Part shown: positions 1 to 64,000 of the stretch, piece by piece
How positions within the stretch are numbered: position 1 is the first letter of the stretch
How the letters are laid out: the number at the start of each line of letters is the position of its first letter
NCBI RefSeq assembly: GCF_017875235.1
Contig: NZ_JAGGMI010000002.1
Span: 496,001-560,000, forward strand
Length of the DNA stretch: 64,000 nt
Source: Asticcacaulis solisilvae
GTDB taxonomy: Bacteria > Pseudomonadota > Alphaproteobacteria > Caulobacterales > Caulobacteraceae
Reading direction: 5' to 3'
Notes under the pieces: model-generated
Told to the model about the DNA's origin: nothing
Databases searched by the model: none
What the model saw: only the letters and a program-made list of their open reading frames with translations
Translations under genes and position numbers: made by a program

Positions 1-438
1 GACCAGGTTAAAGGTCTGGTCTGCCTTGCGTTGCACGACGACATCGCGCGTCGTCTGCTGCGCGTTGACGGGCGGCGCAGTGATCTCGTTGAGTATTTTA
101 TAGGCTTTGTCGCTGTCCGCGGCATTGTTGACGCGCACCGACACCGTCGTGCCTTGAGAATTCAGGCCGTTGAACTGGATGCCGTCTTCCCGGAAGCGCG
201 TACGGATGTCTTCGACCAGGTTGCTGGTTTCTTCCTTGATCAGTGCCGCCGTATCCACCTCAAGAAGCAGATAGGATCCACCCTGCAGGTCAAGCCCGAG
301 ATTCAGAATCTGCGTCGGCAGGAAACTTTTCACGCTGTCGCGCTGATCGGCGGACAGGAGGTTCGGCAAGGAATAGAGAAGGCCCCAAAAGGTAGCGATG
401 AGCACAAGCCCAACCTTCCAGCGCGACAAATTCATCAT
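1..438 (-). CDS. secD: Protein translocase subunit SecD, N-terminal part (cut by window edge)
   Basis: The 146 visible residues are the start of SecD, the membrane component that with SecF uses the proton gradient to help SecYEG complete export. They show one N-terminal membrane helix (about residues 8-28) and the family motif LNLGLDLQGGSYLLLEVD after a short periplasmic stretch. Two adjacent ATG codons (438 and 435) can serve as start. The gene runs off the left edge, so the P1 head and C-terminal helices are not seen. yajC lies upstream on the same strand, the usual yajC-secD-secF order, but a terminator-like hairpin sits between them here. Confidence 0.95.
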   Translation of the reverse strand, partial: MMNLSRWKVGLVLIATFWGLLYSLPNLLSADQRDSVKSFLPTQILNLGLDLQGGSYLLLEVDTAALIKEETSNLVEDIRTRFREDGIQFNGLNSQGTTVSVRVNNAADSDKAYKILNEITAPPVNAQQTTRDVVVQRKADQTFNLV

Positions 439-458
439 GGTCGTAGCAACCCGGATAC

Positions 459-489
459 AAAAAAGGGCTCCGGATCAGAATCCAGAGCC
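459..489 (-). terminator. Rho-independent terminator or attenuator between yajC and secD
   Basis: Read on the minus strand, a 9-bp stem (GGCTCTGGA with TCCGGAGCC, one G-T pair) is followed at once by CTTTTTT. It lies 14 nt after the yajC stop and about 20 nt before the secD start, so it should reduce secD expression relative to yajC. Confidence 0.75.
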
Positions 490-502
490 TGAAACTGCGG
501 TA

Positions 503-853
503 TTAGGCCGCCTTGGAATCGTTGGCCGGCGCCGGCTCGCCCTTGGAGCGAACCTCGGTGATCAGCGCCTTGACGACGCGGACGTTCACGCCCGTGGCGA
601 TTTCCAGCATGACTTCGGCGTCTTCGATGCGCGTCACCTTGCCGATCAGGCCCGACGACAGCACGACCGTGTCATTGCGCTTCAGGCCGCCCAGCATGGC
701 CTTATGCTGCTTGGCGCGCTGCGCCTGCGGACGAATCATGAAGAAGTACATGATGGCGACAAAGCCGATCAGCATCGGCAGCATCGACAACAGGTCCCCA
801 CCGGGAGCAGGAGCGGCACCGGCGGCTTGGGCGAAAGCGGGCGTAGCGAACAA
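503..853 (-). CDS. yajC: Sec translocase accessory protein YajC
   Basis: A 116-residue single-pass inner-membrane protein of the SecDF-YajC complex. The membrane helix (about 22-42, LLSMLPMLIGFVAIMYFFMI) is followed by the hallmark RPQAQRAKQHKAML and a small basic cytoplasmic domain. The start is a TTG at 853, supported by GAGGAG 8 nt upstream; no ATG lies nearby. The N-terminus has an Ala-rich segment (ATPAFAQAAG) that looks like the end of a signal peptide, common in alphaproteobacterial YajC. It is upstream of secD. Confidence 0.95.
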   Translation of the reverse strand: MFATPAFAQAAGAAPAPGGDLLSMLPMLIGFVAIMYFFMIRPQAQRAKQHKAMLGGLKRNDTVVLSSGLIGKVTRIEDAEVMLEIATGVNVRVVKALITEVRSKGEPAPANDSKAA

Positions 854-1022
854 GGGCGTTCTCCTCAGAACTTTTAGGTCAGGCCAGGCGGTCGCGCGCG
901 ATCAAGCGCCCCCCGGCCCTGAAATGTGTGCCATACATAAGAGCAAGCTAAAAAAGGTCAATGGATTTATCCACCGCCCTGCCCGGCCCTGACGCGCCGG
1001 GCTCTGTCTTATGAGAAACAAT

Positions 1023-2222
1023 CTATGGCAGCACCAGGGTTGGATCAACCGGGCGGGCGATATCCGTCGAAGGCGTATAACGGATTTCAAAGTGAAGCTG
1101 CGGGCGGTCGATGACACCGCTCTGGCCCACCTTGCCGATCATCTGGCCCTTGGTGACCTTTTCATTGTTCTTCACCGACATCGTTTGCAGGTGCGAGTAG
1201 CCGGTGTACCATCCGTTCGGATGCTTGATGTAGACGGTGTTGCCCAGCTCCTTGACCTGGTCGCCCTGATAGACGACGACACCGTCGGACGCGGCCTTGA
1301 CTTCGGTGCCGGCTTCGGCGGCGATATTGATACCGTCGTTGCGGACATTGGGCGCCAGCTGGCCGAACGGCACGATGATCCGGCCCTTGACCGGCCAGGT
1401 GAACAGGCCCTTGCCCATCTGCGCCAACTGCGCATTGCTCGGGAAACCAGCCGACGTAACGGGCTTGGCCGGTGTGGTGGTAGTGGTGGTCGTCGTAGTC
1501 GTTGTCAAAGGCTTGGTGCCCGGAGGCGCCACGGCCGGCTTGGTGGTTGTCGTGGTCGTGGTGGTCGTCGCCGACGGAGGGGTGACGGCGGGTTTGGTCG
1601 CCGCCGGTTTGGCAGGCGCCGCCGGAACCGGCGTCGCGGCGGGCGCCGGTGTGGCGGGCTTGGCGGCGAGTGCCTGGTCGAGGCGGACCATGCCGGGGCC
1701 ATTGGCGTGCTCTTCCTTGCCCTTGTCGACGGCGGTCGCTGGCAGCAGGATCTTCTGGCCGATACGCAAGGAGGCGTTGGGCGCCAGGCCGTTCATCTCA
1801 TATAGCACCTTCACCGGCACTCCGAAGCGGCGCGACACGCCGTAAAGGGTATCCTTGGGCTGCAGGACGTAGACATAGGCCGCGCGCGTGTCCTTGACCG
1901 GCGCGGTTTCCCCCCGTACCGGCGCGTCATCTTTAGCCGGCGGCGGCGGAGGTGGCGGAGGCGGTGGTGCCAATTCCGTCGTCTGGATGCCGCCCGGATT
2001 GCCCTGCGGCGTCACGGACGGTTGCGGTTCAGGCGCCGGTTGCGGCGCATCATCGCCGGCCTGGGCCACGGTCTGGGTCGCTTCGGCGGGCTTGTCCTGC
2101 ATATAAACGGGATAGCGCGGCTGCGGCATGGTGCCGGTACACGCCTGAAGCATGAGCATGACGGCGCCGATCGCGCCGATTGGCCACAGTTTACCGTATA
2201 GGCGGCGGTCGTTGGGCGTCAT
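1023..2222 (-). CDS. NlpD/LdpF-like lipoprotein: LysM plus degenerate M23 (LytM) domain
   Basis: A 399-residue envelope lipoprotein. The signal peptide ends in a lipobox (LMLQAC). A long linker with ten prolines and two poly-Thr runs surrounds a LysM domain (about 117-162, peptidoglycan binding). The C-terminal M23 domain (about 290-395) has lost metal ligands: the HxxxD motif reads NDGINIA and the HxH motif reads QLHFE. This resembles NlpD/EnvC-type factors that activate amidases during division instead of cutting peptidoglycan. The order surE-pcm-nlpD is also that of enterobacteria. ATG 2222 is preferred over 2255 because GGGGAG lies upstream at good distance. Confidence 0.88.
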   Translation of the reverse strand: MTPNDRRLYGKLWPIGAIGAVMLMLQACTGTMPQPRYPVYMQDKPAEATQTVAQAGDDAPQPAPEPQPSVTPQGNPGGIQTTELAPPPPPPPPPPAKDDAPVRGETAPVKDTRAAYVYVLQPKDTLYGVSRRFGVPVKVLYEMNGLAPNASLRIGQKILLPATAVDKGKEEHANGPGMVRLDQALAAKPATPAPAATPVPAAPAKPAATKPAVTPPSATTTTTTTTTKPAVAPPGTKPLTTTTTTTTTTTPAKPVTSAGFPSNAQLAQMGKGLFTWPVKGRIIVPFGQLAPNVRNDGINIAAEAGTEVKAASDGVVVYQGDQVKELGNTVYIKHPNGWYTGYSHLQTMSVKNNEKVTKGQMIGKVGQSGVIDRPQLHFEIRYTPSTDIARPVDPTLVLP

Positions 2223-2469
2223 ATTTCTGGCTCCCCTGCTTCGGTTTTGCGGCACGTTGAGGCCGCCGTTCCATGCAGCGACTATGGATAACGAATCGTT
2301 AGTAATGTTCTAAACAAAGCGTGAAAATTGGGCAAAACCACGTTTGCGTCAAATAAATCGCCTTTGTGCAAAAATTTTTACATCCGCCACATCCAAACGC
2401 CGGCCGTGCGGACATTCAGTGTCAAAAGCAGCCGTGCGGCGGGCTTTTGCTAATATCGGAGATACGGAC

Positions 2470-2664
2470 ATGGATACAAGGCAGCTCATCCTTGAACTCT
2501 GGGCCTCCTACTGGTGGCTCTCCATACCCTTCGGCTTCATGGTTCTCGGCATCATCCGCATGGTCGTGCGCGGCGATATCGAACGAAAACGGCTGGAAGT
2601 CATCAAGACCTACATCGATCGCGGCATGGACGTGCCTGACGCGCTGAAGCGCGAAACCTTTTAA
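2470..2664 (+). CDS. Small membrane protein of the ECF module (64 aa)
   Basis: First gene of a four-gene plus-strand unit. One membrane helix (ASYWWLSIPFGFMVLGII) is followed by a cytoplasmic tail with KTYIDRGMDVPDAL. The next gene begins with nearly the same pattern (SYWWL..P.G.M, then KTYAEQGKEPPQAL), so the two are paralogous at their N-termini. The tail resembles the (K)xYxxxGxxxPxxL segment seen in small membrane proteins that accompany ECF sigma factors, from memory DUF6249-like. ATG 2470 is chosen because CGGAGA precedes it; an upstream in-frame extension has no ribosome site. Confidence 0.7.
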   Translation: MDTRQLILELWASYWWLSIPFGFMVLGIIRMVVRGDIERKRLEVIKTYIDRGMDVPDALKRETF

Positions 2665-2676
2665 GGGAGAGACGCA

Positions 2677-3129
2677 ATGGAAGAGCTTTTTCGCAGCTAT
2701 TGGTGGCTGATCTTCCCTGTGGGCTGGATGATTGCCGCTGCCTTCGAAAGCTTCGGCCGTTATCACCAGCGCAGCGGCACGCTGAAGCTGCTGAAGACCT
2801 ACGCCGAGCAGGGCAAGGAGCCGCCACAGGCGCTGCTCGACATGCTCAAGAGCGACGAACAACGCGCCTATGACTACGCGTCCAGCGCTTACGGTGGGTA
2901 TGATTATAAACCCCATGGTGCCCGCCACAGCTGGTGGCAAATCGTCACCTTCGGCGCCCTGGCTGTCGGCTTCGGCTATTATGGCCAATACGGCGGCGGA
3001 CATGAAATCTTTACCGCTCTCGCGCTGGCCTTTGGTGTCGCCGCCTTGTCGCTGGGCGTCATTGCCGCCATTCGGGCCCTGTTCGGCTCCAAGCGTCAGA
3101 ACACCTATTCCGACAAGGACGCGGAATAA
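2677..3129 (+). CDS. Membrane protein with SYWW/KTYxxxGxxPP motif (150 aa)
   Basis: Begins 12 nt after the preceding stop with a GGGAGA ribosome site. Residues 1-60 are a longer relative of the 64-aa neighbour: one helix (SYWWLIFPVGWMIAAAF), then the KTYAEQGKEPPQALLDML segment. A Tyr/Gly-rich stretch and two further helices (about 92-108 and 112-135) follow. No enzyme motif is visible. Its place directly before an ECF sigma gene suggests it senses or transmits an envelope signal; that is inference. Confidence 0.75.
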   Translation: MEELFRSYWWLIFPVGWMIAAAFESFGRYHQRSGTLKLLKTYAEQGKEPPQALLDMLKSDEQRAYDYASSAYGGYDYKPHGARHSWWQIVTFGALAVGFGYYGQYGGGHEIFTALALAFGVAALSLGVIAAIRALFGSKRQNTYSDKDAE

Positions 3130-3159
3130 TCCGATCACGCTGCGGACCGAGCATCGATC

Positions 3160-3678
3160 ATGGACACCGCTTCACTGCTGCAGCGCGCCCGTCGCGGTTC
3201 CGACCAGGCGTTTTCGCGTCTGGTCGCCGAGCACCAGCAGGCGGTGCGGGCCTTTGCCCGCCGCCTGGCCGCGGTGCCGGCCGACGCCGATGACCTGGCG
3301 CAGGAAGCCTTTGTCACGGCGTGGTCGCGGCTGGATCGCCTGAGGCCCGACGTGTCGTTCCGCACCTTTGTCTGCGGCATCGTCTACCGCAAGGCGCTCA
3401 ACGGCCGGCGCGGCGCTCAGCGGACGACCGCACGCGACACGGAATGGCATGATCTGCAGCCGCAAACCGCGTCGTCAACGGTTGATACCCGGCTGTCGGT
3501 CCAGGCGGCGCTTCAGCAATTGCCGATCGATGTCCGGGCGGCGGTGTCGCTGTGTGTCGCCGCCGACTACAGCCACAGCGAGGCCGCCGAGATTTTGGGG
3601 CTTCCGCTCGGCACGGTAAAATCGCATATTCAGAAAGGAAGGGACAGGCTCAACGCCCTTCTGGGAGTGCAGTCATGA
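3160..3678 (+). CDS. ECF-type RNA polymerase sigma factor
   Basis: 172 residues with the two-domain ECF layout. Sigma region 2 (about 12-80) carries DDLAQEAFVTAWSRLD and FRTFVCGIVYRKALN; region 4 (about 112-168) carries LPIDVRAAVSLCVAADYS, EAAEILGLPLGTVKSHI and QKGRDRL. It should redirect RNA polymerase to a small regulon. The last gene of the unit overlaps its stop (ATGA), indicating translational coupling as usual for sigma/anti-sigma pairs. It lies between pcm and the nlpD-like gene but on the opposite strand, so it is an insertion in a conserved block. Confidence 0.92.
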   Translation: MDTASLLQRARRGSDQAFSRLVAEHQQAVRAFARRLAAVPADADDLAQEAFVTAWSRLDRLRPDVSFRTFVCGIVYRKALNGRRGAQRTTARDTEWHDLQPQTASSTVDTRLSVQAALQQLPIDVRAAVSLCVAADYSHSEAAEILGLPLGTVKSHIQKGRDRLNALLGVQS

Positions 3679-3992
3679 GCAACGATTCGCTGAGAGATTT
3701 GCTGGCCGACGATCACGCCGCCGTCGTGCCGGCGCGCGACTATGGTTTCGAGCTTGACGTGATGGCCAGGATTGAACGTCGCCGTTTCCAGGAGCAGGTG
3801 CTGGTGCTGGGCGTTATCGGCATGGCGGTCAGCGCCATGCTGGCCATCGTCATGCCTCACCTGACGCCGGCCCTGATCGGCCTCGGCCAGGACATTGTCC
3901 CGGCGGCGTTCGCGGCGACCATCGCTGCCGTGCTGCTGTTCGGCTTTCAGCAGATGCGTCCTGGCATGCGCGCCATGGGACTGCCGGTTTAG
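3675..3992 (+). CDS. Putative anti-sigma factor, two-helix membrane protein (105 aa)
   Basis: The start overlaps the ECF sigma stop by 4 nt. A soluble N-terminus (about 1-38, containing SLRDLLADDHAAVVPARDYGF and ARIERRRF) could bind the sigma factor. Two membrane helices follow (about 42-60 and 76-96). The Zn-binding HxxxCxxC motif of classical anti-sigma domains is absent. The role is inferred from position, overlap and topology only. The stop lies 2 nt before an interspersed hairpin repeat. Confidence 0.6.
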   Translation: MSNDSLRDLLADDHAAVVPARDYGFELDVMARIERRRFQEQVLVLGVIGMAVSAMLAIVMPHLTPALIGLGQDIVPAAFAATIAAVLLFGFQQMRPGMRAMGLPV

Positions 3993-3993
3993 G

Positions 3994-4050
3994 TCTTTTG
4001 TCGCGATATTTTGCCAAAAACCGCTACACACTTTTTGGCATATCGCTCTA
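3994..4050 (-). repeat. Interspersed hairpin repeat, copy 1
   Basis: Read on the minus strand: TAGAGCGATAT, an 8-bp inner stem GCCAAAAA/TTTTTGGC around GTGTGTAGCGG, then AAA and ATATCGCGACAAAAG. The outer arms GCGATAT/ATATCGC also pair. Its first three bases are the pcm stop codon. Five other copies occur in this window with different but still complementary inner stems. Confidence 0.85.
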
Positions 4051-4698
4051 GGACTCCTTGGCGACACCGGCGATCAGCGGCACGAACCGCACCTCGCCCA
4101 GATCCTCGATATCGTAATCGCCTTCAGCCGACTTGGTGTAGCGCAGCAGGCGCTGCGTCGAGCCCTTGCCCTGTGGCCCGACCATGATGCCCTTGGGCTT
4201 GAGTTGTCCCAGCAGTTCAGCCGGCGCTTCCGGCAGGGCGGCGGTGACCAGAATGCGGTCGAACGGCGCCTGTTCCGGCCAGCCGTTCCAGCCGTCGCCG
4301 AAACGATAGATGATGTTCTCCAGCATCAGCCGCTTGTGGCGGATTTCGGCCTCCAGCATCAGCGAACGGTAGCGTTCGATCGTGTAGACGTAGCGCGCCA
4401 GCCGCGCCAGGATCGCCGTCTGGTAACCACTGCCGGTGCCGATTTCGAGGACGCGGTGGCGGCCTTCGATCTTCAGCGCCTGGGTCATCAACCCGACGAT
4501 ATAGGGCTGGGAGATCGTCTGGCCGCAATTGATCGGAATGGCGGAATCTTCCCACGACCGGTCTAGAAACAGTTCAGGCACAAACAGGTCGCGCGGCGTA
4601 TATTCCAGCGCGTGCAGAAGCTTCCTGTCCTCGATGCCCTGCTCTTTCAGGCCGCGCAGCAGGCGATGCAGCCGGCTTTCTTCCTTCGGCTCGCTCAT
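4048..4698 (-). CDS. pcm: Protein-L-isoaspartate O-methyltransferase
   Basis: 216 residues. The enzyme uses SAM to methylate L-isoaspartyl residues so that damaged proteins can be repaired. Visible are the substrate-site segment AIPINCGQTISQPYIVGLM, the SAM motif VLEIGTGSGYQTAILA and FDRILVTAALPEAP. It overlaps surE by 4 nt, so the two are translated from one message, a pairing also found in enterobacteria. The stop codon TAG is formed by the edge of an interspersed hairpin repeat, which may have altered the last residues (AGVAKES). Confidence 0.96.
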   Translation of the reverse strand: MSEPKEESRLHRLLRGLKEQGIEDRKLLHALEYTPRDLFVPELFLDRSWEDSAIPINCGQTISQPYIVGLMTQALKIEGRHRVLEIGTGSGYQTAILARLARYVYTIERYRSLMLEAEIRHKRLMLENIIYRFGDGWNGWPEQAPFDRILVTAALPEAPAELLGQLKPKGIMVGPQGKGSTQRLLRYTKSAEGDYDIEDLGEVRFVPLIAGVAKES

Positions 4699-5492
4699 TG
4701 CGCCGCCTCGACGTCGATCTGTTTGGGGACGGTGCCGCCGATGGTCCTGCGCAGGCGATGCAGAGTATCATTGTGCGTCAGGTCGAGGTGCAGCGGCGTA
4801 ATCGAAATCTTCCGGTCGGCCACGGCCTTGAGATCCGTGCCATCGACCAGGGTCTGCTCCAGGTTATGGAAGTCCAGCCAGTAATAGGTCCGGCCGCGCG
4901 GGTCGGTACGCTTGACGGCGTGCATTTCATGCAGGTCGCGGAAACCCTGGCGGGTGATTTCCACACCCGTCACATCGTCTGCGCTACAGTCCGGGAAGTT
5001 GACGTTCATCACAACGTCGGATGGCCAGCCTTGCTTCAGCAGCGCGCTGACGATCGGCGCGCCGTGGACGCAGGCCGCCTGCCATTGCGCTTCGATATCG
5101 ATAGCGAAGTCCAGGCACTGCGACAGGGCGATCGACGGAATACCCAGCGTCATGCCCTGCAGGGCGCCGGCGACCGTACCCGACAGGGTCACATCCTGCG
5201 CCAGGTTGAATCCACGATTGATTCCCGACAGGACGAGATCCGGTGGCTCGGGCAGGATGTCGTTGACAGCGATCTGCACGCAGTCGGTGGGCGTTCCCGA
5301 CACGGCAAAGCGCTTTTCCCCCAGGCGTTTGACGCGTAGCGGTTCGTGCAGGGTCACGCCCCGGCCTTTGCCCGACTGCTCGATAACCGGCGCGCACACC
5401 CAGACGTCGTCGGTCAGGGTTTTTGCGATGTCATAGAGCACAGCCAGCCCGTAAGCCTCTATGCCGTCATCATTGGTGAGCAGAATACGCAT
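4695..5492 (-). CDS. surE: 5'/3'-nucleotidase (survival protein) SurE
   Basis: 265 residues. SurE is a divalent-metal nucleoside-monophosphate phosphatase. It starts MRILLTNDDG with the paired metal aspartates, continues with APVIEQSGKGRG, VSGTPTDCVQIA and VLSGINRGFNLAQDVTLSGTVAGAL, all family signatures. The start is ATG 5492 with AAGG upstream; an in-frame extension to 5543 is rejected because the conserved family N-terminus begins here. It is followed by pcm with a 4-nt overlap and preceded by a long palindromic repeat. Confidence 0.96.
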   Translation of the reverse strand: MRILLTNDDGIEAYGLAVLYDIAKTLTDDVWVCAPVIEQSGKGRGVTLHEPLRVKRLGEKRFAVSGTPTDCVQIAVNDILPEPPDLVLSGINRGFNLAQDVTLSGTVAGALQGMTLGIPSIALSQCLDFAIDIEAQWQAACVHGAPIVSALLKQGWPSDVVMNVNFPDCSADDVTGVEITRQGFRDLHEMHAVKRTDPRGRTYYWLDFHNLEQTLVDGTDLKAVADRKISITPLHLDLTHNDTLHRLRRTIGGTVPKQIDVEAAQ

Positions 5493-5581
5493 GAGAACCT
5501 TCGGTGAACACCGCAGCGTTTTACGACCATTCGCGGGGGGCAATCAAGCACGGAAAAGTCGCAGCGGGTGAAAAGTTAAGA

Positions 5582-5717
5582 GGCCCCACCACCGCTACGC
5601 TTCGCTTGCGGTCCCCCTCCCCATGCTTCGCACAGGGAGGAGTGATCGCGCTCTGTAACTCCTCCCTGTGCGAAGCATGGGGAGGGGGACCATCTGCGCA
5701 GCAGATGGTGGTGGGGT
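5582..5717. repeat. Nested palindromic intergenic element A
   Basis: Perfect 33-bp inverted arms (5610-5642 and 5659-5691) enclose a 16-bp loop. They are flanked by a 7-bp-stem hairpin CATCTGC-GCA-GCAGATG (5690-5706) and outer arms CCCCACCAC (5584-5592) and GTGGTGGGG (5708-5716). It lies between the serS stop and the surE start. The architecture matches the element at 56956-57081 although the sequence differs. It may fold as a giant cruciform or RNA hairpin. Confidence 0.85.
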
Positions 5718-5724
5718 TTCTTAC

Positions 5725-7008
5725 TTACCCGATATGCGTCAGGCCGCCCATATAGGACTGAAGCACCGCCGGCACCGCGATCCGGCCGCCCTCGTCCTGA
5801 TAGTTTTCCATGATCGCCACCAGGGTCCGGCCGACCGCCAGGCCCGAGCCATTCAGCGTATGGACAAAGCGCGTGCCCTTTTCGCCGGCCTTGCGCGTGC
5901 GGGCGTCCATGCGGCGCGCCTGGAAATCCCCGCAGTTCGAGCACGACGAAATCTCACGATAGGTGTTCTGCGACGGTAGCCACACTTCGAGATCGTAGGT
6001 CTTGCGCGCGCCAAAGCCCATGTCACCCGTGCACAGCAGCATGGTGCGGAAGGAGAGATCGAGCTTTTTCAGGATCGCCTCGGCGCACTGCGTCATGCGC
6101 TCGTGCTCGTCTGCCGACTGTTCCGGCGTGGTGATCGACACCAGTTCGACCTTCTGGAACTGGTGCTGGCGGATCATACCCTTGGTGTCGCGGCCGGCCG
6201 ATCCGGCCTCAGCGCGGAAACAGTTGGTCAGGGCGGTCAGGCGCAGCGGCAGCTCTTCCTCGGCCGTGATGGCTTCGCGGACCAGATTGGTCAGCGTCAC
6301 TTCGGCGGTCGGGATCAGGTAGCGGTCGTCCGTCGTCTTGAAGAGGTCCTCTTCGAATTTCGGCAACTGGCCGGTGCCGAACAGGGCGTCGCCACGCACC
6401 AGAACCGGCGGATTAACTTCCATGTAGCCGTGCTCGGTCGTCTGCGTGTCGAGCATCCATTGGCCGATGGCCCGCTCCAGGCGCGCCAGTTGACCTTTCA
6501 GCACGACAAAGCGCGAGCCGGACATCTTCGCCGCGGCTTCAAAGTCCATAAAGCCAAGAGCCTCGCCCAGATCGGCATGATCCTTCGGCGTAAAGCTCAG
6601 AACGTTCGGCGCGCCGTGCTTGCGGACCTCTACATTACCGTGTTCATCGGCGCCTTGCGGCACGTCTTCGAACGGCACATTTGGCAGGGCAGCAAGCGCG
6701 TCACGCAGGGCTTCGTCCTTTAGGCGTTCCTGCTCTTGCGCTGTCGCAATTGCGCCTTTCAGCGCCTCGACCTCGGCCATCAGTTCCGAAGCCTTCGCTT
6801 CGTCCTTCTGCGCCTTGGCCTTGCCGATTTCGCCCGACAGCTTCTTCAGTTGCGCCTGATTGGTCTCGAACGCCGTCTTGGCGGCCCGCAGGTCCTTGTC
6901 GAGGGCAATCAGTCCATCGACATCCGACTGCGCGCTGTCCCGGCCGCGCGACGACCAGCCGCGCACATAGGCTTCAGGATTATCGCGCAATGCCTTGATA
7001 TCGTGCAT
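5725..7008 (-). CDS. serS: Seryl-tRNA synthetase
   Basis: 427 residues. It charges tRNA-Ser and tRNA-Sec with serine. The N-terminal coiled-coil arm (about 27-110, Lys/Glu/Ala-rich) binds the tRNA long arm. The class II core shows motif 2 ([20 protein letters not shown]) and motif 3 ([19 protein letters not shown]), with [16 protein letters not shown] between. ATG 7008 gives the standard [14 protein letters not shown] start; the in-frame upstream ATGs add non-conserved residues. Confidence 0.97.
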
Positions 7009-7095
7009 GGTTCTGCCCTCGATTTGCATAAACATGACTCATCGGCAAACCGGTGAGCCTGAGGCAGAGGGCATAAGCGCCGTCGCGTTACGGGT

Positions 7096-7130
7096 CAAGG
7101 GTGCTGAGCACCCCAACTTGGGCACCCTTG
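7096..7130. other. Intergenic hairpin between tatC and serS
   Basis: A 9-bp inverted repeat CAAGGGTGC/GCACCCTTG contains a competing inner hairpin GGTGC-TGA-GCACC. No T-tract follows on the minus strand, so it is not a classical terminator. It could be an RNA processing or stability element in the tat-serS transcript. Confidence 0.4.
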
Positions 7131-7135
7131 CCTTC

Positions 7136-8047
7136 CTAAGCGGTCTTTGGACGACGCAACTCGATGATCCATACGCAGAGGATCGATATTTCGTAGAGCA
7201 GCCAGATCGGCACCGACAGCATGACCTGTGAGATCGGATCGGGCGGCGTCACAACGGCGGCCACTACGACGATCGCCAGGATGGCATAGCGGCGCAGTTG
7301 CCCCAACTGCTTGGCTGTGACGATGCCCGCCAGGCCCAGAAGCGTAATGATGATCGGGAGCTGGAAACAGCAGCCAAAGGCCAGCATCAGGGTGGTGATC
7401 AGGGACAGGTAGTCCGACACCTTGAACATGGCGGTGACATTGACGCCCGGCGCCGCGATCTGCTGGCTCAGCGAGAACCACAGCACCATCGGCAGGATCA
7501 GGAAATAGACCAGGGCCATGCCGATGATGAACAGCACGGGCGCGGCGAACAGGAAGGGCAGAAACGCATTGCGTTCCTTGCGGTACAGGCCCGGCGCGAC
7601 AAAGCGGTACAGTTGGAAGGCCAGGACCGGGAAGCTCAGGATAATGCCGCCGAACATGGCCATCTTCAGCTTGGTGAAGAAGAACTCCAGCGGCGCCGTG
7701 AAAATCAGCGACACATCCTTGTTGATCACGACCTCCTTGAGGCCGAGCAGGACGTACATCAGGTCGAACGGATTGCCGTGATGGCCTGAAATCTTCTGCT
7801 CCTCCAGCATCGCATTGGCGACCTTGAACGGATGCAGCAGGAATTCGTAGATATTGGTGGCAAAAGCGAAACAAATGATACAGGCGGCGACAAAGGCGAT
7901 GACCATGACCATCAGCCGGCCACGCAGTTCGACCAGATGCTCCATCAATGGCGCGCGCGACGCCTCGATCTCGGCCTGGTCCTGCTCTTCCTTGGTCACA
8001 AGGGCGCGCTTAGACTTGTCTTCAATGACTTGCGGCAGGTCGCTCAT
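7136..8047 (-). CDS. tatC: Twin-arginine translocase subunit TatC
   Basis: 303 residues, six membrane helices. TatC is the receptor for twin-arginine signal peptides of folded exported proteins. The N-terminal cytoplasmic motif APLMEHLVELRGRL, the periplasmic loop FTAPLEFFFTKLKMA and FQLYRFVAPGLYRKER are diagnostic. The N-terminal extension before the first helix (about 35 residues) and the enlarged first periplasmic loop are typical of alphaproteobacteria. Start overlaps the tatB stop by 4 nt, so tatABC is one operon. Two proteins in this window (19320-19949 and 43162-44307) carry Tat-like signals. Confidence 0.97.
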   Translation of the reverse strand: MSDLPQVIEDKSKRALVTKEEQDQAEIEASRAPLMEHLVELRGRLMVMVIAFVAACIICFAFATNIYEFLLHPFKVANAMLEEQKISGHHGNPFDLMYVLLGLKEVVINKDVSLIFTAPLEFFFTKLKMAMFGGIILSFPVLAFQLYRFVAPGLYRKERNAFLPFLFAAPVLFIIGMALVYFLILPMVLWFSLSQQIAAPGVNVTAMFKVSDYLSLITTLMLAFGCCFQLPIIITLLGLAGIVTAKQLGQLRRYAILAIVVVAAVVTPPDPISQVMLSVPIWLLYEISILCVWIIELRRPKTA

Positions 8048-8610
8048 GACGCCTTGCTCTTACGGGTGCGTTTGGGGGCAGCGGCGTCAGACGCGGCTGT
8101 CTTGGTCGCGCGGGGCTTGGCGGCGACCTTTACCGGCGCCACAGCGGCTGCCTGGGGTGGCGCCTTGGCACGGGTCTTCTTGGGCGCGGGCTTATCCAGC
8201 GAAACGGCAGGCATCTCTTCGACCGGCACGCTCACAGGCACTTCCGGTTCCGAAGTATTGAAATCGTCGGCGTCGGGCGACGCAACGTCCTCAGAACCGG
8301 AATAGAAGTGCGTGGTCGGCGTCAGGCTTTCATTGACGTCGTACTGGACCTTTTCAATCTCGGTGCGGACGTCGTCGAGCACGGGCACGCGATTGGTGCG
8401 CAGCGCCTCGACCTCCTTGCGGAGGTCGTCGAGCTCGCTCTGACGCGCCATGTCTTCAAACGATGAGCGGAAATCGTCGGCCATGCCGCGCATCTTGCCG
8501 ACAAAGCGGCCGATCTGGCGCAGCAGTTTGGGCAGGTCCTTGGGACCCACCACCAGCAGAGCGATGACAGCAATGACGACAATTTCGCTGCCGCCGATAC
8601 CGGGCAACAT
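8044..8610 (-). CDS. tatB: Twin-arginine translocase subunit TatB
   Basis: 188 residues. An N-terminal membrane helix (MLPGIGGSEIVVIAVIALLVVGPKDLP) with the E and GP hinge of TatB is followed by an amphipathic helix (KLLRQIGRFVGKMRGMADDF) and a long charged, Ala/Lys-rich tail. It partners TatC in the substrate receptor complex. The tail ends in basic residues (KRTRKSKAS). It is encoded between tatA (64-nt gap) and tatC (4-nt overlap). Confidence 0.94.
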   Translation of the reverse strand: MLPGIGGSEIVVIAVIALLVVGPKDLPKLLRQIGRFVGKMRGMADDFRSSFEDMARQSELDDLRKEVEALRTNRVPVLDDVRTEIEKVQYDVNESLTPTTHFYSGSEDVASPDADDFNTSEPEVPVSVPVEEMPAVSLDKPAPKKTRAKAPPQAAAVAPVKVAAKPRATKTAASDAAAPKRTRKSKAS

Positions 8611-8673
8611 CCGATTCAGGCTTTCTTCAACGGTTTCAACAGGTCAGGCCGGATTGTTCACCCGGCCACGGGG

Positions 8674-8865
8674 TCAAGCCTTGGGCTCTTCGCTCTTGAC
8701 CGTCTCGGTCTTCTTGTCGGCTTCGGGTTCGTCCTTCAGGCCGTCCTTGAACGCCTTGATGCCCTTGGCGGCGTCGCCCATGAGGCCCGACAGCTTGCCC
8801 GTTCCGAACAGCAGCAGAACGATGACAAGCACGAAGGCAATGTGCCAGATACTGATTGCACCCAT
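8674..8865 (-). CDS. tatA: Twin-arginine translocase subunit TatA
   Basis: 63 residues. TatA oligomers form the translocation element. [21 protein letters not shown] is the single helix, followed by the hinge [21 protein letters not shown] and an acidic/basic tail. ATG 8865 is chosen over the longer frame because GAGGAG lies 9 nt upstream and MG(A/S)xSIWH is the family start. It is the first gene of tatABC. Confidence 0.96.
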
Positions 8866-9030
8866 TGGCGGTCTCCTCAAACGGCTCGCCCATTCCTGAC
8901 ATGGCGCGCCTGGTACTTTACAAAACAGGCCTAAGTCACGGCCATTGTGCTCATATAGTCGCAGTTCAAGGCGACTTCAAAGCGCTTTTTGCGCAATTTT
9001 TCGTCACTGCCGGAGTCGTGACGTCAAAAG

Positions 9031-9675
9031 TCAATCTTTCTCTTCGAAGAAATCCTGCGCGAATTCAATCTCGTCCATGTCGTCGAGCGCTGCGGCGTCC
9101 TCAGCGGTCTGCGGCGCACTGGGGTCGGGCACCATGAAATCGGCCGGGACATTGATGTCCAGCAGGCCCGCGGCGCGCATTTCAGCCACGCCGGGCAGGT
9201 CGGACAGGCTCGGCAGTGAGAACTGTTCCAGGAAGGCGTCGGTCGTGCCATAGGCAACCGGCCGGCCCGGCGTCTTGCGGCGGCCGCGCAGCTTGATCAG
9301 GTTCATCTCGTGCAGGACATCAAGCGTGCCGCGCGACAGGCCGACGCCGCGGATCATTTCGATTTCGGCGCGCGTCACCGGCTGATGGTAGGCGATGATG
9401 GCAAGCGTCTCCAAGGCCGCCTTCGACAGCTTGCGCGGCTCCTCGCGCTCCTCGACCATCAGGAAGGCCAGGTCGGCGGCCGTGCGGAACTGCCAGCGGT
9501 CGTTAATGACCTCCAGCGACACCCCTCGCCCGGCATAGCGCGCCTTGAGACCTGCCAGGGCCTTGCCGATATCGGCGCCTTCGGGCAGGCGATAGGCCAG
9601 CTCGGCGGCCGACAAGGGCCCCGCGGCGGCAAACAAAAGCGCTTCGATGGCGCGTTCGACATCCTCAGCCTTCAT
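9031..9675 (-). CDS. scpB: Segregation and condensation protein ScpB
   Basis: 214 residues. ScpB is the kleisin-associated winged-helix dimer of the SMC-ScpAB condensin. Motifs include IEALLFAAAGPLSAAELA, KAALETLAIIAYHQPVTRAEIE, IRGVGLSRGTLDVLHE and LRGRRKTPGRPVAYGTTDAF. The C-terminus is an acidic tail (DDMDEIEFAQDFFEEKD). It overlaps scpA by 4 nt. Confidence 0.96.
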   Translation of the reverse strand: MKAEDVERAIEALLFAAAGPLSAAELAYRLPEGADIGKALAGLKARYAGRGVSLEVINDRWQFRTAADLAFLMVEEREEPRKLSKAALETLAIIAYHQPVTRAEIEMIRGVGLSRGTLDVLHEMNLIKLRGRRKTPGRPVAYGTTDAFLEQFSLPSLSDLPGVAEMRAAGLLDINVPADFMVPDPSAPQTAEDAAALDDMDEIEFAQDFFEEKD

Positions 9676-10550
9676 GACGCGCCTCCGATCAGCGGCGGAC
9701 GCCTGCGCATATACAGCGTCTCGAAGGTCGCCAGTTGCTGGAGCTGAAGCTGGCCTTCCTTGGCCAGCTCCAGCGAGGCGGAAAGCGTCGAGGCCATGTA
9801 GGAGACGCGGCGTGGCGCGTGTTCGCCGAGGTTGAAGTCCTCGGGCCTGGGCGCAACGTCATCGAGCGCCGTCCAGCCCGTCAGGCGCGGCAGCTGCGCG
9901 CGCAGGTTATCGCGCGCGTCTTCCAGCGAATAGGCTTCGATGCGCCGCGTCGGGTCGTAATGGCGCTCGGCCTCCCGCCTCCGCTGGGTGACATAGGCGC
10001 TCATCAGGTCAAAGACATTGGCATCGATATTGGCCGACGGGATGATCAGCCGCGCCTCAGGGTCGCCGCGCGCGAAGACGTCGCGCTTCAGCTGCGGCCG
10101 CGAGGTCAGGGTCTCGACCGCCTTGCGCATGGTTTCCAGCTTCTTCAGGCGGAAGGCCAGGGCCAGGGCCATGTCTTCCGGCGCCATCTCGTCGGTCTGC
10201 TTGCGCTCGGTCTTGGGCAGCAGCAGGCGCGACTTCAGATATGCCAGCCAGGATGCCATGACGAGATAGTCCGCCGCCAGGGCAAAGCGCAGGCGCCGCG
10301 CTTCCTGGATGAAGGCCAGGTACTGTTCGGCCAGCTTAGTGATCGAGATCTTGAGCAGGTCCACCTTTTGCGAACGCGCCAGGGCCAGCAAGACGTGCAG
10401 CGGGCCTTCAAAGCCGTCGAGATCAAGCAGCAGCGTCTCTTCGGGAGCGATATCCTCCGGCGCATCCGCGGACGCTGCGCCGGCAAAGTCCAGCTTGCGC
10501 TGGCTAACGTCGTGCTCAAGCCCGGAAATGGCCTTGGGGGGCTGGACCAC
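9672..10550 (-). CDS. scpA: Segregation and condensation protein ScpA
   Basis: 292 residues. The kleisin subunit bridges SMC heads in chromosome condensation. Seen are LLLDLDGFEGPLHVLLALAR, KVDLLKISITKLAEQYLAFI, YLVMASWLAYLKSRLLLPK and a C-terminal winged-helix region. A ~40-residue N-terminal extension precedes the conserved part, so a later start is possible. It sits between nagZ (5 nt upstream) and scpB, the standard alphaproteobacterial arrangement. Confidence 0.95.
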   Translation of the reverse strand: MVQPPKAISGLEHDVSQRKLDFAGAASADAPEDIAPEETLLLDLDGFEGPLHVLLALARSQKVDLLKISITKLAEQYLAFIQEARRLRFALAADYLVMASWLAYLKSRLLLPKTERKQTDEMAPEDMALALAFRLKKLETMRKAVETLTSRPQLKRDVFARGDPEARLIIPSANIDANVFDLMSAYVTQRRREAERHYDPTRRIEAYSLEDARDNLRAQLPRLTGWTALDDVAPRPEDFNLGEHAPRRVSYMASTLSASLELAKEGQLQLQQLATFETLYMRRRPPLIGGAS

Positions 10551-10555
10551 TGTCT

Positions 10556-11623
10556 TTACGCCGTCTCTTTAGGCGCCGCCTGGAACTCGGTCGGATCGGC
10601 ACGCACTTCGCCTGACGGCACGCGCGCCAGGACCGCGTCGAAGCGCGCCCGTGCCTCGGCCAGGTCGAGCGGCTCGGGATGACGCAGGAGACGCGCCATG
10701 GCCGCTTCGGTGCGGCGGCGGGCTGCGCCTTTCAGCTTTGGCGTCTCCTTCATGACCTCGAGCATCTGCTCCATCTGGCCATTACAGTGCAAAAGCACGT
10801 CGCAGCCGGCCTTGAGGCTGGCGCGGGCACGCGCATTTAACTCGCCGCTGAGCGCACCCATCGACAGATCATCGCACATGATCAGCCCGTCAAAGCCGAT
10901 ACCGTCGCGGATCAGGCGGATGCACTTCTTCGAGGTTGTCGCCGGGTGCTTGGGGTCGATCGCCGAATAAAGGACGTGCGCCGTCATCGCCAAAGGCATG
11001 TCGGCATTGACCTGGAACGGGTAAAAATCGATGGCCAGAAGCTCTTCCAGCGATGTATCGACCACCGGCAGCGAGGCATGGCTGTCGGCCCCTGCCCGGC
11101 CGTGTCCGGGAATGTGCTTGATGACCGGCAGGACCCCGCCGGCCAGAAACCCCTCGCAGGCGGCCCGGCCCATGACGGCAACGTCCTTTGCTGTCAGGCC
11201 ATAGGCGCGATCGCCGATAATGTCGTGGGCGCCGGGTTGCGGCACATCCAGAACCGGCGCGCAGTCGGCATTGATGCCCAGCGCGAACAGGTCAGCCGCC
11301 ATCAGGCGCGCCCCCAAACGCGCCATGTCGCGCGCTTCATAAGGGTCGTTACAGACCTCGGCAAAGCGCGACGCGGGCGGATAGTCGGGCCAGTGCGGCG
11401 GGCGCAGACGACGGACGCGGCCGCCTTCCTGATCGATCAGGATCAACGCTTCGTGGTCCACACACGCCTTGAGATCGTCGACCAGCGCCTTGACCTGTTC
11501 CGGCGTCTCGATATTGCGACGAAACAGGATGAAGCCCAGCGGCTGGGCGTTCCGGAAGAATTTGCGCTCCGCGGAGGTGAGCTCGGTACCGCTCAGTCCC
11601 AGGATGCATGCGTGCGTAGCCAA
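10556..11623 (-). CDS. nagZ: Beta-N-acetylhexosaminidase NagZ (GH3)
   Basis: 355 residues, cytoplasmic. It removes GlcNAc from anhydro-muropeptides in peptidoglycan recycling. The GH3 fold is shown by GFILFRRNIETPEQV, LILIDQEGGRVRRL, the catalytic His/Asp loop VIKHIPGHGRAGADSH and the nucleophile region LIMCDDLSMGAL. The SPOR-domain gene lies 11 nt upstream and scpA 5 nt downstream, so these are likely co-transcribed. Confidence 0.95.
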   Translation of the reverse strand: MATHACILGLSGTELTSAERKFFRNAQPLGFILFRRNIETPEQVKALVDDLKACVDHEALILIDQEGGRVRRLRPPHWPDYPPASRFAEVCNDPYEARDMARLGARLMAADLFALGINADCAPVLDVPQPGAHDIIGDRAYGLTAKDVAVMGRAACEGFLAGGVLPVIKHIPGHGRAGADSHASLPVVDTSLEELLAIDFYPFQVNADMPLAMTAHVLYSAIDPKHPATTSKKCIRLIRDGIGFDGLIMCDDLSMGALSGELNARARASLKAGCDVLLHCNGQMEQMLEVMKETPKLKGAARRRTEAAMARLLRHPEPLDLAEARARFDAVLARVPSGEVRADPTEFQAAPKETA

Positions 11624-11634
11624 GCTTTTCAGTC

Positions 11635-12381
11635 CTACTTTACGATACAGTCGCGTCCCGCCGCCTTCAGCGCCGAGCAGAACGAGCGGGCCTTTTCGGC
11701 CGTGGCGAAACCGGCGAACGAGGTGCGGTAGAAGGTACCCTTGGGCGTCTCGACCTTTTCGACGCGCTTGGACGTGCCGCCGACGAACAGGCCATAGGAC
11801 GAAGCGACGCTGGCATATTCGCGGTTGGCCGTTTCCTGGCTGTCGAAAGCGCCGATCTGCACCACCGAACCGGCGGCGGCGGGCTTGGTCGCGGCCGGCA
11901 CCGGAGTCGCAGCAGGTGTGGCTGGCGGCGTCACGGCCTGGACCGGCGGCCGCAGCTGTCCATTGGTGATAGCGGCGTTATCGGCCTGCGACGGCAGCGG
12001 ACCCTGGATGGGGGCCGCAGGCGGCGGCGCTTCATTGGCGGCCATCGAGGCGGCGTCACGCGCCGGGGCTTCGGCGGACGGCGCGAAGGTGGCGACGCCC
12101 GTATCCTGGCCGGCATCGAACTCCTGCTCGCTCAGCGGCTTGGCGTCCTCGATGCGCTCCTTGGTGTCGCCGACCGGATCGCCGACTTCGGGTGCATTGC
12201 CGGCGCCCTTGTTCAGGCCCGAATTGTAGAAGATCAGGACGACGATCAAGAGCACGACGAGGAAGATGCCGCTGATGATCAGCGTAATCGGCGCCTGATC
12301 GCGCTGGGACGGCCGGCGCGCTTCATAGGACAGGTTATCCTCGGTCGGCGGCGAATAGGTGCCGCGGTCCTTATCGGTCAT
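11635..12381 (-). CDS. SPOR-domain membrane protein
   Basis: 248 residues. A short cytoplasmic N-terminus, one membrane helix (about 32-50, ITLIISGIFLVVLLIVVLIF), a Pro/Ala-rich periplasmic linker and a C-terminal SPOR domain (about 170-248, VVQIGAFDSQETANREYASV ... RTSFAGFATAEKARSFCSAL) that binds denuded glycan at division sites. In Caulobacter relatives this gene usually follows argS; here a TetR/MFS pair lies upstream instead. Confidence 0.88.
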   Translation of the reverse strand: MTDKDRGTYSPPTEDNLSYEARRPSQRDQAPITLIISGIFLVVLLIVVLIFYNSGLNKGAGNAPEVGDPVGDTKERIEDAKPLSEQEFDAGQDTGVATFAPSAEAPARDAASMAANEAPPPAAPIQGPLPSQADNAAITNGQLRPPVQAVTPPATPAATPVPAATKPAAAGSVVQIGAFDSQETANREYASVASSYGLFVGGTSKRVEKVETPKGTFYRTSFAGFATAEKARSFCSALKAAGRDCIVK

Positions 12382-12411
12382 GACGGTTTCCCTGAGGGTT
12401 GACTCGAAAAT

Positions 12412-12442
12412 ACGAAAAAGCGCCTGATTCCCGCTCAGGCGC
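12412..12442 (-). terminator. Rho-independent terminator downstream of the tetR gene
   Basis: On the minus strand GCGCCTGA, a 7-nt loop and TCAGGCGC are followed by TTTTTCGTATTTT. It lies about 90 nt after the TetR stop and 30 nt before the SPOR gene start, separating those transcripts. Confidence 0.8.
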
Positions 12443-12531
12443 CCGTACTTTACAGAGTAGCGACGGATTTTGACACCCCTGTGGCCAAAAAGTTGCGCCC
12501 GCGAGGCTTAAGTCATTTTCCTATCGCATTT

Positions 12532-13152
12532 TTATTTCTCGTATCGGCGAGTCAGGGATTGCCGCGCCGCATAGAGAATACCGTCCGACAGCTGACGGTC
12601 ATTGACAGCGCGGGCCAACACCATGGCGCCGACCAGGGTCGACAATACGGCAACCGCATTGTGCGGCAGGCCGTCCTTTGGCCGATCCTTGTCGGTCAGG
12701 TCACCCATGGCGTCGAGATAGTCGCGCAATCCCTCGCTGAAGACGGTGCGTACCGCCTCGCCCTGGCGCGACACATCGGCCGCCAAAGACGGAAACAGGC
12801 AGGCATTTTCGGGCGTATCGCGGCTGGCCTGGGACAGATATCGCTCGAAATAGGCGATCAGTTCGGCGCCTGCGTCCTTATCCTTCATGGCCCTGACGCG
12901 ATCGGCCTGGCGCTTCAGCGAGGCGTCGCAGGCGCTGGCGGCCAGTTCGTCCTTCGACTTGAAATAGTTGTAGAAACCGCCGTGGGTCAGGCCGACCTCC
13001 TGCATCAGCTCGGCCACCTTCACCCCCTCGAACCCTTTGCGGCGAAAGCCCTTGGACGCCGCATCCAGAAGGTTTTCGCGATTCTTTTCGACATGGGCGC
13101 GTGAGGTTTTCAAGGGAACTCCGTTTGGCGGAAAAGTTACGACATTTGGCAT
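12532..13152 (-). CDS. TetR/AcrR-family transcriptional repressor
   Basis: 206 residues. N-terminal TetR helix-turn-helix (about 20-66: NRENLLDAASKGFRRKGFEG, VKVAELMQEVGLTHGGFYNYF). The C-terminal ligand domain contains NACLFPSLAADVSRQ. It is divergent from the MFS gene, with a perfect 22-bp palindrome between them, so it most likely represses both itself and the transporter until a ligand binds. The ligand cannot be read from sequence. The start may lie some residues downstream of 13152. Confidence 0.93.
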   Translation of the reverse strand: MPNVVTFPPNGVPLKTSRAHVEKNRENLLDAASKGFRRKGFEGVKVAELMQEVGLTHGGFYNYFKSKDELAASACDASLKRQADRVRAMKDKDAGAELIAYFERYLSQASRDTPENACLFPSLAADVSRQGEAVRTVFSEGLRDYLDAMGDLTDKDRPKDGLPHNAVAVLSTLVGAMVLARAVNDRQLSDGILYAARQSLTRRYEK

Positions 13153-13181
13153 TGCCTATACATGACCATTATCATAAATAC

Positions 13182-13203
13182 AAACATGATGATCATCATG
13201 TTT
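13182..13203. promoter_or_regulatory. Probable TetR operator (perfect 22-bp palindrome)
   Basis: AAACATGATGA is followed directly by its exact reverse complement, centred 14 nt before the MFS start. A weaker similar site (ATGA...TCAT) lies at 13162-13175. Both occupy the 64-bp divergent tetR/MFS promoter region. Confidence 0.8.
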
Positions 13204-13216
13204 AAGTGAGCCGCCT

Positions 13217-14500
13217 ATGATCTCCAGCACCGTCGCCCGCCAGCTCAGCCGCCACAATGTCCATTACGGCTGGGTTATGCTGGCCGTGACCTTCCTCACC
13301 ATGCTGACGACGGCGTGCGCCATGGGCGCGCCGGGCGTGCTGATGCCGCCCCTGCAAAAAAGCTTCGGCTGGACGGCGGCGCAGATCTCCGGCGCCCTGG
13401 CGGTGCGGCTGATCCTGCTGGGCCTGATCGCGCCTTTCGCCGCCGCCATGATGATCCGCTTTGGCCTGAAAAGGGTCGTGTCACTGGCGCTGGTTCTCAT
13501 TGTCGCCGGGCTGGGCTTGTCGTTGCTGATGACCGAAATCTGGCAGCTCTTTCTGTTCTGGGGCCTGTTTGTCGGCGTTGGCACCGGCATGACCGCCATT
13601 GTCCTGGGCGCCACGGTCGCCAACCGCTGGTTCAGCCAGAGACGCGGCCTGGTCATCGGCATCCTGACGGCGTCAAGCGCCACCGGCCAGTTGGCTTTCC
13701 TGCCGGTCATCGCACGCCTGTCGGAAGACTACGGCTGGCAGACCGCCCTCCTCCTCGTCTGTGCCCTGCTCATAGTCGCGCTTGTCCTCGTCCTGCTCCT
13801 GCTGCGCGACCGACCGGTCGATGTCGGCCAGGTCCCCTATGGCGAAACCCAGGCCCTTGCGCCGGTCAAGACGCCGCCCGTTGCCTTTTCGCCGTTTGCC
13901 ATGCTCAAGGAAGCGGCGCGGACGCGCACCTTCTGGATTCTGTTCGGCACCTTCTTTATTTGCGGCGCCTCAACCAATGGCCTGGTCCAGACGCACTTCG
14001 TGTCGCTATGCGGCGATTTCGGCATGGTGGCGGTCGCTGCCGCCTCGGTTCTCGCCTTGATGGGACTGTTCGACTTTATCGGTACCATCGGCTCAGGCTG
14101 GCTGTCGGACCGCTTCGATTCGCGCTGGCTTTTGTTCTGGTATTACGCCCTGCGCGGCCTGAGCCTGCTCTACCTGCCCAACGCCGAATTCACAATTCTA
14201 GGCCTATCGCCGTTTGCGGTCTTCTACGGCCTCGACTGGATCGCCACCGTGCCGCCGACGCTGAAGCTGGCCGCCGAAAAGTTCGGCCCGGAAAAGGCGC
14301 CGGTCGTCTTTGGCTGGATTTTCTGCGGCCACCAGCTGGGCGCGGCCGCCATCGCCTTTATTGCCGGCACGATCCGCACGGAATGGGGCAGCTACCTGCC
14401 GGCCTTTGCCCTGGCGGGCACCCTGTGCCTGATCGCGGCGCTGGCGGCTCTATTTATCATCCGCCCCAAAGCGCAGGGCGTCTTGCAATCCACCAGTTGA
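13217..14500 (+). CDS. MFS transporter, monocarboxylate/oxalate-type (12 helices)
   Basis: 427 residues with about twelve membrane helices and the MFS signature (SGALAVRLILLGLIAPFAA; later LGATVANRWFSQRRGLVIGI and GSGWLSDRFDSRWLLF). The architecture matches the OFA/monocarboxylate-like MFS branch, so an organic acid or drug is possible. The substrate is unknown. Divergent from and probably controlled by the adjacent TetR. Confidence 0.9.
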   Translation: MISSTVARQLSRHNVHYGWVMLAVTFLTMLTTACAMGAPGVLMPPLQKSFGWTAAQISGALAVRLILLGLIAPFAAAMMIRFGLKRVVSLALVLIVAGLGLSLLMTEIWQLFLFWGLFVGVGTGMTAIVLGATVANRWFSQRRGLVIGILTASSATGQLAFLPVIARLSEDYGWQTALLLVCALLIVALVLVLLLLRDRPVDVGQVPYGETQALAPVKTPPVAFSPFAMLKEAARTRTFWILFGTFFICGASTNGLVQTHFVSLCGDFGMVAVAAASVLALMGLFDFIGTIGSGWLSDRFDSRWLLFWYYALRGLSLLYLPNAEFTILGLSPFAVFYGLDWIATVPPTLKLAAEKFGPEKAPVVFGWIFCGHQLGAAAIAFIAGTIRTEWGSYLPAFALAGTLCLIAALAALFIIRPKAQGVLQSTS

Positions 14501-14525
14501 AAACAACAAATCGCGACTTTAAATT
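14497..14525 (+). promoter_or_regulatory. Candidate promoter for the tRNA gene
   Basis: TTGAAA, 17 bp, TAAATT. The -35 box overlaps the stop codon of the MFS gene. Predicted start near 14532, about 30 nt before the tRNA. Confidence 0.4.
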
Positions 14526-14562
14526 TCCAACCGCGCATGTTAGGCACGCCGCCTGCCTTTGG

Positions 14563-14638
14563 GGGCCTGTAGCTCAATGGTTAGAGCCGACCGCTCATAA
14601 CGGTCTGGTTGGGGGTTCGAGTCCCTCCGGGCCTACCA
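14563..14638 (+). tRNA. tRNA with CAT anticodon (tRNA-Ile2 or tRNA-Met)
   Basis: 76 nt including encoded CCA. The acceptor pairs GGGCCTG with CGGGCCT; D-arm AGCTC..GAGC; anticodon arm GACCGCT-CAT-AACGGTC; T-arm GGGGG-TTCGAGT-CCCTC. The D-loop and anticodon arm resemble isoleucine tRNAs read with lysidine at C34 more than initiator or elongator Met, but the assignment is not certain. The initiator is unlikely because its usual three G-C pairs in the anticodon stem are missing. Confidence 0.93.
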
Positions 14639-14777
14639 CTTCTCCCAAGTAAACGTATTCCCTCTGCGCCGTTCAGCCTTCGTTCAGCCGAGACGCTGTC
14701 TTATGGAGGTCGCAATTACGGTCTCAACTCCCGATACGGGCCGCAATGCACCGCCACAAATCAAAGAAAGACAAGAG

Positions 14778-15527
14778 ATGTCCTCCACCCGCGCTCTTTT
14801 TAAATCGATCGCCCTGACCGCCGTCGCCGCCGGCCTGCTGACCGCGCCCATGGCTTTCGCCCAGACCACCCCTGCGTCCGCTATCGTGCAGCCCCTGCCG
14901 ACCACGCTCAGCCTGACCGTCACTGGTGAAGTCAGCATCGCGCCCGACATGGCGACCGTGAACTTCGGCGTCGTCAGCCAGGGCAAGACCGCCGCCGAAG
15001 CCATGAAGGCCGGCAATGTCCGAATGAACGCCGTCATGAGTGCGCTCAAGGCCGCCGGCATCGCCGCCAAGGACATCCAGACCTCGAACCTGCAGCTCAA
15101 TCCGCAGTACAACTACGGCTCCAACCAGGCGCCGAAGCTGACCGGCTATGAGGCGCGCAACCAGGTCACGGTCCGCGTCAACGATCTCGACAAGACCGGC
15201 CCGGTTATCGACGCCGTCATCGGCGCCGGCGTCAACCAGATCGACCAGATCGGCTTTGGCCTGAAGGACGATGCCGCGGCACTCGACCAGGCGCGCCAGA
15301 AGGCCGTCACGATCCTGAACCAGCGCGCCGCGCTTTATGCCTCGGCCACTGGCCTGAAGCTGAAGAAGCTGCTCAGCATCGAGGAAGGCGCGGCCCCGAG
15401 CTATCATCCGCCCCGCCCTTACGCCTTGCGCGCCGAGGCGGCGATGAAGGACGCTTCCACCCCCGTCTCGGCCGGGGAACTGCAGCAAAGCGTCACCATC
15501 ACCGGCACGTTCGAACTGGAAAAATAA
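14778..15527 (+). CDS. SIMPL-domain (DUF541) periplasmic protein
   Basis: 249 residues. A signal peptide (to about residue 28, PMAFAQ) precedes a SIMPL domain: LSLTVTGEVSIAPDMATVNF, then NVRMNAVMSALKAAGIAAKD, IQTSNLQLNPQYNY and QVTVRVNDLDKTGPVIDAVI. The family is found in periplasm and is linked to oxidative stress; its biochemical role is unclear. ATG 14778 gives a normal signal peptide; the frame extends upstream to 14703 without ribosome-site support. It stands alone after the tRNA. Confidence 0.88.
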   Translation: MSSTRALFKSIALTAVAAGLLTAPMAFAQTTPASAIVQPLPTTLSLTVTGEVSIAPDMATVNFGVVSQGKTAAEAMKAGNVRMNAVMSALKAAGIAAKDIQTSNLQLNPQYNYGSNQAPKLTGYEARNQVTVRVNDLDKTGPVIDAVIGAGVNQIDQIGFGLKDDAAALDQARQKAVTILNQRAALYASATGLKLKKLLSIEEGAAPSYHPPRPYALRAEAAMKDASTPVSAGELQQSVTITGTFELEK

Positions 15528-15676
15528 GATAGACATTCAATAACCGGGTTCGATTTCCGGTCAGACTCCCCTCCGCGCCCCCGTGACAAGGGGCGCGGAA
15601 ACTGTTAACCCTTTCGCCATGGGCTGTCGGCGCGCGTTATTAGCGCCATTGAACTTGGTGCGGGAGGGCTGGCCAG

Positions 15677-16564
15677 GTGCCAAATAATCGTAATCATATT
15701 CGCAACTTAGCCATGGGCGCGGCCGTTATGGCCGTCCTGGGGGCGGCGGGCGCCATTGCCTTCGGCAGCCAGGCCCAGGACTCCACGACCTCCAGGACTG
15801 AGGCACAAACCAGCCAGGTTCAGACGGCCAATGCGGCGCGTCTCAGCCAGGTGAAGGCTGCCGACGTCAACCTCGCCGCAACGCCGGCAGCTGTTGCGGC
15901 CGCGCCCGTCGCGGTCCAGCGCCCGACGACTTCGACCTCGGTCGCCGCCAGGCCGCCCGCGCCCATGCTGCTGCGCCGTCCCCTTGCGCCGGCCAAGGTG
16001 CAGTGGTCGCAAGCCATGTCGCGTTCCAACCAGATGAAGACGGCACGCAGGTCCAACAACCTGGCGGCTCGCCTGCCGCGCCAGCAGTTGGACAAGACCC
16101 GCCTGCCGGTCATCTTGCCGCGTGAAGGCGTCATCGACACCGCCAGGGCCAAGATGGTCAGCTTCGGCGACGCCTACGCGCTCAACATGCCACAGAACAA
16201 GGGCATCCAGGTCACCATGTACGGCAACCGCACCTTCGTCGCCGGCGACAAGGGCGCGGTCTCGGCCCGACCGGTCCAGAAGCTGGCGGGCGTGACCGAG
16301 GATATCCGCATCTCTCAGATGGAAGACGGCTGGACGGCGACCTTCACCCGCTTCGGCGTGGTCTATAGCCTCGATGTCACCTGCGACGACGTCAAGGCCG
16401 CGGACTGCGTGACCGACGCCTATATCCGCAAGGCGATCGCCGAGTTCGACGACGTTACCCTGGGCGCCCAGGCGCAGGCCGAGGCCGATAAGGAAACCAA
16501 GCCCACCGGCTGGCTCGATAATATCTCCAAGTCGATCAGCAACATCACTAAGGGAGGCCAATAA
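15677..16564 (+). CDS. Hypothetical exported protein (295 aa), coupled to an M23 lipoprotein
   Basis: The GTG start at 15677 is preceded by GGGAGGG. A hydrophobic segment (about 11-30, LAMGAAVMAVLGAAGAIAFG) acts as signal or anchor. An Ala/Thr/Gln-rich low-complexity region follows, then a basic Arg-rich stretch and a compact C-terminal domain (about 150-275) with two cysteines (VTCDDVKAADCVTDAYI) that could form a disulfide. The stop overlaps the next start (TAATG), so it probably works with the M23 peptidase. I do not recognise a family. Confidence 0.7.
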   Translation: MPNNRNHIRNLAMGAAVMAVLGAAGAIAFGSQAQDSTTSRTEAQTSQVQTANAARLSQVKAADVNLAATPAAVAAAPVAVQRPTTSTSVAARPPAPMLLRRPLAPAKVQWSQAMSRSNQMKTARRSNNLAARLPRQQLDKTRLPVILPREGVIDTARAKMVSFGDAYALNMPQNKGIQVTMYGNRTFVAGDKGAVSARPVQKLAGVTEDIRISQMEDGWTATFTRFGVVYSLDVTCDDVKAADCVTDAYIRKAIAEFDDVTLGAQAQAEADKETKPTGWLDNISKSISNITKGGQ

Positions 16565-17451
16565 TGCGTTCCTTCCTCCCTCTCCTCGCCGTGGGGGCCT
16601 TCCTGGCCCTGACCGGATGCGACGACGTCCCGGGCATGAACACCGGCGACAGCAGCGCGTCGGCGTCCGAGTCCGTCAGCGAAACGGCCAGCGAGACCGC
16701 TTCGGAAATGGCCTCGGAATCTGCGTCTGAGTCCGCTTCGTCGTCCTCGTCGATCGCCAGGGTCGAGTTCCCGTACAATCCGGCGACGCAACTGGCCTCC
16801 GGATCGGGCCAGGGCTATACCGACACGTCGAACTGGGCGCCCGGCATCTGCTTCCCGATCGCCGGTCTCGCCTACGCCAACAGCCAGGTCTATCGCCCGG
16901 GCGGCAGTCATTATCCGACCCAGTCCGCGACCAACCACGGCTCTCAGTGCGATTCCATGAACTACGCCTATCCGTGGTCCGACAATTTCTGCGAAAGCCG
17001 GTCGTGGTCGAACGTTATGTGCAAGACAGGCCAGGGTCACCAGGGCCAGGACATCCGTCCAGCGACCTGCAAGTCGAACCTGCACTGGGCCGTCGCGGCC
17101 GAGGATGGTGTCATCACCCAGGTCGGCTCCTATACCGTTGCCCTGACCGGCAGCGGCAGTCCGCACCGCATCTATCGCTACCTGCACCTTCAATCGAGCT
17201 CGCTGAAGGTCGCGGTCGGCGATGAGGTCAAGCGCGGCCAGAAGATCGGCCTGGTGTCCAACAATCTCGGCACCTCCAATGGCGTGCCGCAGTACACCAC
17301 CATCCACCTGCACTTCGAAGTGCGTATCGCCCAGTCCGAAACCCTGTCGAACGGTACGGTGCTGACGGCCAACACCTTCGTGCCGCCGTACAACGCCCTG
17401 GTCGACGCCTATTCGCGCAGCCTGGCGGGCGACTGTCCGGTCGTGGAATAG
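16564..17451 (+). CDS. M23-family metallopeptidase lipoprotein
   Basis: 295 residues. A lipobox (LALTGC) is followed by a 40-residue Ser/Glu/Ala/Thr repeat tether. The M23 domain (about 150-275) keeps both metal motifs: GHQGQDIRP (HxxxD) and IHLHFEVRI (HxH). It is therefore probably an active peptidoglycan endopeptidase, unlike the degenerate LysM/M23 protein at 1023-2222. Several cysteines occur before the domain. Translationally coupled to the preceding gene. Confidence 0.87.
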   Translation: MRSFLPLLAVGAFLALTGCDDVPGMNTGDSSASASESVSETASETASEMASESASESASSSSSIARVEFPYNPATQLASGSGQGYTDTSNWAPGICFPIAGLAYANSQVYRPGGSHYPTQSATNHGSQCDSMNYAYPWSDNFCESRSWSNVMCKTGQGHQGQDIRPATCKSNLHWAVAAEDGVITQVGSYTVALTGSGSPHRIYRYLHLQSSSLKVAVGDEVKRGQKIGLVSNNLGTSNGVPQYTTIHLHFEVRIAQSETLSNGTVLTANTFVPPYNALVDAYSRSLAGDCPVVE

Positions 17452-17546
17452 CCCAGGTCCACATGGTCGAACCTCCCCCTCATGCAACCGAGGGGGATTT
17501 GCTTTTGGCTTGCCTCCTACGCCGTATTGCGCCAAAGCAACCGCCT

Positions 17547-18179
17547 ATGAGCAAAACGACACCCGGCCAGATCACGCCCCTGTTCGTCACGGAAATCTAC
17601 CGCGCCGACATGACCGCGCGCGCCGGTTTCGAGGACTTTATCGAGGAACTGGACGATACCTGCCGCGCCATCGCCGACGAGGACGAAGCCGGGCAAAACT
17701 GGTCGCAGCAGAAGGCCTATCTCGGCTACACCTCCTATGCCTCGCTGAATGACCTGCCCGAACGCGCGCCGATCTTCGCCGACCTCAAGGCCTGGCTGGA
17801 CGGCCACGTCGCGGCCTTTGCCGAGACGCTTGAATACGACCTGCACGGCCGCAAGCTGAAGATGGACAGCATGTGGATCAACGTGCTGGAGCACCTCGGC
17901 ACCCATTCCGGTCATATCCACCCGCACAGCGTCATTTCCGGCACCTTCTACGTCGCCATCCCCGACGGCGCCAGTTCGCTGCGCTTCGAAGATCCGCGCC
18001 TGGCCATGATGATGAACGCGCCCTTGCGCAAACCGTCGGCGCGCCAGGACCATCAGGCCTTCCAGTCGGTGGCGCCCCAGCCCGGCACGGTGCTTCTTTG
18101 GGAAAGCTGGCTGCGCCACGAGGTGCCGATCAACCTGAGCGAAGACGTCCGCATTTCGGTGAGCTTCAACTATGCTTGA
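17547..18179 (+). CDS. Putative 2OG-Fe(II) oxygenase (TIGR02466-like)
   Basis: 210 residues. A double-stranded beta-helix oxygenase: GHIHPHSVISGTFYVAIPDG carries candidate iron ligands, WLRHEVPINLSEDVRISVSF carries the distal His and the 2-oxoglutarate Arg. From memory this layout belongs to the uncharacterised family TIGR02466. ATG 17547 is preferred; an upstream frame to 17463 lacks conservation. The 3' end overlaps the next gene by 8 nt. Confidence 0.8.
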   Translation: MSKTTPGQITPLFVTEIYRADMTARAGFEDFIEELDDTCRAIADEDEAGQNWSQQKAYLGYTSYASLNDLPERAPIFADLKAWLDGHVAAFAETLEYDLHGRKLKMDSMWINVLEHLGTHSGHIHPHSVISGTFYVAIPDGASSLRFEDPRLAMMMNAPLRKPSARQDHQAFQSVAPQPGTVLLWESWLRHEVPINLSEDVRISVSFNYA

Positions 18180-19212
18180 TCCGGTAAAGACGGCCCTGAT
18201 CGGCTATGGCTATGCCGGCAAGACCATCCACGCGCCGCTGATCCGGGCGGCGCAAGGCTTGGACCTCACCACCATCGTCTCCAGCCGCCCGGGCGACGTC
18301 CTTAACGACATGTCCGGACTGAACGTGCCGTCGACGCTCGAAAACGCGCTTAACGATCCCGACATCGAACTGGTCGTCATTGCCACGCCCAATGACATGC
18401 ACGCGCCCCAGGCCCACGCGGCGCTGGATGCCGGCAAGCACGTCGTCATCGACAAGCCGTTCGCGCTCAATGACACCCAGGCCCGCGACCTGATCGAACA
18501 CGCGCACCGGGCGGGCAAAACCCTGTCGGTTTTCCACTGCCGGCGCTGGGACAGCAATCACCTGACCTTCCGGGCGGTGCGTGAGCGCCTGGGCGACATC
18601 TACCAGTTCATCCTGCGCTATGACCGCTGGCGGCCCGTGGTGCGCGATCGCTGGCGCGAGCGCGCGGGCCCCGGTTCAGGCATCTGGTACGATCTCGGCT
18701 CGCACCTGCTCGATCAGTCGCTCGACCTGTTCGGCTGGCCGGACTGGATCAGCGCCGACATCGCCGGCCAACGGCCTGGCGCCAGCACGGACGACTATTT
18801 CCACGTGATTCTGGGCTATGGGCGCTTACGCGTAGTCCTGCACTCATCGATGATGACGGCCGCGGCCGGCCCGGTCATGGAGGCGCAAGGGTCGGGCGGC
18901 AGCTTCGTCAAGTACGGCATGGACACCCAGGAAGAGATGCTGAAGGCCGGGCGGACGCCGGGCGATGACGGCTGGGGCCTTGATCCGGTGCATGCCCGCC
19001 TTATTCCCATAACGGGTGACACGCCTGACATCCCGGAGCAGGTCGACACCCTGCCCGGCAACTATCTGGCTTATTATGAAGGCATTGCGCGCACCATCCG
19101 CGACGGCGCGCCCAATCCGGTCCCGGCCGAAGACGCGCGCAAGGTCATGCGCCTGCTCGACCTCGGTTTCCAGAGCGCCAAGCAGGGCCGCCGCCTGCCG
19201 TGTCGGGTTTAA
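18172..19212 (+). CDS. Gfo/Idh/MocA-family NAD(P)-dependent oxidoreductase
   Basis: 346 residues. N-terminal Rossmann fold (VKTALIGYGYAGKTIHAPLI), then LVVIATPNDMHAPQAHAALD and the catalytic lysine in KHVVIDKPFALNDTQA (usually EKP; DKP here), and a C-terminal alpha/beta domain with GSGIWYDLGSHLLDQSLDLF. It resembles YdgJ/YhhX-type sugar or inositol dehydrogenases; the substrate is unknown. Overlaps the oxygenase gene by 8 nt, so the two are co-translated. Confidence 0.9.
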   Translation: MLDPVKTALIGYGYAGKTIHAPLIRAAQGLDLTTIVSSRPGDVLNDMSGLNVPSTLENALNDPDIELVVIATPNDMHAPQAHAALDAGKHVVIDKPFALNDTQARDLIEHAHRAGKTLSVFHCRRWDSNHLTFRAVRERLGDIYQFILRYDRWRPVVRDRWRERAGPGSGIWYDLGSHLLDQSLDLFGWPDWISADIAGQRPGASTDDYFHVILGYGRLRVVLHSSMMTAAAGPVMEAQGSGGSFVKYGMDTQEEMLKAGRTPGDDGWGLDPVHARLIPITGDTPDIPEQVDTLPGNYLAYYEGIARTIRDGAPNPVPAEDARKVMRLLDLGFQSAKQGRRLPCRV

Positions 19213-19319
19213 GCCTTACGACAGTTCTCACGCTGCGGATTTCCAAATCGCCTTGTGATTTGGCAAGGGCGACCGCCCGCCGCCGCTCACGCGGCGAGCC
19301 ATGCGGCGCTTGAGCTCAA

Positions 19320-19949
19320 TTAAAGAGGCAGGATACGGCGCTTCTTGGAGATGTTCATGTATCCGACGCTGGCCCCCAGGCGGAAGCCGACACCGGCGCG
19401 AATCGGCGTCAGCACGACACCTTCGGCGCGCTGATAGGTCACGCCCAGGCCGCCGATAAAATAGGCCGACCCTTCGACGCCCGGATAGCGGCGATAGACG
19501 AACATCGGGTCGTTGAGGTTATAGACCAGGGTAAAGACGCGCGAAGCATTGGCGCCGGTGTCGAAGCCGATCGACGGCCCCTGCCAGTAGATGTGCGATG
19601 GCTGGGCCTGGCTCTTCATGAACAGGTTACCCTTGCCGTAACGGACGCCGACGCCAATGGCGCCCGAAGCTTCCTCGCCAGCGATATAGGCCGTCGGGTG
19701 ATCGCCATAGTCGGCGAAGATCTTTTCGACCGCGCCCCCCAGAGCTTCGACCGTCACGCCCAGGAAGTCCGAGCCGGCCTGCAGGATTTCATCGCGGTTA
19801 TAGTGCGGCGTGTCGTGATAGGGCTGCGGCTGGGCCGAAGCCGAATCCTGGCTCGTCGTCTGGCTCGCGTCCTGAGCGAGGGCCAGGCCGGGAATGGACG
19901 ACGCGGCGGCGGCCGCGAGGCTGGTTTGCAAAAAGGTCCGGCGTTCCAT
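19320..19949 (-). CDS. EipA-like envelope integrity protein (DUF1134)
   Basis: 209 residues. The N-terminus MERRTFLQTSLAAAAASS has a twin-arginine-like motif and a hydrophobic stretch ending in ALAQ. The mature domain (about 65-200) has DFLGVTVEALGGAVEKIFAD, GEEASGAIGVGVRYGKG and QGPSIGFDTGANASRVFTLV, hallmarks of DUF1134, whose Brucella/Caulobacter member EipA is a small periplasmic beta-barrel needed for envelope integrity. ATG 19949 has GAGGAG 9 nt upstream and is preferred over 19967. Monocistronic. Confidence 0.87.
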   Translation of the reverse strand: MERRTFLQTSLAAAAASSIPGLALAQDASQTTSQDSASAQPQPYHDTPHYNRDEILQAGSDFLGVTVEALGGAVEKIFADYGDHPTAYIAGEEASGAIGVGVRYGKGNLFMKSQAQPSHIYWQGPSIGFDTGANASRVFTLVYNLNDPMFVYRRYPGVEGSAYFIGGLGVTYQRAEGVVLTPIRAGVGFRLGASVGYMNISKKRRILPL

Positions 19950-20107
19950 GCGCAACTCCTCATACATCTGGAATTCAACAGCTTGTAGGAGCTTTGAGGT
20001 TAATAGGACCTGAACGAACCGTTAAACCATCACTCCCCCGTGACACGAAGGTGCCCGCCTCATATGGCGCGAATAGGGCTGCAATTGCGGCAACCCCGCC
20101 TTAATGC

Positions 20108-20449
20108 TTAACCAGGGTCCTGCGCCTTCAGCAGCTTCTTGGGCGCCTGGACGCGCCAGACGCGTCTAAGGTTTTCACGCACCCAACCGATATCGAGGCG
20201 GTCCGGCCGCGCCAGCACGCACGGCCAGTTACGGTGATGATCCGTGGTGAAAAAGGTTTCCGGGTCGGCTTCGATGAGAAAGTCGCGCTCATCGAAGTCG
20301 ACCTTGAACACCGGACAACCGTGGTCGCCATTCCAGTAGAACAGCGATTTCCTGCCAACCTTATAGGTCGGCGCCCCAAAGGCGGTCCCGACCTCGACGC
20401 CCGGCAGTTCCAGGGCCATCTGGCTTAAGGCGTCGAAGGTCAGTGTCAT
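20108..20449 (-). CDS. MmcQ/YjbR-family (DUF419) DNA-binding-like protein
   Basis: 113 residues with the CyaY-like fold signature: LELPGVEVGTAFGAPTYKVG, then PVFKVDFDERDFLIEADPET and NWPCVLARPDRLDIGWVREN. The family's function is not established. ATG 20449 has GGAGG 7 nt upstream, located inside the end of the preceding MerR-type gene, so translation is coupled. Confidence 0.85.
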   Translation of the reverse strand: MTLTFDALSQMALELPGVEVGTAFGAPTYKVGRKSLFYWNGDHGCPVFKVDFDERDFLIEADPETFFTTDHHRNWPCVLARPDRLDIGWVRENLRRVWRVQAPKKLLKAQDPG

Positions 20450-20451
20450 CC

Positions 20452-21240
20452 TCAATCCTCCGCTACGGCCTCACCGGCACGTTCGGCATGGGCTTTCATA
20501 GCCGCGACCAGCCAGTTGCAAAAGCCCTGTGCCAGGCTGTCGAACCGCGCCACGAAATCAGGGTGGCCGGCATACATATCGGCCAGTATGACATAGGCGC
20601 CTGGAGGACACGGACTGTTCCACATGTGCGCGACCCAGTTCCGGTGCGCCATAAGCAGCGGTTCAATCGTCTCGCTGTCAGACTTCAATCCGCGTTGGAA
20701 AGCATCGACCAGATCCGTTTCAATGGCTTTCAGCCGATCCATCGCTGCCTGCCGGTCGCCTTCGCTGAAACCGTCCATCCGTTTCCGGCTACTGGCGATC
20801 CAGTCGTGCGCCTGTGGGCCATACCGTTCCGCCAGCCAGGCCTCGTATTCCGCCTGCTTGGCTGGCGACTGCCAGTTGTAAAGTCCGCTGTCCTGCATGC
20901 TGTTGTCTCCATCGAGCCGCGCCAGGGTGTCATCGATGACCCGGAGCAGCGCCTGTTGGTGCTGCAGACGCTCGACCAGCCGCTCACGATGCCGGCGCAG
21001 GCTGGAGGCCACGTCGAAGTCGGCCGCGTCGACGAGACCGGAGATTTCATCGAGCGCCAGACCGAATTCGCGGTACATCAGTATCTGCTGCAAGCGATAG
21101 AGCTGTGGCTGTTCGTAGTATCTGTAGCCGTTGGTCCCGAGATAGGCAGGCTTGAGCAGGCCGATATCGTCATAGTGATGCAGGGTCCGGACCGAAATCC
21201 GGGCCAGATCAGCCAGCTGCTTGACGGTATAGCGTGTCAC
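20452..21240 (-). CDS. MerR-family regulator with TipAS antibiotic-recognition domain
   Basis: 262 residues. The N-terminal MerR winged helix (RYTVKQLADLARISVRTLHH, YDDIGLLKPAYLG, GYRYYEQPQLYRLQQILMYR) and a coiled-coil dimer helix are followed by a TipAS-like domain (about 140-250, EYEAWLAERYGPQAHDWIAS, HRNWVAHMWNSPCPPGAYVI). TipA-type proteins bind small molecules and activate resistance genes. GTG 21240 begins the conserved domain; the longer frame to 21297 is not conserved. The downstream MmcQ-like gene overlaps its stop region. Confidence 0.9.
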   Translation of the reverse strand: MTRYTVKQLADLARISVRTLHHYDDIGLLKPAYLGTNGYRYYEQPQLYRLQQILMYREFGLALDEISGLVDAADFDVASSLRRHRERLVERLQHQQALLRVIDDTLARLDGDNSMQDSGLYNWQSPAKQAEYEAWLAERYGPQAHDWIASSRKRMDGFSEGDRQAAMDRLKAIETDLVDAFQRGLKSDSETIEPLLMAHRNWVAHMWNSPCPPGAYVILADMYAGHPDFVARFDSLAQGFCNWLVAAMKAHAERAGEAVAED

Positions 21241-21317
21241 CTGTCTATCTCCGCGCCGTAAGGGAAAATCGCGCAAGACCAGGCAATAGTCTCTCACGCC
21301 GCGTGAGGGTCAACAGG

Positions 21318-22988
21318 TTATTTTATGCGATCGGCCGCCGTCGTATCGCGTGCCGCCTTGAACTCCGAGGTCGGGCGCCACTGCGGCCACTGGCGCGAAT
21401 TGGCCAGGGCGGAACCGAAGCGATAATAGAGCGTCGCGTCCTCGACCAGACCCGACAGGTCCCAGTCCGCCGACCATTCATCATCCGGCTGGTGGTAGCG
21501 CTTGGCGTTGAACTCAGCCGATATCGCCTTGCCGCGCTCAAGACCGCCATTGACCAGATCCTTGCCGGACTTGGCGACCAGCATGGGCACGCCGCGCTTG
21601 ACCAGCGGGAAGTGGTCCGAGCGGAAGAAGCCGCCAGCTTCCGGGCGGCCTTCCGGCGTAAGCACGCGCCCCTGCTCCGCCGCATAGATCTTGAAGGTGT
21701 CTTCCAGGTTCGACTGACCGGCGCCGGTGACATCGATATTGCGCGTGCGGCCAAAGGTGTCGAGCATATCGATATTGATGCCGGCGACCGTCTTCGACAG
21801 CGGATACAGCGGGTTGGACGCATAGTATTCCGAGCCCAGAAGGCCGCTTTCTTCAGCTGTGAAAGCGACAAAGACGACGCTGCGCTGCGGCTTGGTCTTT
21901 TTTGCCTGTCCTACCGCTCCGCTGCTTGAGGACGAGCCGAAAGCGCGGGCGATTTCCATGATGGTCGCGATGCCGGTGCCGTTGTCGGCGGCGCCGTTAC
22001 AAATCTTGTCCTCGGCCTCAGGCGCGCAGATGCCCAGGTGATCCCAATGGCCGGTATAGAGGATGGTTTCGTCGGGGTATTTGCTGCCTTTCAGCCGGCC
22101 GACGATGTTGTGCGTCACGATCTCGGAAGATGCGACCTTGTAGCCGCCCGACAGCGTCACATTCATCGCCACCGGCTGGAAGTCCGTCGAACGCGCCTTG
22201 ATCCTCAGATCGGCAAGATCGAGCCCCGCCGCCTTGAACAGCTTGTCGGCCGTGGCGATCGCCATCCAGCCTTCCAGTTTTGGCGACGCCACGGACGGGT
22301 CAGGCCGAACAATATCAAACTGGTCGTGGGTCCACGAATTGCGCACCGTGTCCCAGCCATAAGAGGCCGCGTCCGCATCGTGGATGATCAGCACGCCGGC
22401 CGCACCCTTTTTCGCTGCCTGCTCGTACTTATAGGTCCAGCGGCCGTAATAGGTCATGGCCTTGCCGCCGAAGGTATTGAGTTCCGGCTGGGCAAAATCC
22501 GGATCGTTCACCAGCACGACCAGGATCTTGCCCCGGACGTCCATGTCCTTGAAATCATTCCAGCCACGTTCGGGCGCTTCGACGCCATAGCCGGCAAAGA
22601 CCAGTTGCACCTTGTCGAAGCTGACATCGCCAAGCGCGCCACGCGTCGAAGCCACGATGTCCTCGCCCTGCTTGAGCTGGATCGGTCCCGACGCGGTATC
22701 GAAAGCCAGGCTGGGGTCGCTCAGCGTGAATTTGCGAAGCTTCACGGCCTGGGTCCAGCCGCCGTTCTCGCCGCCGGGCTCCAGGCCCGCCGCCTTGAAA
22801 CCTTTTGAGACGAAATCGATGACTTTTGTTTCCGCCGGCGTCGCGATGCCGCGGCCTTCGAACGTGTCGTCCGACAGCGTCTTCACATCCTTTGAAATCC
22901 GCGCGGCGCTCAACTGCGGCGCCGCCGCGGCGGCGGATGAGGCCAGCGCCAGGATGGCGACGGAGGTCAGGGCAAGGCGCTTGAACAT
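21318..22988 (-). CDS. M28-family zinc aminopeptidase with PA domain
   Basis: 556 residues with a signal peptide (to about 23). A PA insert (about 125-260) precedes the catalytic domain, where zinc ligands are visible: TGHWDHLG, GAADNGTGIATI, catalytic Glu in FTAEESGLLGSEYYA, INIDMLD and KRYHQPDDEW. It is therefore an exported bi-zinc peptidase that trims N-terminal residues from peptides. An odd Ser/Gly-rich insert (GSSSSSGAVGQAKKTKPQ) interrupts the catalytic domain near residue 355. Confidence 0.93.
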   Translation of the reverse strand: MFKRLALTSVAILALASSAAAAAPQLSAARISKDVKTLSDDTFEGRGIATPAETKVIDFVSKGFKAAGLEPGGENGGWTQAVKLRKFTLSDPSLAFDTASGPIQLKQGEDIVASTRGALGDVSFDKVQLVFAGYGVEAPERGWNDFKDMDVRGKILVVLVNDPDFAQPELNTFGGKAMTYYGRWTYKYEQAAKKGAAGVLIIHDADAASYGWDTVRNSWTHDQFDIVRPDPSVASPKLEGWMAIATADKLFKAAGLDLADLRIKARSTDFQPVAMNVTLSGGYKVASSEIVTHNIVGRLKGSKYPDETILYTGHWDHLGICAPEAEDKICNGAADNGTGIATIMEIARAFGSSSSSGAVGQAKKTKPQRSVVFVAFTAEESGLLGSEYYASNPLYPLSKTVAGINIDMLDTFGRTRNIDVTGAGQSNLEDTFKIYAAEQGRVLTPEGRPEAGGFFRSDHFPLVKRGVPMLVAKSGKDLVNGGLERGKAISAEFNAKRYHQPDDEWSADWDLSGLVEDATLYYRFGSALANSRQWPQWRPTSEFKAARDTTAADRIK

Positions 22989-23202
22989 GGAAGGCTCCGG
23001 GAAAAGGTATCAGCGGAGACTAGAGCCGCCCGCCCCCGTGTCAAGCCCAGCCGGCGCGCCTATAAATACAGAAACACTCAAATGTACACTTATATACATA
23101 AATATAATCCTAGGAAACAGATGACGAAATCGTGGCAAATCTGCGCCTAAATTCTGCAAAATCATGTTTAAACTAAGTCAAAAGTTTTTACATCTCAATA
23201 TC

Positions 23203-23231
23203 TTGAAACGACGAATACATTTACCATATCA
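23203..23231 (+). promoter_or_regulatory. Candidate promoter of the intergenic RNA
   Basis: TTGAAA, 17-bp AT-rich spacer, ATATCA. The region 23050-23230 is strikingly AT-rich for this genome. Predicted start near 23238. Confidence 0.35.
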
Positions 23232-23237
23232 CAGTTA

Positions 23238-23348
23238 CAGGGGCCGCATTGCCCTCTCATCTGGCGGCTTCTGACCTATGGCTCCAAAAGCTCATCGGTT
23301 AACTTCACCCCGGACGCATCTAGCCCACAGCGTCCGGGGTACTTTTTT
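23238..23348 (+). ncRNA. Candidate small RNA with strong intrinsic terminator
   Basis: The 441-bp gap between the M28 gene (which points away) and the SGNH gene holds a sigma70-like promoter and, about 110 nt later, a perfect terminator with no upstream plus-strand gene to serve. The predicted ~110-nt RNA begins near CAGGGGCCGCATTGCCC and has no convincing reading frame. No known RNA family recognised. The rest of the gap (22989-23200) is AT-rich and shows nothing else. Confidence 0.4.
23308..23348 (+). terminator. Strong rho-independent terminator
   Basis: CCCCGGACGC, a 12-nt loop, GCGTCCGGGG, then TACTTTTTT. A perfect 10-bp GC-rich stem. It ends the candidate small RNA at 23238. Confidence 0.9.
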
Positions 23349-23429
23349 GTGCCGCCGCAACTTGCAAATCGTGCGGCACCGGCCTACCCTCGGCCCAAGA
23401 TAGCGCTACCATAAGGCGCCGGAGGATCG

Positions 23430-24665
23430 ATGTTCAGCCCATTCCTGCGCGCCGGGCTTATTGCCCTGGCTTTGACCGCCACCGCCGCAATGCCCGTCCT
23501 GGCCAAGCCCAAGCAAAGCTGGACCGCCGCGTGGGCATCGTCGCAGATGACGCCGGACGAAAAGAACACCCTGCCCGCCGCTGACCTGACCGACGCCACC
23601 CTGCGCCAGGTCATCCGCGTCACCGCGCCCGGCAACCGTATTCGTATTCGCCTTTCCAATGCGTTCGGCACCGCGCCGGTGCGCCTGGGCGCCATCGAGG
23701 TCGCGAAGTCGGCGGCGAACGACACCGCCCGTATTCTGCCCGACACGCGCCGCGTCGTGACCTTTGCCGGCCAGACCTCGGTGACCTTGCCGGCCGGCGC
23801 CGACTACGTCTCAGATCCGATCGACCTCAGCGTCGATGGCATGACCGACCTGACGATCTCGACCTGGCAGGCCGACGCACCCGAGCGCCAGACAAGCCAC
23901 CCCGGCGCCCGCGCCCACTCCTATGTCGCCAAGGGCAATCGCGTCGCGGAAGCCGATCTGGCGGACGCACAGAAGATCACCCGCTGGTATTATGTGGCGG
24001 GCGTCGAGGTCGAGGGCAAGACCACTGGCGCGATCGTCACCTTGGGCGACTCGATCACCGATGGCTACGGCGTCCAGCCCAACACCAATGCGCGCTGGCC
24101 CGATACGCTGATCCGCCGCCTCAATGAGGCAAATATCCCATTGGCCGTGCTCAACCAGGGCATCGGCGGCAACCGTCTGCTGCTCGACGGCTCGGGCCCC
24201 AACGCCATGGCGCGGCTGGAACGCGACGTACTGGCGCAACCGGGCGTAAAATACCTGATCGTGCTGGAAGGTGTAAATGACCTCGGCACACTCACACGTG
24301 ATGCGCCGGTAACGCCCGAGGAACACACGGCCCTGGTCAACCGCCTGATCGCCAGCTACCGCCAGATCATCGACCGCGCCCACGCCCACGGCATCACCGT
24401 CTATGGCGCGACCATCCTGCCCTATGGCGGCAACAGCTATTATCACCCCGACGCCGCCAATGAAGCCGACCGTCAGGCGATCAATGCGTGGATCCGCGCG
24501 CCCGGCCATTTCGACGGCGTCATCGACTTCGACGCCCTGACGCGCGATCCTGCCAATCCGAGCATCATGAAGGCTGAGTACGATTCCGGCGATCACCTGC
24601 ACCCATCGATCGCCGGCTACAAGGCCATGGGCGAATATATCGATCTGAAACTGTTCAAAAAATAA
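23430..24665 (+). CDS. Secreted SGNH/GDSL hydrolase
   Basis: 411 residues with a signal peptide (ending VLAKP, about 25). An N-terminal beta domain (about 30-190) precedes the SGNH hydrolase: block I VTLGDSITDGYG, block II GIGGNRLL, block III EGVNDLG and block V DSGDHLHPS. It likely deacetylates or hydrolyses esters on plant polysaccharides or other extracellular carbohydrate, consistent with the nearby cellulase; substrate not determined. Confidence 0.92.
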   Translation: MFSPFLRAGLIALALTATAAMPVLAKPKQSWTAAWASSQMTPDEKNTLPAADLTDATLRQVIRVTAPGNRIRIRLSNAFGTAPVRLGAIEVAKSAANDTARILPDTRRVVTFAGQTSVTLPAGADYVSDPIDLSVDGMTDLTISTWQADAPERQTSHPGARAHSYVAKGNRVAEADLADAQKITRWYYVAGVEVEGKTTGAIVTLGDSITDGYGVQPNTNARWPDTLIRRLNEANIPLAVLNQGIGGNRLLLDGSGPNAMARLERDVLAQPGVKYLIVLEGVNDLGTLTRDAPVTPEEHTALVNRLIASYRQIIDRAHAHGITVYGATILPYGGNSYYHPDAANEADRQAINAWIRAPGHFDGVIDFDALTRDPANPSIMKAEYDSGDHLHPSIAGYKAMGEYIDLKLFKK

Positions 24666-24769
24666 CCGTCAGGACATGAAATTCTGACAATCGGCCGGCA
24701 GTTTCACATCTCAAAATAAGGTTGCGCTTTCTATTCTCACCGTGGCTGGACCGCACGCGGAGAGATCAG

Positions 24770-25309
24770 ATGCCAAAACTGCCTCGTCTTATTCTGCCTG
24801 TCATCGCGCTGGCCTTGGCTGGCTGCGCGTCCGAACCTAAAGATAACAGCGGCGTTGCCGTCTCGACGAAATTCTGGTCCCCCAAGGGTACGGTCGCCGA
24901 CACCTTGGCCGCCGACCGGTCGCGGCGGGCGTTTGATGGCGCCGCCAAGGCCGCGGGCCTCTTCGAGACCTTGTCCGGGCCGGGCCCGGTAACCGTCTTC
25001 GCGCCCGACGACAAGGCGTTCGCCGCTACCAAGCTCGAGGCCTCGCACGTCGCCGCCTGCCACGTTATCCCCGCCGACCTGACACCCAAGGTCCTGTCCG
25101 GCATGATCAAGCAGAACGGCGGCAGCTATCCGGTAATCACCACGGGCGGCTGCGTCCTGACGGCGACGCAGGTCAAGAATGTCGTCACCCTGACCGACCA
25201 GAACGGCAATGCCGCGACGCTGAAGGCAGGGCCTCAACGCCGCGGCAATGGCATGGTCTACAAGATCGACAAGGTGTTCAGCCCCGCCGGATCTTTGGCT
25301 GCCAAATAA
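24770..25309 (+). CDS. Fasciclin-domain lipoprotein
   Basis: 179 residues. The lipobox LALAGC follows a short signal peptide. A FAS1 domain (about 48-170) has FDGAAKAAGLFETLSGPGPV, TVFAPDDKAFAATK, AACHVIPADLTPKVLSGMIK and NGMVYKIDKVF. FAS1 proteins mediate adhesion or surface association. ATG 24770 is preferred because GGAGAG lies just upstream and it gives a proper signal peptide; the frame from 24722 does not. Convergent with the GH9 gene (2-nt gap). Confidence 0.87.
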   Translation: MPKLPRLILPVIALALAGCASEPKDNSGVAVSTKFWSPKGTVADTLAADRSRRAFDGAAKAAGLFETLSGPGPVTVFAPDDKAFAATKLEASHVAACHVIPADLTPKVLSGMIKQNGGSYPVITTGGCVLTATQVKNVVTLTDQNGNAATLKAGPQRRGNGMVYKIDKVFSPAGSLAAK

Positions 25310-25311
25310 AC

Positions 25312-27810
25312 TTACTTGCCGTTCGCAAGCTTATTGGCGGCCTGGGTCAGCTGCATATAGGTCGGCCCCATCGGAATGACGTACTCGTTCTGCCCCCAGA
25401 AGAAAGGCCAGTCCTCGCGGTTTTCCGGCAGGTCCGGCTTGATGATCAACACACCCGGCACGACGCCGCCGGCAATAAAGCTGAAGTCCGCACGGTTGTT
25501 GCCATAGGCGACTTCCTTGGACTGCGTGCCGACGCCCGACACGAAGGACAGGTTGTGCCCCGGGTGCGTGCCGTGCAGGTAGTCGAGCCCGCGATAGAGC
25601 GCGTCGGTGCTGATGACGTCCGGGAAGAGTTCATGCAGCATGGCGGCATTGAGCGCATACCGCATGACCGCGCCATTGCCCGCCCAGCCGCCATCAGTGA
25701 TCGGCACACCGAACGGGTTCTTGGTGGCTTCCGCATCGGCTTCAGCCTTGTAAGCGACCACAGCCTCCCTCACTTTCGTTTTGAAAGCCTTCGGCATGTG
25801 CGGGATGGCGCGCGCGATCCACTGTACGTTATTGCCAAACACCTTCGCCACCTCGGGCCACATCTCGTCGATACGTTTGGCGTATTGCGGATCCTTGGTG
25901 GTGATCAGCAGTTCCACCGCCGCCGACAGCTCTTCGGTCAGCAGGTCGCCGCCGGTGACATTGCCGTGCTTGAAGGTGAATGGCGGATGGCTGTGCTCGT
26001 CGGCCCAGACCCTTTTGGCAATGGCAAGGGCCTCGCCGGCCAGCTTGTCGTTGTGGCCCTTGAGCACGCGTGACGCGCCGGCCAGGGCCGCGACCGAACC
26101 GTATTCCAGCGATGACGCGCGGTTGGTGAAGGCCCAGCGATCGTCCTTGCGGCCCGAGCGCCCGTCCTTCACTTCATCCGGCCCCAGGCTGGGGTCGTAG
26201 ATCAGCCCGTCGGTCTTGGTGACGCCGTCGCCCAGGTGCGGATACTGCGTCAGGTCGGGCTCGACGACGCCGTTGATGGCGTGGCCGACGGCGTTGTACT
26301 GCGAAACGAGGTACAGCGTGCCGTGTTCGACCTGCTGGACGATATCGGCCTTGCCGTCCGGCACGTGCATTTCGACATGGCGGCGGCCCTGGTCGATCGA
26401 CGTCACGTCGCGCAAGGGCTTATAGCGGTCCCAGACATCGACCAGGTCCTGGACGACGCCGTACTGGCTCTGGGTGCGGATGTCGAAGTCGCCGGCGTCG
26501 TACCATCCGCCGACATTAAGCCCCGGAATGTGCTCGAACGGCTTGAACTTGGTGTCCGTCGTACCGGCCGAACCGTAGAGATCGAGGTGCTCGTGGTTGA
26601 CGGGCGCCTGCAGCGCATCGTCCTTATGGCTGTCGCCGTGCCAGACGCGATAGGCTTCCTGGACGTACATGTGGTCCATATTGACCGGCATGTAGACATC
26701 GCTGGTCGGGTGCCAGGCGTCGGCGTAGATGTCGGCGGCGATGCGGAAGGTCGCGGTCTTCTGGCCGTTATATTCAAGCTGATAGAGGCCGGGCTTGCTG
26801 ACGTTGGAAAAATCGAAGGTCAGGTAGTCGTAGCGCAAATAACGGCCCCACGGCTTGGCGGCGCCGGAAAACGCTTCGCGCGTTGTGCCGTCAGCCAGCA
26901 CTTCCAGCAGCTTTGCCGAAGCCGCCGGCGTGTCATTGGGATCGAGCTCGACCACCGCCACCTTTTTCTGCGACGGCGCGTAACCCAGCTGCGAATGGGC
27001 AATCATGGCCGGGCGCACCCAGTCGGCGATGCTGTTCGCGGTCACTTGCCACTGCACCACCGTGCCGGTCTTGCCGGTCGGCAGGTTTGAACGCAGCACG
27101 AACCAGCCGTTCTGCGCCTGGTTGCGGCCGTCATAGAGGCTGATATTGCCGTCGGACGCCGTCACGGTGACGCGGCGGGTCGCGTCTTCTGGCGCCAAGG
27201 TGAAGGTCTTGGCGGTCGCCAGTGGCAGCGCCGTGGTCTGCGGTCCGGTCTGCGGCGCGAATTTCTGGTCGGGTTCCAGCTTCATCGGCGACGACGGATA
27301 GAGCGGGAAGCCGCCGGCCTTGCCGTCGGCCAGGTAGCTCTTATGGAAGTAAGCGGCGGGGATGAATTCGAGATTGAAACCGGCGCGTCCGGCAAGCGCT
27401 TCGGGCAAGGGCTTGTCAAGAATCACGCTCACCGTCACGCCGTCGCCCTTGGCCTCCGTGCGGACCTTGTAGGTAAAGTCGAACTCGGCATATTTCAGCG
27501 TCGTTTCGATCACGCCATTGGCCGCATCGACCTTGCGATCGACCATCAAGCCGATCAGGTCCCACTGCCCCGGGGTTGGGCTCATGCGGACATCGCCATT
27601 GGTCGCGGTGCGAACGCCGTGATGAACCAGCTCGACGCCGGATATCTTGGCATCGCTGAACAACCCGTCGTACCAGTTGCTGAAGTTCAGCACATTGACG
27701 CCGCGCGTTTCGAAGTAGCCTTTGTCGTTGAGTTTCAAGGGTTCGGCATAAACGCCCGTCGCGAAGCCACAAGCCAGCAACACCCCGGTGAGGGTCTTCA
27801 TTTTAATCAT
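25312..27810 (-). CDS. GH9-family cellulase/endoglucanase with N-terminal Ig-like domain
   Basis: 832 residues with a signal peptide (to about 22). A long N-terminal beta region (about 25-285) precedes the cellulase Ig-like domain (about 290-375, AHSQLGYAPSQKKVAVVELD). The GH9 catalytic (alpha/alpha)6 barrel shows the nucleophile-water Asp pair in GGWYDAGDFDIRTQSQYG, the THPGHNLSFVSGVGTQS loop, and the acid Glu in WGQNEYVIP. It should cleave beta-1,4-glucans outside the cytoplasm. ATG 27810 has GGGAGA upstream. A LacI-like and a FadR/GntR-like operator lie just upstream. Confidence 0.9.
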   Translation of the reverse strand: MIKMKTLTGVLLACGFATGVYAEPLKLNDKGYFETRGVNVLNFSNWYDGLFSDAKISGVELVHHGVRTATNGDVRMSPTPGQWDLIGLMVDRKVDAANGVIETTLKYAEFDFTYKVRTEAKGDGVTVSVILDKPLPEALAGRAGFNLEFIPAAYFHKSYLADGKAGGFPLYPSSPMKLEPDQKFAPQTGPQTTALPLATAKTFTLAPEDATRRVTVTASDGNISLYDGRNQAQNGWFVLRSNLPTGKTGTVVQWQVTANSIADWVRPAMIAHSQLGYAPSQKKVAVVELDPNDTPAASAKLLEVLADGTTREAFSGAAKPWGRYLRYDYLTFDFSNVSKPGLYQLEYNGQKTATFRIAADIYADAWHPTSDVYMPVNMDHMYVQEAYRVWHGDSHKDDALQAPVNHEHLDLYGSAGTTDTKFKPFEHIPGLNVGGWYDAGDFDIRTQSQYGVVQDLVDVWDRYKPLRDVTSIDQGRRHVEMHVPDGKADIVQQVEHGTLYLVSQYNAVGHAINGVVEPDLTQYPHLGDGVTKTDGLIYDPSLGPDEVKDGRSGRKDDRWAFTNRASSLEYGSVAALAGASRVLKGHNDKLAGEALAIAKRVWADEHSHPPFTFKHGNVTGGDLLTEELSAAVELLITTKDPQYAKRIDEMWPEVAKVFGNNVQWIARAIPHMPKAFKTKVREAVVAYKAEADAEATKNPFGVPITDGGWAGNGAVMRYALNAAMLHELFPDVISTDALYRGLDYLHGTHPGHNLSFVSGVGTQSKEVAYGNNRADFSFIAGGVVPGVLIIKPDLPENREDWPFFWGQNEYVIPMGPTYMQLTQAANKLANGK

Positions 27811-27836
27811 AAAAATCTCCCTGATCAGATTTTATA

Positions 27837-27850
27837 TGATAGCGCTACCA
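27837..27850. promoter_or_regulatory. LacI-family operator upstream of the GH9 gene
   Basis: TGATAGCGCTACCA (reverse TGGTAGCGCTATCA) is a near-perfect palindrome with the central CG of LacI-type sugar operators. It sits 27 nt upstream of the GH9 start codon. No lacI-like gene is in the window. Confidence 0.6.
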
Positions 27851-27859
27851 CGAGATTAT

Positions 27860-27870
27860 TGGTCTGACCA
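27860..27870. promoter_or_regulatory. FadR/GntR-type operator upstream of the GH9 gene
   Basis: TGGTCTGACCA is a perfect odd palindrome matching the FadR-subfamily GntR consensus TGGTnnnACCA, and a longer 6-2-6 repeat GGTCTG-AC-CAGACC overlaps it. It lies between the GH9 start and the 90-aa minus-strand gene. Confidence 0.55.
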
Positions 27871-27880
27871 GACCTTAGTT

Positions 27881-28153
27881 TCATTCCGGATGATCGTCGG
27901 AAACTATGGCCCTCTTCTCCGAAGCAGCAACTAAATCCATCACTGCTGTAACCGCGTTTCGGGCTGAGACCGCTGTGTGCTTGCCAAGTTGAAACGTCCG
28001 GACGTTGGGCATTTTTCTTACATGTTTCAAAAAGGTCTCCATCTCCTTTTTGCGTTTAAAGTTAAATTTGGCCTCAGCCCCTTTGCCACCACTACCGACT
28101 ACCACCTTGACCCGGTAGAAAACCCCGAAATCGTAGGGTACGTGCTCCGTCAT
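27881..28153 (-). CDS. Small hypothetical protein (90 aa), unusual composition
   Basis: ATG 28153 preceded by AGGAAAG. The protein is basic in the middle (FNFKRKKEMETFLKHVRK) with an acidic end. Codon choice (AAA, TTT, GTA, AGA, TTA, ATA) is far from the GC-ending codons of its neighbours, which suggests transfer. I recognise no family. A longer in-frame extension overlaps lepA on the other strand and is not credible. Confidence 0.55.
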   Translation of the reverse strand: MTEHVPYDFGVFYRVKVVVGSGGKGAEAKFNFKRKKEMETFLKHVRKMPNVRTFQLGKHTAVSARNAVTAVMDLVAASEKRAIVSDDHPE

Positions 28154-28264
28154 CTTTCCTAAACCTCCCCACAGATGGACGCAGGATAGCCGACGCTGCC
28201 AGAATCCGCACATATTTTGCGGAGTTGCTTCCTTACTCGGGCGCATCATGCTATCGCCCGGCGC

Positions 28265-30070
<1,806 letters not shown>

Positions 30071-30084
30071 GCCATCACTGCAGA

Positions 30085-30121
30085 TAAAAAAGGCCCGGAC
30101 TTGCCTCCGGGCCTTTATTTT
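30085..30121. terminator. Bidirectional terminator between lepA and the convergent lipoprotein gene
   Basis: An 11-bp perfect stem AAAGGCCCGGA/TCCGGGCCTTT with a 6-nt loop, preceded by A-run and followed by TATTTT. It can stop transcription from both sides. Confidence 0.9.
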
Positions 30122-30563
30122 ACCAGCTGTTGTCCTTTTTCGCACCGAAGCGGAGCTCCTTGGCGCGTTCCTTGTCGAGAATCTCGATCGATTTCACGAA
30201 GCAAGGAATGGCGACCGTATTGATCTGTCCCTTGATCTCGGCGTCGATCGGATGACATATCTGGCTTGAGCCCCGGAAGGTAAAGCCAACCGGGTCAAAG
30301 TCGCTTCCCAGGCACGACGCGTTCATATGAAGCAGAGCGGCCGTGCCGCTGCGATCCTCAACGAAGAGCGTCTTGCCGTCCAGGACACGCGTCGTATCCA
30401 GCGGCGCCGACAAACAGCGCCTCGGCGACGCCTTCTCGCCGGCATCGGCGGTATCTCCGGGCACGGTACTGCATGCCGCGACGATCAGACCGGCGGCGGA
30501 GACCGCCAGTCCGACAGCAATGAGGCGGCCGCGTACGGCCGCTTTTGCGTTCAGTTTCCCCAT
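30120..30563 (-). CDS. Four-cysteine secreted paralogue 1 (lipoprotein, 147 aa)
   Basis: Lipobox region GLIVAACSTVPG. The mature part carries the pattern shared by three consecutive genes: RCLS, NASCLG, SSQICHPIDAEI and IPCFVKSI, i.e. four spaced cysteines plus an IC..DA core. From memory it resembles DUF6491. ATG 30563 has GGAGG at -9; the frame further upstream runs through two hairpin repeats and is not coding. Probably a periplasmic protein with two disulfides. Confidence 0.75.
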   Translation of the reverse strand: MGKLNAKAAVRGRLIAVGLAVSAAGLIVAACSTVPGDTADAGEKASPRRCLSAPLDTTRVLDGKTLFVEDRSGTAALLHMNASCLGSDFDPVGFTFRGSSQICHPIDAEIKGQINTVAIPCFVKSIEILDKERAKELRFGAKKDNSW

Positions 30564-30583
30564 TTTCGAGCCTCCTGACAGGC

Positions 30584-30642
30584 AGAGCGATATGCCGAAA
30601 AGTGTGAAGCGGCTTTCGGCTAAATATCGCGACAAAACAAAA
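30584..30642 (+). repeat. Interspersed hairpin repeat, copy 2
   Basis: AGAGCGATAT, inner stem GCCGAAA/TTTCGGC around AGTGTGAAGCGGC, TAA, ATATCGCGACAAAACAAAA. Relative to the consensus GGCGAAAA stem, both strands have changed in step. Confidence 0.85.
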
Positions 30643-30644
30643 CT

Positions 30645-30700
30645 TAGCGATATGGCCTGAAAGTGTCGGCGGTTCCGGCCGATATCGCGACAAAGCAAAA
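30645..30700 (+). repeat. Interspersed hairpin repeat, copy 3 (tandem with copy 2)
   Basis: TAGCGATAT, diverged inner stem GGCCTGAA/TTCCGGCC (one mismatch) around the loop, G, ATATCGCGACAAAGCAAAA. It starts 3 nt after copy 2 in the same orientation. Confidence 0.8.
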
Positions 30701-30738
30701 ACCTTAACCGGCGTCTCGGGAAAAACGCCGGCGACACT

Positions 30739-31197
30739 TTAATCCTTTTCCAGCAGCGCGTCGGCCTCTTCGCGGCTTACGGGCTTGATGCCGTTGATCA
30801 GGCATTTGACCGGCATTTCGCCCGAGTGCGAATAGAGGATCTTGGCGTCGTGCGGGCGGCAGATCTCGCTCGAGCCATAAAGTTCGAAACCGAACTGCGA
30901 CATGTTGGTCATGCTGCGGCACGGACCGCCGATGTCGAGCAGATAGCCATTGCCGAAGCCATCGCGGACCAGCAGCGTCTTTTCATCGACGACATGAAAG
31001 CCGCCGGCATTGCGGGCATCCAGGCATTTCGGCGGGGTACGCTTGCTTTCAGTGACCTGGCTCTGCGCCGTGTTGCCCCAGTTATTATCCTGGGCATTGG
31101 CGGTGACGGCGACGGAGGCCGCCGCGACGATGACGCCGCCGGTAACGACGCTGGCCGCCACGACAGCGGCCTTCTTGATGAGATGGTGTAAAGTCAT
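30739..31197 (-). CDS. Four-cysteine secreted paralogue 2 (152 aa)
   Basis: A signal peptide (about 1-35, ending VTANAQ) precedes the same layout: KCLDARNAGGF, VVDEKTLLVRDGFGN, GGPCRSM, SSEICRPHDAKI and PVKCLIN. The best-matched block with paralogue 1 is SS(Q/E)IC.P.DA.I. Function unknown; exported and likely disulfide-bonded. Located between paralogues 1 and 3 with 15-nt spacing to paralogue 3, so at least these two are an operon. Confidence 0.75.
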   Translation of the reverse strand: MTLHHLIKKAAVVAASVVTGGVIVAAASVAVTANAQDNNWGNTAQSQVTESKRTPPKCLDARNAGGFHVVDEKTLLVRDGFGNGYLLDIGGPCRSMTNMSQFGFELYGSSEICRPHDAKILYSHSGEMPVKCLINGIKPVSREEADALLEKD

Positions 31198-31212
31198 TTG
31201 AAACCTCCCTTG

Positions 31213-31680
31213 TTACCAGTTCTTGGATGAAGACGCGGGCGCGGCTCCCTCCTCCTTCTTCTTGTTTTCCCGGATAGGTTTGCGGATATATTCGGCTGCC
31301 TCCTCGCCTTGCAGGTGGCGGACGTTCGAGACCCTGCAGACGTCGCGGCGACCAAAGTTCTCATAGACGACATCGGCGTCGAAGGGACCGCATATGTCAC
31401 CGCCGTGACGGGTCTTCAAACCGATAAACATGCTGTCTTCAAGACCGATGCAGGCCGGCACGGTCAGCTCATAGGCTTCATTGTTGTTGGCAAGGATGAC
31501 AACCTTGCCGTTGCCAGGCGTCTGGAAGCCCCGGATAAAGTCGGGATCGAAACAGGCATTACGGTCACGCCCCGGATCGACATTGCCGCTGGGCCGGTTC
31601 GATGCCGCCCAGGCCATGCCAATGCCGCCAAGACCCGCGGCGACGATGAGACCGGAAGCCAGGAGTGCTGATGTTTTCAT
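31213..31680 (-). CDS. Four-cysteine secreted paralogue 3 (155 aa)
   Basis: A signal peptide (to about 24, GMAWAAS) and the family layout NACFDPDFIRGFQ, VPACIGLED, GGDICGPFDADV and RDVCRVSNV. It has a Lys-rich tail (RENKKKEEG). ATG 31680 with GGAGAG upstream is chosen; the frame to 31803 overlaps the end of mnmC and lacks conservation. It is the first gene of the trio. Confidence 0.72.
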   Translation of the reverse strand: MKTSALLASGLIVAAGLGGIGMAWAASNRPSGNVDPGRDRNACFDPDFIRGFQTPGNGKVVILANNNEAYELTVPACIGLEDSMFIGLKTRHGGDICGPFDADVVYENFGRRDVCRVSNVRHLQGEEAAEYIRKPIRENKKKEEGAAPASSSKNW

Positions 31681-31739
31681 GGTGGTTCTCTCCGCTGTCA
31701 TGGCTACGCCCACCAAGCTGAACGGTGGATGAACGATTA

Positions 31740-33551
31740 TTACGTATACATCCGGCGCAGCCGGCTGGATGTCAGCCGGTGCCCCGCCGCCACAGTCAGG
31801 CATGAGGGCGCGCCCGCGATCCGCGCCACGATATCACGCGCCAGCAAAGGCGCCAGGCAAAACCCGCGCGCCCCCAGCCCGGTCAGGGCGTAGACGCCCG
31901 CCGCGACCTCTCCCATCATCGGCAAGTGGTCCCGTGTCGTTACCCGGATCGAAGCGCGCGAGCTTATCGCCCTGCCCTCCAGGCTGTCCGCAACCTGCGG
32001 CAGATGCGCTCGCAGGCCCTCGAGATTGCGCTCGCGGTCGGTTTCACGCGGCGCGGTCCCACGGTCGTCGCGGTCGTGAGTGGCGCCAAAGACAAAGCCG
32101 CTCCCGGATGGCGCCAGGTAGCCGCCCCAGCTGATGCCGCGTACCGGCCGGGCGTCGCTGGATACGGCTTCGATCTGTCCCCGCACCGGCCGGAGGGCAT
32201 GATCCATCGCGACGCTCCCCAGGTCGAAGATACCGTCGCCACAGGCCATGACGACCGCGTCATACACATGATGCCTACCCGACGCGGTGCGCACACGCAC
32301 GCCATCGGCGCGCGATGCGACCTCTGCGACCCTGTCGGCGATCACCGTCGTACCTGCCAGCAATCCCGCCAAAAGGCTGGCGGGCGCGACCGTCAGCGCA
32401 TCGCGCATGATCAGCCCTGATGCTTCTGGCATCTCCGCCGCGTCGCCTTTACCGAAACGCGTCAGCGCGCCCGCGGCAAACACGGGCTGGCCGGCCAGGC
32501 GGTCGAAGCGCGCCGCATCGCGCGGCTGGCTTTCGCAATGACAGACCGAGGTCGCGATGACGCTTTGCGGCCACTCGCGCCTGTAAAGCGCCGTCGCATA
32601 GGCGTGCGCGTCGGCGAACAGGCCGGCAATGACGGTGTCGCCCGCATCCAGCCGGGGTGTGACCAGGGCCGCTGGATTTCCGGAGGCGCCCGCGCCTGCG
32701 CCGGCCGCTTCGAAAACATCGGCCTGGACGCCCAACCGCGCCGCCTGATACGCCACCGACGCGCCGGCGATACCGGCGCCTATGATGGCTATGCGCTTCG
32801 GCGAGGTCATGGGCGCGATCATGGGCGCGATCATGGGCGCGATCATGGGCGCGATCTCGCCCGGAAAAATCGCCTCCAGCCGCTCGCGCTTGCGACCGAA
32901 GCCCGGCCGCTTTTCGACGGAAAAGCCAGCCGCCTGCAGCTCGCGCCGGACAAAACCGGCCACGGTAAAGGTAGCCAGCCGTGCGCCCGGCCGCGAACGG
33001 GCGGCGATGAGATGCATGACGTCCTCCGACCACATGTCGGGATTGAGGGCCGGTGAAAAGCCGTCGAGGAATATGGCGTCGGCCGCCCCGCCCCAGGCAC
33101 TCAGCGCCTCGCGCACATCCATCAGCGCGACGGTCACGCTGACGCCCCACTGCGGGAAATCCATATAATGAAAGCCATGCCGCGCCTGCGGCCATTGCGT
33201 CAGCAAGGCGTCCCGAAACGCGTCGAGTTCCGGCCAGTTGGCAAGCGCCGCCCCGGCCGCATCCGCGGTCATCAGGAAGCCCTCGATGGAGAATATATGG
33301 AGATGCCCGCCGGCCGGCCGATTCGCCAGCCAAAGCTGCATCAGGGCGGCGATGTTCAGGCCGGTTCCGAAGCCAAGTTCCAGCACGCTGAAATGCCCGG
33401 CCGCCCCCCAGGCGTCCGGCAGGCCGCATCCCTGAAGAAAGACGGCCCGCGATTCGCTCAGGCCATCCTGAGGGGAATAGTAGATGTCGCCGAAACGCGC
33501 CGACCGGGGCGTGCCGTCTTCGGCGAAATAAAGCTGCGGATCGTGGGTCAT
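31740..33551 (-). CDS. mnmC: Bifunctional tRNA 5-methylaminomethyl-2-thiouridine biosynthesis protein MnmC
   Basis: 603 residues. The N-terminal MnmD methyltransferase (about 1-240: FGDIYYSPQDGLSESRAVFL, FSVLELGFGTGLNIAALMQL, IFLDGFSPALNPDMWS) and the C-terminal FAD oxidoreductase (about 262-600: RIAIIGAGIAGASVAYQAAR) make the final two steps of mnm5s2U34 in tRNA. The linker is a fourfold IAPM repeat from a 12-bp tandem repeat. The start codon lies only a few nt after the U-tract of the upstream terminator and has no clear ribosome site. Confidence 0.93.
   Translation of the reverse strand: MTHDPQLYFAEDGTPRSARFGDIYYSPQDGLSESRAVFLQGCGLPDAWGAAGHFSVLELGFGTGLNIAALMQLWLANRPAGGHLHIFSIEGFLMTADAAGAALANWPELDAFRDALLTQWPQARHGFHYMDFPQWGVSVTVALMDVREALSAWGGAADAIFLDGFSPALNPDMWSEDVMHLIAARSRPGARLATFTVAGFVRRELQAAGFSVEKRPGFGRKRERLEAIFPGEIAPMIAPMIAPMIAPMTSPKRIAIIGAGIAGASVAYQAARLGVQADVFEAAGAGAGASGNPAALVTPRLDAGDTVIAGLFADAHAYATALYRREWPQSVIATSVCHCESQPRDAARFDRLAGQPVFAAGALTRFGKGDAAEMPEASGLIMRDALTVAPASLLAGLLAGTTVIADRVAEVASRADGVRVRTASGRHHVYDAVVMACGDGIFDLGSVAMDHALRPVRGQIEAVSSDARPVRGISWGGYLAPSGSGFVFGATHDRDDRGTAPRETDRERNLEGLRAHLPQVADSLEGRAISSRASIRVTTRDHLPMMGEVAAGVYALTGLGARGFCLAPLLARDIVARIAGAPSCLTVAAGHRLTSSRLRRMYT
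32809..32856. repeat. 12-bp tandem repeat (4 copies) in mnmC
   Basis: ATGGGCGCGATC repeated four times without change. On the coding strand it reads Ile-Ala-Pro-Met four times, in the linker between the methyltransferase and the oxidase domains. Being a multiple of 3, gain or loss keeps the frame. Confidence 0.95.
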
Positions 33552-33555
33552 TACA

Positions 33556-33590
33556 ACAAAAGGGCCGCGCGATCATCGCGCGGCCCTTCG
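33556..33590 (-). terminator. Terminator of the first duplicated lipoprotein cassette
   Basis: Stem GGGCCGCGCG/CGCGCGGCCC with 5-nt loop, followed on the minus strand by TTTTGTTG. The second copy (34290-34324) has a different but fully paired stem. mnmC begins immediately downstream. Confidence 0.85.
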
Positions 33591-33618
33591 TCAAACCATT
33601 GCCCGTACGGGCGAATGA

Positions 33619-33843
33619 TTAGTGAGCAGCAGCCGGAGCAGCGGCAGCGGCCGGCGAAGCCGACGTGTCGGCGGCCGGAGCGGCTTCCGAAGCCGAAGCG
33701 TCGACGACAGGCGCCATTTCGGTCGGAGCGGCTTCCGAAGCGGCGGCTTCTTCAGCAGCGGGCTTCGGCTGGCAAGCGGCGACCGAGAGGGCGGCGACGG
33801 CAGCGGCGGCGATCAGGGCCGAACGAACGATTTTGGAGGTCAT
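33619..33843 (-). CDS. Small Ala/Pro/Glu-rich lipoprotein, cassette copy 1 (74 aa)
   Basis: MTSKIVRSALIAAAAVAALS is the signal peptide with lipobox SVAAC. The mature 50 residues are only Ala, Pro, Ser, Glu, Asp and a few others, ending APAAAH. It is nearly identical at its start and end to the gene at 34355-34582. Probably a short disordered envelope lipoprotein; no function can be read. Confidence 0.75.
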   Translation of the reverse strand: MTSKIVRSALIAAAAVAALSVAACQPKPAAEEAAASEAAPTEMAPVVDASASEAAPAADTSASPAAAAAPAAAH

Positions 33844-33861
33844 GATCCAGATCCTTTGTTT

Positions 33862-33871
33862 CTAACGTTAG
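33862..33871. promoter_or_regulatory. CTAACGTTAG palindrome in the 5' leader, copy 1
   Basis: A perfect 10-bp palindrome 19 nt upstream of the start codon, inside the conserved leader ATCCTTTGTTTCTAACG shared with copy 2. It could be an operator or part of an RNA leader. Confidence 0.5.
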
Positions 33872-33906
33872 GTATACAAAAGCGTGACCCACGGCCACGG
33901 CGAAGA

Positions 33907-33935
33907 CTCATACCCTAAACCGACGCATTCACAAA
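33907..33935 (-). promoter_or_regulatory. Candidate promoter, cassette copy 1
   Basis: On the minus strand TTTGTG, 17 bp, TATGAG. The -10 and the following GTGGG(C/T)C segment are conserved with copy 2. Confidence 0.45.
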
Positions 33936-33978
33936 GGCTTTGATATCGGCCCTTGTGTACACAAATATACACACGCAG

Positions 33979-34272
33979 TCAGTGTGCCGGCGCATGCGTC
34001 TCAGCGGGCGCGGGCGCGGGCGCCGGTGACGCCGCCGCGCTCGAAGACGCCGTAGCCGAAGGCGCTCCGGCCGGCGCCTCAAGCGCCGTTGGCGACGCGG
34101 CCATGGCGGCCGCGATGGCGGCTTCGGCATCCTGGCTGGCGGTGGCGTCGACCGCCGGCAGGTCGCCGTGCGTTTCCTCGGCAGGCGCTTCCTCGTGCGC
34201 CTCTTCCTTGGAACAGGCGGTGGCGGCCAGCAGGCATGCCAGAACAGCAGTAGCGATTCGTAAGTGCTTCAT
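33979..34272 (-). CDS. Small Ala/Glu-rich lipoprotein between the cassettes (97 aa)
   Basis: Signal peptide with lipobox LLAATAC, then SKEEAHEEAPAEETHGD and an Ala/Pro/Ser-rich tail ending PAETHAPAH. It shares composition and a C-terminal His with the flanking cassettes but not their sequence. The ATG at 34272 is preferred; a GTG lies 6 nt upstream. The start is about 20 nt after the terminator of the upstream gene. Confidence 0.7.
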   Translation of the reverse strand: MKHLRIATAVLACLLAATACSKEEAHEEAPAEETHGDLPAVDATASQDAEAAIAAAMAASPTALEAPAGAPSATASSSAAASPAPAPAPAETHAPAH

Positions 34273-34289
34273 GCTCACGCCTTTAGCAC

Positions 34290-34324
34290 AAACAAAAGGG
34301 CTGCGCGACGATCGCGCAGCCCTT
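34290..34324 (-). terminator. Terminator of the second duplicated lipoprotein cassette
   Basis: AAGGGCTGCGCGA pairs perfectly with TCGCGCAGCCCTT; TTTTGTTTG follows on the minus strand. Compared with the copy at 33556 a C-G pair has become T-A on both sides. Confidence 0.88.
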
Positions 34325-34354
34325 CGTCAAATCAATGCCCGTATGGGCGAATGA

Positions 34355-34582
34355 TTAGTGAGCAGCAGCCGGAGCAGCAGCTTCAGCAGCGGCCGGCGAG
34401 GCCGAAGCGTCAGCAGCCGGAGCAGCTTCCGAAGCCGAAGCGTCGGCCGGAGCGGCTTCAACGGCCGGAGCGGCTTCTGAGGTGGCGGCTTCTTCAGCGG
34501 CCTTCGGCTGGCAAGCGGCAACCGACAGAGCGGCGACGGCGGCGGCGGCGATCAGGGCCGAGCGAACGATTTTGGAGGTCAT
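34355..34582 (-). CDS. Small Ala/Pro/Glu-rich lipoprotein, cassette copy 2 (75 aa)
   Basis: Same signal peptide as copy 1 (MTSKIVRSALIAAAAVAALS, lipobox SVAAC), then QPKAAEEAATSEAAP and a tail ending AAAPAAAH. ATG 34582 matches the start of copy 1. The duplicated unit covers promoter, leader palindrome, gene and terminator. Confidence 0.75.
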   Translation of the reverse strand: MTSKIVRSALIAAAAVAALSVAACQPKAAEEAATSEAAPAVEAAPADASASEAAPAADASASPAAAEAAAPAAAH

Positions 34583-34601
34583 GGATCCAGATCCTTTGTT
34601 T

Positions 34602-34611
34602 CTAACGTTAG
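34602..34611. promoter_or_regulatory. CTAACGTTAG palindrome in the 5' leader, copy 2
   Basis: Same 10-bp palindrome and spacing as in copy 1, 20 nt upstream of the start codon. Confidence 0.5.
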
Positions 34612-34647
34612 AGGGCAAGGAACTGTAAACCTTGGCCCACGCACAGA

Positions 34648-34676
34648 CTCATACTCAAAACGGGTGAGTCTCGCAA
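34648..34676 (-). promoter_or_regulatory. Candidate promoter, cassette copy 2
   Basis: On the minus strand TTGCGA, 17 bp, TATGAG, followed by the GTGGGCC segment shared with copy 1. Confidence 0.5.
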
Positions 34677-34924
34677 GAGGGTATTTCACATTTTTGTGAT
34701 CACCGTTTGCAACAATGAGGATATATTTCATCAAATAAGGAGAAAAAGTGCGCAAAACCTGCGCATTCCGCGGCTTAACCGGCGAAAAGTTTCAACGTCG
34801 TCACCTCATGCGCGAGGTGCATCCGCCCCGATCACGCGTGGCCTGGACGAAAATACGGCCCTGAACCCATCCATATTGACCGGAAACGCGTTAACAAAAG
34901 CTATATCGATTCGAGCAGCGTGTA

Positions 34925-35797
34925 TTACGCCGCTTCGTTCGGGATGTTGTTCAGCGCCTCTTCCATCTCGGCGAAGGACGGCTGCGAGACCGACGGGATG
35001 CTGCCACGGCCGATTTCAACCGATATCTGCGCGGCGTTGCCATGCAGGTGGGCGACCAGTACCGACTGGATGATCTTGTAGAAGGCGCCCTCTTCCTCGA
35101 TGACCCCCGACATACGGGTCGCGAACGGCCCCGCCAGGCCATAGGCGAGCAGAACGCCCAGGAAGGTACCGACGAGCGCGCCACCGATCATGCCGCCCAG
35201 GATTTCCGGCGGCTCAGTGATCGAACCCATGGTCTTGACCACGCCCATAACGGCGACGACGATACCCAGAGCCGGGAATGCGTCGGCCATGCTTTGCATC
35301 GCGTGAGCCGGGTGCAGGGCTTCGTGGTGATGCTTTTCAAGCTGCTTTTCCATGGCGTCCTCGACCTGGTGCGGGTCCTCGAGGTTCATGGTCATCATAC
35401 GCAGCGTATCGCAGATGAAATCGATGGCGAAGTGATCCTTCATGATCTTCGGGAAACGGGTGAAGATCGTCGAATCGTGCGGCTTTTCGATATGGCTTTC
35501 CAGGGCGATGACGCCCTTGGATTTCATGGTCTTGGTCAACAGGAACAGCAGCGAAAGAAGATCGCGATAATCCGACGCCTTCCACTTGGAACCGCCGAAC
35601 ACCTTGCCCATGCCCGCGCCCATGCCTTTGAGCGTCGTCAGGTCATTGGCGATAAGCGCCGCCCCCGCCGCAGCGCCGCCGATGCCCATCATTTCGAAGG
35701 GCAATGAGTGCAGGATGGGCGCCATGCTGCCGCCCGACAACAGATAGCTGCCGAACACCATGGCGAACAGAACGACGATACCGATGATCTGGAACAT
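34925..35797 (-). CDS. motA: Flagellar motor stator protein MotA
   Basis: 290 residues, four membrane helices. With MotB it forms the proton channel that drives flagellar rotation. Motifs: IGIVVLFAMVFGSYLLSGGS, a cytoplasmic domain with FPKIMKDHFAIDFICDTLRM, and the C-terminal helices with MADAFPALGIVVAVMGVVKT (conserved Pro) and GGALVGTFLGVLLAYGLAGP. motB is not adjacent, as in Caulobacter. It indicates a motile organism. Confidence 0.96.
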   Translation of the reverse strand: MFQIIGIVVLFAMVFGSYLLSGGSMAPILHSLPFEMMGIGGAAAGAALIANDLTTLKGMGAGMGKVFGGSKWKASDYRDLLSLLFLLTKTMKSKGVIALESHIEKPHDSTIFTRFPKIMKDHFAIDFICDTLRMMTMNLEDPHQVEDAMEKQLEKHHHEALHPAHAMQSMADAFPALGIVVAVMGVVKTMGSITEPPEILGGMIGGALVGTFLGVLLAYGLAGPFATRMSGVIEEEGAFYKIIQSVLVAHLHGNAAQISVEIGRGSIPSVSQPSFAEMEEALNNIPNEAA

Positions 35798-35913
35798 TCA
35801 GACACACACCCAAGCCTATTATTCAGGCGCACTATGGGTGTTAATCATTAAGAGGCGGTTTCCCGCGCGGGCGGGCTAATTCTCTTTTTTAATAAGTCGG
35901 TCTGTTTCCAGTG

Positions 35914-37266
35914 TCAGCTTGGCCTGACCGCCGGCGTCCCGCCCTGCATGACGACGAAGCGGTTGGCCAGATCGAAGCTGAGATAGCCGTCGGCCGGTTC
36001 GTTGTTCGCCTTCTGCCATTCGCGAATCGCCTGGCGCGTTCCGACGCCAATGACGCCGTCGATCGTGCCCGGGTTGAAACCCGCGGCCTTCAGCGCTTCC
36101 TGGGTCTTCATGCGCTGATCCAGGCTGAGCGGCGGCTCGACCGGCCACGGCGTGACGGTGCTGTCCTTGCCGCAGACGCCGTCGGCCAGCAAGCCGACCG
36201 CCAGCGCGTAGGAGGTCGAATTATTATACTTGCGAATGACGTAGTGGTTCGGCAGCGCCATGAAGGCCGGGCCGTTGGCGCCGGACGGCAACAGGATAAT
36301 GCCGTTTTCGTTGAGTTCCTCAGGCCGGAAATAGCCGCCGTCGGCGCGCTTGACGCCCAAAGCCTGCCAGTCGGCCGGCTTCTTGGTCTTCTCGGTCTCG
36401 GCCAGATAATAGTCGAAGCCCGGCGGCAGGATGACCTCGACCGCCCATTCCTGTCCAGCCTTCCAGCCTTCCTTGGCCAGCAGGTTGGCGCTGGAGGCCA
36501 GGGCATCCGAATCAGAGGCCCAGATATCGACGATGCCGTCGCCGTCGCCATCGGCACCCAGGCGCAGATAGCTGTCGGGCATGAATTGCGTCTGGCCCAT
36601 GGCCCCGGCCCACGACCCCTTGAGGCGTTCGCGCGGAATCTTGTGGTCGCGCAGGATGGTCAGGGCGGCGATCAACTGGTCTTCGGCCCAGACGCGACGG
36701 CGGCCGTCGAAGGCCAGGGTCGCCAGCGCGGCGAGGACATCCGTACTGCCCTGGACGCGGCCCAGATCGCTTTCCATCGACCAGATGCCGCCCAGCAGGC
36801 ACTTCGGTACGCCATATTTCGCTTCGATCGCCGGCACATTGGTGTTGGCTTCGACCCTGGCGCGCGCCGCGGCCGCGCGCGCCGGCGATACGGCCTGGCG
36901 CATATAACTGGAAGCAGGCTTGGAAAATTCGGGCTGCTGATTGTCGGCGGATTTGACACTTTGCAACGGCTGCACGCCGTCCAGCGCCGCCGTGACGAAA
37001 CCGGCGTCGAAGCCGCGCATGACGGCCTTTTTGATAAAGTCCTGCTTCCAGGCGTCGAAATCACCATAGGCGGTAATCGGCACAGGGTTGGTCGCAGGAG
37101 ACGCGGGCGTCGCGGCCGGTGCATTGGCGGTCGGCGCGCTGATCTCAGGGTGCTGTTGCGGTACCGGCGTGCTGGCCGTGGGCGCGGTCGACGGCGTGGG
37201 CGTTTGCGGGCCGGTGCTGGCGCAGGCGGTCAGGACAGCAAACAGGCTCAGGGCGCGAAACCGCAT
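35914..37266 (-). CDS. Lytic murein transglycosylase (MltB family) with peptidoglycan-binding domain
   Basis: 450 residues. Lipobox FAVLTAC, a Pro/Thr/Ala linker to about 65, then the transglycosylase domain: KYGVPKCLLGGIWSMESDLG contains the catalytic Glu; GSWAGAMGQTQFMPDSYLRL and GADGDGDGIVDIW are typical of MltB-like proteins. A C-terminal peptidoglycan-binding domain (about 383-445, KTQEALKAAGFNPGTIDGVI) completes it. It cleaves glycan strands to 1,6-anhydro ends, the substrates NagZ later processes. Confidence 0.92.
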   Translation of the reverse strand: MRFRALSLFAVLTACASTGPQTPTPSTAPTASTPVPQQHPEISAPTANAPAATPASPATNPVPITAYGDFDAWKQDFIKKAVMRGFDAGFVTAALDGVQPLQSVKSADNQQPEFSKPASSYMRQAVSPARAAAARARVEANTNVPAIEAKYGVPKCLLGGIWSMESDLGRVQGSTDVLAALATLAFDGRRRVWAEDQLIAALTILRDHKIPRERLKGSWAGAMGQTQFMPDSYLRLGADGDGDGIVDIWASDSDALASSANLLAKEGWKAGQEWAVEVILPPGFDYYLAETEKTKKPADWQALGVKRADGGYFRPEELNENGIILLPSGANGPAFMALPNHYVIRKYNNSTSYALAVGLLADGVCGKDSTVTPWPVEPPLSLDQRMKTQEALKAAGFNPGTIDGVIGVGTRQAIREWQKANNEPADGYLSFDLANRFVVMQGGTPAVRPS

Positions 37267-37388
37267 CTCATTCTCCTCCCGGCATTATCGAACCGGCTTG
37301 GCTGGCATCTTAAGCCGACATTTATGTAAGTTCCAACCGTGAAAGCTTAATGATCCCGAGAAATCTGGCGGGGGTAAGGCAAAATCCG

Positions 37389-37417
37389 TTGACAAGGGAC
37401 GCGCCCTCCCATAGATA
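37389..37417 (+). promoter_or_regulatory. Sigma70-type promoter of the L36 gene
   Basis: A perfect TTGACA, 17-bp spacer, TAGATA. It predicts a start near 37424 and a ~90-nt leader before the L36 start. Confidence 0.7.
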
Positions 37418-37515
37418 CCGCGCCTCTATTGGCGGGCGACAGCGCAACCGGACGGTTGGCGATGCGCGCATGCCGAACAGTCTCAACGCCTATTACAAAG
37501 ACCAGGTGAAAACCA

Positions 37516-37641
37516 ATGAAAGTCCGCAGCTCGCTCAAGTCGCTGAAAGGTCGCCATCGCGACTGCAAGATCGTGCGCCGCAAGGGCATCGTCTATGTGA
37601 TCAACAAGACGGACCCGCGCTTCAAGGCCAAGCAGGGCTAA
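37516..37641 (+). CDS. rpmJ: Ribosomal protein bL36 (single-cysteine, YkgO-like form)
   Basis: 41 residues: [20 protein letters not shown] then [21 protein letters not shown]. It lacks the CxxC...CxxxxH zinc ribbon of the C+ form; only one Cys remains, matching the C- type common in alphaproteobacteria. Strong promoter upstream and strong terminator downstream make it a monocistronic gene. Confidence 0.95.
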
Positions 37642-37684
37642 TCCAGGTTATTAAAGACGTTTCGGCGTCTTGATCCTGTCATCG

Positions 37685-37722
37685 AAAAACGCTTAAAGCG
37701 ACCGCGCTTTAAGCGTTTTTTT
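37685..37722 (+). terminator. Strong terminator after the L36 gene
   Basis: AAAAACGCTTAAAGCG pairs perfectly (16 bp) with CGCTTTAAGCGTTTTT around ACCG, then TT. A second, weaker hairpin AAGACG/CGTCTT lies just before. Confidence 0.92.
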
Positions 37723-37738
37723 CGTGTCCGGAGGTTGC

Positions 37739-38347
37739 ATGTCAGAAATCAAAGCCGTCCTGTTCGATATCGGCAATGTCATGATCACCTGGCATCCGGA
37801 AAACCTGTTCCGCAAGGTCATTGCCGACGCCGAGCGCCGCCAGCATTTCCTGACGAACGTCGTGCCCATGAGTTGGCACGACAAACACGATGCCGGCGTC
37901 ACCTTCGCGGAGAATCGCGCTCAGCGTCTGGTCGATTTCCCCGAGTTCGCCGACGAAATCCACGCCTTCGACAATCGTTTTGATGAGATGCTGGGTGATC
38001 CGATTCCGGAGACCATGGCAATTATCGAAGAACTGGAAGCCAAAGGCATTCCGCAATATGCGCTGACCAACATGCCGCAGGAAAAGGCTGAGATGGTCTT
38101 CTCAAAAATCCCGGCCTTCCGGCACATGCGCGACGTCATCATTTCCGGCGTCGAAAAGATCGTAAAGCCCGATCCGCGCATCTACGATATTGCCCTCAAG
38201 CGCCTGGGCCTGCCGGCCGAGGCCGTCTTTTTCACCGACGACAACCGCGCCAATATCGAAGCCGCCAAGGCCATGGGCTTCGTTACGCACCTGTTCGACC
38301 GGCCAGAAACCCTGCGGCCGGCCATGGTTGACGCCGGTATTCTATAA
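37739..38347 (+). CDS. HAD-superfamily phosphatase (YihX-like)
   Basis: 202 residues. Motif I AVLFDIGNVMITW (nucleophile Asp), motif II ALTNMP, motif III Lys in GVEKIVKPDPRIYDIALKRL, motif IV VFFTDDNRANIEAAKAMG. The second motif-I Asp is replaced by Gly, as in YihX-type HADs. It probably dephosphorylates a small sugar phosphate. ATG 37739 has CGGAGG upstream; the frame opens 15 nt earlier. Confidence 0.9.
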   Translation: MSEIKAVLFDIGNVMITWHPENLFRKVIADAERRQHFLTNVVPMSWHDKHDAGVTFAENRAQRLVDFPEFADEIHAFDNRFDEMLGDPIPETMAIIEELEAKGIPQYALTNMPQEKAEMVFSKIPAFRHMRDVIISGVEKIVKPDPRIYDIALKRLGLPAEAVFFTDDNRANIEAAKAMGFVTHLFDRPETLRPAMVDAGIL

Positions 38348-38401
38348 TCATCCACAGGCAATCACGACATTTTCGTTGCTCGTGAGTTGAGAGGAGCGAA
38401 T

Positions 38402-38434
38402 CACTTGGCTATGGTTAAGCCCAAGTGCTTTTTT
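38402..38434 (+). terminator. Terminator or attenuator in front of gapR
   Basis: CACTTGG, 12-nt loop, CCAAGTG, then CTTTTTT. An outer pair TGAGAGG/CCTCTCA (about 38388-38394 and 38438-38444) encloses it. It lies 55 nt after the HAD stop and only 22 nt before the gapR start codon. Confidence 0.7.
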
Positions 38435-38456
38435 CACCTCTCAGGATAAGTCCGCC

Positions 38457-38729
38457 ATGGCCGATGACGCCCCCTCCTTCCAATCCGACGACGTCATCTC
38501 CGGCGCGGCCCAGGGCCGTCTCAAGTCGTTCATCGAACGCATTGAACGTCTTGAGGAAGACAAGGCCGCGGTTAGTGAGGACTTGAAGGAAGTCTATTCC
38601 GAAGCCAAGGGCGAAGGTTTCGACGTCAAGATCCTGCGCAAGGTCGTCCGCATCCGTAAGCAGGACAAGGCCAAGATGTCCGAAGAAGAGGCCTTGATCG
38701 AACTCTACATGTCGGCCATCGAAGGCTGA
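38457..38729 (+). CDS. gapR: Nucleoid-associated protein GapR (DUF2312)
   Basis: 90 residues. A coiled-coil N-terminal helix (GAAQGRLKSFIERIERLEED) is followed by LKEVYSEAKGEGFDVKILRK and the basic VVRIRKQDKAK. This is the DUF2312/GapR family, a DNA-encircling protein that binds overtwisted DNA and supports replication and chromosome structure in Caulobacter. Little spacing to the upstream terminator suggests expression by read-through or from a promoter within the leader. Confidence 0.93.
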   Translation: MADDAPSFQSDDVISGAAQGRLKSFIERIERLEEDKAAVSEDLKEVYSEAKGEGFDVKILRKVVRIRKQDKAKMSEEEALIELYMSAIEG

Positions 38730-38749
38730 TCTGGTCGCTTGACAGCACT

Positions 38750-38791
38750 AAGCCCGCTTTCCATCTTTACCGGATGAAAAGCGGGCTTTTT
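38750..38791 (+). terminator. Terminator after gapR
   Basis: AAGCCCGCTTT/AAAGCGGGCTT stem with an inner CATC/GATG pairing, followed by TTTTT. Confidence 0.9.
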
Positions 38792-38810
38792 CATATCCGG
38801 ATGCCACCTC

Positions 38811-39227
38811 ATGGCGTTTAAATCCAAGACGTCATCTAAGGGCATGTCCCGGTCAAAGCCGCTGCAGGCCAAGGCGTCCATAAAAGCCGGTCAAGGCTTC
38901 AAGGCCAAGCCCGCCACAAAATCCCCTCCCGCCCCGCCTTCCCTTGCCGAGCAACGCAAGGCTCAGCAGCAGGCACTACAAAAATCAACATTGAAACTGT
39001 TGGAACGCGCCCGCAAGGAAGCGACCGAAGCTGGCGTCCCTCTGTCCGAATGGGAGGGCGAATTCCTTGAAAGCGTTTCAGACCGCGTCCGCACCTATGG
39101 CCGCGCCTTTGCCGATCCCGACAAGGGCGCCGTGAATGGCACCCTTTCCGTCCGCCAGGGCATAAAGCTGCGGGAAATCCGCAAAAAAGCCCGAAGAGGC
39201 AAACTGGAAGACGCGGAAGAAAAATAA
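38811..39227 (+). CDS. Basic hypothetical protein (138 aa)
   Basis: The N-terminus (about 1-40) is Lys/Ser/Ala-rich and disordered (FKSKTSSKGMSRSKPLQAK). The C-terminal ~75 residues are helical with WEGEFLESVSDRVRTYGRAF and RQGIKLREIRKKARRGKLED. The charge pattern suggests a nucleic-acid-binding role, but I recognise no family. It follows gapR after a terminator. Confidence 0.7.
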   Translation: MAFKSKTSSKGMSRSKPLQAKASIKAGQGFKAKPATKSPPAPPSLAEQRKAQQQALQKSTLKLLERARKEATEAGVPLSEWEGEFLESVSDRVRTYGRAFADPDKGAVNGTLSVRQGIKLREIRKKARRGKLEDAEEK

Positions 39228-39243
39228 GACCGCTTCCAATGGA

Positions 39244-39278
39244 TTGAAACCGCTTCCAAATTATGACAGCGCTTTCCA
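39244..39278. promoter_or_regulatory. LacI-type operator pair upstream of the GPH/GH94 operon
   Basis: TTGAAACCGCTTCCAA (39244-39259) is a 16-bp imperfect palindrome of LacI type; TGACAGCGCTTTCCA (39264-39278) is a second, weaker site. A half-site ACCGCTTCCAA begins at 39229. They lie 60-90 nt before the symporter start. Confidence 0.55.
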
Positions 39279-39332
39279 AAACACAGATATGCGTGCTAGC
39301 GTCGCCCAAACAGACAAAAAATGGTTGGGAAG

Positions 39333-40712
39333 ATGAGCAAGGATGGAAGCGTGGCGAACAAGCCGGGACTGTTTGAACGTCTAAGCTACGGCGCGGGCGA
39401 TTTCGGGTTCAACCTGTACTGGACGACCATATCGGCCTTCCTGCTGATATTTTACACCGACAGTTTCGGGCTGGATCCGCGCGTCGCCGGCACCATGCTG
39501 CTGACGACAAAGCTGCTGGATTCGTTCGTTGATCCGTTGATGGGTGCCATTTCCGACCGGACGAAGACCAAATGGGGCCGCTATCGCCCGTGGCTTCTGT
39601 GGGCGGCCATCCCCATGGCGGTGTCGGCCGTCCTGACCTTCACTACGCCGGATCTCGATTCCACCGCCAAGGTCATTTACGCCTATATCACTTTTGCGAT
39701 CATGATGGCCGTCTATTCGGTCGTCAGCATCCCCTACGGCGCCCTGTCCGGCGTTCTGACCAACGATCCGCAGTCGCGCACCCAGATCAACAGCTTCCGC
39801 TTCGTCTTCGCCTTCGCCGGCGGTACCTTCGTTACCTACTGCACACCGATCCTGGTCAAATGGTTCGCGACGAAGTTCGGCGGCGGTGATGACACGGTCG
39901 GCTGGCAACTGACCATGGCGCTTTACGGGATTCTGGCCTGCCTGTTCTTCTTCAACGTCTTCGCGACGGCGCGTGAGCGTATCACGCCCGTGCAGGAACA
40001 AAAGGTCAGCCCGTGGCGCGACATCGCCGACCTGTCGCAAAACCGCCCGTGGATGGTCCTGTTCGTGCTGTCGCTGGTCATCATGGTGACGATTTCGACC
40101 CGCATGGGCGCCGCGCCCTATTATATGAAATACTTCATCGGCGAACCCGACAAGGTGAAGGAGTTCCTGACCATCTACGGCTTCGCCCTGGCCGGCGGCG
40201 CCCTCCTCACCCCCGTCATGACCCGCTTCATCGACAAGAAGTCGCTGCTGATGATCCTGATGGGCCTGGTCGGTGTCTTTTCAATCGCCTTCTACTTCAT
40301 CCCGAAGGATCAGCTGTGGCTGGCCTATGTGATGCAGGTGGTGATCGGCCTGTGTTTGGGTCCCAAGTCGCCTTTGACCTTTTCCATGTACGCCGACACG
40401 GCCGACTATACGGAATACAAGACCAACCGCCGCGCCACCGCCATGACCTTCTCCGCGGCGATCTTCGCCCAGAAACTAGGCGGGGCGCTGGCTTCGGCCG
40501 TTATTGGCTGGACCTTGGCCAGCCTCGGCTACGAGGCCAACAAGGTCCAGGGCGACGCCTCCCAGGAAGGCATATTGCTGCTGATGAGCGTCGTACCTGG
40601 CGTCCTGGCCCTTTTGTCTGCCGTCATCATGGCCGCCTACGACCTCAACGATAAACGCCTCGCCGAAGTGCAGGCCGAACTGACTTCCCGCAAAGCCCCA
40701 AAAGACGACTGA
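39333..40712 (+). CDS. GPH-family glycoside:cation symporter (MFS)
   Basis: About 460 residues with twelve helices. GPH motifs: ERLSYGAGDFGFNLYWTTIS, LLDSFVDPLMGAISDRTKTKWGRYRPW and PYGALSGVLTN. Members take up disaccharides, pentosides and hexuronides with H+ or Na+. The start is uncertain: ATG 39321, ATG 39333 or GTG 39351 (AAGGA upstream). The stop overlaps the GH94 start (TGATG), so it imports that enzyme's substrate, probably a beta-glucobiose or related aldobionate. Confidence 0.9.
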   Translation: MSKDGSVANKPGLFERLSYGAGDFGFNLYWTTISAFLLIFYTDSFGLDPRVAGTMLLTTKLLDSFVDPLMGAISDRTKTKWGRYRPWLLWAAIPMAVSAVLTFTTPDLDSTAKVIYAYITFAIMMAVYSVVSIPYGALSGVLTNDPQSRTQINSFRFVFAFAGGTFVTYCTPILVKWFATKFGGGDDTVGWQLTMALYGILACLFFFNVFATARERITPVQEQKVSPWRDIADLSQNRPWMVLFVLSLVIMVTISTRMGAAPYYMKYFIGEPDKVKEFLTIYGFALAGGALLTPVMTRFIDKKSLLMILMGLVGVFSIAFYFIPKDQLWLAYVMQVVIGLCLGPKSPLTFSMYADTADYTEYKTNRRATAMTFSAAIFAQKLGGALASAVIGWTLASLGYEANKVQGDASQEGILLLMSVVPGVLALLSAVIMAAYDLNDKRLAEVQAELTSRKAPKDD

Positions 40713-43063
40713 TGCCCCTCATAGATTTTGACGCCGACACCTGCCGCCTGCACAGCGCGACAGCCCTTCCGCTTGCCGCCGGTTACCTGTGGAACCCGCG
40801 CATGATGATCCACATGACGGCCCGTGGCTTTGCCACCGCCCAGTTCATGCAGCCCGAACCGGCCAAATACGCCCGCGCCCAGATCATGGAAGCCAAGCAC
40901 TTCATGCTGCCGGAACAGGGCACCTATGCCCACCATCCGGGTCGTTTTTTCTACATCAAGAACCGTAACAATAGCGGTATCTTTTCAGTGCCTTACGAGC
41001 CTGTGCGTAAGCCTGTTGATAAGTTTGAATTCCGCCTCACCCCGACGGATATTTCGTGGGAAATTCAGCAGGATAATCTGTGGATAGAGGTTATCCTCAC
41101 CCTGCCGGTCGATGAGGCGTGTGAGCTATGGGAGGTGCGCCTGCACAATGCCGGCGACGCGCCACAGAGTATCAGCCTTTATCCCGCCTTCCCGCTTGGC
41201 CTGATGAGTTGGATGAACCAGTCGGCGGACTTCCACGCCGGCCTGAACAGCATTGTCGCGGATTGCGTCACTCCGTACCAGAAGGTCGCCGACTACTTCA
41301 AAAACAAGGACCTGAAGGACAAGGTCTTTCTGCTCAGTGAACAGACGCCGGTGGCCTTTGAGACGCGCCAGGCGCGTTTCGAAGGCGAAGGCGGCCTGCA
41401 CAATCCGGACGGCCTGCAAGGCGCGCGCCTGGCAGGCGGCGTGGCGCGCTATGAGAACCCAATCTGCGCCATGCAGTTCGACCACGACCTGGCACCCGGC
41501 GAGACGACGACGCACCGCTTCCTGTTCGGTCCGGCCTTCGATGAGCCGGAAATTGCGCGCCTGAAATCGCGCTTCCTGTCGGCCGATGGGTTTAATCAGG
41601 CCCGCCAGGACTACGCGCAATACATGGCACGGGGACACGGATCAATCAATGTTGATTTCAGCGACAAACACCTCACCACTTTTGTCAATGCGTGGATGCC
41701 GCGCCAGGTCTATTACCATGGCGACACCAATCGCCTCAGCACCGATCCGCAGACGCGCAACTTCCTTCAGGACGCCATGGGCAGCGTCTACGTCCAGCCG
41801 CAAACCGCACGCGCCGTTCTTCTCAAAGCCTTGTCACAACAGGAAGAGAGCGGCGCCATGCCCGACGGCATCACGCTGTATGAAGGCGCCGAACTGAAAT
41901 ATATCAACCAGGTTCCGCACACGGATCACGCGGTCTGGCTGGCGCTTTTTCTGGAATCCTACCTGTCGGAAACCGACGACTACGCCCTACTCGACGTGCC
42001 GGTTCTCAACACGCACACGAACGAAACGCTCAGCGTCCGTGAGCGCGTGTCGAAGGCAAATCAATGGTTGATCAAATCAGTTGATCATCGCAATCTCAAC
42101 TTCATCGAACAGGGCGACTGGAACGACCCGATGAACATGGTCGGCTGGAAAGGCCGCGGTGTTTCGGGCTGGCTGAGCATGGCGACCGCCTACTCGCTGC
42201 GTCTGTGGGCCGGCATCCTGATGGCTGACGCCCGCGACGGTTCCGAGTTCGCCACTGCCGCCCAGCGCTTCAATGCCGCCGTTAACACCCACCTGTGGGA
42301 CGGCGACTGGTACGGTCGCGGCATCACCGATGATGATGTCGTGTTCGGCATAAAAAAGGACGTCGAGGGCCGTATCTATCTCAACGCCCAAAGCTGGGCC
42401 CTTTTGTCGGGCGCGGCCGACGCCAGCAAGGCGCCCCTGATGCTCAAGGCCATCGAGGAACAACTGGAAACGCCCTACGGCGTCGAAATGATCGGCCCAG
42501 CTTACACGCACATGCGCGAGGATGTGGGCCGCCTGACGCAGAAATTTCCAGGTGTGGCGGAAAACGGCTCGGTCTATAACCACGCCGCCGCATTCTACAT
42601 CCACAGCCTCTATGAGATCGGCCAGGCCGACAAGGCGTTTGAGCTGCTCCGCCGCATGCTAACCGGCCCCGACGAGGAAGACCTGCTGCGCCGCGGCCAG
42701 TTGCCCATCTTCCTGCCCAACTATTATCGTGGCGCGCACAGGCAGTTCCCAGACGCCTCAGGACGCTCCTCGCACCTGTTCAACACAGGTACTGCCGCGT
42801 GGATCTATCGCAGCCTGATCGAGGGCCTGCTGGGCCTCAAGGGCTGCCGTGAGGGCCTCTGTATCAACCCGCAACTGCCGTCACATTGGAACGAGGCAAA
42901 AGCCACCCGCTGGTTCCGTGGCGCGGAGTTCCGTGTTCACATCCAGCGCCAATCAACGATTGAATCCGTTCGGGTGACCTGCAATGAAAAGCCCCTGAGC
43001 GACAACGTCGTCAGGGGCATAAGTAGCGGTTCTGTTTATAATATTTCCGTTTTGGTCCCTTAG
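40712..43063 (+). CDS. GH94-family phosphorylase (cellobiose/cellobionate-type)
   Basis: 783 residues. GH94 enzymes split beta-glucosides with phosphate, releasing alpha-glucose 1-phosphate. The catalytic acid is in FIEQGDWNDPMNMVGW (about residue 465); ENGSVYNHAAAFYIHSLYEI, YYRGAHRQFPDASGRSSHLF and the N-terminal beta-sandwich all fit. No signal peptide, so cytoplasmic. Length matches cellobionic-acid phosphorylase or cellobiose phosphorylase; which cannot be told from this alone. Translationally coupled to the symporter. Confidence 0.9.
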   Translation: MPLIDFDADTCRLHSATALPLAAGYLWNPRMMIHMTARGFATAQFMQPEPAKYARAQIMEAKHFMLPEQGTYAHHPGRFFYIKNRNNSGIFSVPYEPVRKPVDKFEFRLTPTDISWEIQQDNLWIEVILTLPVDEACELWEVRLHNAGDAPQSISLYPAFPLGLMSWMNQSADFHAGLNSIVADCVTPYQKVADYFKNKDLKDKVFLLSEQTPVAFETRQARFEGEGGLHNPDGLQGARLAGGVARYENPICAMQFDHDLAPGETTTHRFLFGPAFDEPEIARLKSRFLSADGFNQARQDYAQYMARGHGSINVDFSDKHLTTFVNAWMPRQVYYHGDTNRLSTDPQTRNFLQDAMGSVYVQPQTARAVLLKALSQQEESGAMPDGITLYEGAELKYINQVPHTDHAVWLALFLESYLSETDDYALLDVPVLNTHTNETLSVRERVSKANQWLIKSVDHRNLNFIEQGDWNDPMNMVGWKGRGVSGWLSMATAYSLRLWAGILMADARDGSEFATAAQRFNAAVNTHLWDGDWYGRGITDDDVVFGIKKDVEGRIYLNAQSWALLSGAADASKAPLMLKAIEEQLETPYGVEMIGPAYTHMREDVGRLTQKFPGVAENGSVYNHAAAFYIHSLYEIGQADKAFELLRRMLTGPDEEDLLRRGQLPIFLPNYYRGAHRQFPDASGRSSHLFNTGTAAWIYRSLIEGLLGLKGCREGLCINPQLPSHWNEAKATRWFRGAEFRVHIQRQSTIESVRVTCNEKPLSDNVVRGISSGSVYNISVLVP

Positions 43064-43109
43064 ATCGGTATGATGTTAAGTGGAAACATCATGCCGATCT
43101 AAGTTTTTG
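43060..43109 (+). terminator. Terminator of the GPH-GH94 operon, containing the stop codon
   Basis: TTAGATCGGTATGATGTT pairs over 18 bp (one G-T) with AACATCATGCCGATCTAA, followed by GTTTTT. The GH94 stop TAG lies inside the first arm. The T-tract runs into an interspersed hairpin repeat. Confidence 0.9.
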
Positions 43110-43164
43110 TTTTGTCGCGATATTTAAGGCGAAAACCGCTTACACTTTTCGCCATATCGCTCTA
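43104..43164 (-). repeat. Interspersed hairpin repeat, copy 4
   Basis: On the minus strand TAGAGCGATAT, stem GGCGAAAA/TTTTCGCC around GTGTAAGCGG, TTAA, ATATCGCGACAAAACAAAAA. Its TAG is the stop codon of the lactonase gene. Confidence 0.88.
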
Positions 43165-44307
43165 GGCGACGGGCCCCAGGAAGACCGGTGCGGCCACAGT
43201 GAACTTGGCATTGTGGGCGCGCAGGGTGCCGTTGGTATATTGCGCCATGACCGTCACATCGTTGCTCTTCTGGTGGGCGACGACGAGGCGGTCGAAGCCC
43301 GGAATGATATAGAAGAAGCGCGGCCAGTCACCGCCGGTCGGGATGATCTGCAACAGCGCCAGGCGGCCGGTCGTATCCAGGCCGAAGACCGCGATCGAGT
43401 TATGGCCACGGTTCGAAACGTACAGGATATTGCCCAGGTCGTTCATGGCCATGTGGCCGGCGAAGCTGGCGCCGGTGAAGTCCGCTGGCAGGGTTTTGAT
43501 GTACTGCACGTCCTCGAACGTGCCGTCGCCTTTCGGGCGCAGGGTAATCAGGGCGTTTTCCAGTTCGCCCAGAATGTGGGCGACCTGACCCGACGGGTGC
43601 AGGTTCAGGTGGCGCGGACCGAAGCCCGGCTCGCACTTGTAGGCGACGAACTTTTCACCGACGGCGCCGGTGGCGGCGTCGAAGGTGTAGCCCAGGACCT
43701 CATCCGTGCCCAGATCGACGCTGTAGATGTATTTCTGATCGACCGAGAACTTGACCCAGTGGGCGTGCGGGCCCTGCTGTCGATCGGTATTGGGGCCGGA
43801 ACCCGAATTCTGCTTGACGATCGCGGGTTCGAGCGGCAGGCCGCTCTTCGGATCCAGCTTGTAGACGGCGATATTGCCCGAATTGTAGTTGGCGACCGCC
43901 AGATACGATTCCGTGGCATCCAGTGAGATATAGCAGGGTCCACTGCCCTGGCTGGACACTTCGCCCTTCTTGGTCCACTTGGAGCCGTTGGTAGACACTT
44001 GATAGACGCCGATCAGGCCGTTTTCCTGTTCGTTGACGACGTAATGACGCTTCAGCTTCGGGCTATAGACACCGTAAGAGGCGTTCGGCACGGTCGGGTC
44101 CGGCTTTTTGCCTTCGGTCCATTTGTCATAGGCGGCCGAATAGGACAGCGTGGTGACGCCCACGCCGCCTCCCGACGCGTAAGAGCCTACATAGTAAACA
44201 AGGTCCCCAATCGCGGCGTTGGCCAGGGCCGGCGCAAAGCCAGCAGCAGCGACTGAACCCGCGAGAAAGAGACGGCGGTCAACTCCGCGCGACGAGTTCT
44301 TAGACAT
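43162..44307 (-). CDS. Tat-exported lactonase (6-phosphogluconolactonase-like beta-propeller)
   Basis: 381 residues. The N-terminus SRGVDRRLFLAGSVAAAGFA is a twin-arginine signal. The rest is a seven-bladed propeller of the PF10282 lactonase type: GPCYISLDATESYLAVANYN, QGPHAHWVKFSVDQKYIYSV, GPRHLNLHPSG and GGDWPRFFYIIPG. Exported members hydrolyse sugar lactones in the periplasm. Facing the GPH-GH94 operon, cellobionolactone is an attractive substrate (inference). The stop codon is supplied by a hairpin repeat. Confidence 0.88.
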   Translation of the reverse strand: MSKNSSRGVDRRLFLAGSVAAAGFAPALANAAIGDLVYYVGSYASGGGVGVTTLSYSAAYDKWTEGKKPDPTVPNASYGVYSPKLKRHYVVNEQENGLIGVYQVSTNGSKWTKKGEVSSQGSGPCYISLDATESYLAVANYNSGNIAVYKLDPKSGLPLEPAIVKQNSGSGPNTDRQQGPHAHWVKFSVDQKYIYSVDLGTDEVLGYTFDAATGAVGEKFVAYKCEPGFGPRHLNLHPSGQVAHILGELENALITLRPKGDGTFEDVQYIKTLPADFTGASFAGHMAMNDLGNILYVSNRGHNSIAVFGLDTTGRLALLQIIPTGGDWPRFFYIIPGFDRLVVAHQKSNDVTVMAQYTNGTLRAHNAKFTVAAPVFLGPVA

Positions 44308-44319
44308 GAAAATCCCTCT

Positions 44320-44333
44320 TGCATTTAAATGCA
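44320..44333. promoter_or_regulatory. Perfect 14-bp palindrome upstream of the lactonase gene
   Basis: TGCATTTAAATGCA lies 13 nt upstream of the start codon, in the leader of the predicted transcript. It could be an operator; it overlaps the ribosome-binding area. Confidence 0.45.
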
Positions 44334-44449
44334 GCCGGTAAACTAGCCAATCCCTGCAGGACTGGCCAGTCCTTTATTCTCTTGCCCGTGGCTCTTATCC
44401 GGAACTGGGCCAGGCCTGTGCCGCACCCACCGTTACAACAATGATATTA

Positions 44450-44478
44450 ACAATACAGACAGTTGATTTCATTGTCAA
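44450..44478 (-). promoter_or_regulatory. Sigma70-type promoter of the lactonase gene
   Basis: On the minus strand TTGACA, 17 bp, TATTGT. Start predicted near 44442, giving a ~135-nt leader. Confidence 0.5.
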
Positions 44479-44519
44479 TTTCCGTATTAGCACAGAAGTT
44501 GAACGCAACCCACCTGACC

Positions 44520-45983
44520 CTAGCCGGCTTCCTTGACCAGGCCTTCCAGACCGCAATCGCGGACTTTCCGGTACAGAGTCGAACGGCCGATGCCAAGACG
44601 GCGCGCCACTTCGGACATGTGACCGGCATAAACGCTGATGGCGTGTTCAATCAGATCGCGTTCAATGTCTTCGAGTTTGCGCAGATGGCCGGCCTCATCG
44701 AGTATGCGGACCGGAGCATCGTGCAGGGCGCTGACCTCCTCGATCTGCTCGCGGACACTCTGGGCCAGGCTGACCGTGGCCGCAGGGACGGGTGCGGGCG
44801 CCGGCATGTTGACACCGCTGATGGCCGGAAAGTCGTAAGCCTGCAGGTGCGGGCTGTCGGCCAGGACGATGGCGCGGTAGATGGTGTTTTCGAGCTGGCG
44901 GACATTCCCCGGCCATTCATAGGCGCACAACATCTGCAGGGCTTCGGCCGACACACCGCTGACCCGCTTGCCCTCTTCGACATTGAAGCGGCGGATGAAG
45001 TGCTCGATCAGGGCCGGAATGTCGTCGCGGCGTTCGCGCAGTGAAGGCGCTTCGATCGGGAAAACGTTGAGGCGGTAAAACAGGTCTTCGCGGAAAGCGC
45101 CGGCCTTGACCTGGTCGGCCAGGTTGCGGTTGGTCGCTGAAATGATGCGGACATCGACCTTGACCGGGCGCTTGGAGCCGACCGGATCGATTTCGCCTTC
45201 CTGAAGCGCGCGCAGCAGCTTGACCTGCATGTCGAGCGGCAGTTCACCGACCTCGTCGAGGAACAGCGTGCCGCCGTTGGCTTCCTGGAACTTGCCAAGG
45301 TGCTTGTCGGAGGCACCGGTGAACGAACCCTTTTCGTGGCCGAACAGGATCGATTCCACCAGGTTTTCCGGCAGGGCGCCGCAGTTGACGGCGACGAAGG
45401 GCTTGCCCGAACGCTCGCTCGAACCTTGGATGGCGCGGGCGATCAGTTCCTTACCGACGCCGCTTTCGCCAAGGATCAGCACGGGAATGGACGACTTGGC
45501 GGCGCGTTCGCCCAGACGGCGGACCATCGTCATGGCCGGCGATGTGCCGATCAGGTCATCGAACGAGGTGCGATTAGTGGCGTGTTTCTTCAGGCGCGTC
45601 ACTTCGGCGGCCATGTCACCCATCTGCAAGGCGTTGCGCACCGAGACGAGGATGCGTTCCGGCGACGCCGGCTTGATGAAGAAGTCCTGGGCGCCGGCCT
45701 GCATGGCCTTGACGACGGTGTCGATCCCGCCCGAGGCGGTCAGCACCACGACCGGCGTGCGCAGCCCCGCCGCGCGGATCTCCTTCAGCGTGTCGATGCC
45801 CGATTGTCCCGGCATGACCAGGTCGAGGATGACGGCATCGATCCCGGTCGTCGTCGTCAGGCGATCATAGGCCTGCGCGCCGTTTTCGGCGTGGAGGACG
45901 GCGAAGCCTTCGCGTTCCAGCACAGCCTGAATCAGGCGGCGTTGCGTGGGATCGTCGTCACAGATCAGGATCGTCTTGGCCAT
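44520..45983 (-). CDS. NtrC-type sigma54-dependent response regulator, TacA-like
   Basis: 487 residues. Receiver domain (about 1-120, phospho-Asp in AVILDLVMPGQSGID), AAA+ domain (about 142-380: GESGVGKELIARAI Walker A; GSFTGA loop that contacts sigma54, usually GAFTGA; GGTLFLDEVGELPLDMQ Walker B) and a C-terminal Fis helix-turn-helix (EVARRLGIGRSTLYRKVRDC). It activates sigma54 promoters when phosphorylated. The proximity to gapR is what I recall for Caulobacter tacA, which controls stalk and polar development genes; orthology is not proven. Confidence 0.92.
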   Translation of the reverse strand: MAKTILICDDDPTQRRLIQAVLEREGFAVLHAENGAQAYDRLTTTTGIDAVILDLVMPGQSGIDTLKEIRAAGLRTPVVVLTASGGIDTVVKAMQAGAQDFFIKPASPERILVSVRNALQMGDMAAEVTRLKKHATNRTSFDDLIGTSPAMTMVRRLGERAAKSSIPVLILGESGVGKELIARAIQGSSERSGKPFVAVNCGALPENLVESILFGHEKGSFTGASDKHLGKFQEANGGTLFLDEVGELPLDMQVKLLRALQEGEIDPVGSKRPVKVDVRIISATNRNLADQVKAGAFREDLFYRLNVFPIEAPSLRERRDDIPALIEHFIRRFNVEEGKRVSGVSAEALQMLCAYEWPGNVRQLENTIYRAIVLADSPHLQAYDFPAISGVNMPAPAPVPAATVSLAQSVREQIEEVSALHDAPVRILDEAGHLRKLEDIERDLIEHAISVYAGHMSEVARRLGIGRSTLYRKVRDCGLEGLVKEAG

Positions 45984-46225
45984 GTCATACCATCTCTATA
46001 TCGGACACCGTCGTTCTGACGGCGCGGTTTATTTTGAGACAGTCTTAGCCGAACGGCATAAAAATCAGGTTTAGACACAGGGTTAATGTGTCATACACGG
46101 ACTGCGCCGGCACAGCTTATCCCCACCCAATCCAATCTGTCCGCAGTTGTGGACCAATCCAGAATTCGGCTCGATTTTTTGTGGGCGCGTGCTTATGTGC
46201 CAGCATATATCCGCGAGATTTTATC

Positions 46226-48034
46226 ATGACTCAACTGCCCGTCGATTCCGCCACCGGCCTGCCGGTCTGGGACCTTTCCGATCTTTATAGTGGTCCAGAC
46301 GATCCCGGCATCGACGCGGACCTGAAGGCGGGCGCTGGCTTCGTCAAGGACCTGGCCAAGCTCCAGGGGCAGTTTCTGGCGGCGCGCGGCAATGCCGAAC
46401 GCCTGGGCCTTCTGATCGACCAGGCGGCGTCGCTGTATGAAAAGGCGATGGACCAGATGGGCGGAGCCCTGGCCTATGCCACCCTGGCATCAACCATTGA
46501 TCGTGAAAGCACGCGCGTCGCCACGCTTGAGTCCGACCTGCGGACGCAAGCCGCGATGATCTCGGCCGACAGCCTGTTCCTCAGTCTCGAACTGAACCAG
46601 CTCGAAGACTGGGAAATTGAAAATGCGCTGAAGACGGTCGAAAAGGCACAGAAGTGGCGCCCATGGCTGCGCCGTATACGGGCTTCAAGGCCGCACGAAC
46701 TGTCGGCCGAACTGGAACGGCTGATGCTGGAGCGCATGCCGGCGGTCGGCCAATGGACGCGCCTGTTCGACGAAACCCTGACCCGCCTGCGCGCCAAGGT
46801 TGGCCCAAAAAACAAAGAAGAGAGCCTGACGCTCAATGAGGCCCTCACCCGCCTGTCGGCGCCTGAACCCGCGGTGCGCAAGGCCGCGGCCTTGGGCCTC
46901 ACGGATGCGCTAAAAGAGAATGCGCCGGTACTGGCGCTCTGTCTCAATACCCTTGCCTTTGAAAAGCAGGTCGAGGATCGCTGGCGGAAGTACGAAACCC
47001 CGGCCGCCTCGCGCCACCTGGCCAATGAGGTCGACAAGGACGCCGTCGACGCCATGGCCGACGCGGTCTCCGAAGCCTATGCCGGCCTGTCGCACCGCTA
47101 TTACGCGTTGAAGGCGCGGATCATGGGCCGCAAGCAGCTCGACTTCTGGGACCGCAACGCACCCCTGACACAGGAGGTGCAGAAGCGCTATGGCTGGAAC
47201 GAAGCCAAGTCCATCGTGCTCGACTCGTTTGCCCAGATGGGGCCCGAGTTCGAGGAACGCGCCCGCGTCTTCTTCGACAAGCCCTGGATCGACGCCGCGC
47301 CCCGGCCGGGCAAGTCGTCCGGCGCCTATGCGCACCCGGTGACCGCCAACCGTCACCCGTACGTCATGCTGAACTTCACCGGGGACCGCCGTGAAGTCCT
47401 GACCCTGGCGCACGAACTGGGCCACGCCGTTCACCAGACCCTGTGCCAGCCGCTGGGCTCGATCCTGGCCGACACGCCGCTGACGCTCGCGGAAACCGCC
47501 TCGATCTTTGCTGAGGGCCTGGTCTTCGAGCACCTGGTCGCCGACGCCAGCAAGGACGACAAGAAGGCGCTGCTGGCCGGCAAGATCGAGGACGGCCTGA
47601 ACTCGGTCATCCGCCAGATCGCCTTCCACCGTTTCGAAGAACGTTTCCACGCCGCCCGCCAGGCCGGCGAGGTCGCCATCCCCGAGATCAACGCCATGTG
47701 GCTTGAGGTCATGGGTGAATCGCTCGGCCCCGCGATCAAGCTCAACGACGGCTACGAATACTGGTGGGCCTATATCTCCCACTTCGTCCACGCGCCCTTC
47801 TACGTCTACGCCTACAGCTTCGGCGACCTGCTGGTCTCGGCCCTGATGGAAAAACGCCGCGAGGATCCGGCCGCCTTCACGCCGCTATACCGCAACCTTT
47901 TGGCCGGTGGAGGCACCAGGACCTATACCGAGGCGCTCCAGCCCTTCGGCATGAATCCGCGCGACAAGAGCTTCTGGAAGATGGGCGTATCGCGGCTGGA
48001 AGGCCTCATCGACGGCTTTGAAGCCATTCTGTAA
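46226..48034 (+). CDS. M3-family oligoendopeptidase (PepF-like)
   Basis: 602 residues. A thermolysin-like zinc peptidase for short peptides in the cytoplasm. The zinc motif HEXXH is in LAHELGHAVHQTLCQPL, with the third ligand region LTLAETASIFAEGLVFEH. The mostly helical N-terminal half is typical. ATG 46226 begins MTQLPVDSATGLPVWDLSDL, the conserved start; the frame opens at 46088 without support. Confidence 0.95.
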   Translation: MTQLPVDSATGLPVWDLSDLYSGPDDPGIDADLKAGAGFVKDLAKLQGQFLAARGNAERLGLLIDQAASLYEKAMDQMGGALAYATLASTIDRESTRVATLESDLRTQAAMISADSLFLSLELNQLEDWEIENALKTVEKAQKWRPWLRRIRASRPHELSAELERLMLERMPAVGQWTRLFDETLTRLRAKVGPKNKEESLTLNEALTRLSAPEPAVRKAAALGLTDALKENAPVLALCLNTLAFEKQVEDRWRKYETPAASRHLANEVDKDAVDAMADAVSEAYAGLSHRYYALKARIMGRKQLDFWDRNAPLTQEVQKRYGWNEAKSIVLDSFAQMGPEFEERARVFFDKPWIDAAPRPGKSSGAYAHPVTANRHPYVMLNFTGDRREVLTLAHELGHAVHQTLCQPLGSILADTPLTLAETASIFAEGLVFEHLVADASKDDKKALLAGKIEDGLNSVIRQIAFHRFEERFHAARQAGEVAIPEINAMWLEVMGESLGPAIKLNDGYEYWWAYISHFVHAPFYVYAYSFGDLLVSALMEKRREDPAAFTPLYRNLLAGGGTRTYTEALQPFGMNPRDKSFWKMGVSRLEGLIDGFEAIL

Positions 48035-48045
48035 GGTAGGCGAGG

Positions 48046-48074
48046 TTGACCGAGGCTTCCGCCTTTTGTAAGAG
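48046..48074 (+). promoter_or_regulatory. Candidate promoter upstream of the cytochrome oxidase subunit IV gene
   Basis: TTGACC, 17 bp, TAAGAG. It lies just after the peptidase stop and ~55 nt before the start codon. Confidence 0.4.
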
Positions 48075-48127
48075 CGAACCCAATACTGTTTCGCAGATGC
48101 ACTCTGCACCGATTTAGGACTGTGCCA

Positions 48128-48376
48128 ATGGCTGACCACCACGATCATCACAACGACTATGTCCATGGTGAAATGGACATCTCGCAGCACAAGCACAGCT
48201 ATGAACTGTTCGCTGACCTGACCAAGTGGGGCAGCCTGCACCTGGCCGTCGTTCTGGTCTTCCTGGTCGTCCTGACCTGCATCCCCGGTGCCGGCTGGAT
48301 TCCCGCCATCATCTCGGGCGCCGTCGTCGGCGTGCTGGGCTTCATCCTGCTGAAGAAAAAGCCGGACAGCCACTAA
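48128..48376 (+). CDS. aa3-type cytochrome c oxidase subunit IV-like protein
   Basis: 82 residues. His-rich N-terminus (ADHHDHHNDYVHGEMDISQHK), the YELFADLTKWGSLHLAV pattern and two membrane helices fit the small bacterial aa3-oxidase subunit IV family (PF07835). It often precedes the transhydrogenase genes in alphaproteobacteria, as here. ATG 48128 is chosen over an upstream GTG. The stop TAA lies directly against a hairpin repeat. Confidence 0.82.
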   Translation: MADHHDHHNDYVHGEMDISQHKHSYELFADLTKWGSLHLAVVLVFLVVLTCIPGAGWIPAIISGAVVGVLGFILLKKKPDSH

Positions 48377-48454
48377 AGCGATATGGCGAAACGAAGTTCG
48401 ACGCATCCAAAAGCGTGAAGCGGTTTTCGCCTTAAATATTGCGACAACGAAAAA
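48377..48454 (+). repeat. Interspersed hairpin repeat, copy 5 (with loop insertion)
   Basis: AGCGATAT, stem GGCGAAA/TTTTCGCC, TTAA, ATATTGCGACAACGAAAAA. The loop is about 18 nt longer than in other copies. It follows the stop codon immediately. Confidence 0.8.
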
Positions 48455-48792
48455 GTCCAGGCGCGCTCAGGCGCAGCATCTCACCCCATCCCAAAGGGCT
48501 TCAGCGTGACGCGCGAATCATCGTGCTCGCGCTGAACACGATTCTGACCGGCCGTCCTTACACGAACTTTTGCGATCCCGTTTATTGGCCGCGTCACCGG
48601 TGAAAGCCTTGTTATGCCTGGCATTTTGGCGCCCTGAATGTCCTGACATCTGGGAAAAAATGGTAAAGTCACTTCGTACCTTTACTTGCCCGCAAATTCC
48701 TCATAACACACCTTAGATAATAAACGGCGACACCAATGTCGTTGCGGATGCAATTAGACACCCGCCAAAGCCATAGTCAGAGGGATAACAAC
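48455..48792. other. Intergenic region between subunit IV gene and pntAA
   Basis: Contains two GANTC sites (GAATC near 48516, GATTC near 48541), the CcrM methylation motif. The last 90 bp are AT-richer and probably hold the pntAA promoter. A 63-codon minus-strand frame here has no support. Confidence 0.5.
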
Positions 48793-49938
48793 TTGGCTGT
48801 CACTATCGCGGTACTCAAGGAAACCCATGCCAATGAAGCACGGGTCGCGGCAACCCCGGAAACGGTCAAGAAATGGACCGGCGCTGGACTTGCCGTTACA
48901 ATCGAAACGGGCGCGGGACTAGGCGCGGCGATCACGGACGACGCCTATACAGGCGCCGGTGCGACGATTGCCGCAACCGGCACAGAGGCCGCGGCCCGAG
49001 GCGACATCGTCCTGAAGGTACGCAACCCATCGGCCGCCGAGATAGCGGCGCTGAAACCGGGCGCGACCGTCATTGCGCTGCTCGACGCCCACCGCGAAAA
49101 AGAAACATTGCAGGCCCTGGCGACCAAGGGCGCGACCGCCTACGCCATGGAGTTCGTCCCGCGCATCACCAGGGCGCAAGTCATGGATGCCCTGTCGTCG
49201 CAGGCCAACCTCGCCGGCTATCGCGCCGTCATCGAAGCGGCGGCTGCCTACGGCAAGGCCTTCCCGATGATGATGACGGCCGCCGGCACGGTCGCGCCCG
49301 CCAAGGCCTTCATTATGGGCGTCGGCGTCGCCGGCCTGCAGGCCATCGCCACGGCGCGTCGTCTGGGCGCGGTCGTCACCGCCACTGACGTCCGCCCGGC
49401 CACGAAGGAACAGGTCGAGTCCCTGGGCGGCAAGTTCCTGGCTGTCGAGGACGAAGAGTTCAAGAACGCCCAGACTGCCGGCGGCTACGCCAAGGAGATG
49501 TCGGCGGAATACAAGGCCAAACAGGCGGCACTCGTTTCCTCCCACATCGCCAAACAGGACATCGTCATCACCACCGCCCTGATCCCGGGCCGCGCCGCGC
49601 CGATCCTGGTCACGAAAGAACAGGTCGCCAGCATGAAACCGGGCTCGGTGCTGATCGATCTGGCCGCCCCGCAAGGCGGCAATGTCGAAGGCTGCGTCGC
49701 CGATCAGATCGTCGACGTCAACGGCGTCAAAATCATCGGTTTCTCGAACATCGTAACAAACATCGCCACCGACGCCTCGGCGCTCTACGCCAAGAACCTC
49801 CAGGCCTTTGTCGGCCTGCTTGTCAACAAGGAAGGCGCATTGGCCCCCGACATGGAAGACGAGATCCTGAAAGGGTCTCTGGTCACCAACGGCGGCGCGA
49901 TCGTCCATCCGGCATTGAATGCCCAAGGCCAGGGCTAG
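48793..49938 (+). CDS. pntAA: NAD(P) transhydrogenase subunit alpha part 1 (PntAA)
   Basis: 381 residues. The NAD(H)-binding dI domain of proton-translocating transhydrogenase, which makes NADPH at the expense of the proton gradient. Motifs: TIAVLKETHANEARVAATPE, VPRITRAQVMDALSSQANLA, KAFIMGVGVAGLQAIATARR and VLIDLAAPQGGNVEGC. The likely start is a TTG at 48793 with AGAGGGA 7 nt upstream; it sits exactly at the family N-terminus. Upstream ATGs at 48736 and 48748 would add non-conserved residues. Confidence 0.94.
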   Translation: MAVTIAVLKETHANEARVAATPETVKKWTGAGLAVTIETGAGLGAAITDDAYTGAGATIAATGTEAAARGDIVLKVRNPSAAEIAALKPGATVIALLDAHREKETLQALATKGATAYAMEFVPRITRAQVMDALSSQANLAGYRAVIEAAAAYGKAFPMMMTAAGTVAPAKAFIMGVGVAGLQAIATARRLGAVVTATDVRPATKEQVESLGGKFLAVEDEEFKNAQTAGGYAKEMSAEYKAKQAALVSSHIAKQDIVITTALIPGRAAPILVTKEQVASMKPGSVLIDLAAPQGGNVEGCVADQIVDVNGVKIIGFSNIVTNIATDASALYAKNLQAFVGLLVNKEGALAPDMEDEILKGSLVTNGGAIVHPALNAQGQG

Positions 49939-49948
49939 GGAGAGTACA

Positions 49949-50275
49949 ATGGAAGTCATCTATCACCTGGCCATCTTCGTCCTGGCCATCTTCGTCGGCT
50001 ACTACGTCGTGTGGAGCGTTACGCCCGCCCTGCATACGCCGCTGATGGCCGTCACCAACGCCATTTCCTCGGTGATCATTGTCGGCGCGCTGATCGCCGC
50101 CGCTGCCAGCGTCACCGAAATGAACAGCGGAATGGGCGCGTGGGTCGCCAAGGGCGCTGGCGGTCTCGCCTCGGCGCTGGCCGCCGTCAACATCTTCGGT
50201 GGCTTCATGGTCACGCGCCGGATGCTGGCCATGTACAAGAAAAAAGAAAAGAAGACTGAAGGGGGCAAGCACTAA
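49949..50275 (+). CDS. pntAB: NAD(P) transhydrogenase subunit alpha part 2 (PntAB)
   Basis: 108 residues. The membrane part of the alpha subunit, with three or four helices: IYHLAIFVLAIFVGYYVVWS, TNAISSVIIVGALIAAA and the C-terminal FGGFMVTRRMLAMYKKKEKK. The split of alpha into two genes is the Rhodospirillum-type layout. ATG 49949 has AGGGAGAG upstream; its stop overlaps the pntB start by 1 nt (TAATG). Confidence 0.95.
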   Translation: MEVIYHLAIFVLAIFVGYYVVWSVTPALHTPLMAVTNAISSVIIVGALIAAAASVTEMNSGMGAWVAKGAGGLASALAAVNIFGGFMVTRRMLAMYKKKEKKTEGGKH

Positions 50276-51696
50276 TGGAACAGCTAACTACCCTCGCCTA
50301 TCTCGTTTCGGGCGTCCTGTTCATTCTTGCCCTGCGCGGCCTGTCGTCGCCTGAGACCTCGCGTCAAGGCAATCTCTACGGCATGGTCGGCATGGCTATC
50401 GCCGTCGGCGTGACCATCTTCCACCTGATGAGTGCCGGCTCGCTGGATGCAACGACCATCGTCATCATCCTGGCCGGCATCGCGGTTGGCGGCATCGCGG
50501 GCACGGTCATCGCGCAGAAGGTCTCCATGACCTCGATGCCGCAACTGGTCGCGGCCTTCCACAGCCTGGTCGGCATGGCCGCGTGCATGGTCGCCATCGG
50601 CGCCCTTTATGCCCCACGCGCCTCCGGCATCGACAATGGCCTGGACGGCATTCACACCCAGTCGATCATAGAACTGGCGCTGGGTTGCGCCATCGGCGCC
50701 ATCACCTTTACCGGCTCGGTCATCGCCTTCGCCAAGCTCAACGGCAATATGTCAGGTGCGCCGATTATCCTGCCGGCGCGCCACCTGCTCAACATCGCGC
50801 TGGGCGTCGCTATCATCGGCCTGATCGTCTATATGGTCGTCAATCACGGCACGCCGGACACGCAGTGGGCGTTCTGGGGCATCTTCGGCCTGTCGCTGGT
50901 GCTCGGCATCACCCTGATCATCCCGATCGGCGGCGCCGACATGCCGGTCGTCGTGTCGATGCTCAACTCCTATTCGGGCTGGGCCGCGGCGGCGCTCGGC
51001 TTTACGCTGGAAAACATCGCCCTGATCATCACCGGCGCTCTGGTCGGCTCCTCGGGCGCGATCCTCAGCTACATCATGTGTAAGGGCATGAACCGCAGCT
51101 TCGTCAGCGTCATCCTCGGCGGTTTCGGTGGCGACGCGAGCGCGACCACTGCAGGTGGCAAGGTCGAAACCCGCCCGGTCAAGCAGGGCTCGGCCGACGA
51201 CGCTGCCTTCATCATGAAGAACGCCTCCAAGGTCATCATCGTCCCGGGCTACGGCATGGCCGTCGCCCAGGCCCAGCATGCGCTCCGCGAAATGGCCGAC
51301 AAGCTGAAGGAGGAAGGCGTCGAGGTGAAGTACGCCATCCATCCGGTTGCTGGCCGTATGCCCGGACACATGAACGTCCTGCTGGCCGAAGCCAATGTGC
51401 CCTACGACGAAGTTTTTGAGCTGGAAGACATCAACTCGGAATTCGCCACGGCCGATGTCGCCTTCGTCATCGGCGCCAATGACGTCACCAACCCGGCCGC
51501 CAAGACCGACCCGACCTCGGCCATCTACGGCATGCCGATCCTCGACGTCGAAAAGGCCCAGACCGTTTTGTTCGTCAAGCGCGGCATGGCGGCGGGCTAT
51601 GCCGGCGTCGAAAACGAGCTCTTCTTCCGCGACAACACCATGATGCTGTTCGCCGATGCCAAGAAAATGGTCGAAGGCATCGTCAAGGGGCTGTAA
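50275..51696 (+). CDS. pntB: NAD(P) transhydrogenase subunit beta (PntB)
   Basis: 473 residues. About eight helices (dII) followed by the NADP(H)-binding dIII domain (about 290-473). Motifs: VAFHSLVGMAACMVAIGALY, KVIIVPGYGMAVAQAQHALR, HPVAGRMPGHMNVLLAEANV and FVIGANDVTNPAAKTDPTSA. The three pnt genes are tightly linked and co-translated. Confidence 0.97.
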   Translation: MEQLTTLAYLVSGVLFILALRGLSSPETSRQGNLYGMVGMAIAVGVTIFHLMSAGSLDATTIVIILAGIAVGGIAGTVIAQKVSMTSMPQLVAAFHSLVGMAACMVAIGALYAPRASGIDNGLDGIHTQSIIELALGCAIGAITFTGSVIAFAKLNGNMSGAPIILPARHLLNIALGVAIIGLIVYMVVNHGTPDTQWAFWGIFGLSLVLGITLIIPIGGADMPVVVSMLNSYSGWAAAALGFTLENIALIITGALVGSSGAILSYIMCKGMNRSFVSVILGGFGGDASATTAGGKVETRPVKQGSADDAAFIMKNASKVIIVPGYGMAVAQAQHALREMADKLKEEGVEVKYAIHPVAGRMPGHMNVLLAEANVPYDEVFELEDINSEFATADVAFVIGANDVTNPAAKTDPTSAIYGMPILDVEKAQTVLFVKRGMAAGYAGVENELFFRDNTMMLFADAKKMVEGIVKGL

Positions 51697-51706
51697 GCTC
51701 GAGGCC

Positions 51707-52126
51707 ATGTCCGAGCCCAAGACCAGACCCACCGATGTCGATCCGCGCGTCTTTGTCGAGACACAGGCGCCGGAACGGCATCGGGCGGACTCCCTGGTCC
51801 TTATCGACATGCTGGCCGACGTTACCGGTGAGCCGCCCGTCATGTGGGGCGACGCCATTGTCGGCTTTGGCCAGTACACCTACGTCAATTCCAGCAAAAA
51901 GCCGCAGACCTGGCCGCTGATCGGCTTTTCGCCGCGCAAGGGCGATATCACCCTCTACATCATGCCGGGTTTCGACGGCCTGGCAGAGCCTCTGTCACGG
52001 CTGGGCAAGCACACAACCGCCCGTTCCTGTCTTTATATTAAACGGCTGGCGGATATCGACCGGGACGTGCTGCGCGACATTCTGGCCTATGGCTACGCGA
52101 CCACGAAGGCGCGCCACCCCAACTGA
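51707..52126 (+). CDS. DUF1801-domain protein
   Basis: 139 residues of the YdhG/DUF1801 type: DMLADVTGEPPVMWGDAIVG, FGQYTYVNSSKKP, PLIGFSPRKGDITLYIMPGF and SCLYIKRLADIDRDVLRDIL. Function unknown. It starts 10 nt after the pntB stop with GAGG at -7, so it may be co-transcribed. Confidence 0.86.
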   Translation: MSEPKTRPTDVDPRVFVETQAPERHRADSLVLIDMLADVTGEPPVMWGDAIVGFGQYTYVNSSKKPQTWPLIGFSPRKGDITLYIMPGFDGLAEPLSRLGKHTTARSCLYIKRLADIDRDVLRDILAYGYATTKARHPN

Positions 52127-52218
52127 ACTTATGCCCGGCTTATGCATTCATGCGTCATTCAGCCTTCATTTGGCACCATTGCGCCCATATGCTAGGCAAG
52201 TGTCCTGTTTCGGGGGTG

Positions 52219-52944
52219 ATGAAGTCGATGAGTATGAAGAAGATTGTCCTGTCCGTTGCGGCCCTGTCCGTGCTGGCCACCGGCACGCCGGCCATGGCGC
52301 AGCTCAAAGTGCCCCAGATTTCAACCGAAGGCGGCATGTCGACTTCGACGGCCGCGGCGTCCGACGCCTTTCCAGGCCTGAAGGGCTTCCTGAGCCTGCC
52401 CGCCGCCGACCGCTCTCAGATCAGCGTCTATTACGTCGCCCGCATCAAGCATGCCGACAAGTCGCAGGTGAAGGTCACTCTTATCGACGGCAACCGCCAA
52501 ATTCCGCTGACCATACAGGGCGATGGCCGGATCACGCCTTTGCCGACACTTGCGCAGCTCAACAGCGGCGCCAAGGTCACCATCAGCGGGCCGCAATCGG
52601 GCTCGTATTCCATGAAGATCAAGGTGCATTCGCCCCAGCCGAATGGCCGAACCTATGATGCTGCCGGACTGGCCCTGGGTGTCCGACAGGGCAATAACGC
52701 CATAGGTAGGATCGCCGGCGCCATGTCCTTCATGGTCAAGAAACTTGACCGCGTCTATTTTGTCGGCGGCGGTTCAGGCACGGTCGAGGTCAATGGCCAG
52801 CAGAAGAGCCTGCCGCGCACTGACGGTGCGGGCGAGTATCCAGCCGGCACGCCCTACTTCGTGCCTTCGCAATTTCCGGGCGCCACGCGAATCACCCTGA
52901 GCCATGCCGCGTCGACTGCGCTGTTCGACAACCCGCCGAAATAA
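52219..52944 (+). CDS. Hypothetical secreted protein (241 aa)
   Basis: Signal peptide SMKKIVLSVAALSVLATG ending PAMAQ. The mature protein has a Gly/Ser-rich beta-strand composition with VKVTLIDGNRQIPLTI and GDGRITPLPTLAQLNSGAKV. No catalytic motif and no family recognised. Start uncertain between ATGs 52219, 52228 and 52234. Monocistronic. Confidence 0.75.
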   Translation: MKSMSMKKIVLSVAALSVLATGTPAMAQLKVPQISTEGGMSTSTAAASDAFPGLKGFLSLPAADRSQISVYYVARIKHADKSQVKVTLIDGNRQIPLTIQGDGRITPLPTLAQLNSGAKVTISGPQSGSYSMKIKVHSPQPNGRTYDAAGLALGVRQGNNAIGRIAGAMSFMVKKLDRVYFVGGGSGTVEVNGQQKSLPRTDGAGEYPAGTPYFVPSQFPGATRITLSHAASTALFDNPPK

Positions 52945-53001
52945 AATGTCGCGCTAAAGCACGCGGTTCAGATCAGGCTGGACCGCGTGTCCGGACGCTG
53001 A

Positions 53002-53541
53002 TTATTCTGAAATAGGATCTTCGACAGCGGCGGCGACGCTGGCCGGTTCGGCTAATGGCGCGTCAGCCTTGTACGACTTCTGCACGTTGACATACATACC
53101 CAGCCAGCCGCCGCCCCAGGCGCACAGGCCGACAATCACCGGACAGACCAGGAAGATCAGCAGAGTATTGGGCTGGACGAACAGGTCGATGAGATAGAAG
53201 GCGGCCAGCAGCACGCCGGCGATCCAGCCCGGGAACTGGCCGATCTTGGCCCAGCGCACGGCGCAGTAGGCGCCGGCCGTGGTGCCAAAGGCCCATGAGA
53301 CAGCGATCACCCAGAAGGACCCGATCGGATCAGTTTTCAGCAGTTCGGACTGGGCGCTGAAGTCGATGTCAGGATAGCGCGGTGCGATCGCATAGAAGAC
53401 AGCCTTGGCGATCGTGTACGTCACCATGCCGATCAGAAGGCCCAGAAGTACGGCCAGAAGCACGACGAGCAGCTGACGCGTCTTCCCGTCGTTCCATTCG
53501 CCAAGCCAATCCTGGAAACGGCTCATGAAGGTCGATTGCAT
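53002..53541 (-). CDS. Hypothetical membrane protein (179 aa)
   Basis: Four predicted helices (about 24-48, 76-94, 105-120, 125-148) in a tight bundle with a cytoplasmic N-terminus (MSRFQDWLGEWNDGKTRQ) and an acidic C-terminal tail. Motifs such as WAFGTTAGAYCAVRWAKIGQ are not linked to a known function by me. ATG 53541 or 53526. Alone on the minus strand. Confidence 0.75.
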   Translation of the reverse strand: MQSTFMSRFQDWLGEWNDGKTRQLLVVLLAVLLGLLIGMVTYTIAKAVFYAIAPRYPDIDFSAQSELLKTDPIGSFWVIAVSWAFGTTAGAYCAVRWAKIGQFPGWIAGVLLAAFYLIDLFVQPNTLLIFLVCPVIVGLCAWGGGWLGMYVNVQKSYKADAPLAEPASVAAAVEDPISE

Positions 53542-53642
53542 GGTGGGGCCCTTTTCTTCTTATGTCCCGATCTTACCGGGGTGTCCCGCACACCCGGCCC
53601 GCTAGCCCCATTATTAACATAATCTAAACGGCTGAAAAGCGT

Positions 53643-54041
53643 TTATCGGTTAACGGGGCGGGGGCGGCCGGCCTCGTCGATGGCGACGAAGGTGAAGCTG
53701 GCTTCGGTGACGCGCGTCTTTTCCAGGCTTTCGCGCGGGCGGCGATAGGCGTCGACCTGCAGCTTCATCGAGGTCCGGCCCGTCGAGATCAGGCGGGCAT
53801 AGACGCTGACCTCGTCGCCGACGTGGACGGGCGTCAGAAAGACCATGCCGTCGACCGCGATGGTCGCCACCCGGCCGCGCGACATGCGAGAGGCGACATT
53901 GCCGGCCGCCAGGTCCATCATCGACATCAGCCAGCCGCCGAAGATATCCCCCGACGGATTGGTGTCGGCCGGCATGGCGGTCGTCAGCAGGGCCAGGTCG
54001 TTGGGATCGGGCAGGCTCGGGTCGGTCATGCGGGTCGCCAA
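53643..54041 (-). CDS. Acyl-CoA thioesterase (YciA-like hot-dog)
   Basis: 132 residues. The hot-dog thioesterase motifs are NPSGDIFGGWLMSMMDLAAG (catalytic Asp region), VDGMVFLTPVHVGDEVSVYA and the RTSMKLQVDAYRRPR strand. It hydrolyses acyl-CoA. TTG 54041 has GGAG 8 nt upstream; the first ATG at 54029 lacks a ribosome site, so TTG is preferred. A hairpin repeat lies just upstream of the start. Confidence 0.9.
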   Translation of the reverse strand: MATRMTDPSLPDPNDLALLTTAMPADTNPSGDIFGGWLMSMMDLAAGNVASRMSRGRVATIAVDGMVFLTPVHVGDEVSVYARLISTGRTSMKLQVDAYRRPRESLEKTRVTEASFTFVAIDEAGRPRPVNR

Positions 54042-54059
54042 CTGGAAGTCTCCGTGCTG

Positions 54060-54115
54060 GAGCGATATGGCGAAAAGTGTGGAGCGGTTTTCGCCTTGAA
54101 TATCGCGATAAAGCT
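54060..54115 (+). repeat. Interspersed hairpin repeat, copy 6
   Basis: AGCGATAT, stem GGCGAAAA/TTTTCGCC around GTGTGGAGCGG, TTGA, ATATCGCGATAAAG. It lies between the divergent end of the thioesterase leader and the rpsU terminator. Confidence 0.87.
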
Positions 54116-54123
54116 AAGTCATG

Positions 54124-54159
54124 AAAAAAGCGCCGAAGGCGTGGCCTTCAGCGCTTTTA
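54124..54159 (-). terminator. Terminator of rpsU
   Basis: AAAAGCGC(C)GAAGG, 5-nt loop, CCTTC(A)GCGCTTTT with T-run on the minus strand side. The stem is symmetric enough to work both ways. Confidence 0.85.
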
Positions 54160-54176
54160 TACAGATGTCCGTATCA

Positions 54177-54410
54177 TTATGCCTTGGAAGGACGGCCGCC
54201 GGTGGCGCCACCTTCGCGCTGGATGCGCTTGCGGGCCAGCTTGCGGGCGCGGCGCACGGCTTCCGCCTGCTGGCGGGCGCGCTTTTCGGAAGGCTTTTCG
54301 TAGTGCACGTGGCGCTTCATTTCACGGAACGAGCCTTCACGCTGCATCTTCTTCTTGAGGGCCTTCAGGGCCTGGTCGACATTGTTGTCACGGACGAAAA
54401 TCTGTACCAG
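54177..54410 (-). CDS. rpsU: Ribosomal protein bS21, probable CTG start
   Basis: 77 residues: [20 protein letters not shown], then [19 protein letters not shown] and a basic tail. S21 is a small-subunit protein near the anti-Shine-Dalgarno region. In the expected start position the codon is CTG (54408-54410), with GGAGAG ending about 4-6 nt upstream. No ATG, GTG or TTG in frame is near; the next in-frame ATG would delete the conserved first 22 residues. The leader holds a hairpin (CCCGCA/TGCGGG near 54512-54533). Confidence 0.9.
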
Positions 54411-54691
54411 AGGTCTCTCTCCATTCGGTCTTGTTGGCGGCCCCTTCGAGGACAGGGCCCGCGCCGCAGCCGGTCCTCTCCGCCATGGGATGTAAAAAAA
54501 GTTGAGCCCGCAAACGGAGTCTGCGGGACGATCGCACTGCCCATACATCACACCTACGCCCCTGTCCAGCCAAAGCCCACCTGAAAAAGGGAATTCGTGT
54601 CACGTTTTTTTGCAGGCGATCCTTAGCTCTGCGACAATTTGCAGGCCGACGCCCCTTGGCGGGCGCACATAGAGCGCCTATCCTATGCTTC

Positions 54692-55369
54692 ATGAGCGCG
54701 CCCGAGCCCTTTTCCGATCTCAAAACCGCCGAAGCCCAACTGGCCCAGGCCGTCGCCGGTTTCGTGCCGGAACTGGGCCTGAACCGCATGAGCTTCCAGG
54801 CCGGTGCTAAGGCCGCGGGCCTCAGCGAAGGCGAACGCGACCTGATCGCCCCCAACGGCGCCTCCGATATCGCCGCCATATTGTGGCGCGGCCACGACGC
54901 TGTGCTGACCTCTCCCGGTGTAATGGACGCCCTCCCCGGCATGAAGATCCGCGAGAAGATCAATCATCTCCTCAACCTGCGCATCGACGCCTTTGCGCGC
55001 GACGAAAAGCTGGCGCACCGGCTGACGGGCTTCCTCATGCTGCCGACACATATCGACCTGCATCGCCGGCTGATGTGGGACACCGCCGATCTCATCTGGC
55101 GGCTGGCCGGCGACAAGGCGTTGGACGAGAACCACTATTCCAAGCGCACCATCGTTTGCGGTATCTTGGCCGCGGCCATGCTGACGCGGCTGTCGCGCGG
55201 CGCCGAAGCCCAGTCCGAGCAGATTTCGCGCAATATTGACGCGGTCATGGAATACGAGAAGTTCAAGGCCAAGATGCCGTTCAAGCCGGAATCGGCTTTC
55301 CTGCAACTGGCCGCCAGTCTCGGCAAGCTACGCTTCGGTCAAGGCCAGCCGGCGGAAACGGGGCAGTGA
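54692..55369 (+). CDS. coq9: COQ9-family ubiquinone biosynthesis protein
   Basis: 225 residues. A TetR-like fold lipid-binding protein that assists COQ7. Motifs: VAGFVPELGLNRMSFQAGAK, MKIREKINHLLNLRIDAFAR and the COQ9 core LPTHIDLHRRLMWDTADLIW with GDKALDENHYSKRTI. ATG 54692 is chosen over the frame opening at 54656. The 55366 gene overlaps its stop (GTGA). Confidence 0.9.
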   Translation: MSAPEPFSDLKTAEAQLAQAVAGFVPELGLNRMSFQAGAKAAGLSEGERDLIAPNGASDIAAILWRGHDAVLTSPGVMDALPGMKIREKINHLLNLRIDAFARDEKLAHRLTGFLMLPTHIDLHRRLMWDTADLIWRLAGDKALDENHYSKRTIVCGILAAAMLTRLSRGAEAQSEQISRNIDAVMEYEKFKAKMPFKPESAFLQLAASLGKLRFGQGQPAETGQ

Positions 55370-55677
55370 AGGCCGTCCGCACCCTTCTGGCCTGCCTATG
55401 GATGCTGTTCGGTATCACGGCCACGGCGCACGCCGGCATGGCCATGCCGGTCGCCGAACCGCCGTGTCACGAACAGGCCGACCACCACCAGACGCCAGAA
55501 CCGAAGTCCCAGCCGACGATGATGCCGTGTTGCAGCCAGCCCGTGGTCATCGCACCCGCCGAGGTCTTTGTGCCATCCGTGGCGCGCGTCGAATATCTCA
55601 GCCTTACTCCGGCGCCGGTTCTGAAACTGTCGAGCCTGCCGCCCGTCCACGAGCCCCCGCCGCCCAAGAGCATGTGA
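55366..55677 (+). CDS. Small secreted Cys/His-rich protein (103 aa), possible metal binding
   Basis: Starts at GTG overlapping the coq9 stop. A signal peptide (to about 23, ATAHAG) is followed by MPVAEPPCHEQADHHQTPEP and MMPCCSQPVV, with Met, Cys and His clustered as in copper-handling peptides. It has a Pro-rich end (EPPPPKS). CopL-like metal-binding proteins look similar; that is inference. It precedes a His-rich outer-membrane-type protein. Confidence 0.65.
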   Translation: MKAVRTLLACLWMLFGITATAHAGMAMPVAEPPCHEQADHHQTPEPKSQPTMMPCCSQPVVIAPAEVFVPSVARVEYLSLTPAPVLKLSSLPPVHEPPPPKSM

Positions 55678-55715
55678 TCGCCACCTTCCCGATCACATCT
55701 TTAAGGACGCAAACC

Positions 55716-56936
55716 ATGTCTATTTCTGTTCGGGCCGCCTCCACGGCCCTCGCGGCGCTTGCCCTGTGGCCCGCCGCCGCTTTCACGCAATCGCACGACC
55801 ACCACGCGCAGGACGCCGCACCACCGGCGCAAACCGACCACGCCCACATGCACGACGCACCGAGCTCGGAATGGCGCATCCACAATCACGCCACCCTGAC
55901 CCTGGCCAACAGCCATCAGTCGGGTCCGCGCGGCGGCGACAAGGCCTTCCTCGCGGGCATGGTCATGATGATGGCCAGCCGAAACTTCGGCGACCGCAAC
56001 AGGCTGGAACTCGAAGCCATGCTGTCGCCCGATCCGTTCATGGGCAAGGACGGCTATCCCCTGCTGCTCCAGGCCGGAGAAACGGCCGATGGTGTTACGC
56101 ACCTCGTCGACCGCCAGCATCCGCACGACCTGTTCATGGGACTGACGGCCAGGCTGACGCGCCGCTTCGACGGCGATGTCAGTGTGTTCGGCGAGGTCGG
56201 CTATCCGGGCGAGTTCGCCTTCGGCCCCACGGCCTTCATGCACCGGCCGTCAGGCGAAAACTTCCCGACCGCGCCGCTTACCCACCATTGGCTGGACAGC
56301 GGTCATATTACCTGGGGTGTCGTTACCGCCGGTGTCGCGAAAGGTCCGTTCACGCTTGAGGCGTCGCAGTTCACCGGCCGCGAACCGGACGAACAGCGCT
56401 TCGACTTCGAACGCCCGCGCCTCGATTCGACGTCGCTCAGACTGACGTGGCGGATGACGCCGGCGCTGAAAGCCCAGGCGTCGTGGGCGCGCCAGATCAG
56501 CCCGGAGGGCCTTGAGCCCGAGAAGGATCAGACCAAGCAGTCCGCGAGTGTTGAGTATGCGCGCGACTTCGAGGGGCTTGGCGGACTGCGCTCGACCCTG
56601 TCCTGGGCGCGTCGCGAGAGCGAAAACGGCCATCATGGCGACGAGAAGCCGCTGGACGGCTGGCTGTTCGAAAACACCTGGACGATCAACCCGCAGTGGA
56701 TGGCTCTGGCCCGCTATGAGCGGATCCGCAGCGACGAACTGGTGCACGATGCCCACTGGGTCGCCAAGACCGAACTGGGCGGGGTGCGCACTTTCCGGAT
56801 CAACGCGCAGGCCACTGTCGGCCTGGGTCTGGTCCAGCAGTTCAACACCGTGCCGGACGCCCTGAAACCGATCTATGGCAACAATCCAAGCGGCACGGTG
56901 GCTTTCATGACGCTTAAGCTGAATGCGATGCCCTAG
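55716..56936 (+). CDS. Putative outer-membrane protein of metal-resistance-associated family (406 aa)
   Basis: Signal peptide (ending AAFTQ), then a His-rich segment SHDHHAQDAAPPAQTDHAHM. The rest looks like a beta-barrel (HNHATLTLANSHQSGPRGGD, DRQHPHDLFMGLTARLTRRF, APLTHHWLDSGHITWGVV). From memory such proteins lie in copper/heavy-metal islands, but the exact role is unknown. The ATG 55716 follows AAGG. Confidence 0.75.
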   Translation: MSISVRAASTALAALALWPAAAFTQSHDHHAQDAAPPAQTDHAHMHDAPSSEWRIHNHATLTLANSHQSGPRGGDKAFLAGMVMMMASRNFGDRNRLELEAMLSPDPFMGKDGYPLLLQAGETADGVTHLVDRQHPHDLFMGLTARLTRRFDGDVSVFGEVGYPGEFAFGPTAFMHRPSGENFPTAPLTHHWLDSGHITWGVVTAGVAKGPFTLEASQFTGREPDEQRFDFERPRLDSTSLRLTWRMTPALKAQASWARQISPEGLEPEKDQTKQSASVEYARDFEGLGGLRSTLSWARRESENGHHGDEKPLDGWLFENTWTINPQWMALARYERIRSDELVHDAHWVAKTELGGVRTFRINAQATVGLGLVQQFNTVPDALKPIYGNNPSGTVAFMTLKLNAMP

Positions 56937-56955
56937 CGCTTCGAGACATTAAGCT

Positions 56956-57081
56956 CCCCCTTCCGTCATTTGCTCCGCAAATGCCACCTTCCCCGTAAAC
57001 GGGGAAGGAAGATACTGAATTGGCATATTTAATTCCTTCCCCGTTTACGGGGAAGGTGGACGCGAAGCGGACGGAAGGGGG
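56956..57081. repeat. Nested palindromic intergenic element B
   Basis: Outer arms CCCCCTTCCGTC (56956-56967) and GACGGAAGGGGG (57070-57081), a 7-bp-stem hairpin CATTTGC-TCC-GCAAATG (56967-56983), and perfect 27-bp inner arms (56984-57010, 57033-57059), each itself a palindrome around CCCCGTAAACGGGG. Same architecture as element A. It lies between convergent genes, possibly acting as terminator for both. Confidence 0.85.
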
Positions 57082-57110
57082 ATTTCCGCGCTTAGCCAAG
57101 ATCTCATGTC

Positions 57111-57395
57111 CTAGCCCTTAAGCGCCTCAAGGCCCTCGGCGGTCATGGTCAGGTTGATCTCGGTGATCTCGACGTCGGCGACGCCGTACACCGAAAACGG
57201 GTCCAGCTTGGCCATGGCCTCCACCTCATCCCGCGTACCCTGGGCGAAGATCATACCCCCTGTGCGCGGGACCTTGCGGCCCGACGCCAGGAACATGCCG
57301 GTGCGATAGCCTTCGCGCAGCCACGTCACGTGGGCGTCGAGGTGCTTGTCGACCTCGGCTTCAGGCACCTTATAGGTCAGGGACAGTACGAACAT
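57111..57395 (-). CDS. YciI-family protein
   Basis: 94 residues with the dimeric ferredoxin-like fold: MFVLSLTYKVPEAEVDKHLD, HVTWLREGYRTGMFLASGRK, TGGMIFAQGTRDEVEAMAKL and DPFSVYGVADVEI. His/Asp in the first helix match the YciI active-site pair. Function of the family is unclear. ATG 57395 overlaps the purK stop (TAATG). Confidence 0.9.
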   Translation of the reverse strand: MFVLSLTYKVPEAEVDKHLDAHVTWLREGYRTGMFLASGRKVPRTGGMIFAQGTRDEVEAMAKLDPFSVYGVADVEITEINLTMTAEGLEALKG

Positions 57396-58468
57396 TACGA
57401 TTTGATCCGGTTGATATGGCCCATCTTGCGGCCGGGACGCGGCTCTTCCTTGCCGTAGACATAGAGGCGCGACTGCGGTTCTGCCGCCAGGGTCGGCCAT
57501 TCGAGGATATCGGGGCCCAGCAGATTGGTCATTTCGACGGTACAGCGCGCTGTCGAATCGCCCAGCGGCCAGCCGGCGACGGCGCGGATATGCTGTTCGA
57601 ACTGGTCGCAGACGCAGCCGTCCTGGGTCCAGTGACCGGAATTGTGGACGCGCGGTGCAATCTCGTTGAGCAGCAGGCGGTTGCCGGGCAGGACGAACAG
57701 CTCGACCGCCAGCACGCCGACATAGTCGAGACCATTCAGCACCTTGACGGCGATATCATGCGCTTCTTCCTGGACATTGAAGGGCACATCTGCCGGCGCC
57801 AGGGTGGTCGACAGGATGCCGTGCACGTGGTGGTTTTCGCCGATCGGGAAGGTCCGGATGCTGCCGTCCCAGCCACGCGCCGCCACTACCGAAATTTCGC
57901 GGACGAAATCCGCCTTTGCTTCCAGGATCGACGGCCGGCCGTTCAGCGAGGCATAGGCCTGGTCAACATCCTGCGCGGAGCGTACCCACACCTGGCCCTT
58001 GCCGTCATAACCTTCGCGCCGGGTTTTCAGCAGCGCCTGGGGCGTCGGGCTGTCGCGATAGGCCGCGGCCAGGTCGTCTAGGCTGTTGATCTCAAAGAAG
58101 TCGACCGTGCCGATTCCAGCTTCGCGGGCAAAGCGCTTTTCGAACACGCGGTCCTGGGTGATGCGCAGGGCTTTGGACGACGGCGCCACCACCGCCCCCT
58201 TCGACACCAAAAAATCGAGGCTGGTCGCGGGCACATTCTCGAACTCAAAGGTCACGACGTCACAGCCCTCGGCGAACTTGGCCAGCGCGTCTTCGTCGGA
58301 ATAGGCCGCGACCTTCGAGGCCAGCGACACCTGCGCGGCCGGCGACTGCTGGTCGGGCCCAAAGGTCACGACCTTGAAGCCCAGCCGCGACGCCGCCTGC
58401 GACAACATCCGGCCCAGTTGGCCGTCGCCAAGAATGCCGATCGTCGCCCCTAATCTTAAAGGCTCCAT
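57395..58468 (-). CDS. purK: N5-carboxyaminoimidazole ribonucleotide synthase PurK
   Basis: 357 residues, ATP-grasp. It carboxylates AIR with bicarbonate and ATP in purine synthesis. Motifs: IGILGDGQLGRMLSQAASRL, VVTFEFENVPATSLDFL, LKTRREGYDGKGQVWV (ATP loop) and LFVLPGNRLLLNEIAPRVHN. It overlaps purE by 1-3 nt upstream and the YciI-like gene downstream. Confidence 0.97.
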   Translation of the reverse strand: MEPLRLGATIGILGDGQLGRMLSQAASRLGFKVVTFGPDQQSPAAQVSLASKVAAYSDEDALAKFAEGCDVVTFEFENVPATSLDFLVSKGAVVAPSSKALRITQDRVFEKRFAREAGIGTVDFFEINSLDDLAAAYRDSPTPQALLKTRREGYDGKGQVWVRSAQDVDQAYASLNGRPSILEAKADFVREISVVAARGWDGSIRTFPIGENHHVHGILSTTLAPADVPFNVQEEAHDIAVKVLNGLDYVGVLAVELFVLPGNRLLLNEIAPRVHNSGHWTQDGCVCDQFEQHIRAVAGWPLGDSTARCTVEMTNLLGPDILEWPTLAAEPQSRLYVYGKEEPRPGRKMGHINRIKS

Positions 58469-58959
58469 CAGTCTTCCACCGTCTCGGGCACGCCGTCGGT
58501 CTGGGCCTGGCGCAGCGCTTCGACGCGCGCCGCCAGTTCCGCGTCATTCAACGCCAGTATCTGCGCCGCCAGGATGCCGGCATTCTTGGCGCCGGCCTCA
58601 CCTGTTGCCAAAGTGCCGACGGGGATACCGCCCGGCATCTGCACGATCGACAGCAGCGAATCGATTCCCTTCAGGCCCTCTTTCAAAGGCACGGGCACGC
58701 CCAGGACTGGCAGGGTGGTCAGCGACGCCGTCATGCCCGGCAGGTGGGCCGCGCCGCCGGCGCCCGCGATGATGACCTTGAAACCCGCCGCCTTGGCGCC
58801 CTTGGCAAATTCATACATGCGGTCAGGCGTGCGGTGCGCCGAAACGACCTTCGCTTCATAGGGCACGTTCAGGCTGTCCAGGATCGCCGCCGCCGCCTTC
58901 ATCACGCCCCAGTCGGATCGCGACCCCATGATGATTGCCACAGGAGGGGTTTCAGCCAT
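58468..58959 (-). CDS. purE: N5-carboxyaminoimidazole ribonucleotide mutase PurE
   Basis: 163 residues. It converts the PurK product to CAIR. Motifs: [55 protein letters not shown] and [23 protein letters not shown] 58959 has AAGGAT upstream; the frame to 59079 is non-conserved. First gene of a purE-purK-yciI operon. Confidence 0.97.
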
Positions 58960-58999
58960 CGGATATCCTTGTACGACAGGGGTGTTCGGAAAGGCGCGG

Positions 59000-59027
59000 A
59001 GTATAGTCACAAGCCTTCCCACTGCAA
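59000..59027 (-). promoter_or_regulatory. Promoter of the purEK operon
   Basis: On the minus strand TTGCAG, 16 bp, TATACT. Start predicted near 58993, about 35 nt before the purE start. Confidence 0.55.
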
Positions 59028-59199
59028 GACATGATTTGTCCTCAACTTGTGCACCGCAATGGTCACAAAATCTTGCCATTAATCGAGGTTAACGGGCCTT
59101 TCGCGACATTGCGCCACACTTTTGACTATGCTTTGATATAGCCATCGATGCGGTTGGGGATGAGCCGCGTCACATCTATCAGTTCCAGGTTTTATCGTA

Positions 59200-60024
59200 T
59201 TGGACTCGCAACATTTCCCTGTGAGCGCGGCAACCGCCGCAAGCCTTACGCCTTCCGGTCGTCCCGAAGGTCCAAGGCCCGCGACCACGGCGTCGATGCA
59301 AAGCCTGCTGGCCCAGTATTTCGAGATACAGGAAATCGAAGCCGCCCCTGCGCCCACGCCGGAACCGCGGCTGGCCGAAACGCCGGTGATGGACATCATC
59401 GTTCCTGCCCCGCCCTCTCCCTATCCGGCAAGTCCGGCCGAAGCCTCCGTTTCCGCCGCGACCCTGGCTTTGATCGAAAACCTGAAGGCTGAAAACGCCC
59501 GCCTGAAGGCGCAACTGGAAGCGCAAGGCAAGGCGCTCAGCGATGCGCAGGCCCTGGCCGATTCGGACGTCCTGACGCCCACGCTGAACCGCCGCGCCTT
59601 CCTGCGCGAAATGCAGCGCGCCATGGCCGACTGCCGCCGCTACGACGAACAGGCCTGCCTGATCTATCTCGATATGGACGGCTTCAAGGGCATCAACGAC
59701 GCCTATGGCCATGCGGCGGGCGATGCGGCCCTGATCTATGTCGCCGAAACCCTGACCGGCAGCGTGCGCGAAGGCGACAGCGTCGGCCGCATCGGCGGCG
59801 ATGAGTTCGCCATCCTGCTGCGCCGCGCCGACCTCAACTCTTCGCGTATCAAGGCGCTCAAGCTCGAGGCTGAACTGGCGCTCGGCACCTTCGAGTACAA
59901 GGGGCTTTTCCTGAAAACCGGCGGCTCGTTCGGCGTGCGCGCCTTCGCCGCCCAGCCATCGGCCGAGGTCTGGCTGTCTGAAGCCGACGCCGCCATGTTC
60001 CTGGTCAAGAAATCCGCCCGGTGA
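59200..60024 (+). CDS. GGDEF-domain diguanylate cyclase
   Basis: 274 residues from a TTG at 59200; a GTG (59221) or ATG (59296) start is possible. A Pro-rich N-terminus is followed by a coiled coil (about 90-122, LALIENLKAENARLKAQLEA) and a GGDEF domain (about 130-272) with DSDVLTPTLNRRAFLREMQR, LDMDGFKGINDAYGHAAGDA and RIGGDEFAILL. The intact GGDEF indicates c-di-GMP synthesis. A soluble, coiled-coil-dimerised enzyme with no transmembrane segment. Next gene overlaps (GTGA). Confidence 0.9.
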   Translation: MDSQHFPVSAATAASLTPSGRPEGPRPATTASMQSLLAQYFEIQEIEAAPAPTPEPRLAETPVMDIIVPAPPSPYPASPAEASVSAATLALIENLKAENARLKAQLEAQGKALSDAQALADSDVLTPTLNRRAFLREMQRAMADCRRYDEQACLIYLDMDGFKGINDAYGHAAGDAALIYVAETLTGSVREGDSVGRIGGDEFAILLRRADLNSSRIKALKLEAELALGTFEYKGLFLKTGGSFGVRAFAAQPSAEVWLSEADAAMFLVKKSAR

Positions 60025-60410
60025 GCAGCTTTCTGGCGGCCATCAGCCTGCTTGTCCCTGACTACGACGAAGCGATTGCGCATTATTGCGGGGGCATGGG
60101 CTTTGACCTGATCGAAGACACCGACCTTGGCGGTGGCAAGCGCTGGGTGCTGGTCGCACCGCCCGGGTCAAAGGAAACGCGCATGCTGCTGGCCAAGGCT
60201 TCAAAGCCGGAACAAATGGCACGCATTGGCGACCAGACCGGTGGCCGCGTCTTTCTCATCTTGCACACCGATGATTTTGACCGCGATTTTGCGCGGTTTA
60301 AGGCGGCCGGCGTGACATTCACCGAAGAACCGCGTCACGAAGCTTACGGTACGGTCTGCGTTTTCCGCGATCGTTTCGGAAATTTGTGGGACCTGTTGCA
60401 GCCCAAATGA
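60021..60410 (+). CDS. VOC-superfamily (glyoxalase-like) protein
   Basis: 129 residues. The beta-alpha-beta-beta-beta repeats of the vicinal oxygen chelate fold: AAISLLVPDYDEAIAHYCGG, FLILHTDDFDRDFARFKAAG and EAYGTVCVFRDRFGNLWDLL. Metal ligands (His/Glu) are only partly recognisable. The substrate is unknown. GTG start overlaps the GGDEF gene by 4 nt. Confidence 0.88.
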   Translation: MSSFLAAISLLVPDYDEAIAHYCGGMGFDLIEDTDLGGGKRWVLVAPPGSKETRMLLAKASKPEQMARIGDQTGGRVFLILHTDDFDRDFARFKAAGVTFTEEPRHEAYGTVCVFRDRFGNLWDLLQPK

Positions 60411-60455
60411 TGAAAGACCCTGCCGGGGCAGCGGGCGCCGCCCCGGCCTTACGGG

Positions 60456-60584
60456 TCACATCTGCGCCACCACGGGAACGGGGGCGGCGGTGTCGGGTTG
60501 GCTCATCCAGGATACGGCGGTCAGCGCGGCAACAAGGGCAATCACCGCCGCAATCGCAGGTACAATAGGAACGGAAGTGCGCAT
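60456..60584 (-). CDS. Small hydrophobic protein (42 aa)
   Basis: ATG 60584 preceded by CGGAGC about 8-13 nt upstream. The sequence has one hydrophobic helix (VPIVPAIAAVIALVAALTAV) and a Pro-rich tail (SQPDTAAPVPVVAQM). A GC-rich hairpin GCCGGGGC/GCCCCGGC follows the stop. It lies in the 318-bp gap between the VOC and dgt genes; the remainder of that gap shows nothing. Confidence 0.45.
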   Translation of the reverse strand: MRTSVPIVPAIAAVIALVAALTAVSWMSQPDTAAPVPVVAQM

Positions 60585-60728
60585 AATCGAAGCTCCGGTA
60601 AGGACCTGGAATTCACATCGGACTTGCGCGAAACCGGGTCCGCGAACACCATCAGAATGGCCCGGCGCGGATAAATAGGCGCTGCCTTTGCGGCGGCACG
60701 ATTGTAAGAATCCTGGAAAGAAGGACTC

Positions 60729-61883
60729 TTAAAAGGAGAAAAGACGGCGATGCTCGTCTATGGCGAACGAGTCGGTCATGCCGGCGATATAGTCGCAGAT
60801 AACCCGCGCCCGCGCCGTTTCCGAATCCTTTGAACACACCAGTTGAAACCATTCGGTCGGCAGGGTGTCGGGCTCTTCCAGGAAAAGATGGAACATGGCG
60901 TTCAGCGTTCGCTTGGCGTAGGAACGCGTGCGGTTAAGCTTGTAGTGCTTATACATGCGCTCGAACAGGAAGCCGCGCAGGCGCGACAGGTCGTCGTAAA
61001 CGCCCTTCGAAAACTGGACCATCTGGCGCCGGGCGGATCGCACGTCCTCGGGCGCGACGATCCTGTCCTCGCTCATCCGCTTTTCGGTTTCAGCCAGGAC
61101 GTCGTCGATCATGGTTCCGATCATGCGCCGCACCGCTTCCAGTCGCAGCATGCGGTCATTCAGCGACGGCCAGTCCTTTTGCACCGAACGGATCGCCGGG
61201 CCGATCATCGGCACGTCGAGCAGGTCGTTGATGGTGAAGAGCTCGGCGCGCAGGCCGTCATCGACATCGTGATTGTTGTAGGCGATGTCATCGGCAATGG
61301 CCGCCACTTGCGCCTCCAGCGAGGCGAAGGTGTCGGGGCGCAAATCCCACATGGCGTTGAAATCGGTGATCGATTTCCACGACGGCTCGGACAGGTGGTG
61401 GCTGACCGGACCGTTATGCTTGATAATGCCCTCCAGCGTTTCCCAAGTCAGGTTCAGCCCGTCCCACGCCGGATAGCGTACCTCGAGCTTGGTGATGATG
61501 CGGAAGGTCTGGACGTTATGATCGAAGCCGCCCCACGGCGTCATGCACTTGTGCAGTTCGTCCTCGCCGGCGTGGCCGAACGGCGGGTGGCCCAGGTCGT
61601 GCGACAGGGCGATGGTTTCGGCGAGATCGACATCGAGATTGAGCGAATGGGCCAGGGAGCGGGCGATCTGCGCGACTTCGAGGCTATGCGTCAGCCGGGT
61701 GCGGAAATAGTCGCCCTCATTGGCGACAAAGACCTGGGTCTTGCCCTTCAGGCGGCGGAAGGCGGTCGAATGGATGATCCGGTCGCGATCCCGGGCAAAG
61801 GCCGTTCGCCGCGAAGCTTCGCCTTCGGCGTGGAGACGGCCGAGGCTTTGGGTCACGTCGGAAGCATAGCTTGCCAGGGTCAT
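60729..61883 (-). CDS. dgt: dNTP triphosphohydrolase (dGTPase)
   Basis: 384 residues. HD-domain enzyme that converts dNTP to nucleoside plus triphosphate. Motifs: [40 protein letters not shown] (first His), [19 protein letters not shown] (HD pair) and [18 protein letters not shown] (Asp). It is divergent from erpA. Confidence 0.95.
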
Positions 61884-62017
61884 GGAAATATCCGCGATGA
61901 AAGATCAGCCGGTCTATACTATAAACCGTAACAACCATCTAAAAAATTGCCGGATTTCAGTCTGTTTTGCGCCCAAGGGGGCTGATTTTGCCGACAAATG
62001 CCTCCATATTGGCGGGC

Positions 62018-62347
62018 ATGAGCCACAACATCACCCTGACCGCCGCCGCCGCGCGCCACATCAACCGCCTGAGCCAGGACGCCGGCCACCCCGTCATGCT
62101 GCGTGTCATCGTCGAAGGCGGCGGCTGTTCGGGTTTCCAGTACAAGCTCGACCTGGTCAACGAAAAACAGCCGGACGAGAGCGAGATCAGTTTCGACGGC
62201 GCCACGGCGCTCGTCGATGAGATATCGGCGCCGCTCATGGCCGGCTCGATGATCGACTATGTCGAGGAACTGGTGGGATCTCAGTTCAAGATTCTCAATC
62301 CGCTGGCGACGGCATCCTGCGGCTGCGGAACGAGTTTCTCGCTCTAG
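62018..62347 (+). CDS. erpA: Iron-sulfur cluster insertion protein ErpA
   Basis: 109 residues, A-type carrier. The three cluster cysteines are in VEGGGCSGFQYKLDLV and ASCGCGTSFSL. It delivers [4Fe-4S] clusters to target proteins. ATG 62018 gives the family start MSHNITLTAAAARHI; the frame opens earlier at 61967. The downstream xth gene starts 51 nt later, so they may be co-transcribed. Confidence 0.93.
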   Translation: MSHNITLTAAAARHINRLSQDAGHPVMLRVIVEGGGCSGFQYKLDLVNEKQPDESEISFDGATALVDEISAPLMAGSMIDYVEELVGSQFKILNPLATASCGCGTSFSL

Positions 62348-62398
62348 GTTTTCTCTCTGGGCTTGCTCGAATCCAGCGGCCGCTTTACAGCTTTGGCC

Positions 62399-63196
62399 AT
62401 GAAACTCGCGACCTGGAACGTCAACTCCGTCAATGCCCGGCTGCCGCTGCTTCTTGAGTGGTTCCGCGACGCCGCGCCCGATGTCTGCGCCCTGCAGGAA
62501 ATCAAGTGCATCGACGAGAAGTTCCCGTACGAGGCCTTTGAATCGCTGGGCTATAACTGCGCCGTCCATGGCCAGAAGACATGGAATGGCGTCGCCATCC
62601 TGTCGAAATTCCCATTGAGCGATGTGACCAAAGGATTGCCCGGCGACGAGACGGACGAGCAGTCGCGCTATATCGAAGCCGTCGTCGAGGCCCCCAGGCC
62701 GATCCGTTTCGTCGGCATATATCTGCCGAACGGCAATCCGCTCGGCACCGACAAGTATGCCTATAAGCTCGGCTGGCTGAAGCGCCTGCATACGCGCGCT
62801 GCCGAGCTTCTGGCCTTCGAGGAAGCCACCGTCATCACCGGCGATTTCAACATCATCCCGGCCAAGGACGATTGCTGGAAGGAAAGCGTCTGGCTCGACG
62901 ACGCGCTTTATCAGCCGGCCGTCCGCCAGGCCTATCAGGGCCTGAAGAACCTCGGCTATACCGACGCCTTCGAGGCCATTCAGCCGGACGGCAACCGCTA
63001 CACCTTCTGGGACTACCAGGCAGGCGCCTGGCAGAAGAATGAAGGCATCCGCATCGATCACCACCTGCTGTCGCCCCAGGCTGCCGACCGGTTGACGGGG
63101 TTCACGATTCACAAGGACACGCGTGGCCGCACGCACGACGAAGCGAAACCGTCCGATCACGTCCCGGTCGAAATCGAAATAACAACGGAATATTAA
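62399..63196 (+). CDS. xth: Exodeoxyribonuclease III (AP endonuclease)
   Basis: 265 residues. Repairs abasic sites and trims 3' ends. Motifs: KLATWNVNSVNARLPLLLEW, CALQEIKC (metal Glu), VITGDFNIIPAKDD, TFWDYQAGAWQKNEGIRIDH and KPSDHVPVEIEI (catalytic Asp-His). ATG 62399; the longer frame adds 12 non-conserved residues. Confidence 0.96.
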   Translation: MKLATWNVNSVNARLPLLLEWFRDAAPDVCALQEIKCIDEKFPYEAFESLGYNCAVHGQKTWNGVAILSKFPLSDVTKGLPGDETDEQSRYIEAVVEAPRPIRFVGIYLPNGNPLGTDKYAYKLGWLKRLHTRAAELLAFEEATVITGDFNIIPAKDDCWKESVWLDDALYQPAVRQAYQGLKNLGYTDAFEAIQPDGNRYTFWDYQAGAWQKNEGIRIDHHLLSPQAADRLTGFTIHKDTRGRTHDEAKPSDHVPVEIEITTEY

Positions 63197-63250
63197 CCGC
63201 TTGCCTGCAAGCTTAAAGCTTTCTTAGCCATAATCAGGCGTAAAGCTTTC

Positions 63251-63937
63251 ATGGCCCATGCTGCGCGTATCCTTCTCTACTTCCTGTTTGCCGGGATCGG
63301 CCTGACCCTGATCGCGTCCGGCCTGATGTGGTGGTTCGAAGCCTCCCGCCGCCTGTCGCGCGCCCTGCATTCCGCCCTCGGCAAGACTGCCGACGCCGTC
63401 ATCTTCGACCTCAGCGGCAAGAAGGCGGCGGGCCTCGATTTCACCGCCGGCGACCTCGCCATCCTGTGGGACACTGGCGCGCATGGCCTGGTGTTCGCAT
63501 TTGATGAGATCGAAGGCGCCGAACTGATCGTCGATGAGCGTGTCGTGGCGCGCGCCCAGCGCGGTGAACCGCGCCGGCTGCTCGACGAAAACCACGCCAA
63601 TGCCTCGCGCGTCATCCTGCGGCTGATGTTCGACCACGTCGAAACGCCGGAGATTGAAATCACGCTTTACGGCGACATTACCCAGAACCCGGTCCACGCC
63701 AAGACGGCCGCCGAGGCCGTACGCCTGGGCCGCAAATGGCTGTCGCACGTCGACGCCGTTATCAAGCGCATGCCCCAGCCGGTCGAGGCCGCACCATCTC
63801 CACCGGTGGAAAAGCCGCAGTCCGCTCCGGCCGTGGCGGCGCGCCCCGTCCCGGAAACGCCTTCGGACATCCCGCCGTGGGAGGACGACGACAGCCTGAT
63901 GGACGACGACACAGCCTACGCCCACATGCGCGCCTGA
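63251..63937 (+). CDS. Hypothetical single-pass membrane protein (228 aa)
   Basis: An N-terminal helix (about 7-29, ILLYFLFAGIGLTLIASGLMWWF) is followed by a soluble domain with beta-strand repeats (DAVIFDLSGKKAAGLDFTAG, DETHANASRV-like segment, EIEITLYGDITQN) and a Pro/Ala-rich acidic tail (PPWEDDDSLMDDDTAYAH). No family recognised. It ends 4 nt before a hairpin at 63940. Confidence 0.75.
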   Translation: MAHAARILLYFLFAGIGLTLIASGLMWWFEASRRLSRALHSALGKTADAVIFDLSGKKAAGLDFTAGDLAILWDTGAHGLVFAFDEIEGAELIVDERVVARAQRGEPRRLLDENHANASRVILRLMFDHVETPEIEITLYGDITQNPVHAKTAAEAVRLGRKWLSHVDAVIKRMPQPVEAAPSPPVEKPQSAPAVAARPVPETPSDIPPWEDDDSLMDDDTAYAHMRA

Positions 63938-63939
63938 TC

Positions 63940-63961
63940 GGCGAATGCGCAAAAATTCGCC
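63940..63961. other. Hairpin after the last gene
   Basis: GGCGAAT, 8-nt loop, ATTCGCC. No T-tract, so only a possible terminator or 3' stabiliser. Confidence 0.35.
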
Positions 63962-64000
63962 TGTCAGCGTTGCGGCACTGAAACCACAATTTGCATGAAA

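Follow-up and report, generated by a model that had tools for sequence, protein, structure and literature searches.

The repeat in the window and the complete element

The window considered here (the whole 64-kb stretch of Asticcacaulis solisilvae DNA that was analysed) carries six copies of a hairpin repeat, one of them being part of a complete element that spans the distance from the stop codon of a GH94 gene to that of a lactonase-type gene (Table 1). The initial annotation had reported six copies, and all of these were found, with no start off by more than a few bases. Pairing of the arms is present in all six, and is poorest at 30646-30690.

Table 1. Copies of the repeat in the window, their parts and the adjoining stop codons
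Feature	Position	Strand	Basis or remark
TAG stops of two convergent genes, on either side of the copy at 4001-4047	3990-3992; 4048-4050	+; -	
Arm 1, without arm 2	4001-4047	-	Strict pattern and R1 model
Arm 1, first member of a tandem pair	30586-30632	+	Strict pattern and R1 model
Arm 1, second member of the tandem pair, inner stem weaker	30646-30690	+	Strict pattern and R1 model
GH94 gene	40712-43063	+	
TAG stop of the GH94 gene, made by the right end of the element	43061-43063	+	
Complete bipartite element, YTAG ... CTAR	43060-43165	-	Match to the full length of R1 (107 model positions), 113.8 bits; flank reading
Arm 2 of the complete element, palindrome with TAG...CTA ends resembling IS630 ends	43061-43101	-	
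The same arm 2, read on the + strand	43061-43101	+	Terminator-like hairpin, then TTTTTGTTTT
Arm 1 within the complete element, corresponding to the repeat of the initial annotation	43115-43161	-	Strict pattern match, contig positions 539115-539161
Lactonase-type gene	43162-44163	-	
TAG stop of the lactonase-type gene, made by the left end of the element	43162-43164	-	
TAA stop, immediately 5' of the next copy	48374-48376		
Arm 1, long-loop variant	48377-48444	+	R1 model
Arm 1, then a host terminator-like hairpin in place of arm 2	54061-54108	+	Strict pattern and R1 model

The hairpin itself is real, but the AGCGATAT hairpin, which had been taken for the repeat unit, is the left arm alone of a longer unit, a bipartite, protein-less element of about 106 bp. 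As read from the flanks of the A. solisilvae loci, the element consists of YTAG, arm 1, an A-rich linker (ACAAAACAAAAAC), a second YTAG, arm 2, and CTAR, with arm 1 composed of an outer stem (GCGATAT/ATATCGC), an inner stem and a core (AAAAGTG...GCGGTTTT), and with arm 2 being a palindrome of about 40 bases. Complete elements are mostly 104-120 bp long, young ones having YTAG and CTAR as their boundaries, and both ends are precise at 47 places in the loci fetched from this genome (tandem arrays being counted more than once). Among copies found with a strict sequence pattern, a palindrome test recognizes arm 2 in 63 of 89 copies from this genome and in 19 of 54 copies from elsewhere, and finds it missing in 26 and 35, respectively.

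The strict pattern, AGCGATATN{20,50}ATATYGCGA, takes in five of the six window copies, the copy at 48377 being absent because it ends in ATATTGCGA and its inner part is longer. With a covariance model of the whole element (model R1, see below), the element at 43060-43165 is the sole complete match in the window, and the partial matches at 54057-54159 (score of 68.4), 30582-30689 (60.7, covering both tandem copies), 3960-4051 (57.1), and 48373-48471 (31.9) score lower because the right arm is missing or replaced by host sequence. A scan of the window against Rfam 15 at gathering scores returned tRNA only, with no match to the element.

Copy number, distribution and covariation

The initial annotation had described an interspersed structured element and expected it to be numerous, and indeed the genome holds more than 100 copies: the strict pattern has 117 matches in its 5.0 Mb (69 forward and 48 reverse), and the reversed-pattern control has 0, so these matches are not due to chance. 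Copies are denser in the window, with its five strict matches in 64 kb, than in the genome as a whole. A tighter pattern, run against 84,980 named species genomes, returned 60 stretches, all from Asticcacaulis (records of the A. solisilvae genome itself being possibly excluded), and at least one strict match is present in 13 of the 25 genomes of the genus; among the matches listed, those in two of the genomes (G003 and G006) are without the inner core and chance-like, as is a match from outside the genus (G042). The core GAAAAGTGNGAANCGGTTTTC is found in 4 of 289 genomes of the class, A. solisilvae included, and two core-bearing genomes, G175 (at both loci) and G297 (at two of the four loci seen), share the bipartite anatomy, their outer stems being different. 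No occurrence of six core strings of the element was found as text in the literature. A scan of viral contigs returned one contig, whose copy and printed flank are identical to those of locus L038 and which therefore adds no evidence.

The structure of the element was examined in an alignment (A2) of 31 chosen complete elements, comprising 27 of 36 references and 4 Rhizobiaceae loci, with a structure derived from one row. Long-loop elements (L006, L013, L031, L033), near-duplicates (L002, L028, L056) and L114, L241, L248, and L249 were excluded, and L009 and L092 remained outside because no ends were found for them in the end search. In this alignment 93.1% of 915 cells are paired. Of the 30 pairs, 22 have changes on both sides, and covariation scores 0.443, as opposed to 0.152 after shuffling and no more than 0.111 for slid controls. 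Model R1 detects the element in 49 of 70 genomes of the family, representing 18 of 22 genera (E <= 0.001, scoring being limited to 55 candidates per genome); in the class it has matches in 26 of 241 genomes, A. solisilvae included. The class-wide matches start with YTAG in 12 of 26 cases and end with CTAR in 14 of 26, some being partial or lacking ends. In an alignment of 34 matches 95.5% of the cells are paired, and in that of the 26 class matches 91.9%, with changes on both sides at 28 of 30 pairs in each, although both alignments lean toward the model structure because they are fitted to it. The arm-1 core, the linker and the arm lengths are alike across genera.

The claim that the two arms change together and keep their pairing holds across genera, far above the shuffled and slid controls. 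The further argument of the initial annotation, that this pattern implies selection for structure and not only recent copying, is not supported by the stem variants within the genome. These are mostly subfamilies of near-identical copies, and 20 of 23 copies of a related species are not seen at the matching sites of another (see below). Much of the variation is thus accounted for by recent copying, and own-genome variation alone was dropped as proof of selection.

Gene ends, empty sites and a resident IS630

According to gene calls from a simple purpose-made caller, none of the 89 copies from A. solisilvae and none of the 54 others is located inside a gene. A boundary of the element coincides with the stop codon of a neighboring gene in 35/89 and 20/54 copies, compared to 16.6% and 15.5%, respectively, for YTAR sites in noncoding DNA, an enrichment that is suggestive rather than proven because each copy is allowed two boundaries against a one-site expectation, and because the left boundary alone (16/89 and 12/54) is not above the YTAR-site rate. 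An arm-1 copy in Mesorhizobium ciceri has an annotated stop on either side. The 3' end of the right neighbor faces the element in 52 of the 63 complete A. solisilvae copies (p 1.7e-7), while the bias is not significant for complete copies of other Asticcacaulis (12/19) or for left-arm copies (18/26 in A. solisilvae and 21/35 in others). Read on the minus strand, arm 2 of the complete A. solisilvae copies has a median energy of -19.7 kcal/mol, the 12 bases that follow contain 9 T at the median, and a terminator scan marks a terminator-like site at 43059-43103. Arm 2 may terminate transcription in vivo.

Judging from presence and absence at matching sites in related species, the element is mobile, presumably by transposition, the differences between species being gains or losses. 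Twenty-three loci of A. aquaticus, drawn from the tighter-pattern search, were compared with strain YBE204, the two representing different species with flanks about 90% identical. Only three of the loci have a copy at the same place in YBE204; for 18, both flanks were located there with no copy between them, and for two (L111 and L114) one flank only was located. The three hairpins in common differ at one position in total. The A. aquaticus junctions are often untidy, with spacers that align badly (L072, L084, L092, and L126 being examples), and one side of L093 is CA, not TA. A search for empty sites matching A. solisilvae loci covered 7 sites in 24 relatives, two being alignable across the junction. 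One clean empty site is presented by L061, where GAGC-TA-AATCC (one TA removed) compares with GCGC-TA-AATCC in G018, indicating that TA was duplicated; two further relatives are also without the element here, with target bases changed, and G021 retains TTAAATC. The duplicated TA at this site is that of two overlapping convergent stops, both of which are restored by the terminal G and C of the element. At L011 the element is nested in an older copy at CTAG, and the same stretch is uninterrupted in L050, while the spacer at L006 is unalignable. TA duplication is seen at two sites, L061 versus G018 and L011/L050, the targets being CTAA or CTAG.

The genome encodes one protein with a DDE_3 match, an IS630-type element in two overlapping frames, whose ends are TAGAGCGGGATGACGTTT and TAGAGCGTGATGACATTA, at CTAG. 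Up to 17 of 18 positions of the arm-2 ends are identical to these, a match reached in 0 of 2000 shuffles for 30 distinct A. solisilvae ends and in 1 of 2000 for 22 ends from other Asticcacaulis, while the likeness of the left end of the element is limited to TAGAGCG. A related transposase is present in 792 plasmid records, and TAGAGC or TAGAGTC ends are present in seven of the eight loci that were fetched: L284 and L287 carry TAGAGC on both sides, L280 and L286 TAGAGC with TAGAGTC, and L282, L283, and L285 TAGAGTC on both sides, with other ends in L281. From the likeness of the ends, an IS630-type transposase is probably what moves the element. Counting against this assignment are the absence of such ends from all 29 further DDE_3 loci that were examined, the many untidy A. 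aquaticus junctions, and the absence of a DDE_3 match in 14 of 25 Asticcacaulis genomes.

Origin and relatives of the element

One named repeat to be considered is the CIR, the Caulobacter CcrM-associated intergenic repeats, reportedly described by Chen and Shapiro in 2003. In the excerpts of a 2007 account, the CIR is about 110 bp long, has TA ends, consists of two long inverted repeats, which make up two arms, and a linker, and carries a GANTC site for methylation where one of the arms forms its terminal loop; it is absent from gene interiors, and its mobility is said to need more study (PMC2229807). The mechanism of this mobility is left open in the excerpts of both this and another account (PMC2229807; PMC10969869). 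Compared by this published description, our element is alike in length, in having two arms and a linker, in its TA ends (at the 47 places mentioned above), and in its intergenic placement; it differs in that the A. solisilvae copies are GANTC-poor, far more numerous, and in many cases made of arm 1 alone. GANTC is found in the arm-2 loop in 2 of 63 complete A. solisilvae copies, in 8 of 19 complete copies of other Asticcacaulis, and at 18 of 30 family-search loci (one match per locus). As GANTC is mostly absent from the A. solisilvae copies, we file the element as a CIR-type variant and not as a proven CIR, and by its fit to the excerpted description the best reading is that of an expanded MITE of CIR type, poor in GANTC, whose link to IS630 is what is new and testable. 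The initial annotation, which recognized no named element, was thus probably mistaken on this point.

We consider it likely that the repeat represents the left arm of a CIR-type non-autonomous MITE of many Alphaproteobacteria, with an IS630-type transposase acting on its ends. Such a transposase, having TAGAGC or similar ends and, like IS870, CTAG targets, would insert the element at CTAA or CTAG with duplication of TA; as the left TA is then followed by a G of the element, and the right TA preceded by a C of it, the flanking genes would end in TAG after insertion at the TA of a TAA or TAG stop. Arm 2 and the T-rich complement of the linker, read from the right end, resemble an intrinsic terminator and may thereby render insertion at a gene end harmless or useful. 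Left-arm-only copies would have arisen by deletion of arm 2, which is palindromic and flanked by short direct repeats. The end bases of a mobile element can, by this proposal, render gene-end insertion harmless. Taken with the empty site and the duplicated TA, the match to the ends of the resident IS630 offers a concrete, testable answer to the question of CIR mobility.

Hairpins with a four-base foot, intergenic and in many copies, are also what would be expected of a REP/REPIN-type element mobilized by a RAYT (a Y1 transposase recognizing such hairpins), with YTAG in place of GTAG as the foot. The initial annotation had proposed looking for a RAYT gene, but a profile search of the genome with PF01797 gave 0 matches, while control genomes including Caulobacter vibrioides were positive, and TA duplication at insertions, along with ends like those of double-strand transposons, further weakens this explanation, making it highly improbable. 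The covariation across genera, which is strong, and the conserved core and A-rich linker would agree with a structural RNA or DNA element selected site by site (a terminator, an mRNA stabiliser or a protein-binding cruciform), mobility being incidental, as would the terminator-like arm 2 with its orientation bias in the A. solisilvae genome, and the near-identity of the three hairpins shared between A. aquaticus and YBE204. However, so few copies being common to two species with such similar flanks, and arm 2 being absent from so many copies both in A. solisilvae and elsewhere, we find such an origin unlikely.

Template switching or conversion between palindrome arms is a mechanism by which the arms may change together. 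Acting between imperfect-palindrome arms in replication, it could account for the co-changes instead of selection for pairing, and rare, perfectly paired stem types present in single copies, such as L118, speak for it; the likeness of the arm-1 core, the linker and the arm lengths across genera is left unexplained, and we regard this mechanism as a rather doubtful source of the pattern. The CIR-type MITE mobilized by an IS630-type transposase remains our preferred reading.

A second named repeat is the RIME, the Rhizobium-specific intergenic mosaic elements, said to have been described by Osteras in 1995 and to consist of two large palindromes. We take the rhizobial form of our element to be probably the RIME. 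With the window element as a query, 94 plasmid records were matched (90 Rhizobium, 3 Asticcacaulis, and 1 Sinorhizobium), and with a Rhizobium copy as a query, 510 of 72,556, revealing a two-armed element of about 106 bp with the same core, common on Rhizobiaceae plasmids. The outer stems of these rhizobial elements, putative RIMEs judging from excerpts of citing papers, are unlike those of the Asticcacaulis form. RIMEs are named in Rhizobiaceae in the excerpt of one such paper (PMC2573895). Whether CIR and RIME belong to one superfamily of IS630-dependent MITEs suited to gene ends, with YTAR entry and TA duplication, restoration of stops on both sides, a one-way terminator, and arms covarying freely around a conserved arm-1 core, is in our judgment evenly balanced; if they do, these separately named repeats may form one family, and model R1 makes its members countable in further genomes.

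Similarities to more distant systems, compared by description, are also apparent. The RUP of Streptococcus pneumoniae, in the excerpted account, is 107 bp long, occurs about 100 times, and has termini resembling those of an IS630 in the same genome, with TA as its target (PMC2229807). Our element is similar in size, copy number, resident-IS630-like ends and TA targets, whereas the RUP, as described there, belongs to Firmicutes and has one inverted repeat spanning the whole element, not two arms. A likeness in the CTAG target and in the making of stop codons is seen with IS870, for which, reportedly according to Fournier in 1993, CTAG is an obligatory target out of which a stop codon is created. 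As far as its description goes, IS870 is autonomous and the stop that it makes ends its own gene, whereas the present element restores the stops of host genes.

Tandem and variant forms of arm 1

In the window, the tandem pair of arm-1 units is flanked by two neighbouring DUF6491 genes, an arrangement that perhaps reflects gene duplication. At three fetched loci (L040, L042, and L048), arm-1 units form tandem arrays with a period of 63 bp, in which a single YTAG, common to both neighbours, makes each joint between units, and one arm 2 ends each array. One arm-1 variant in the window has a long loop (inner part AACGAAGTTCG...), and similar loops are found, among the copies listed, in genomes G011 and G017. 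In G120, a genome from the core search of the class, the arm-1 core lies within a single hairpin without a second arm, its outer stem being symmetric (GAGCATGATCC/GGATCATGCTC).

Surroundings of element copies

Apparent host inverted repeats enclose the complete copies in L004, L037, and L055, and the insertion sites there may be terminator loops. A different intergenic inverted repeat, either ACCTTCCCCGTAAACGGGGAAGG-like or GGGGAGG...CCATTGGC-like, adjoins several copies, in the window and in the flanks of L036, L039, L041, and L044, and probably represents a separate repeat family.

The IS630-type locus

At L071, the stop of the upstream reading frame is the left TAG of the single-copy IS630-type element, and a complete but decayed copy of the bipartite element lies 1 kb downstream.

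Coordinates of the features discussed
Feature	Sequence	Position	Strand
DUF6491 genes and tandem arm-1 pair	window	30120-31197	minus (genes)
Long-loop arm-1 variant	window	48377-48444	
Adjoining inverted repeat	window	56994-57101	
Upstream reading frame	L071	153-983	
IS630-type element	L071	981-2030	
Decayed complete element	L071	3068-3169	
Single hairpin, G120	L227	1501
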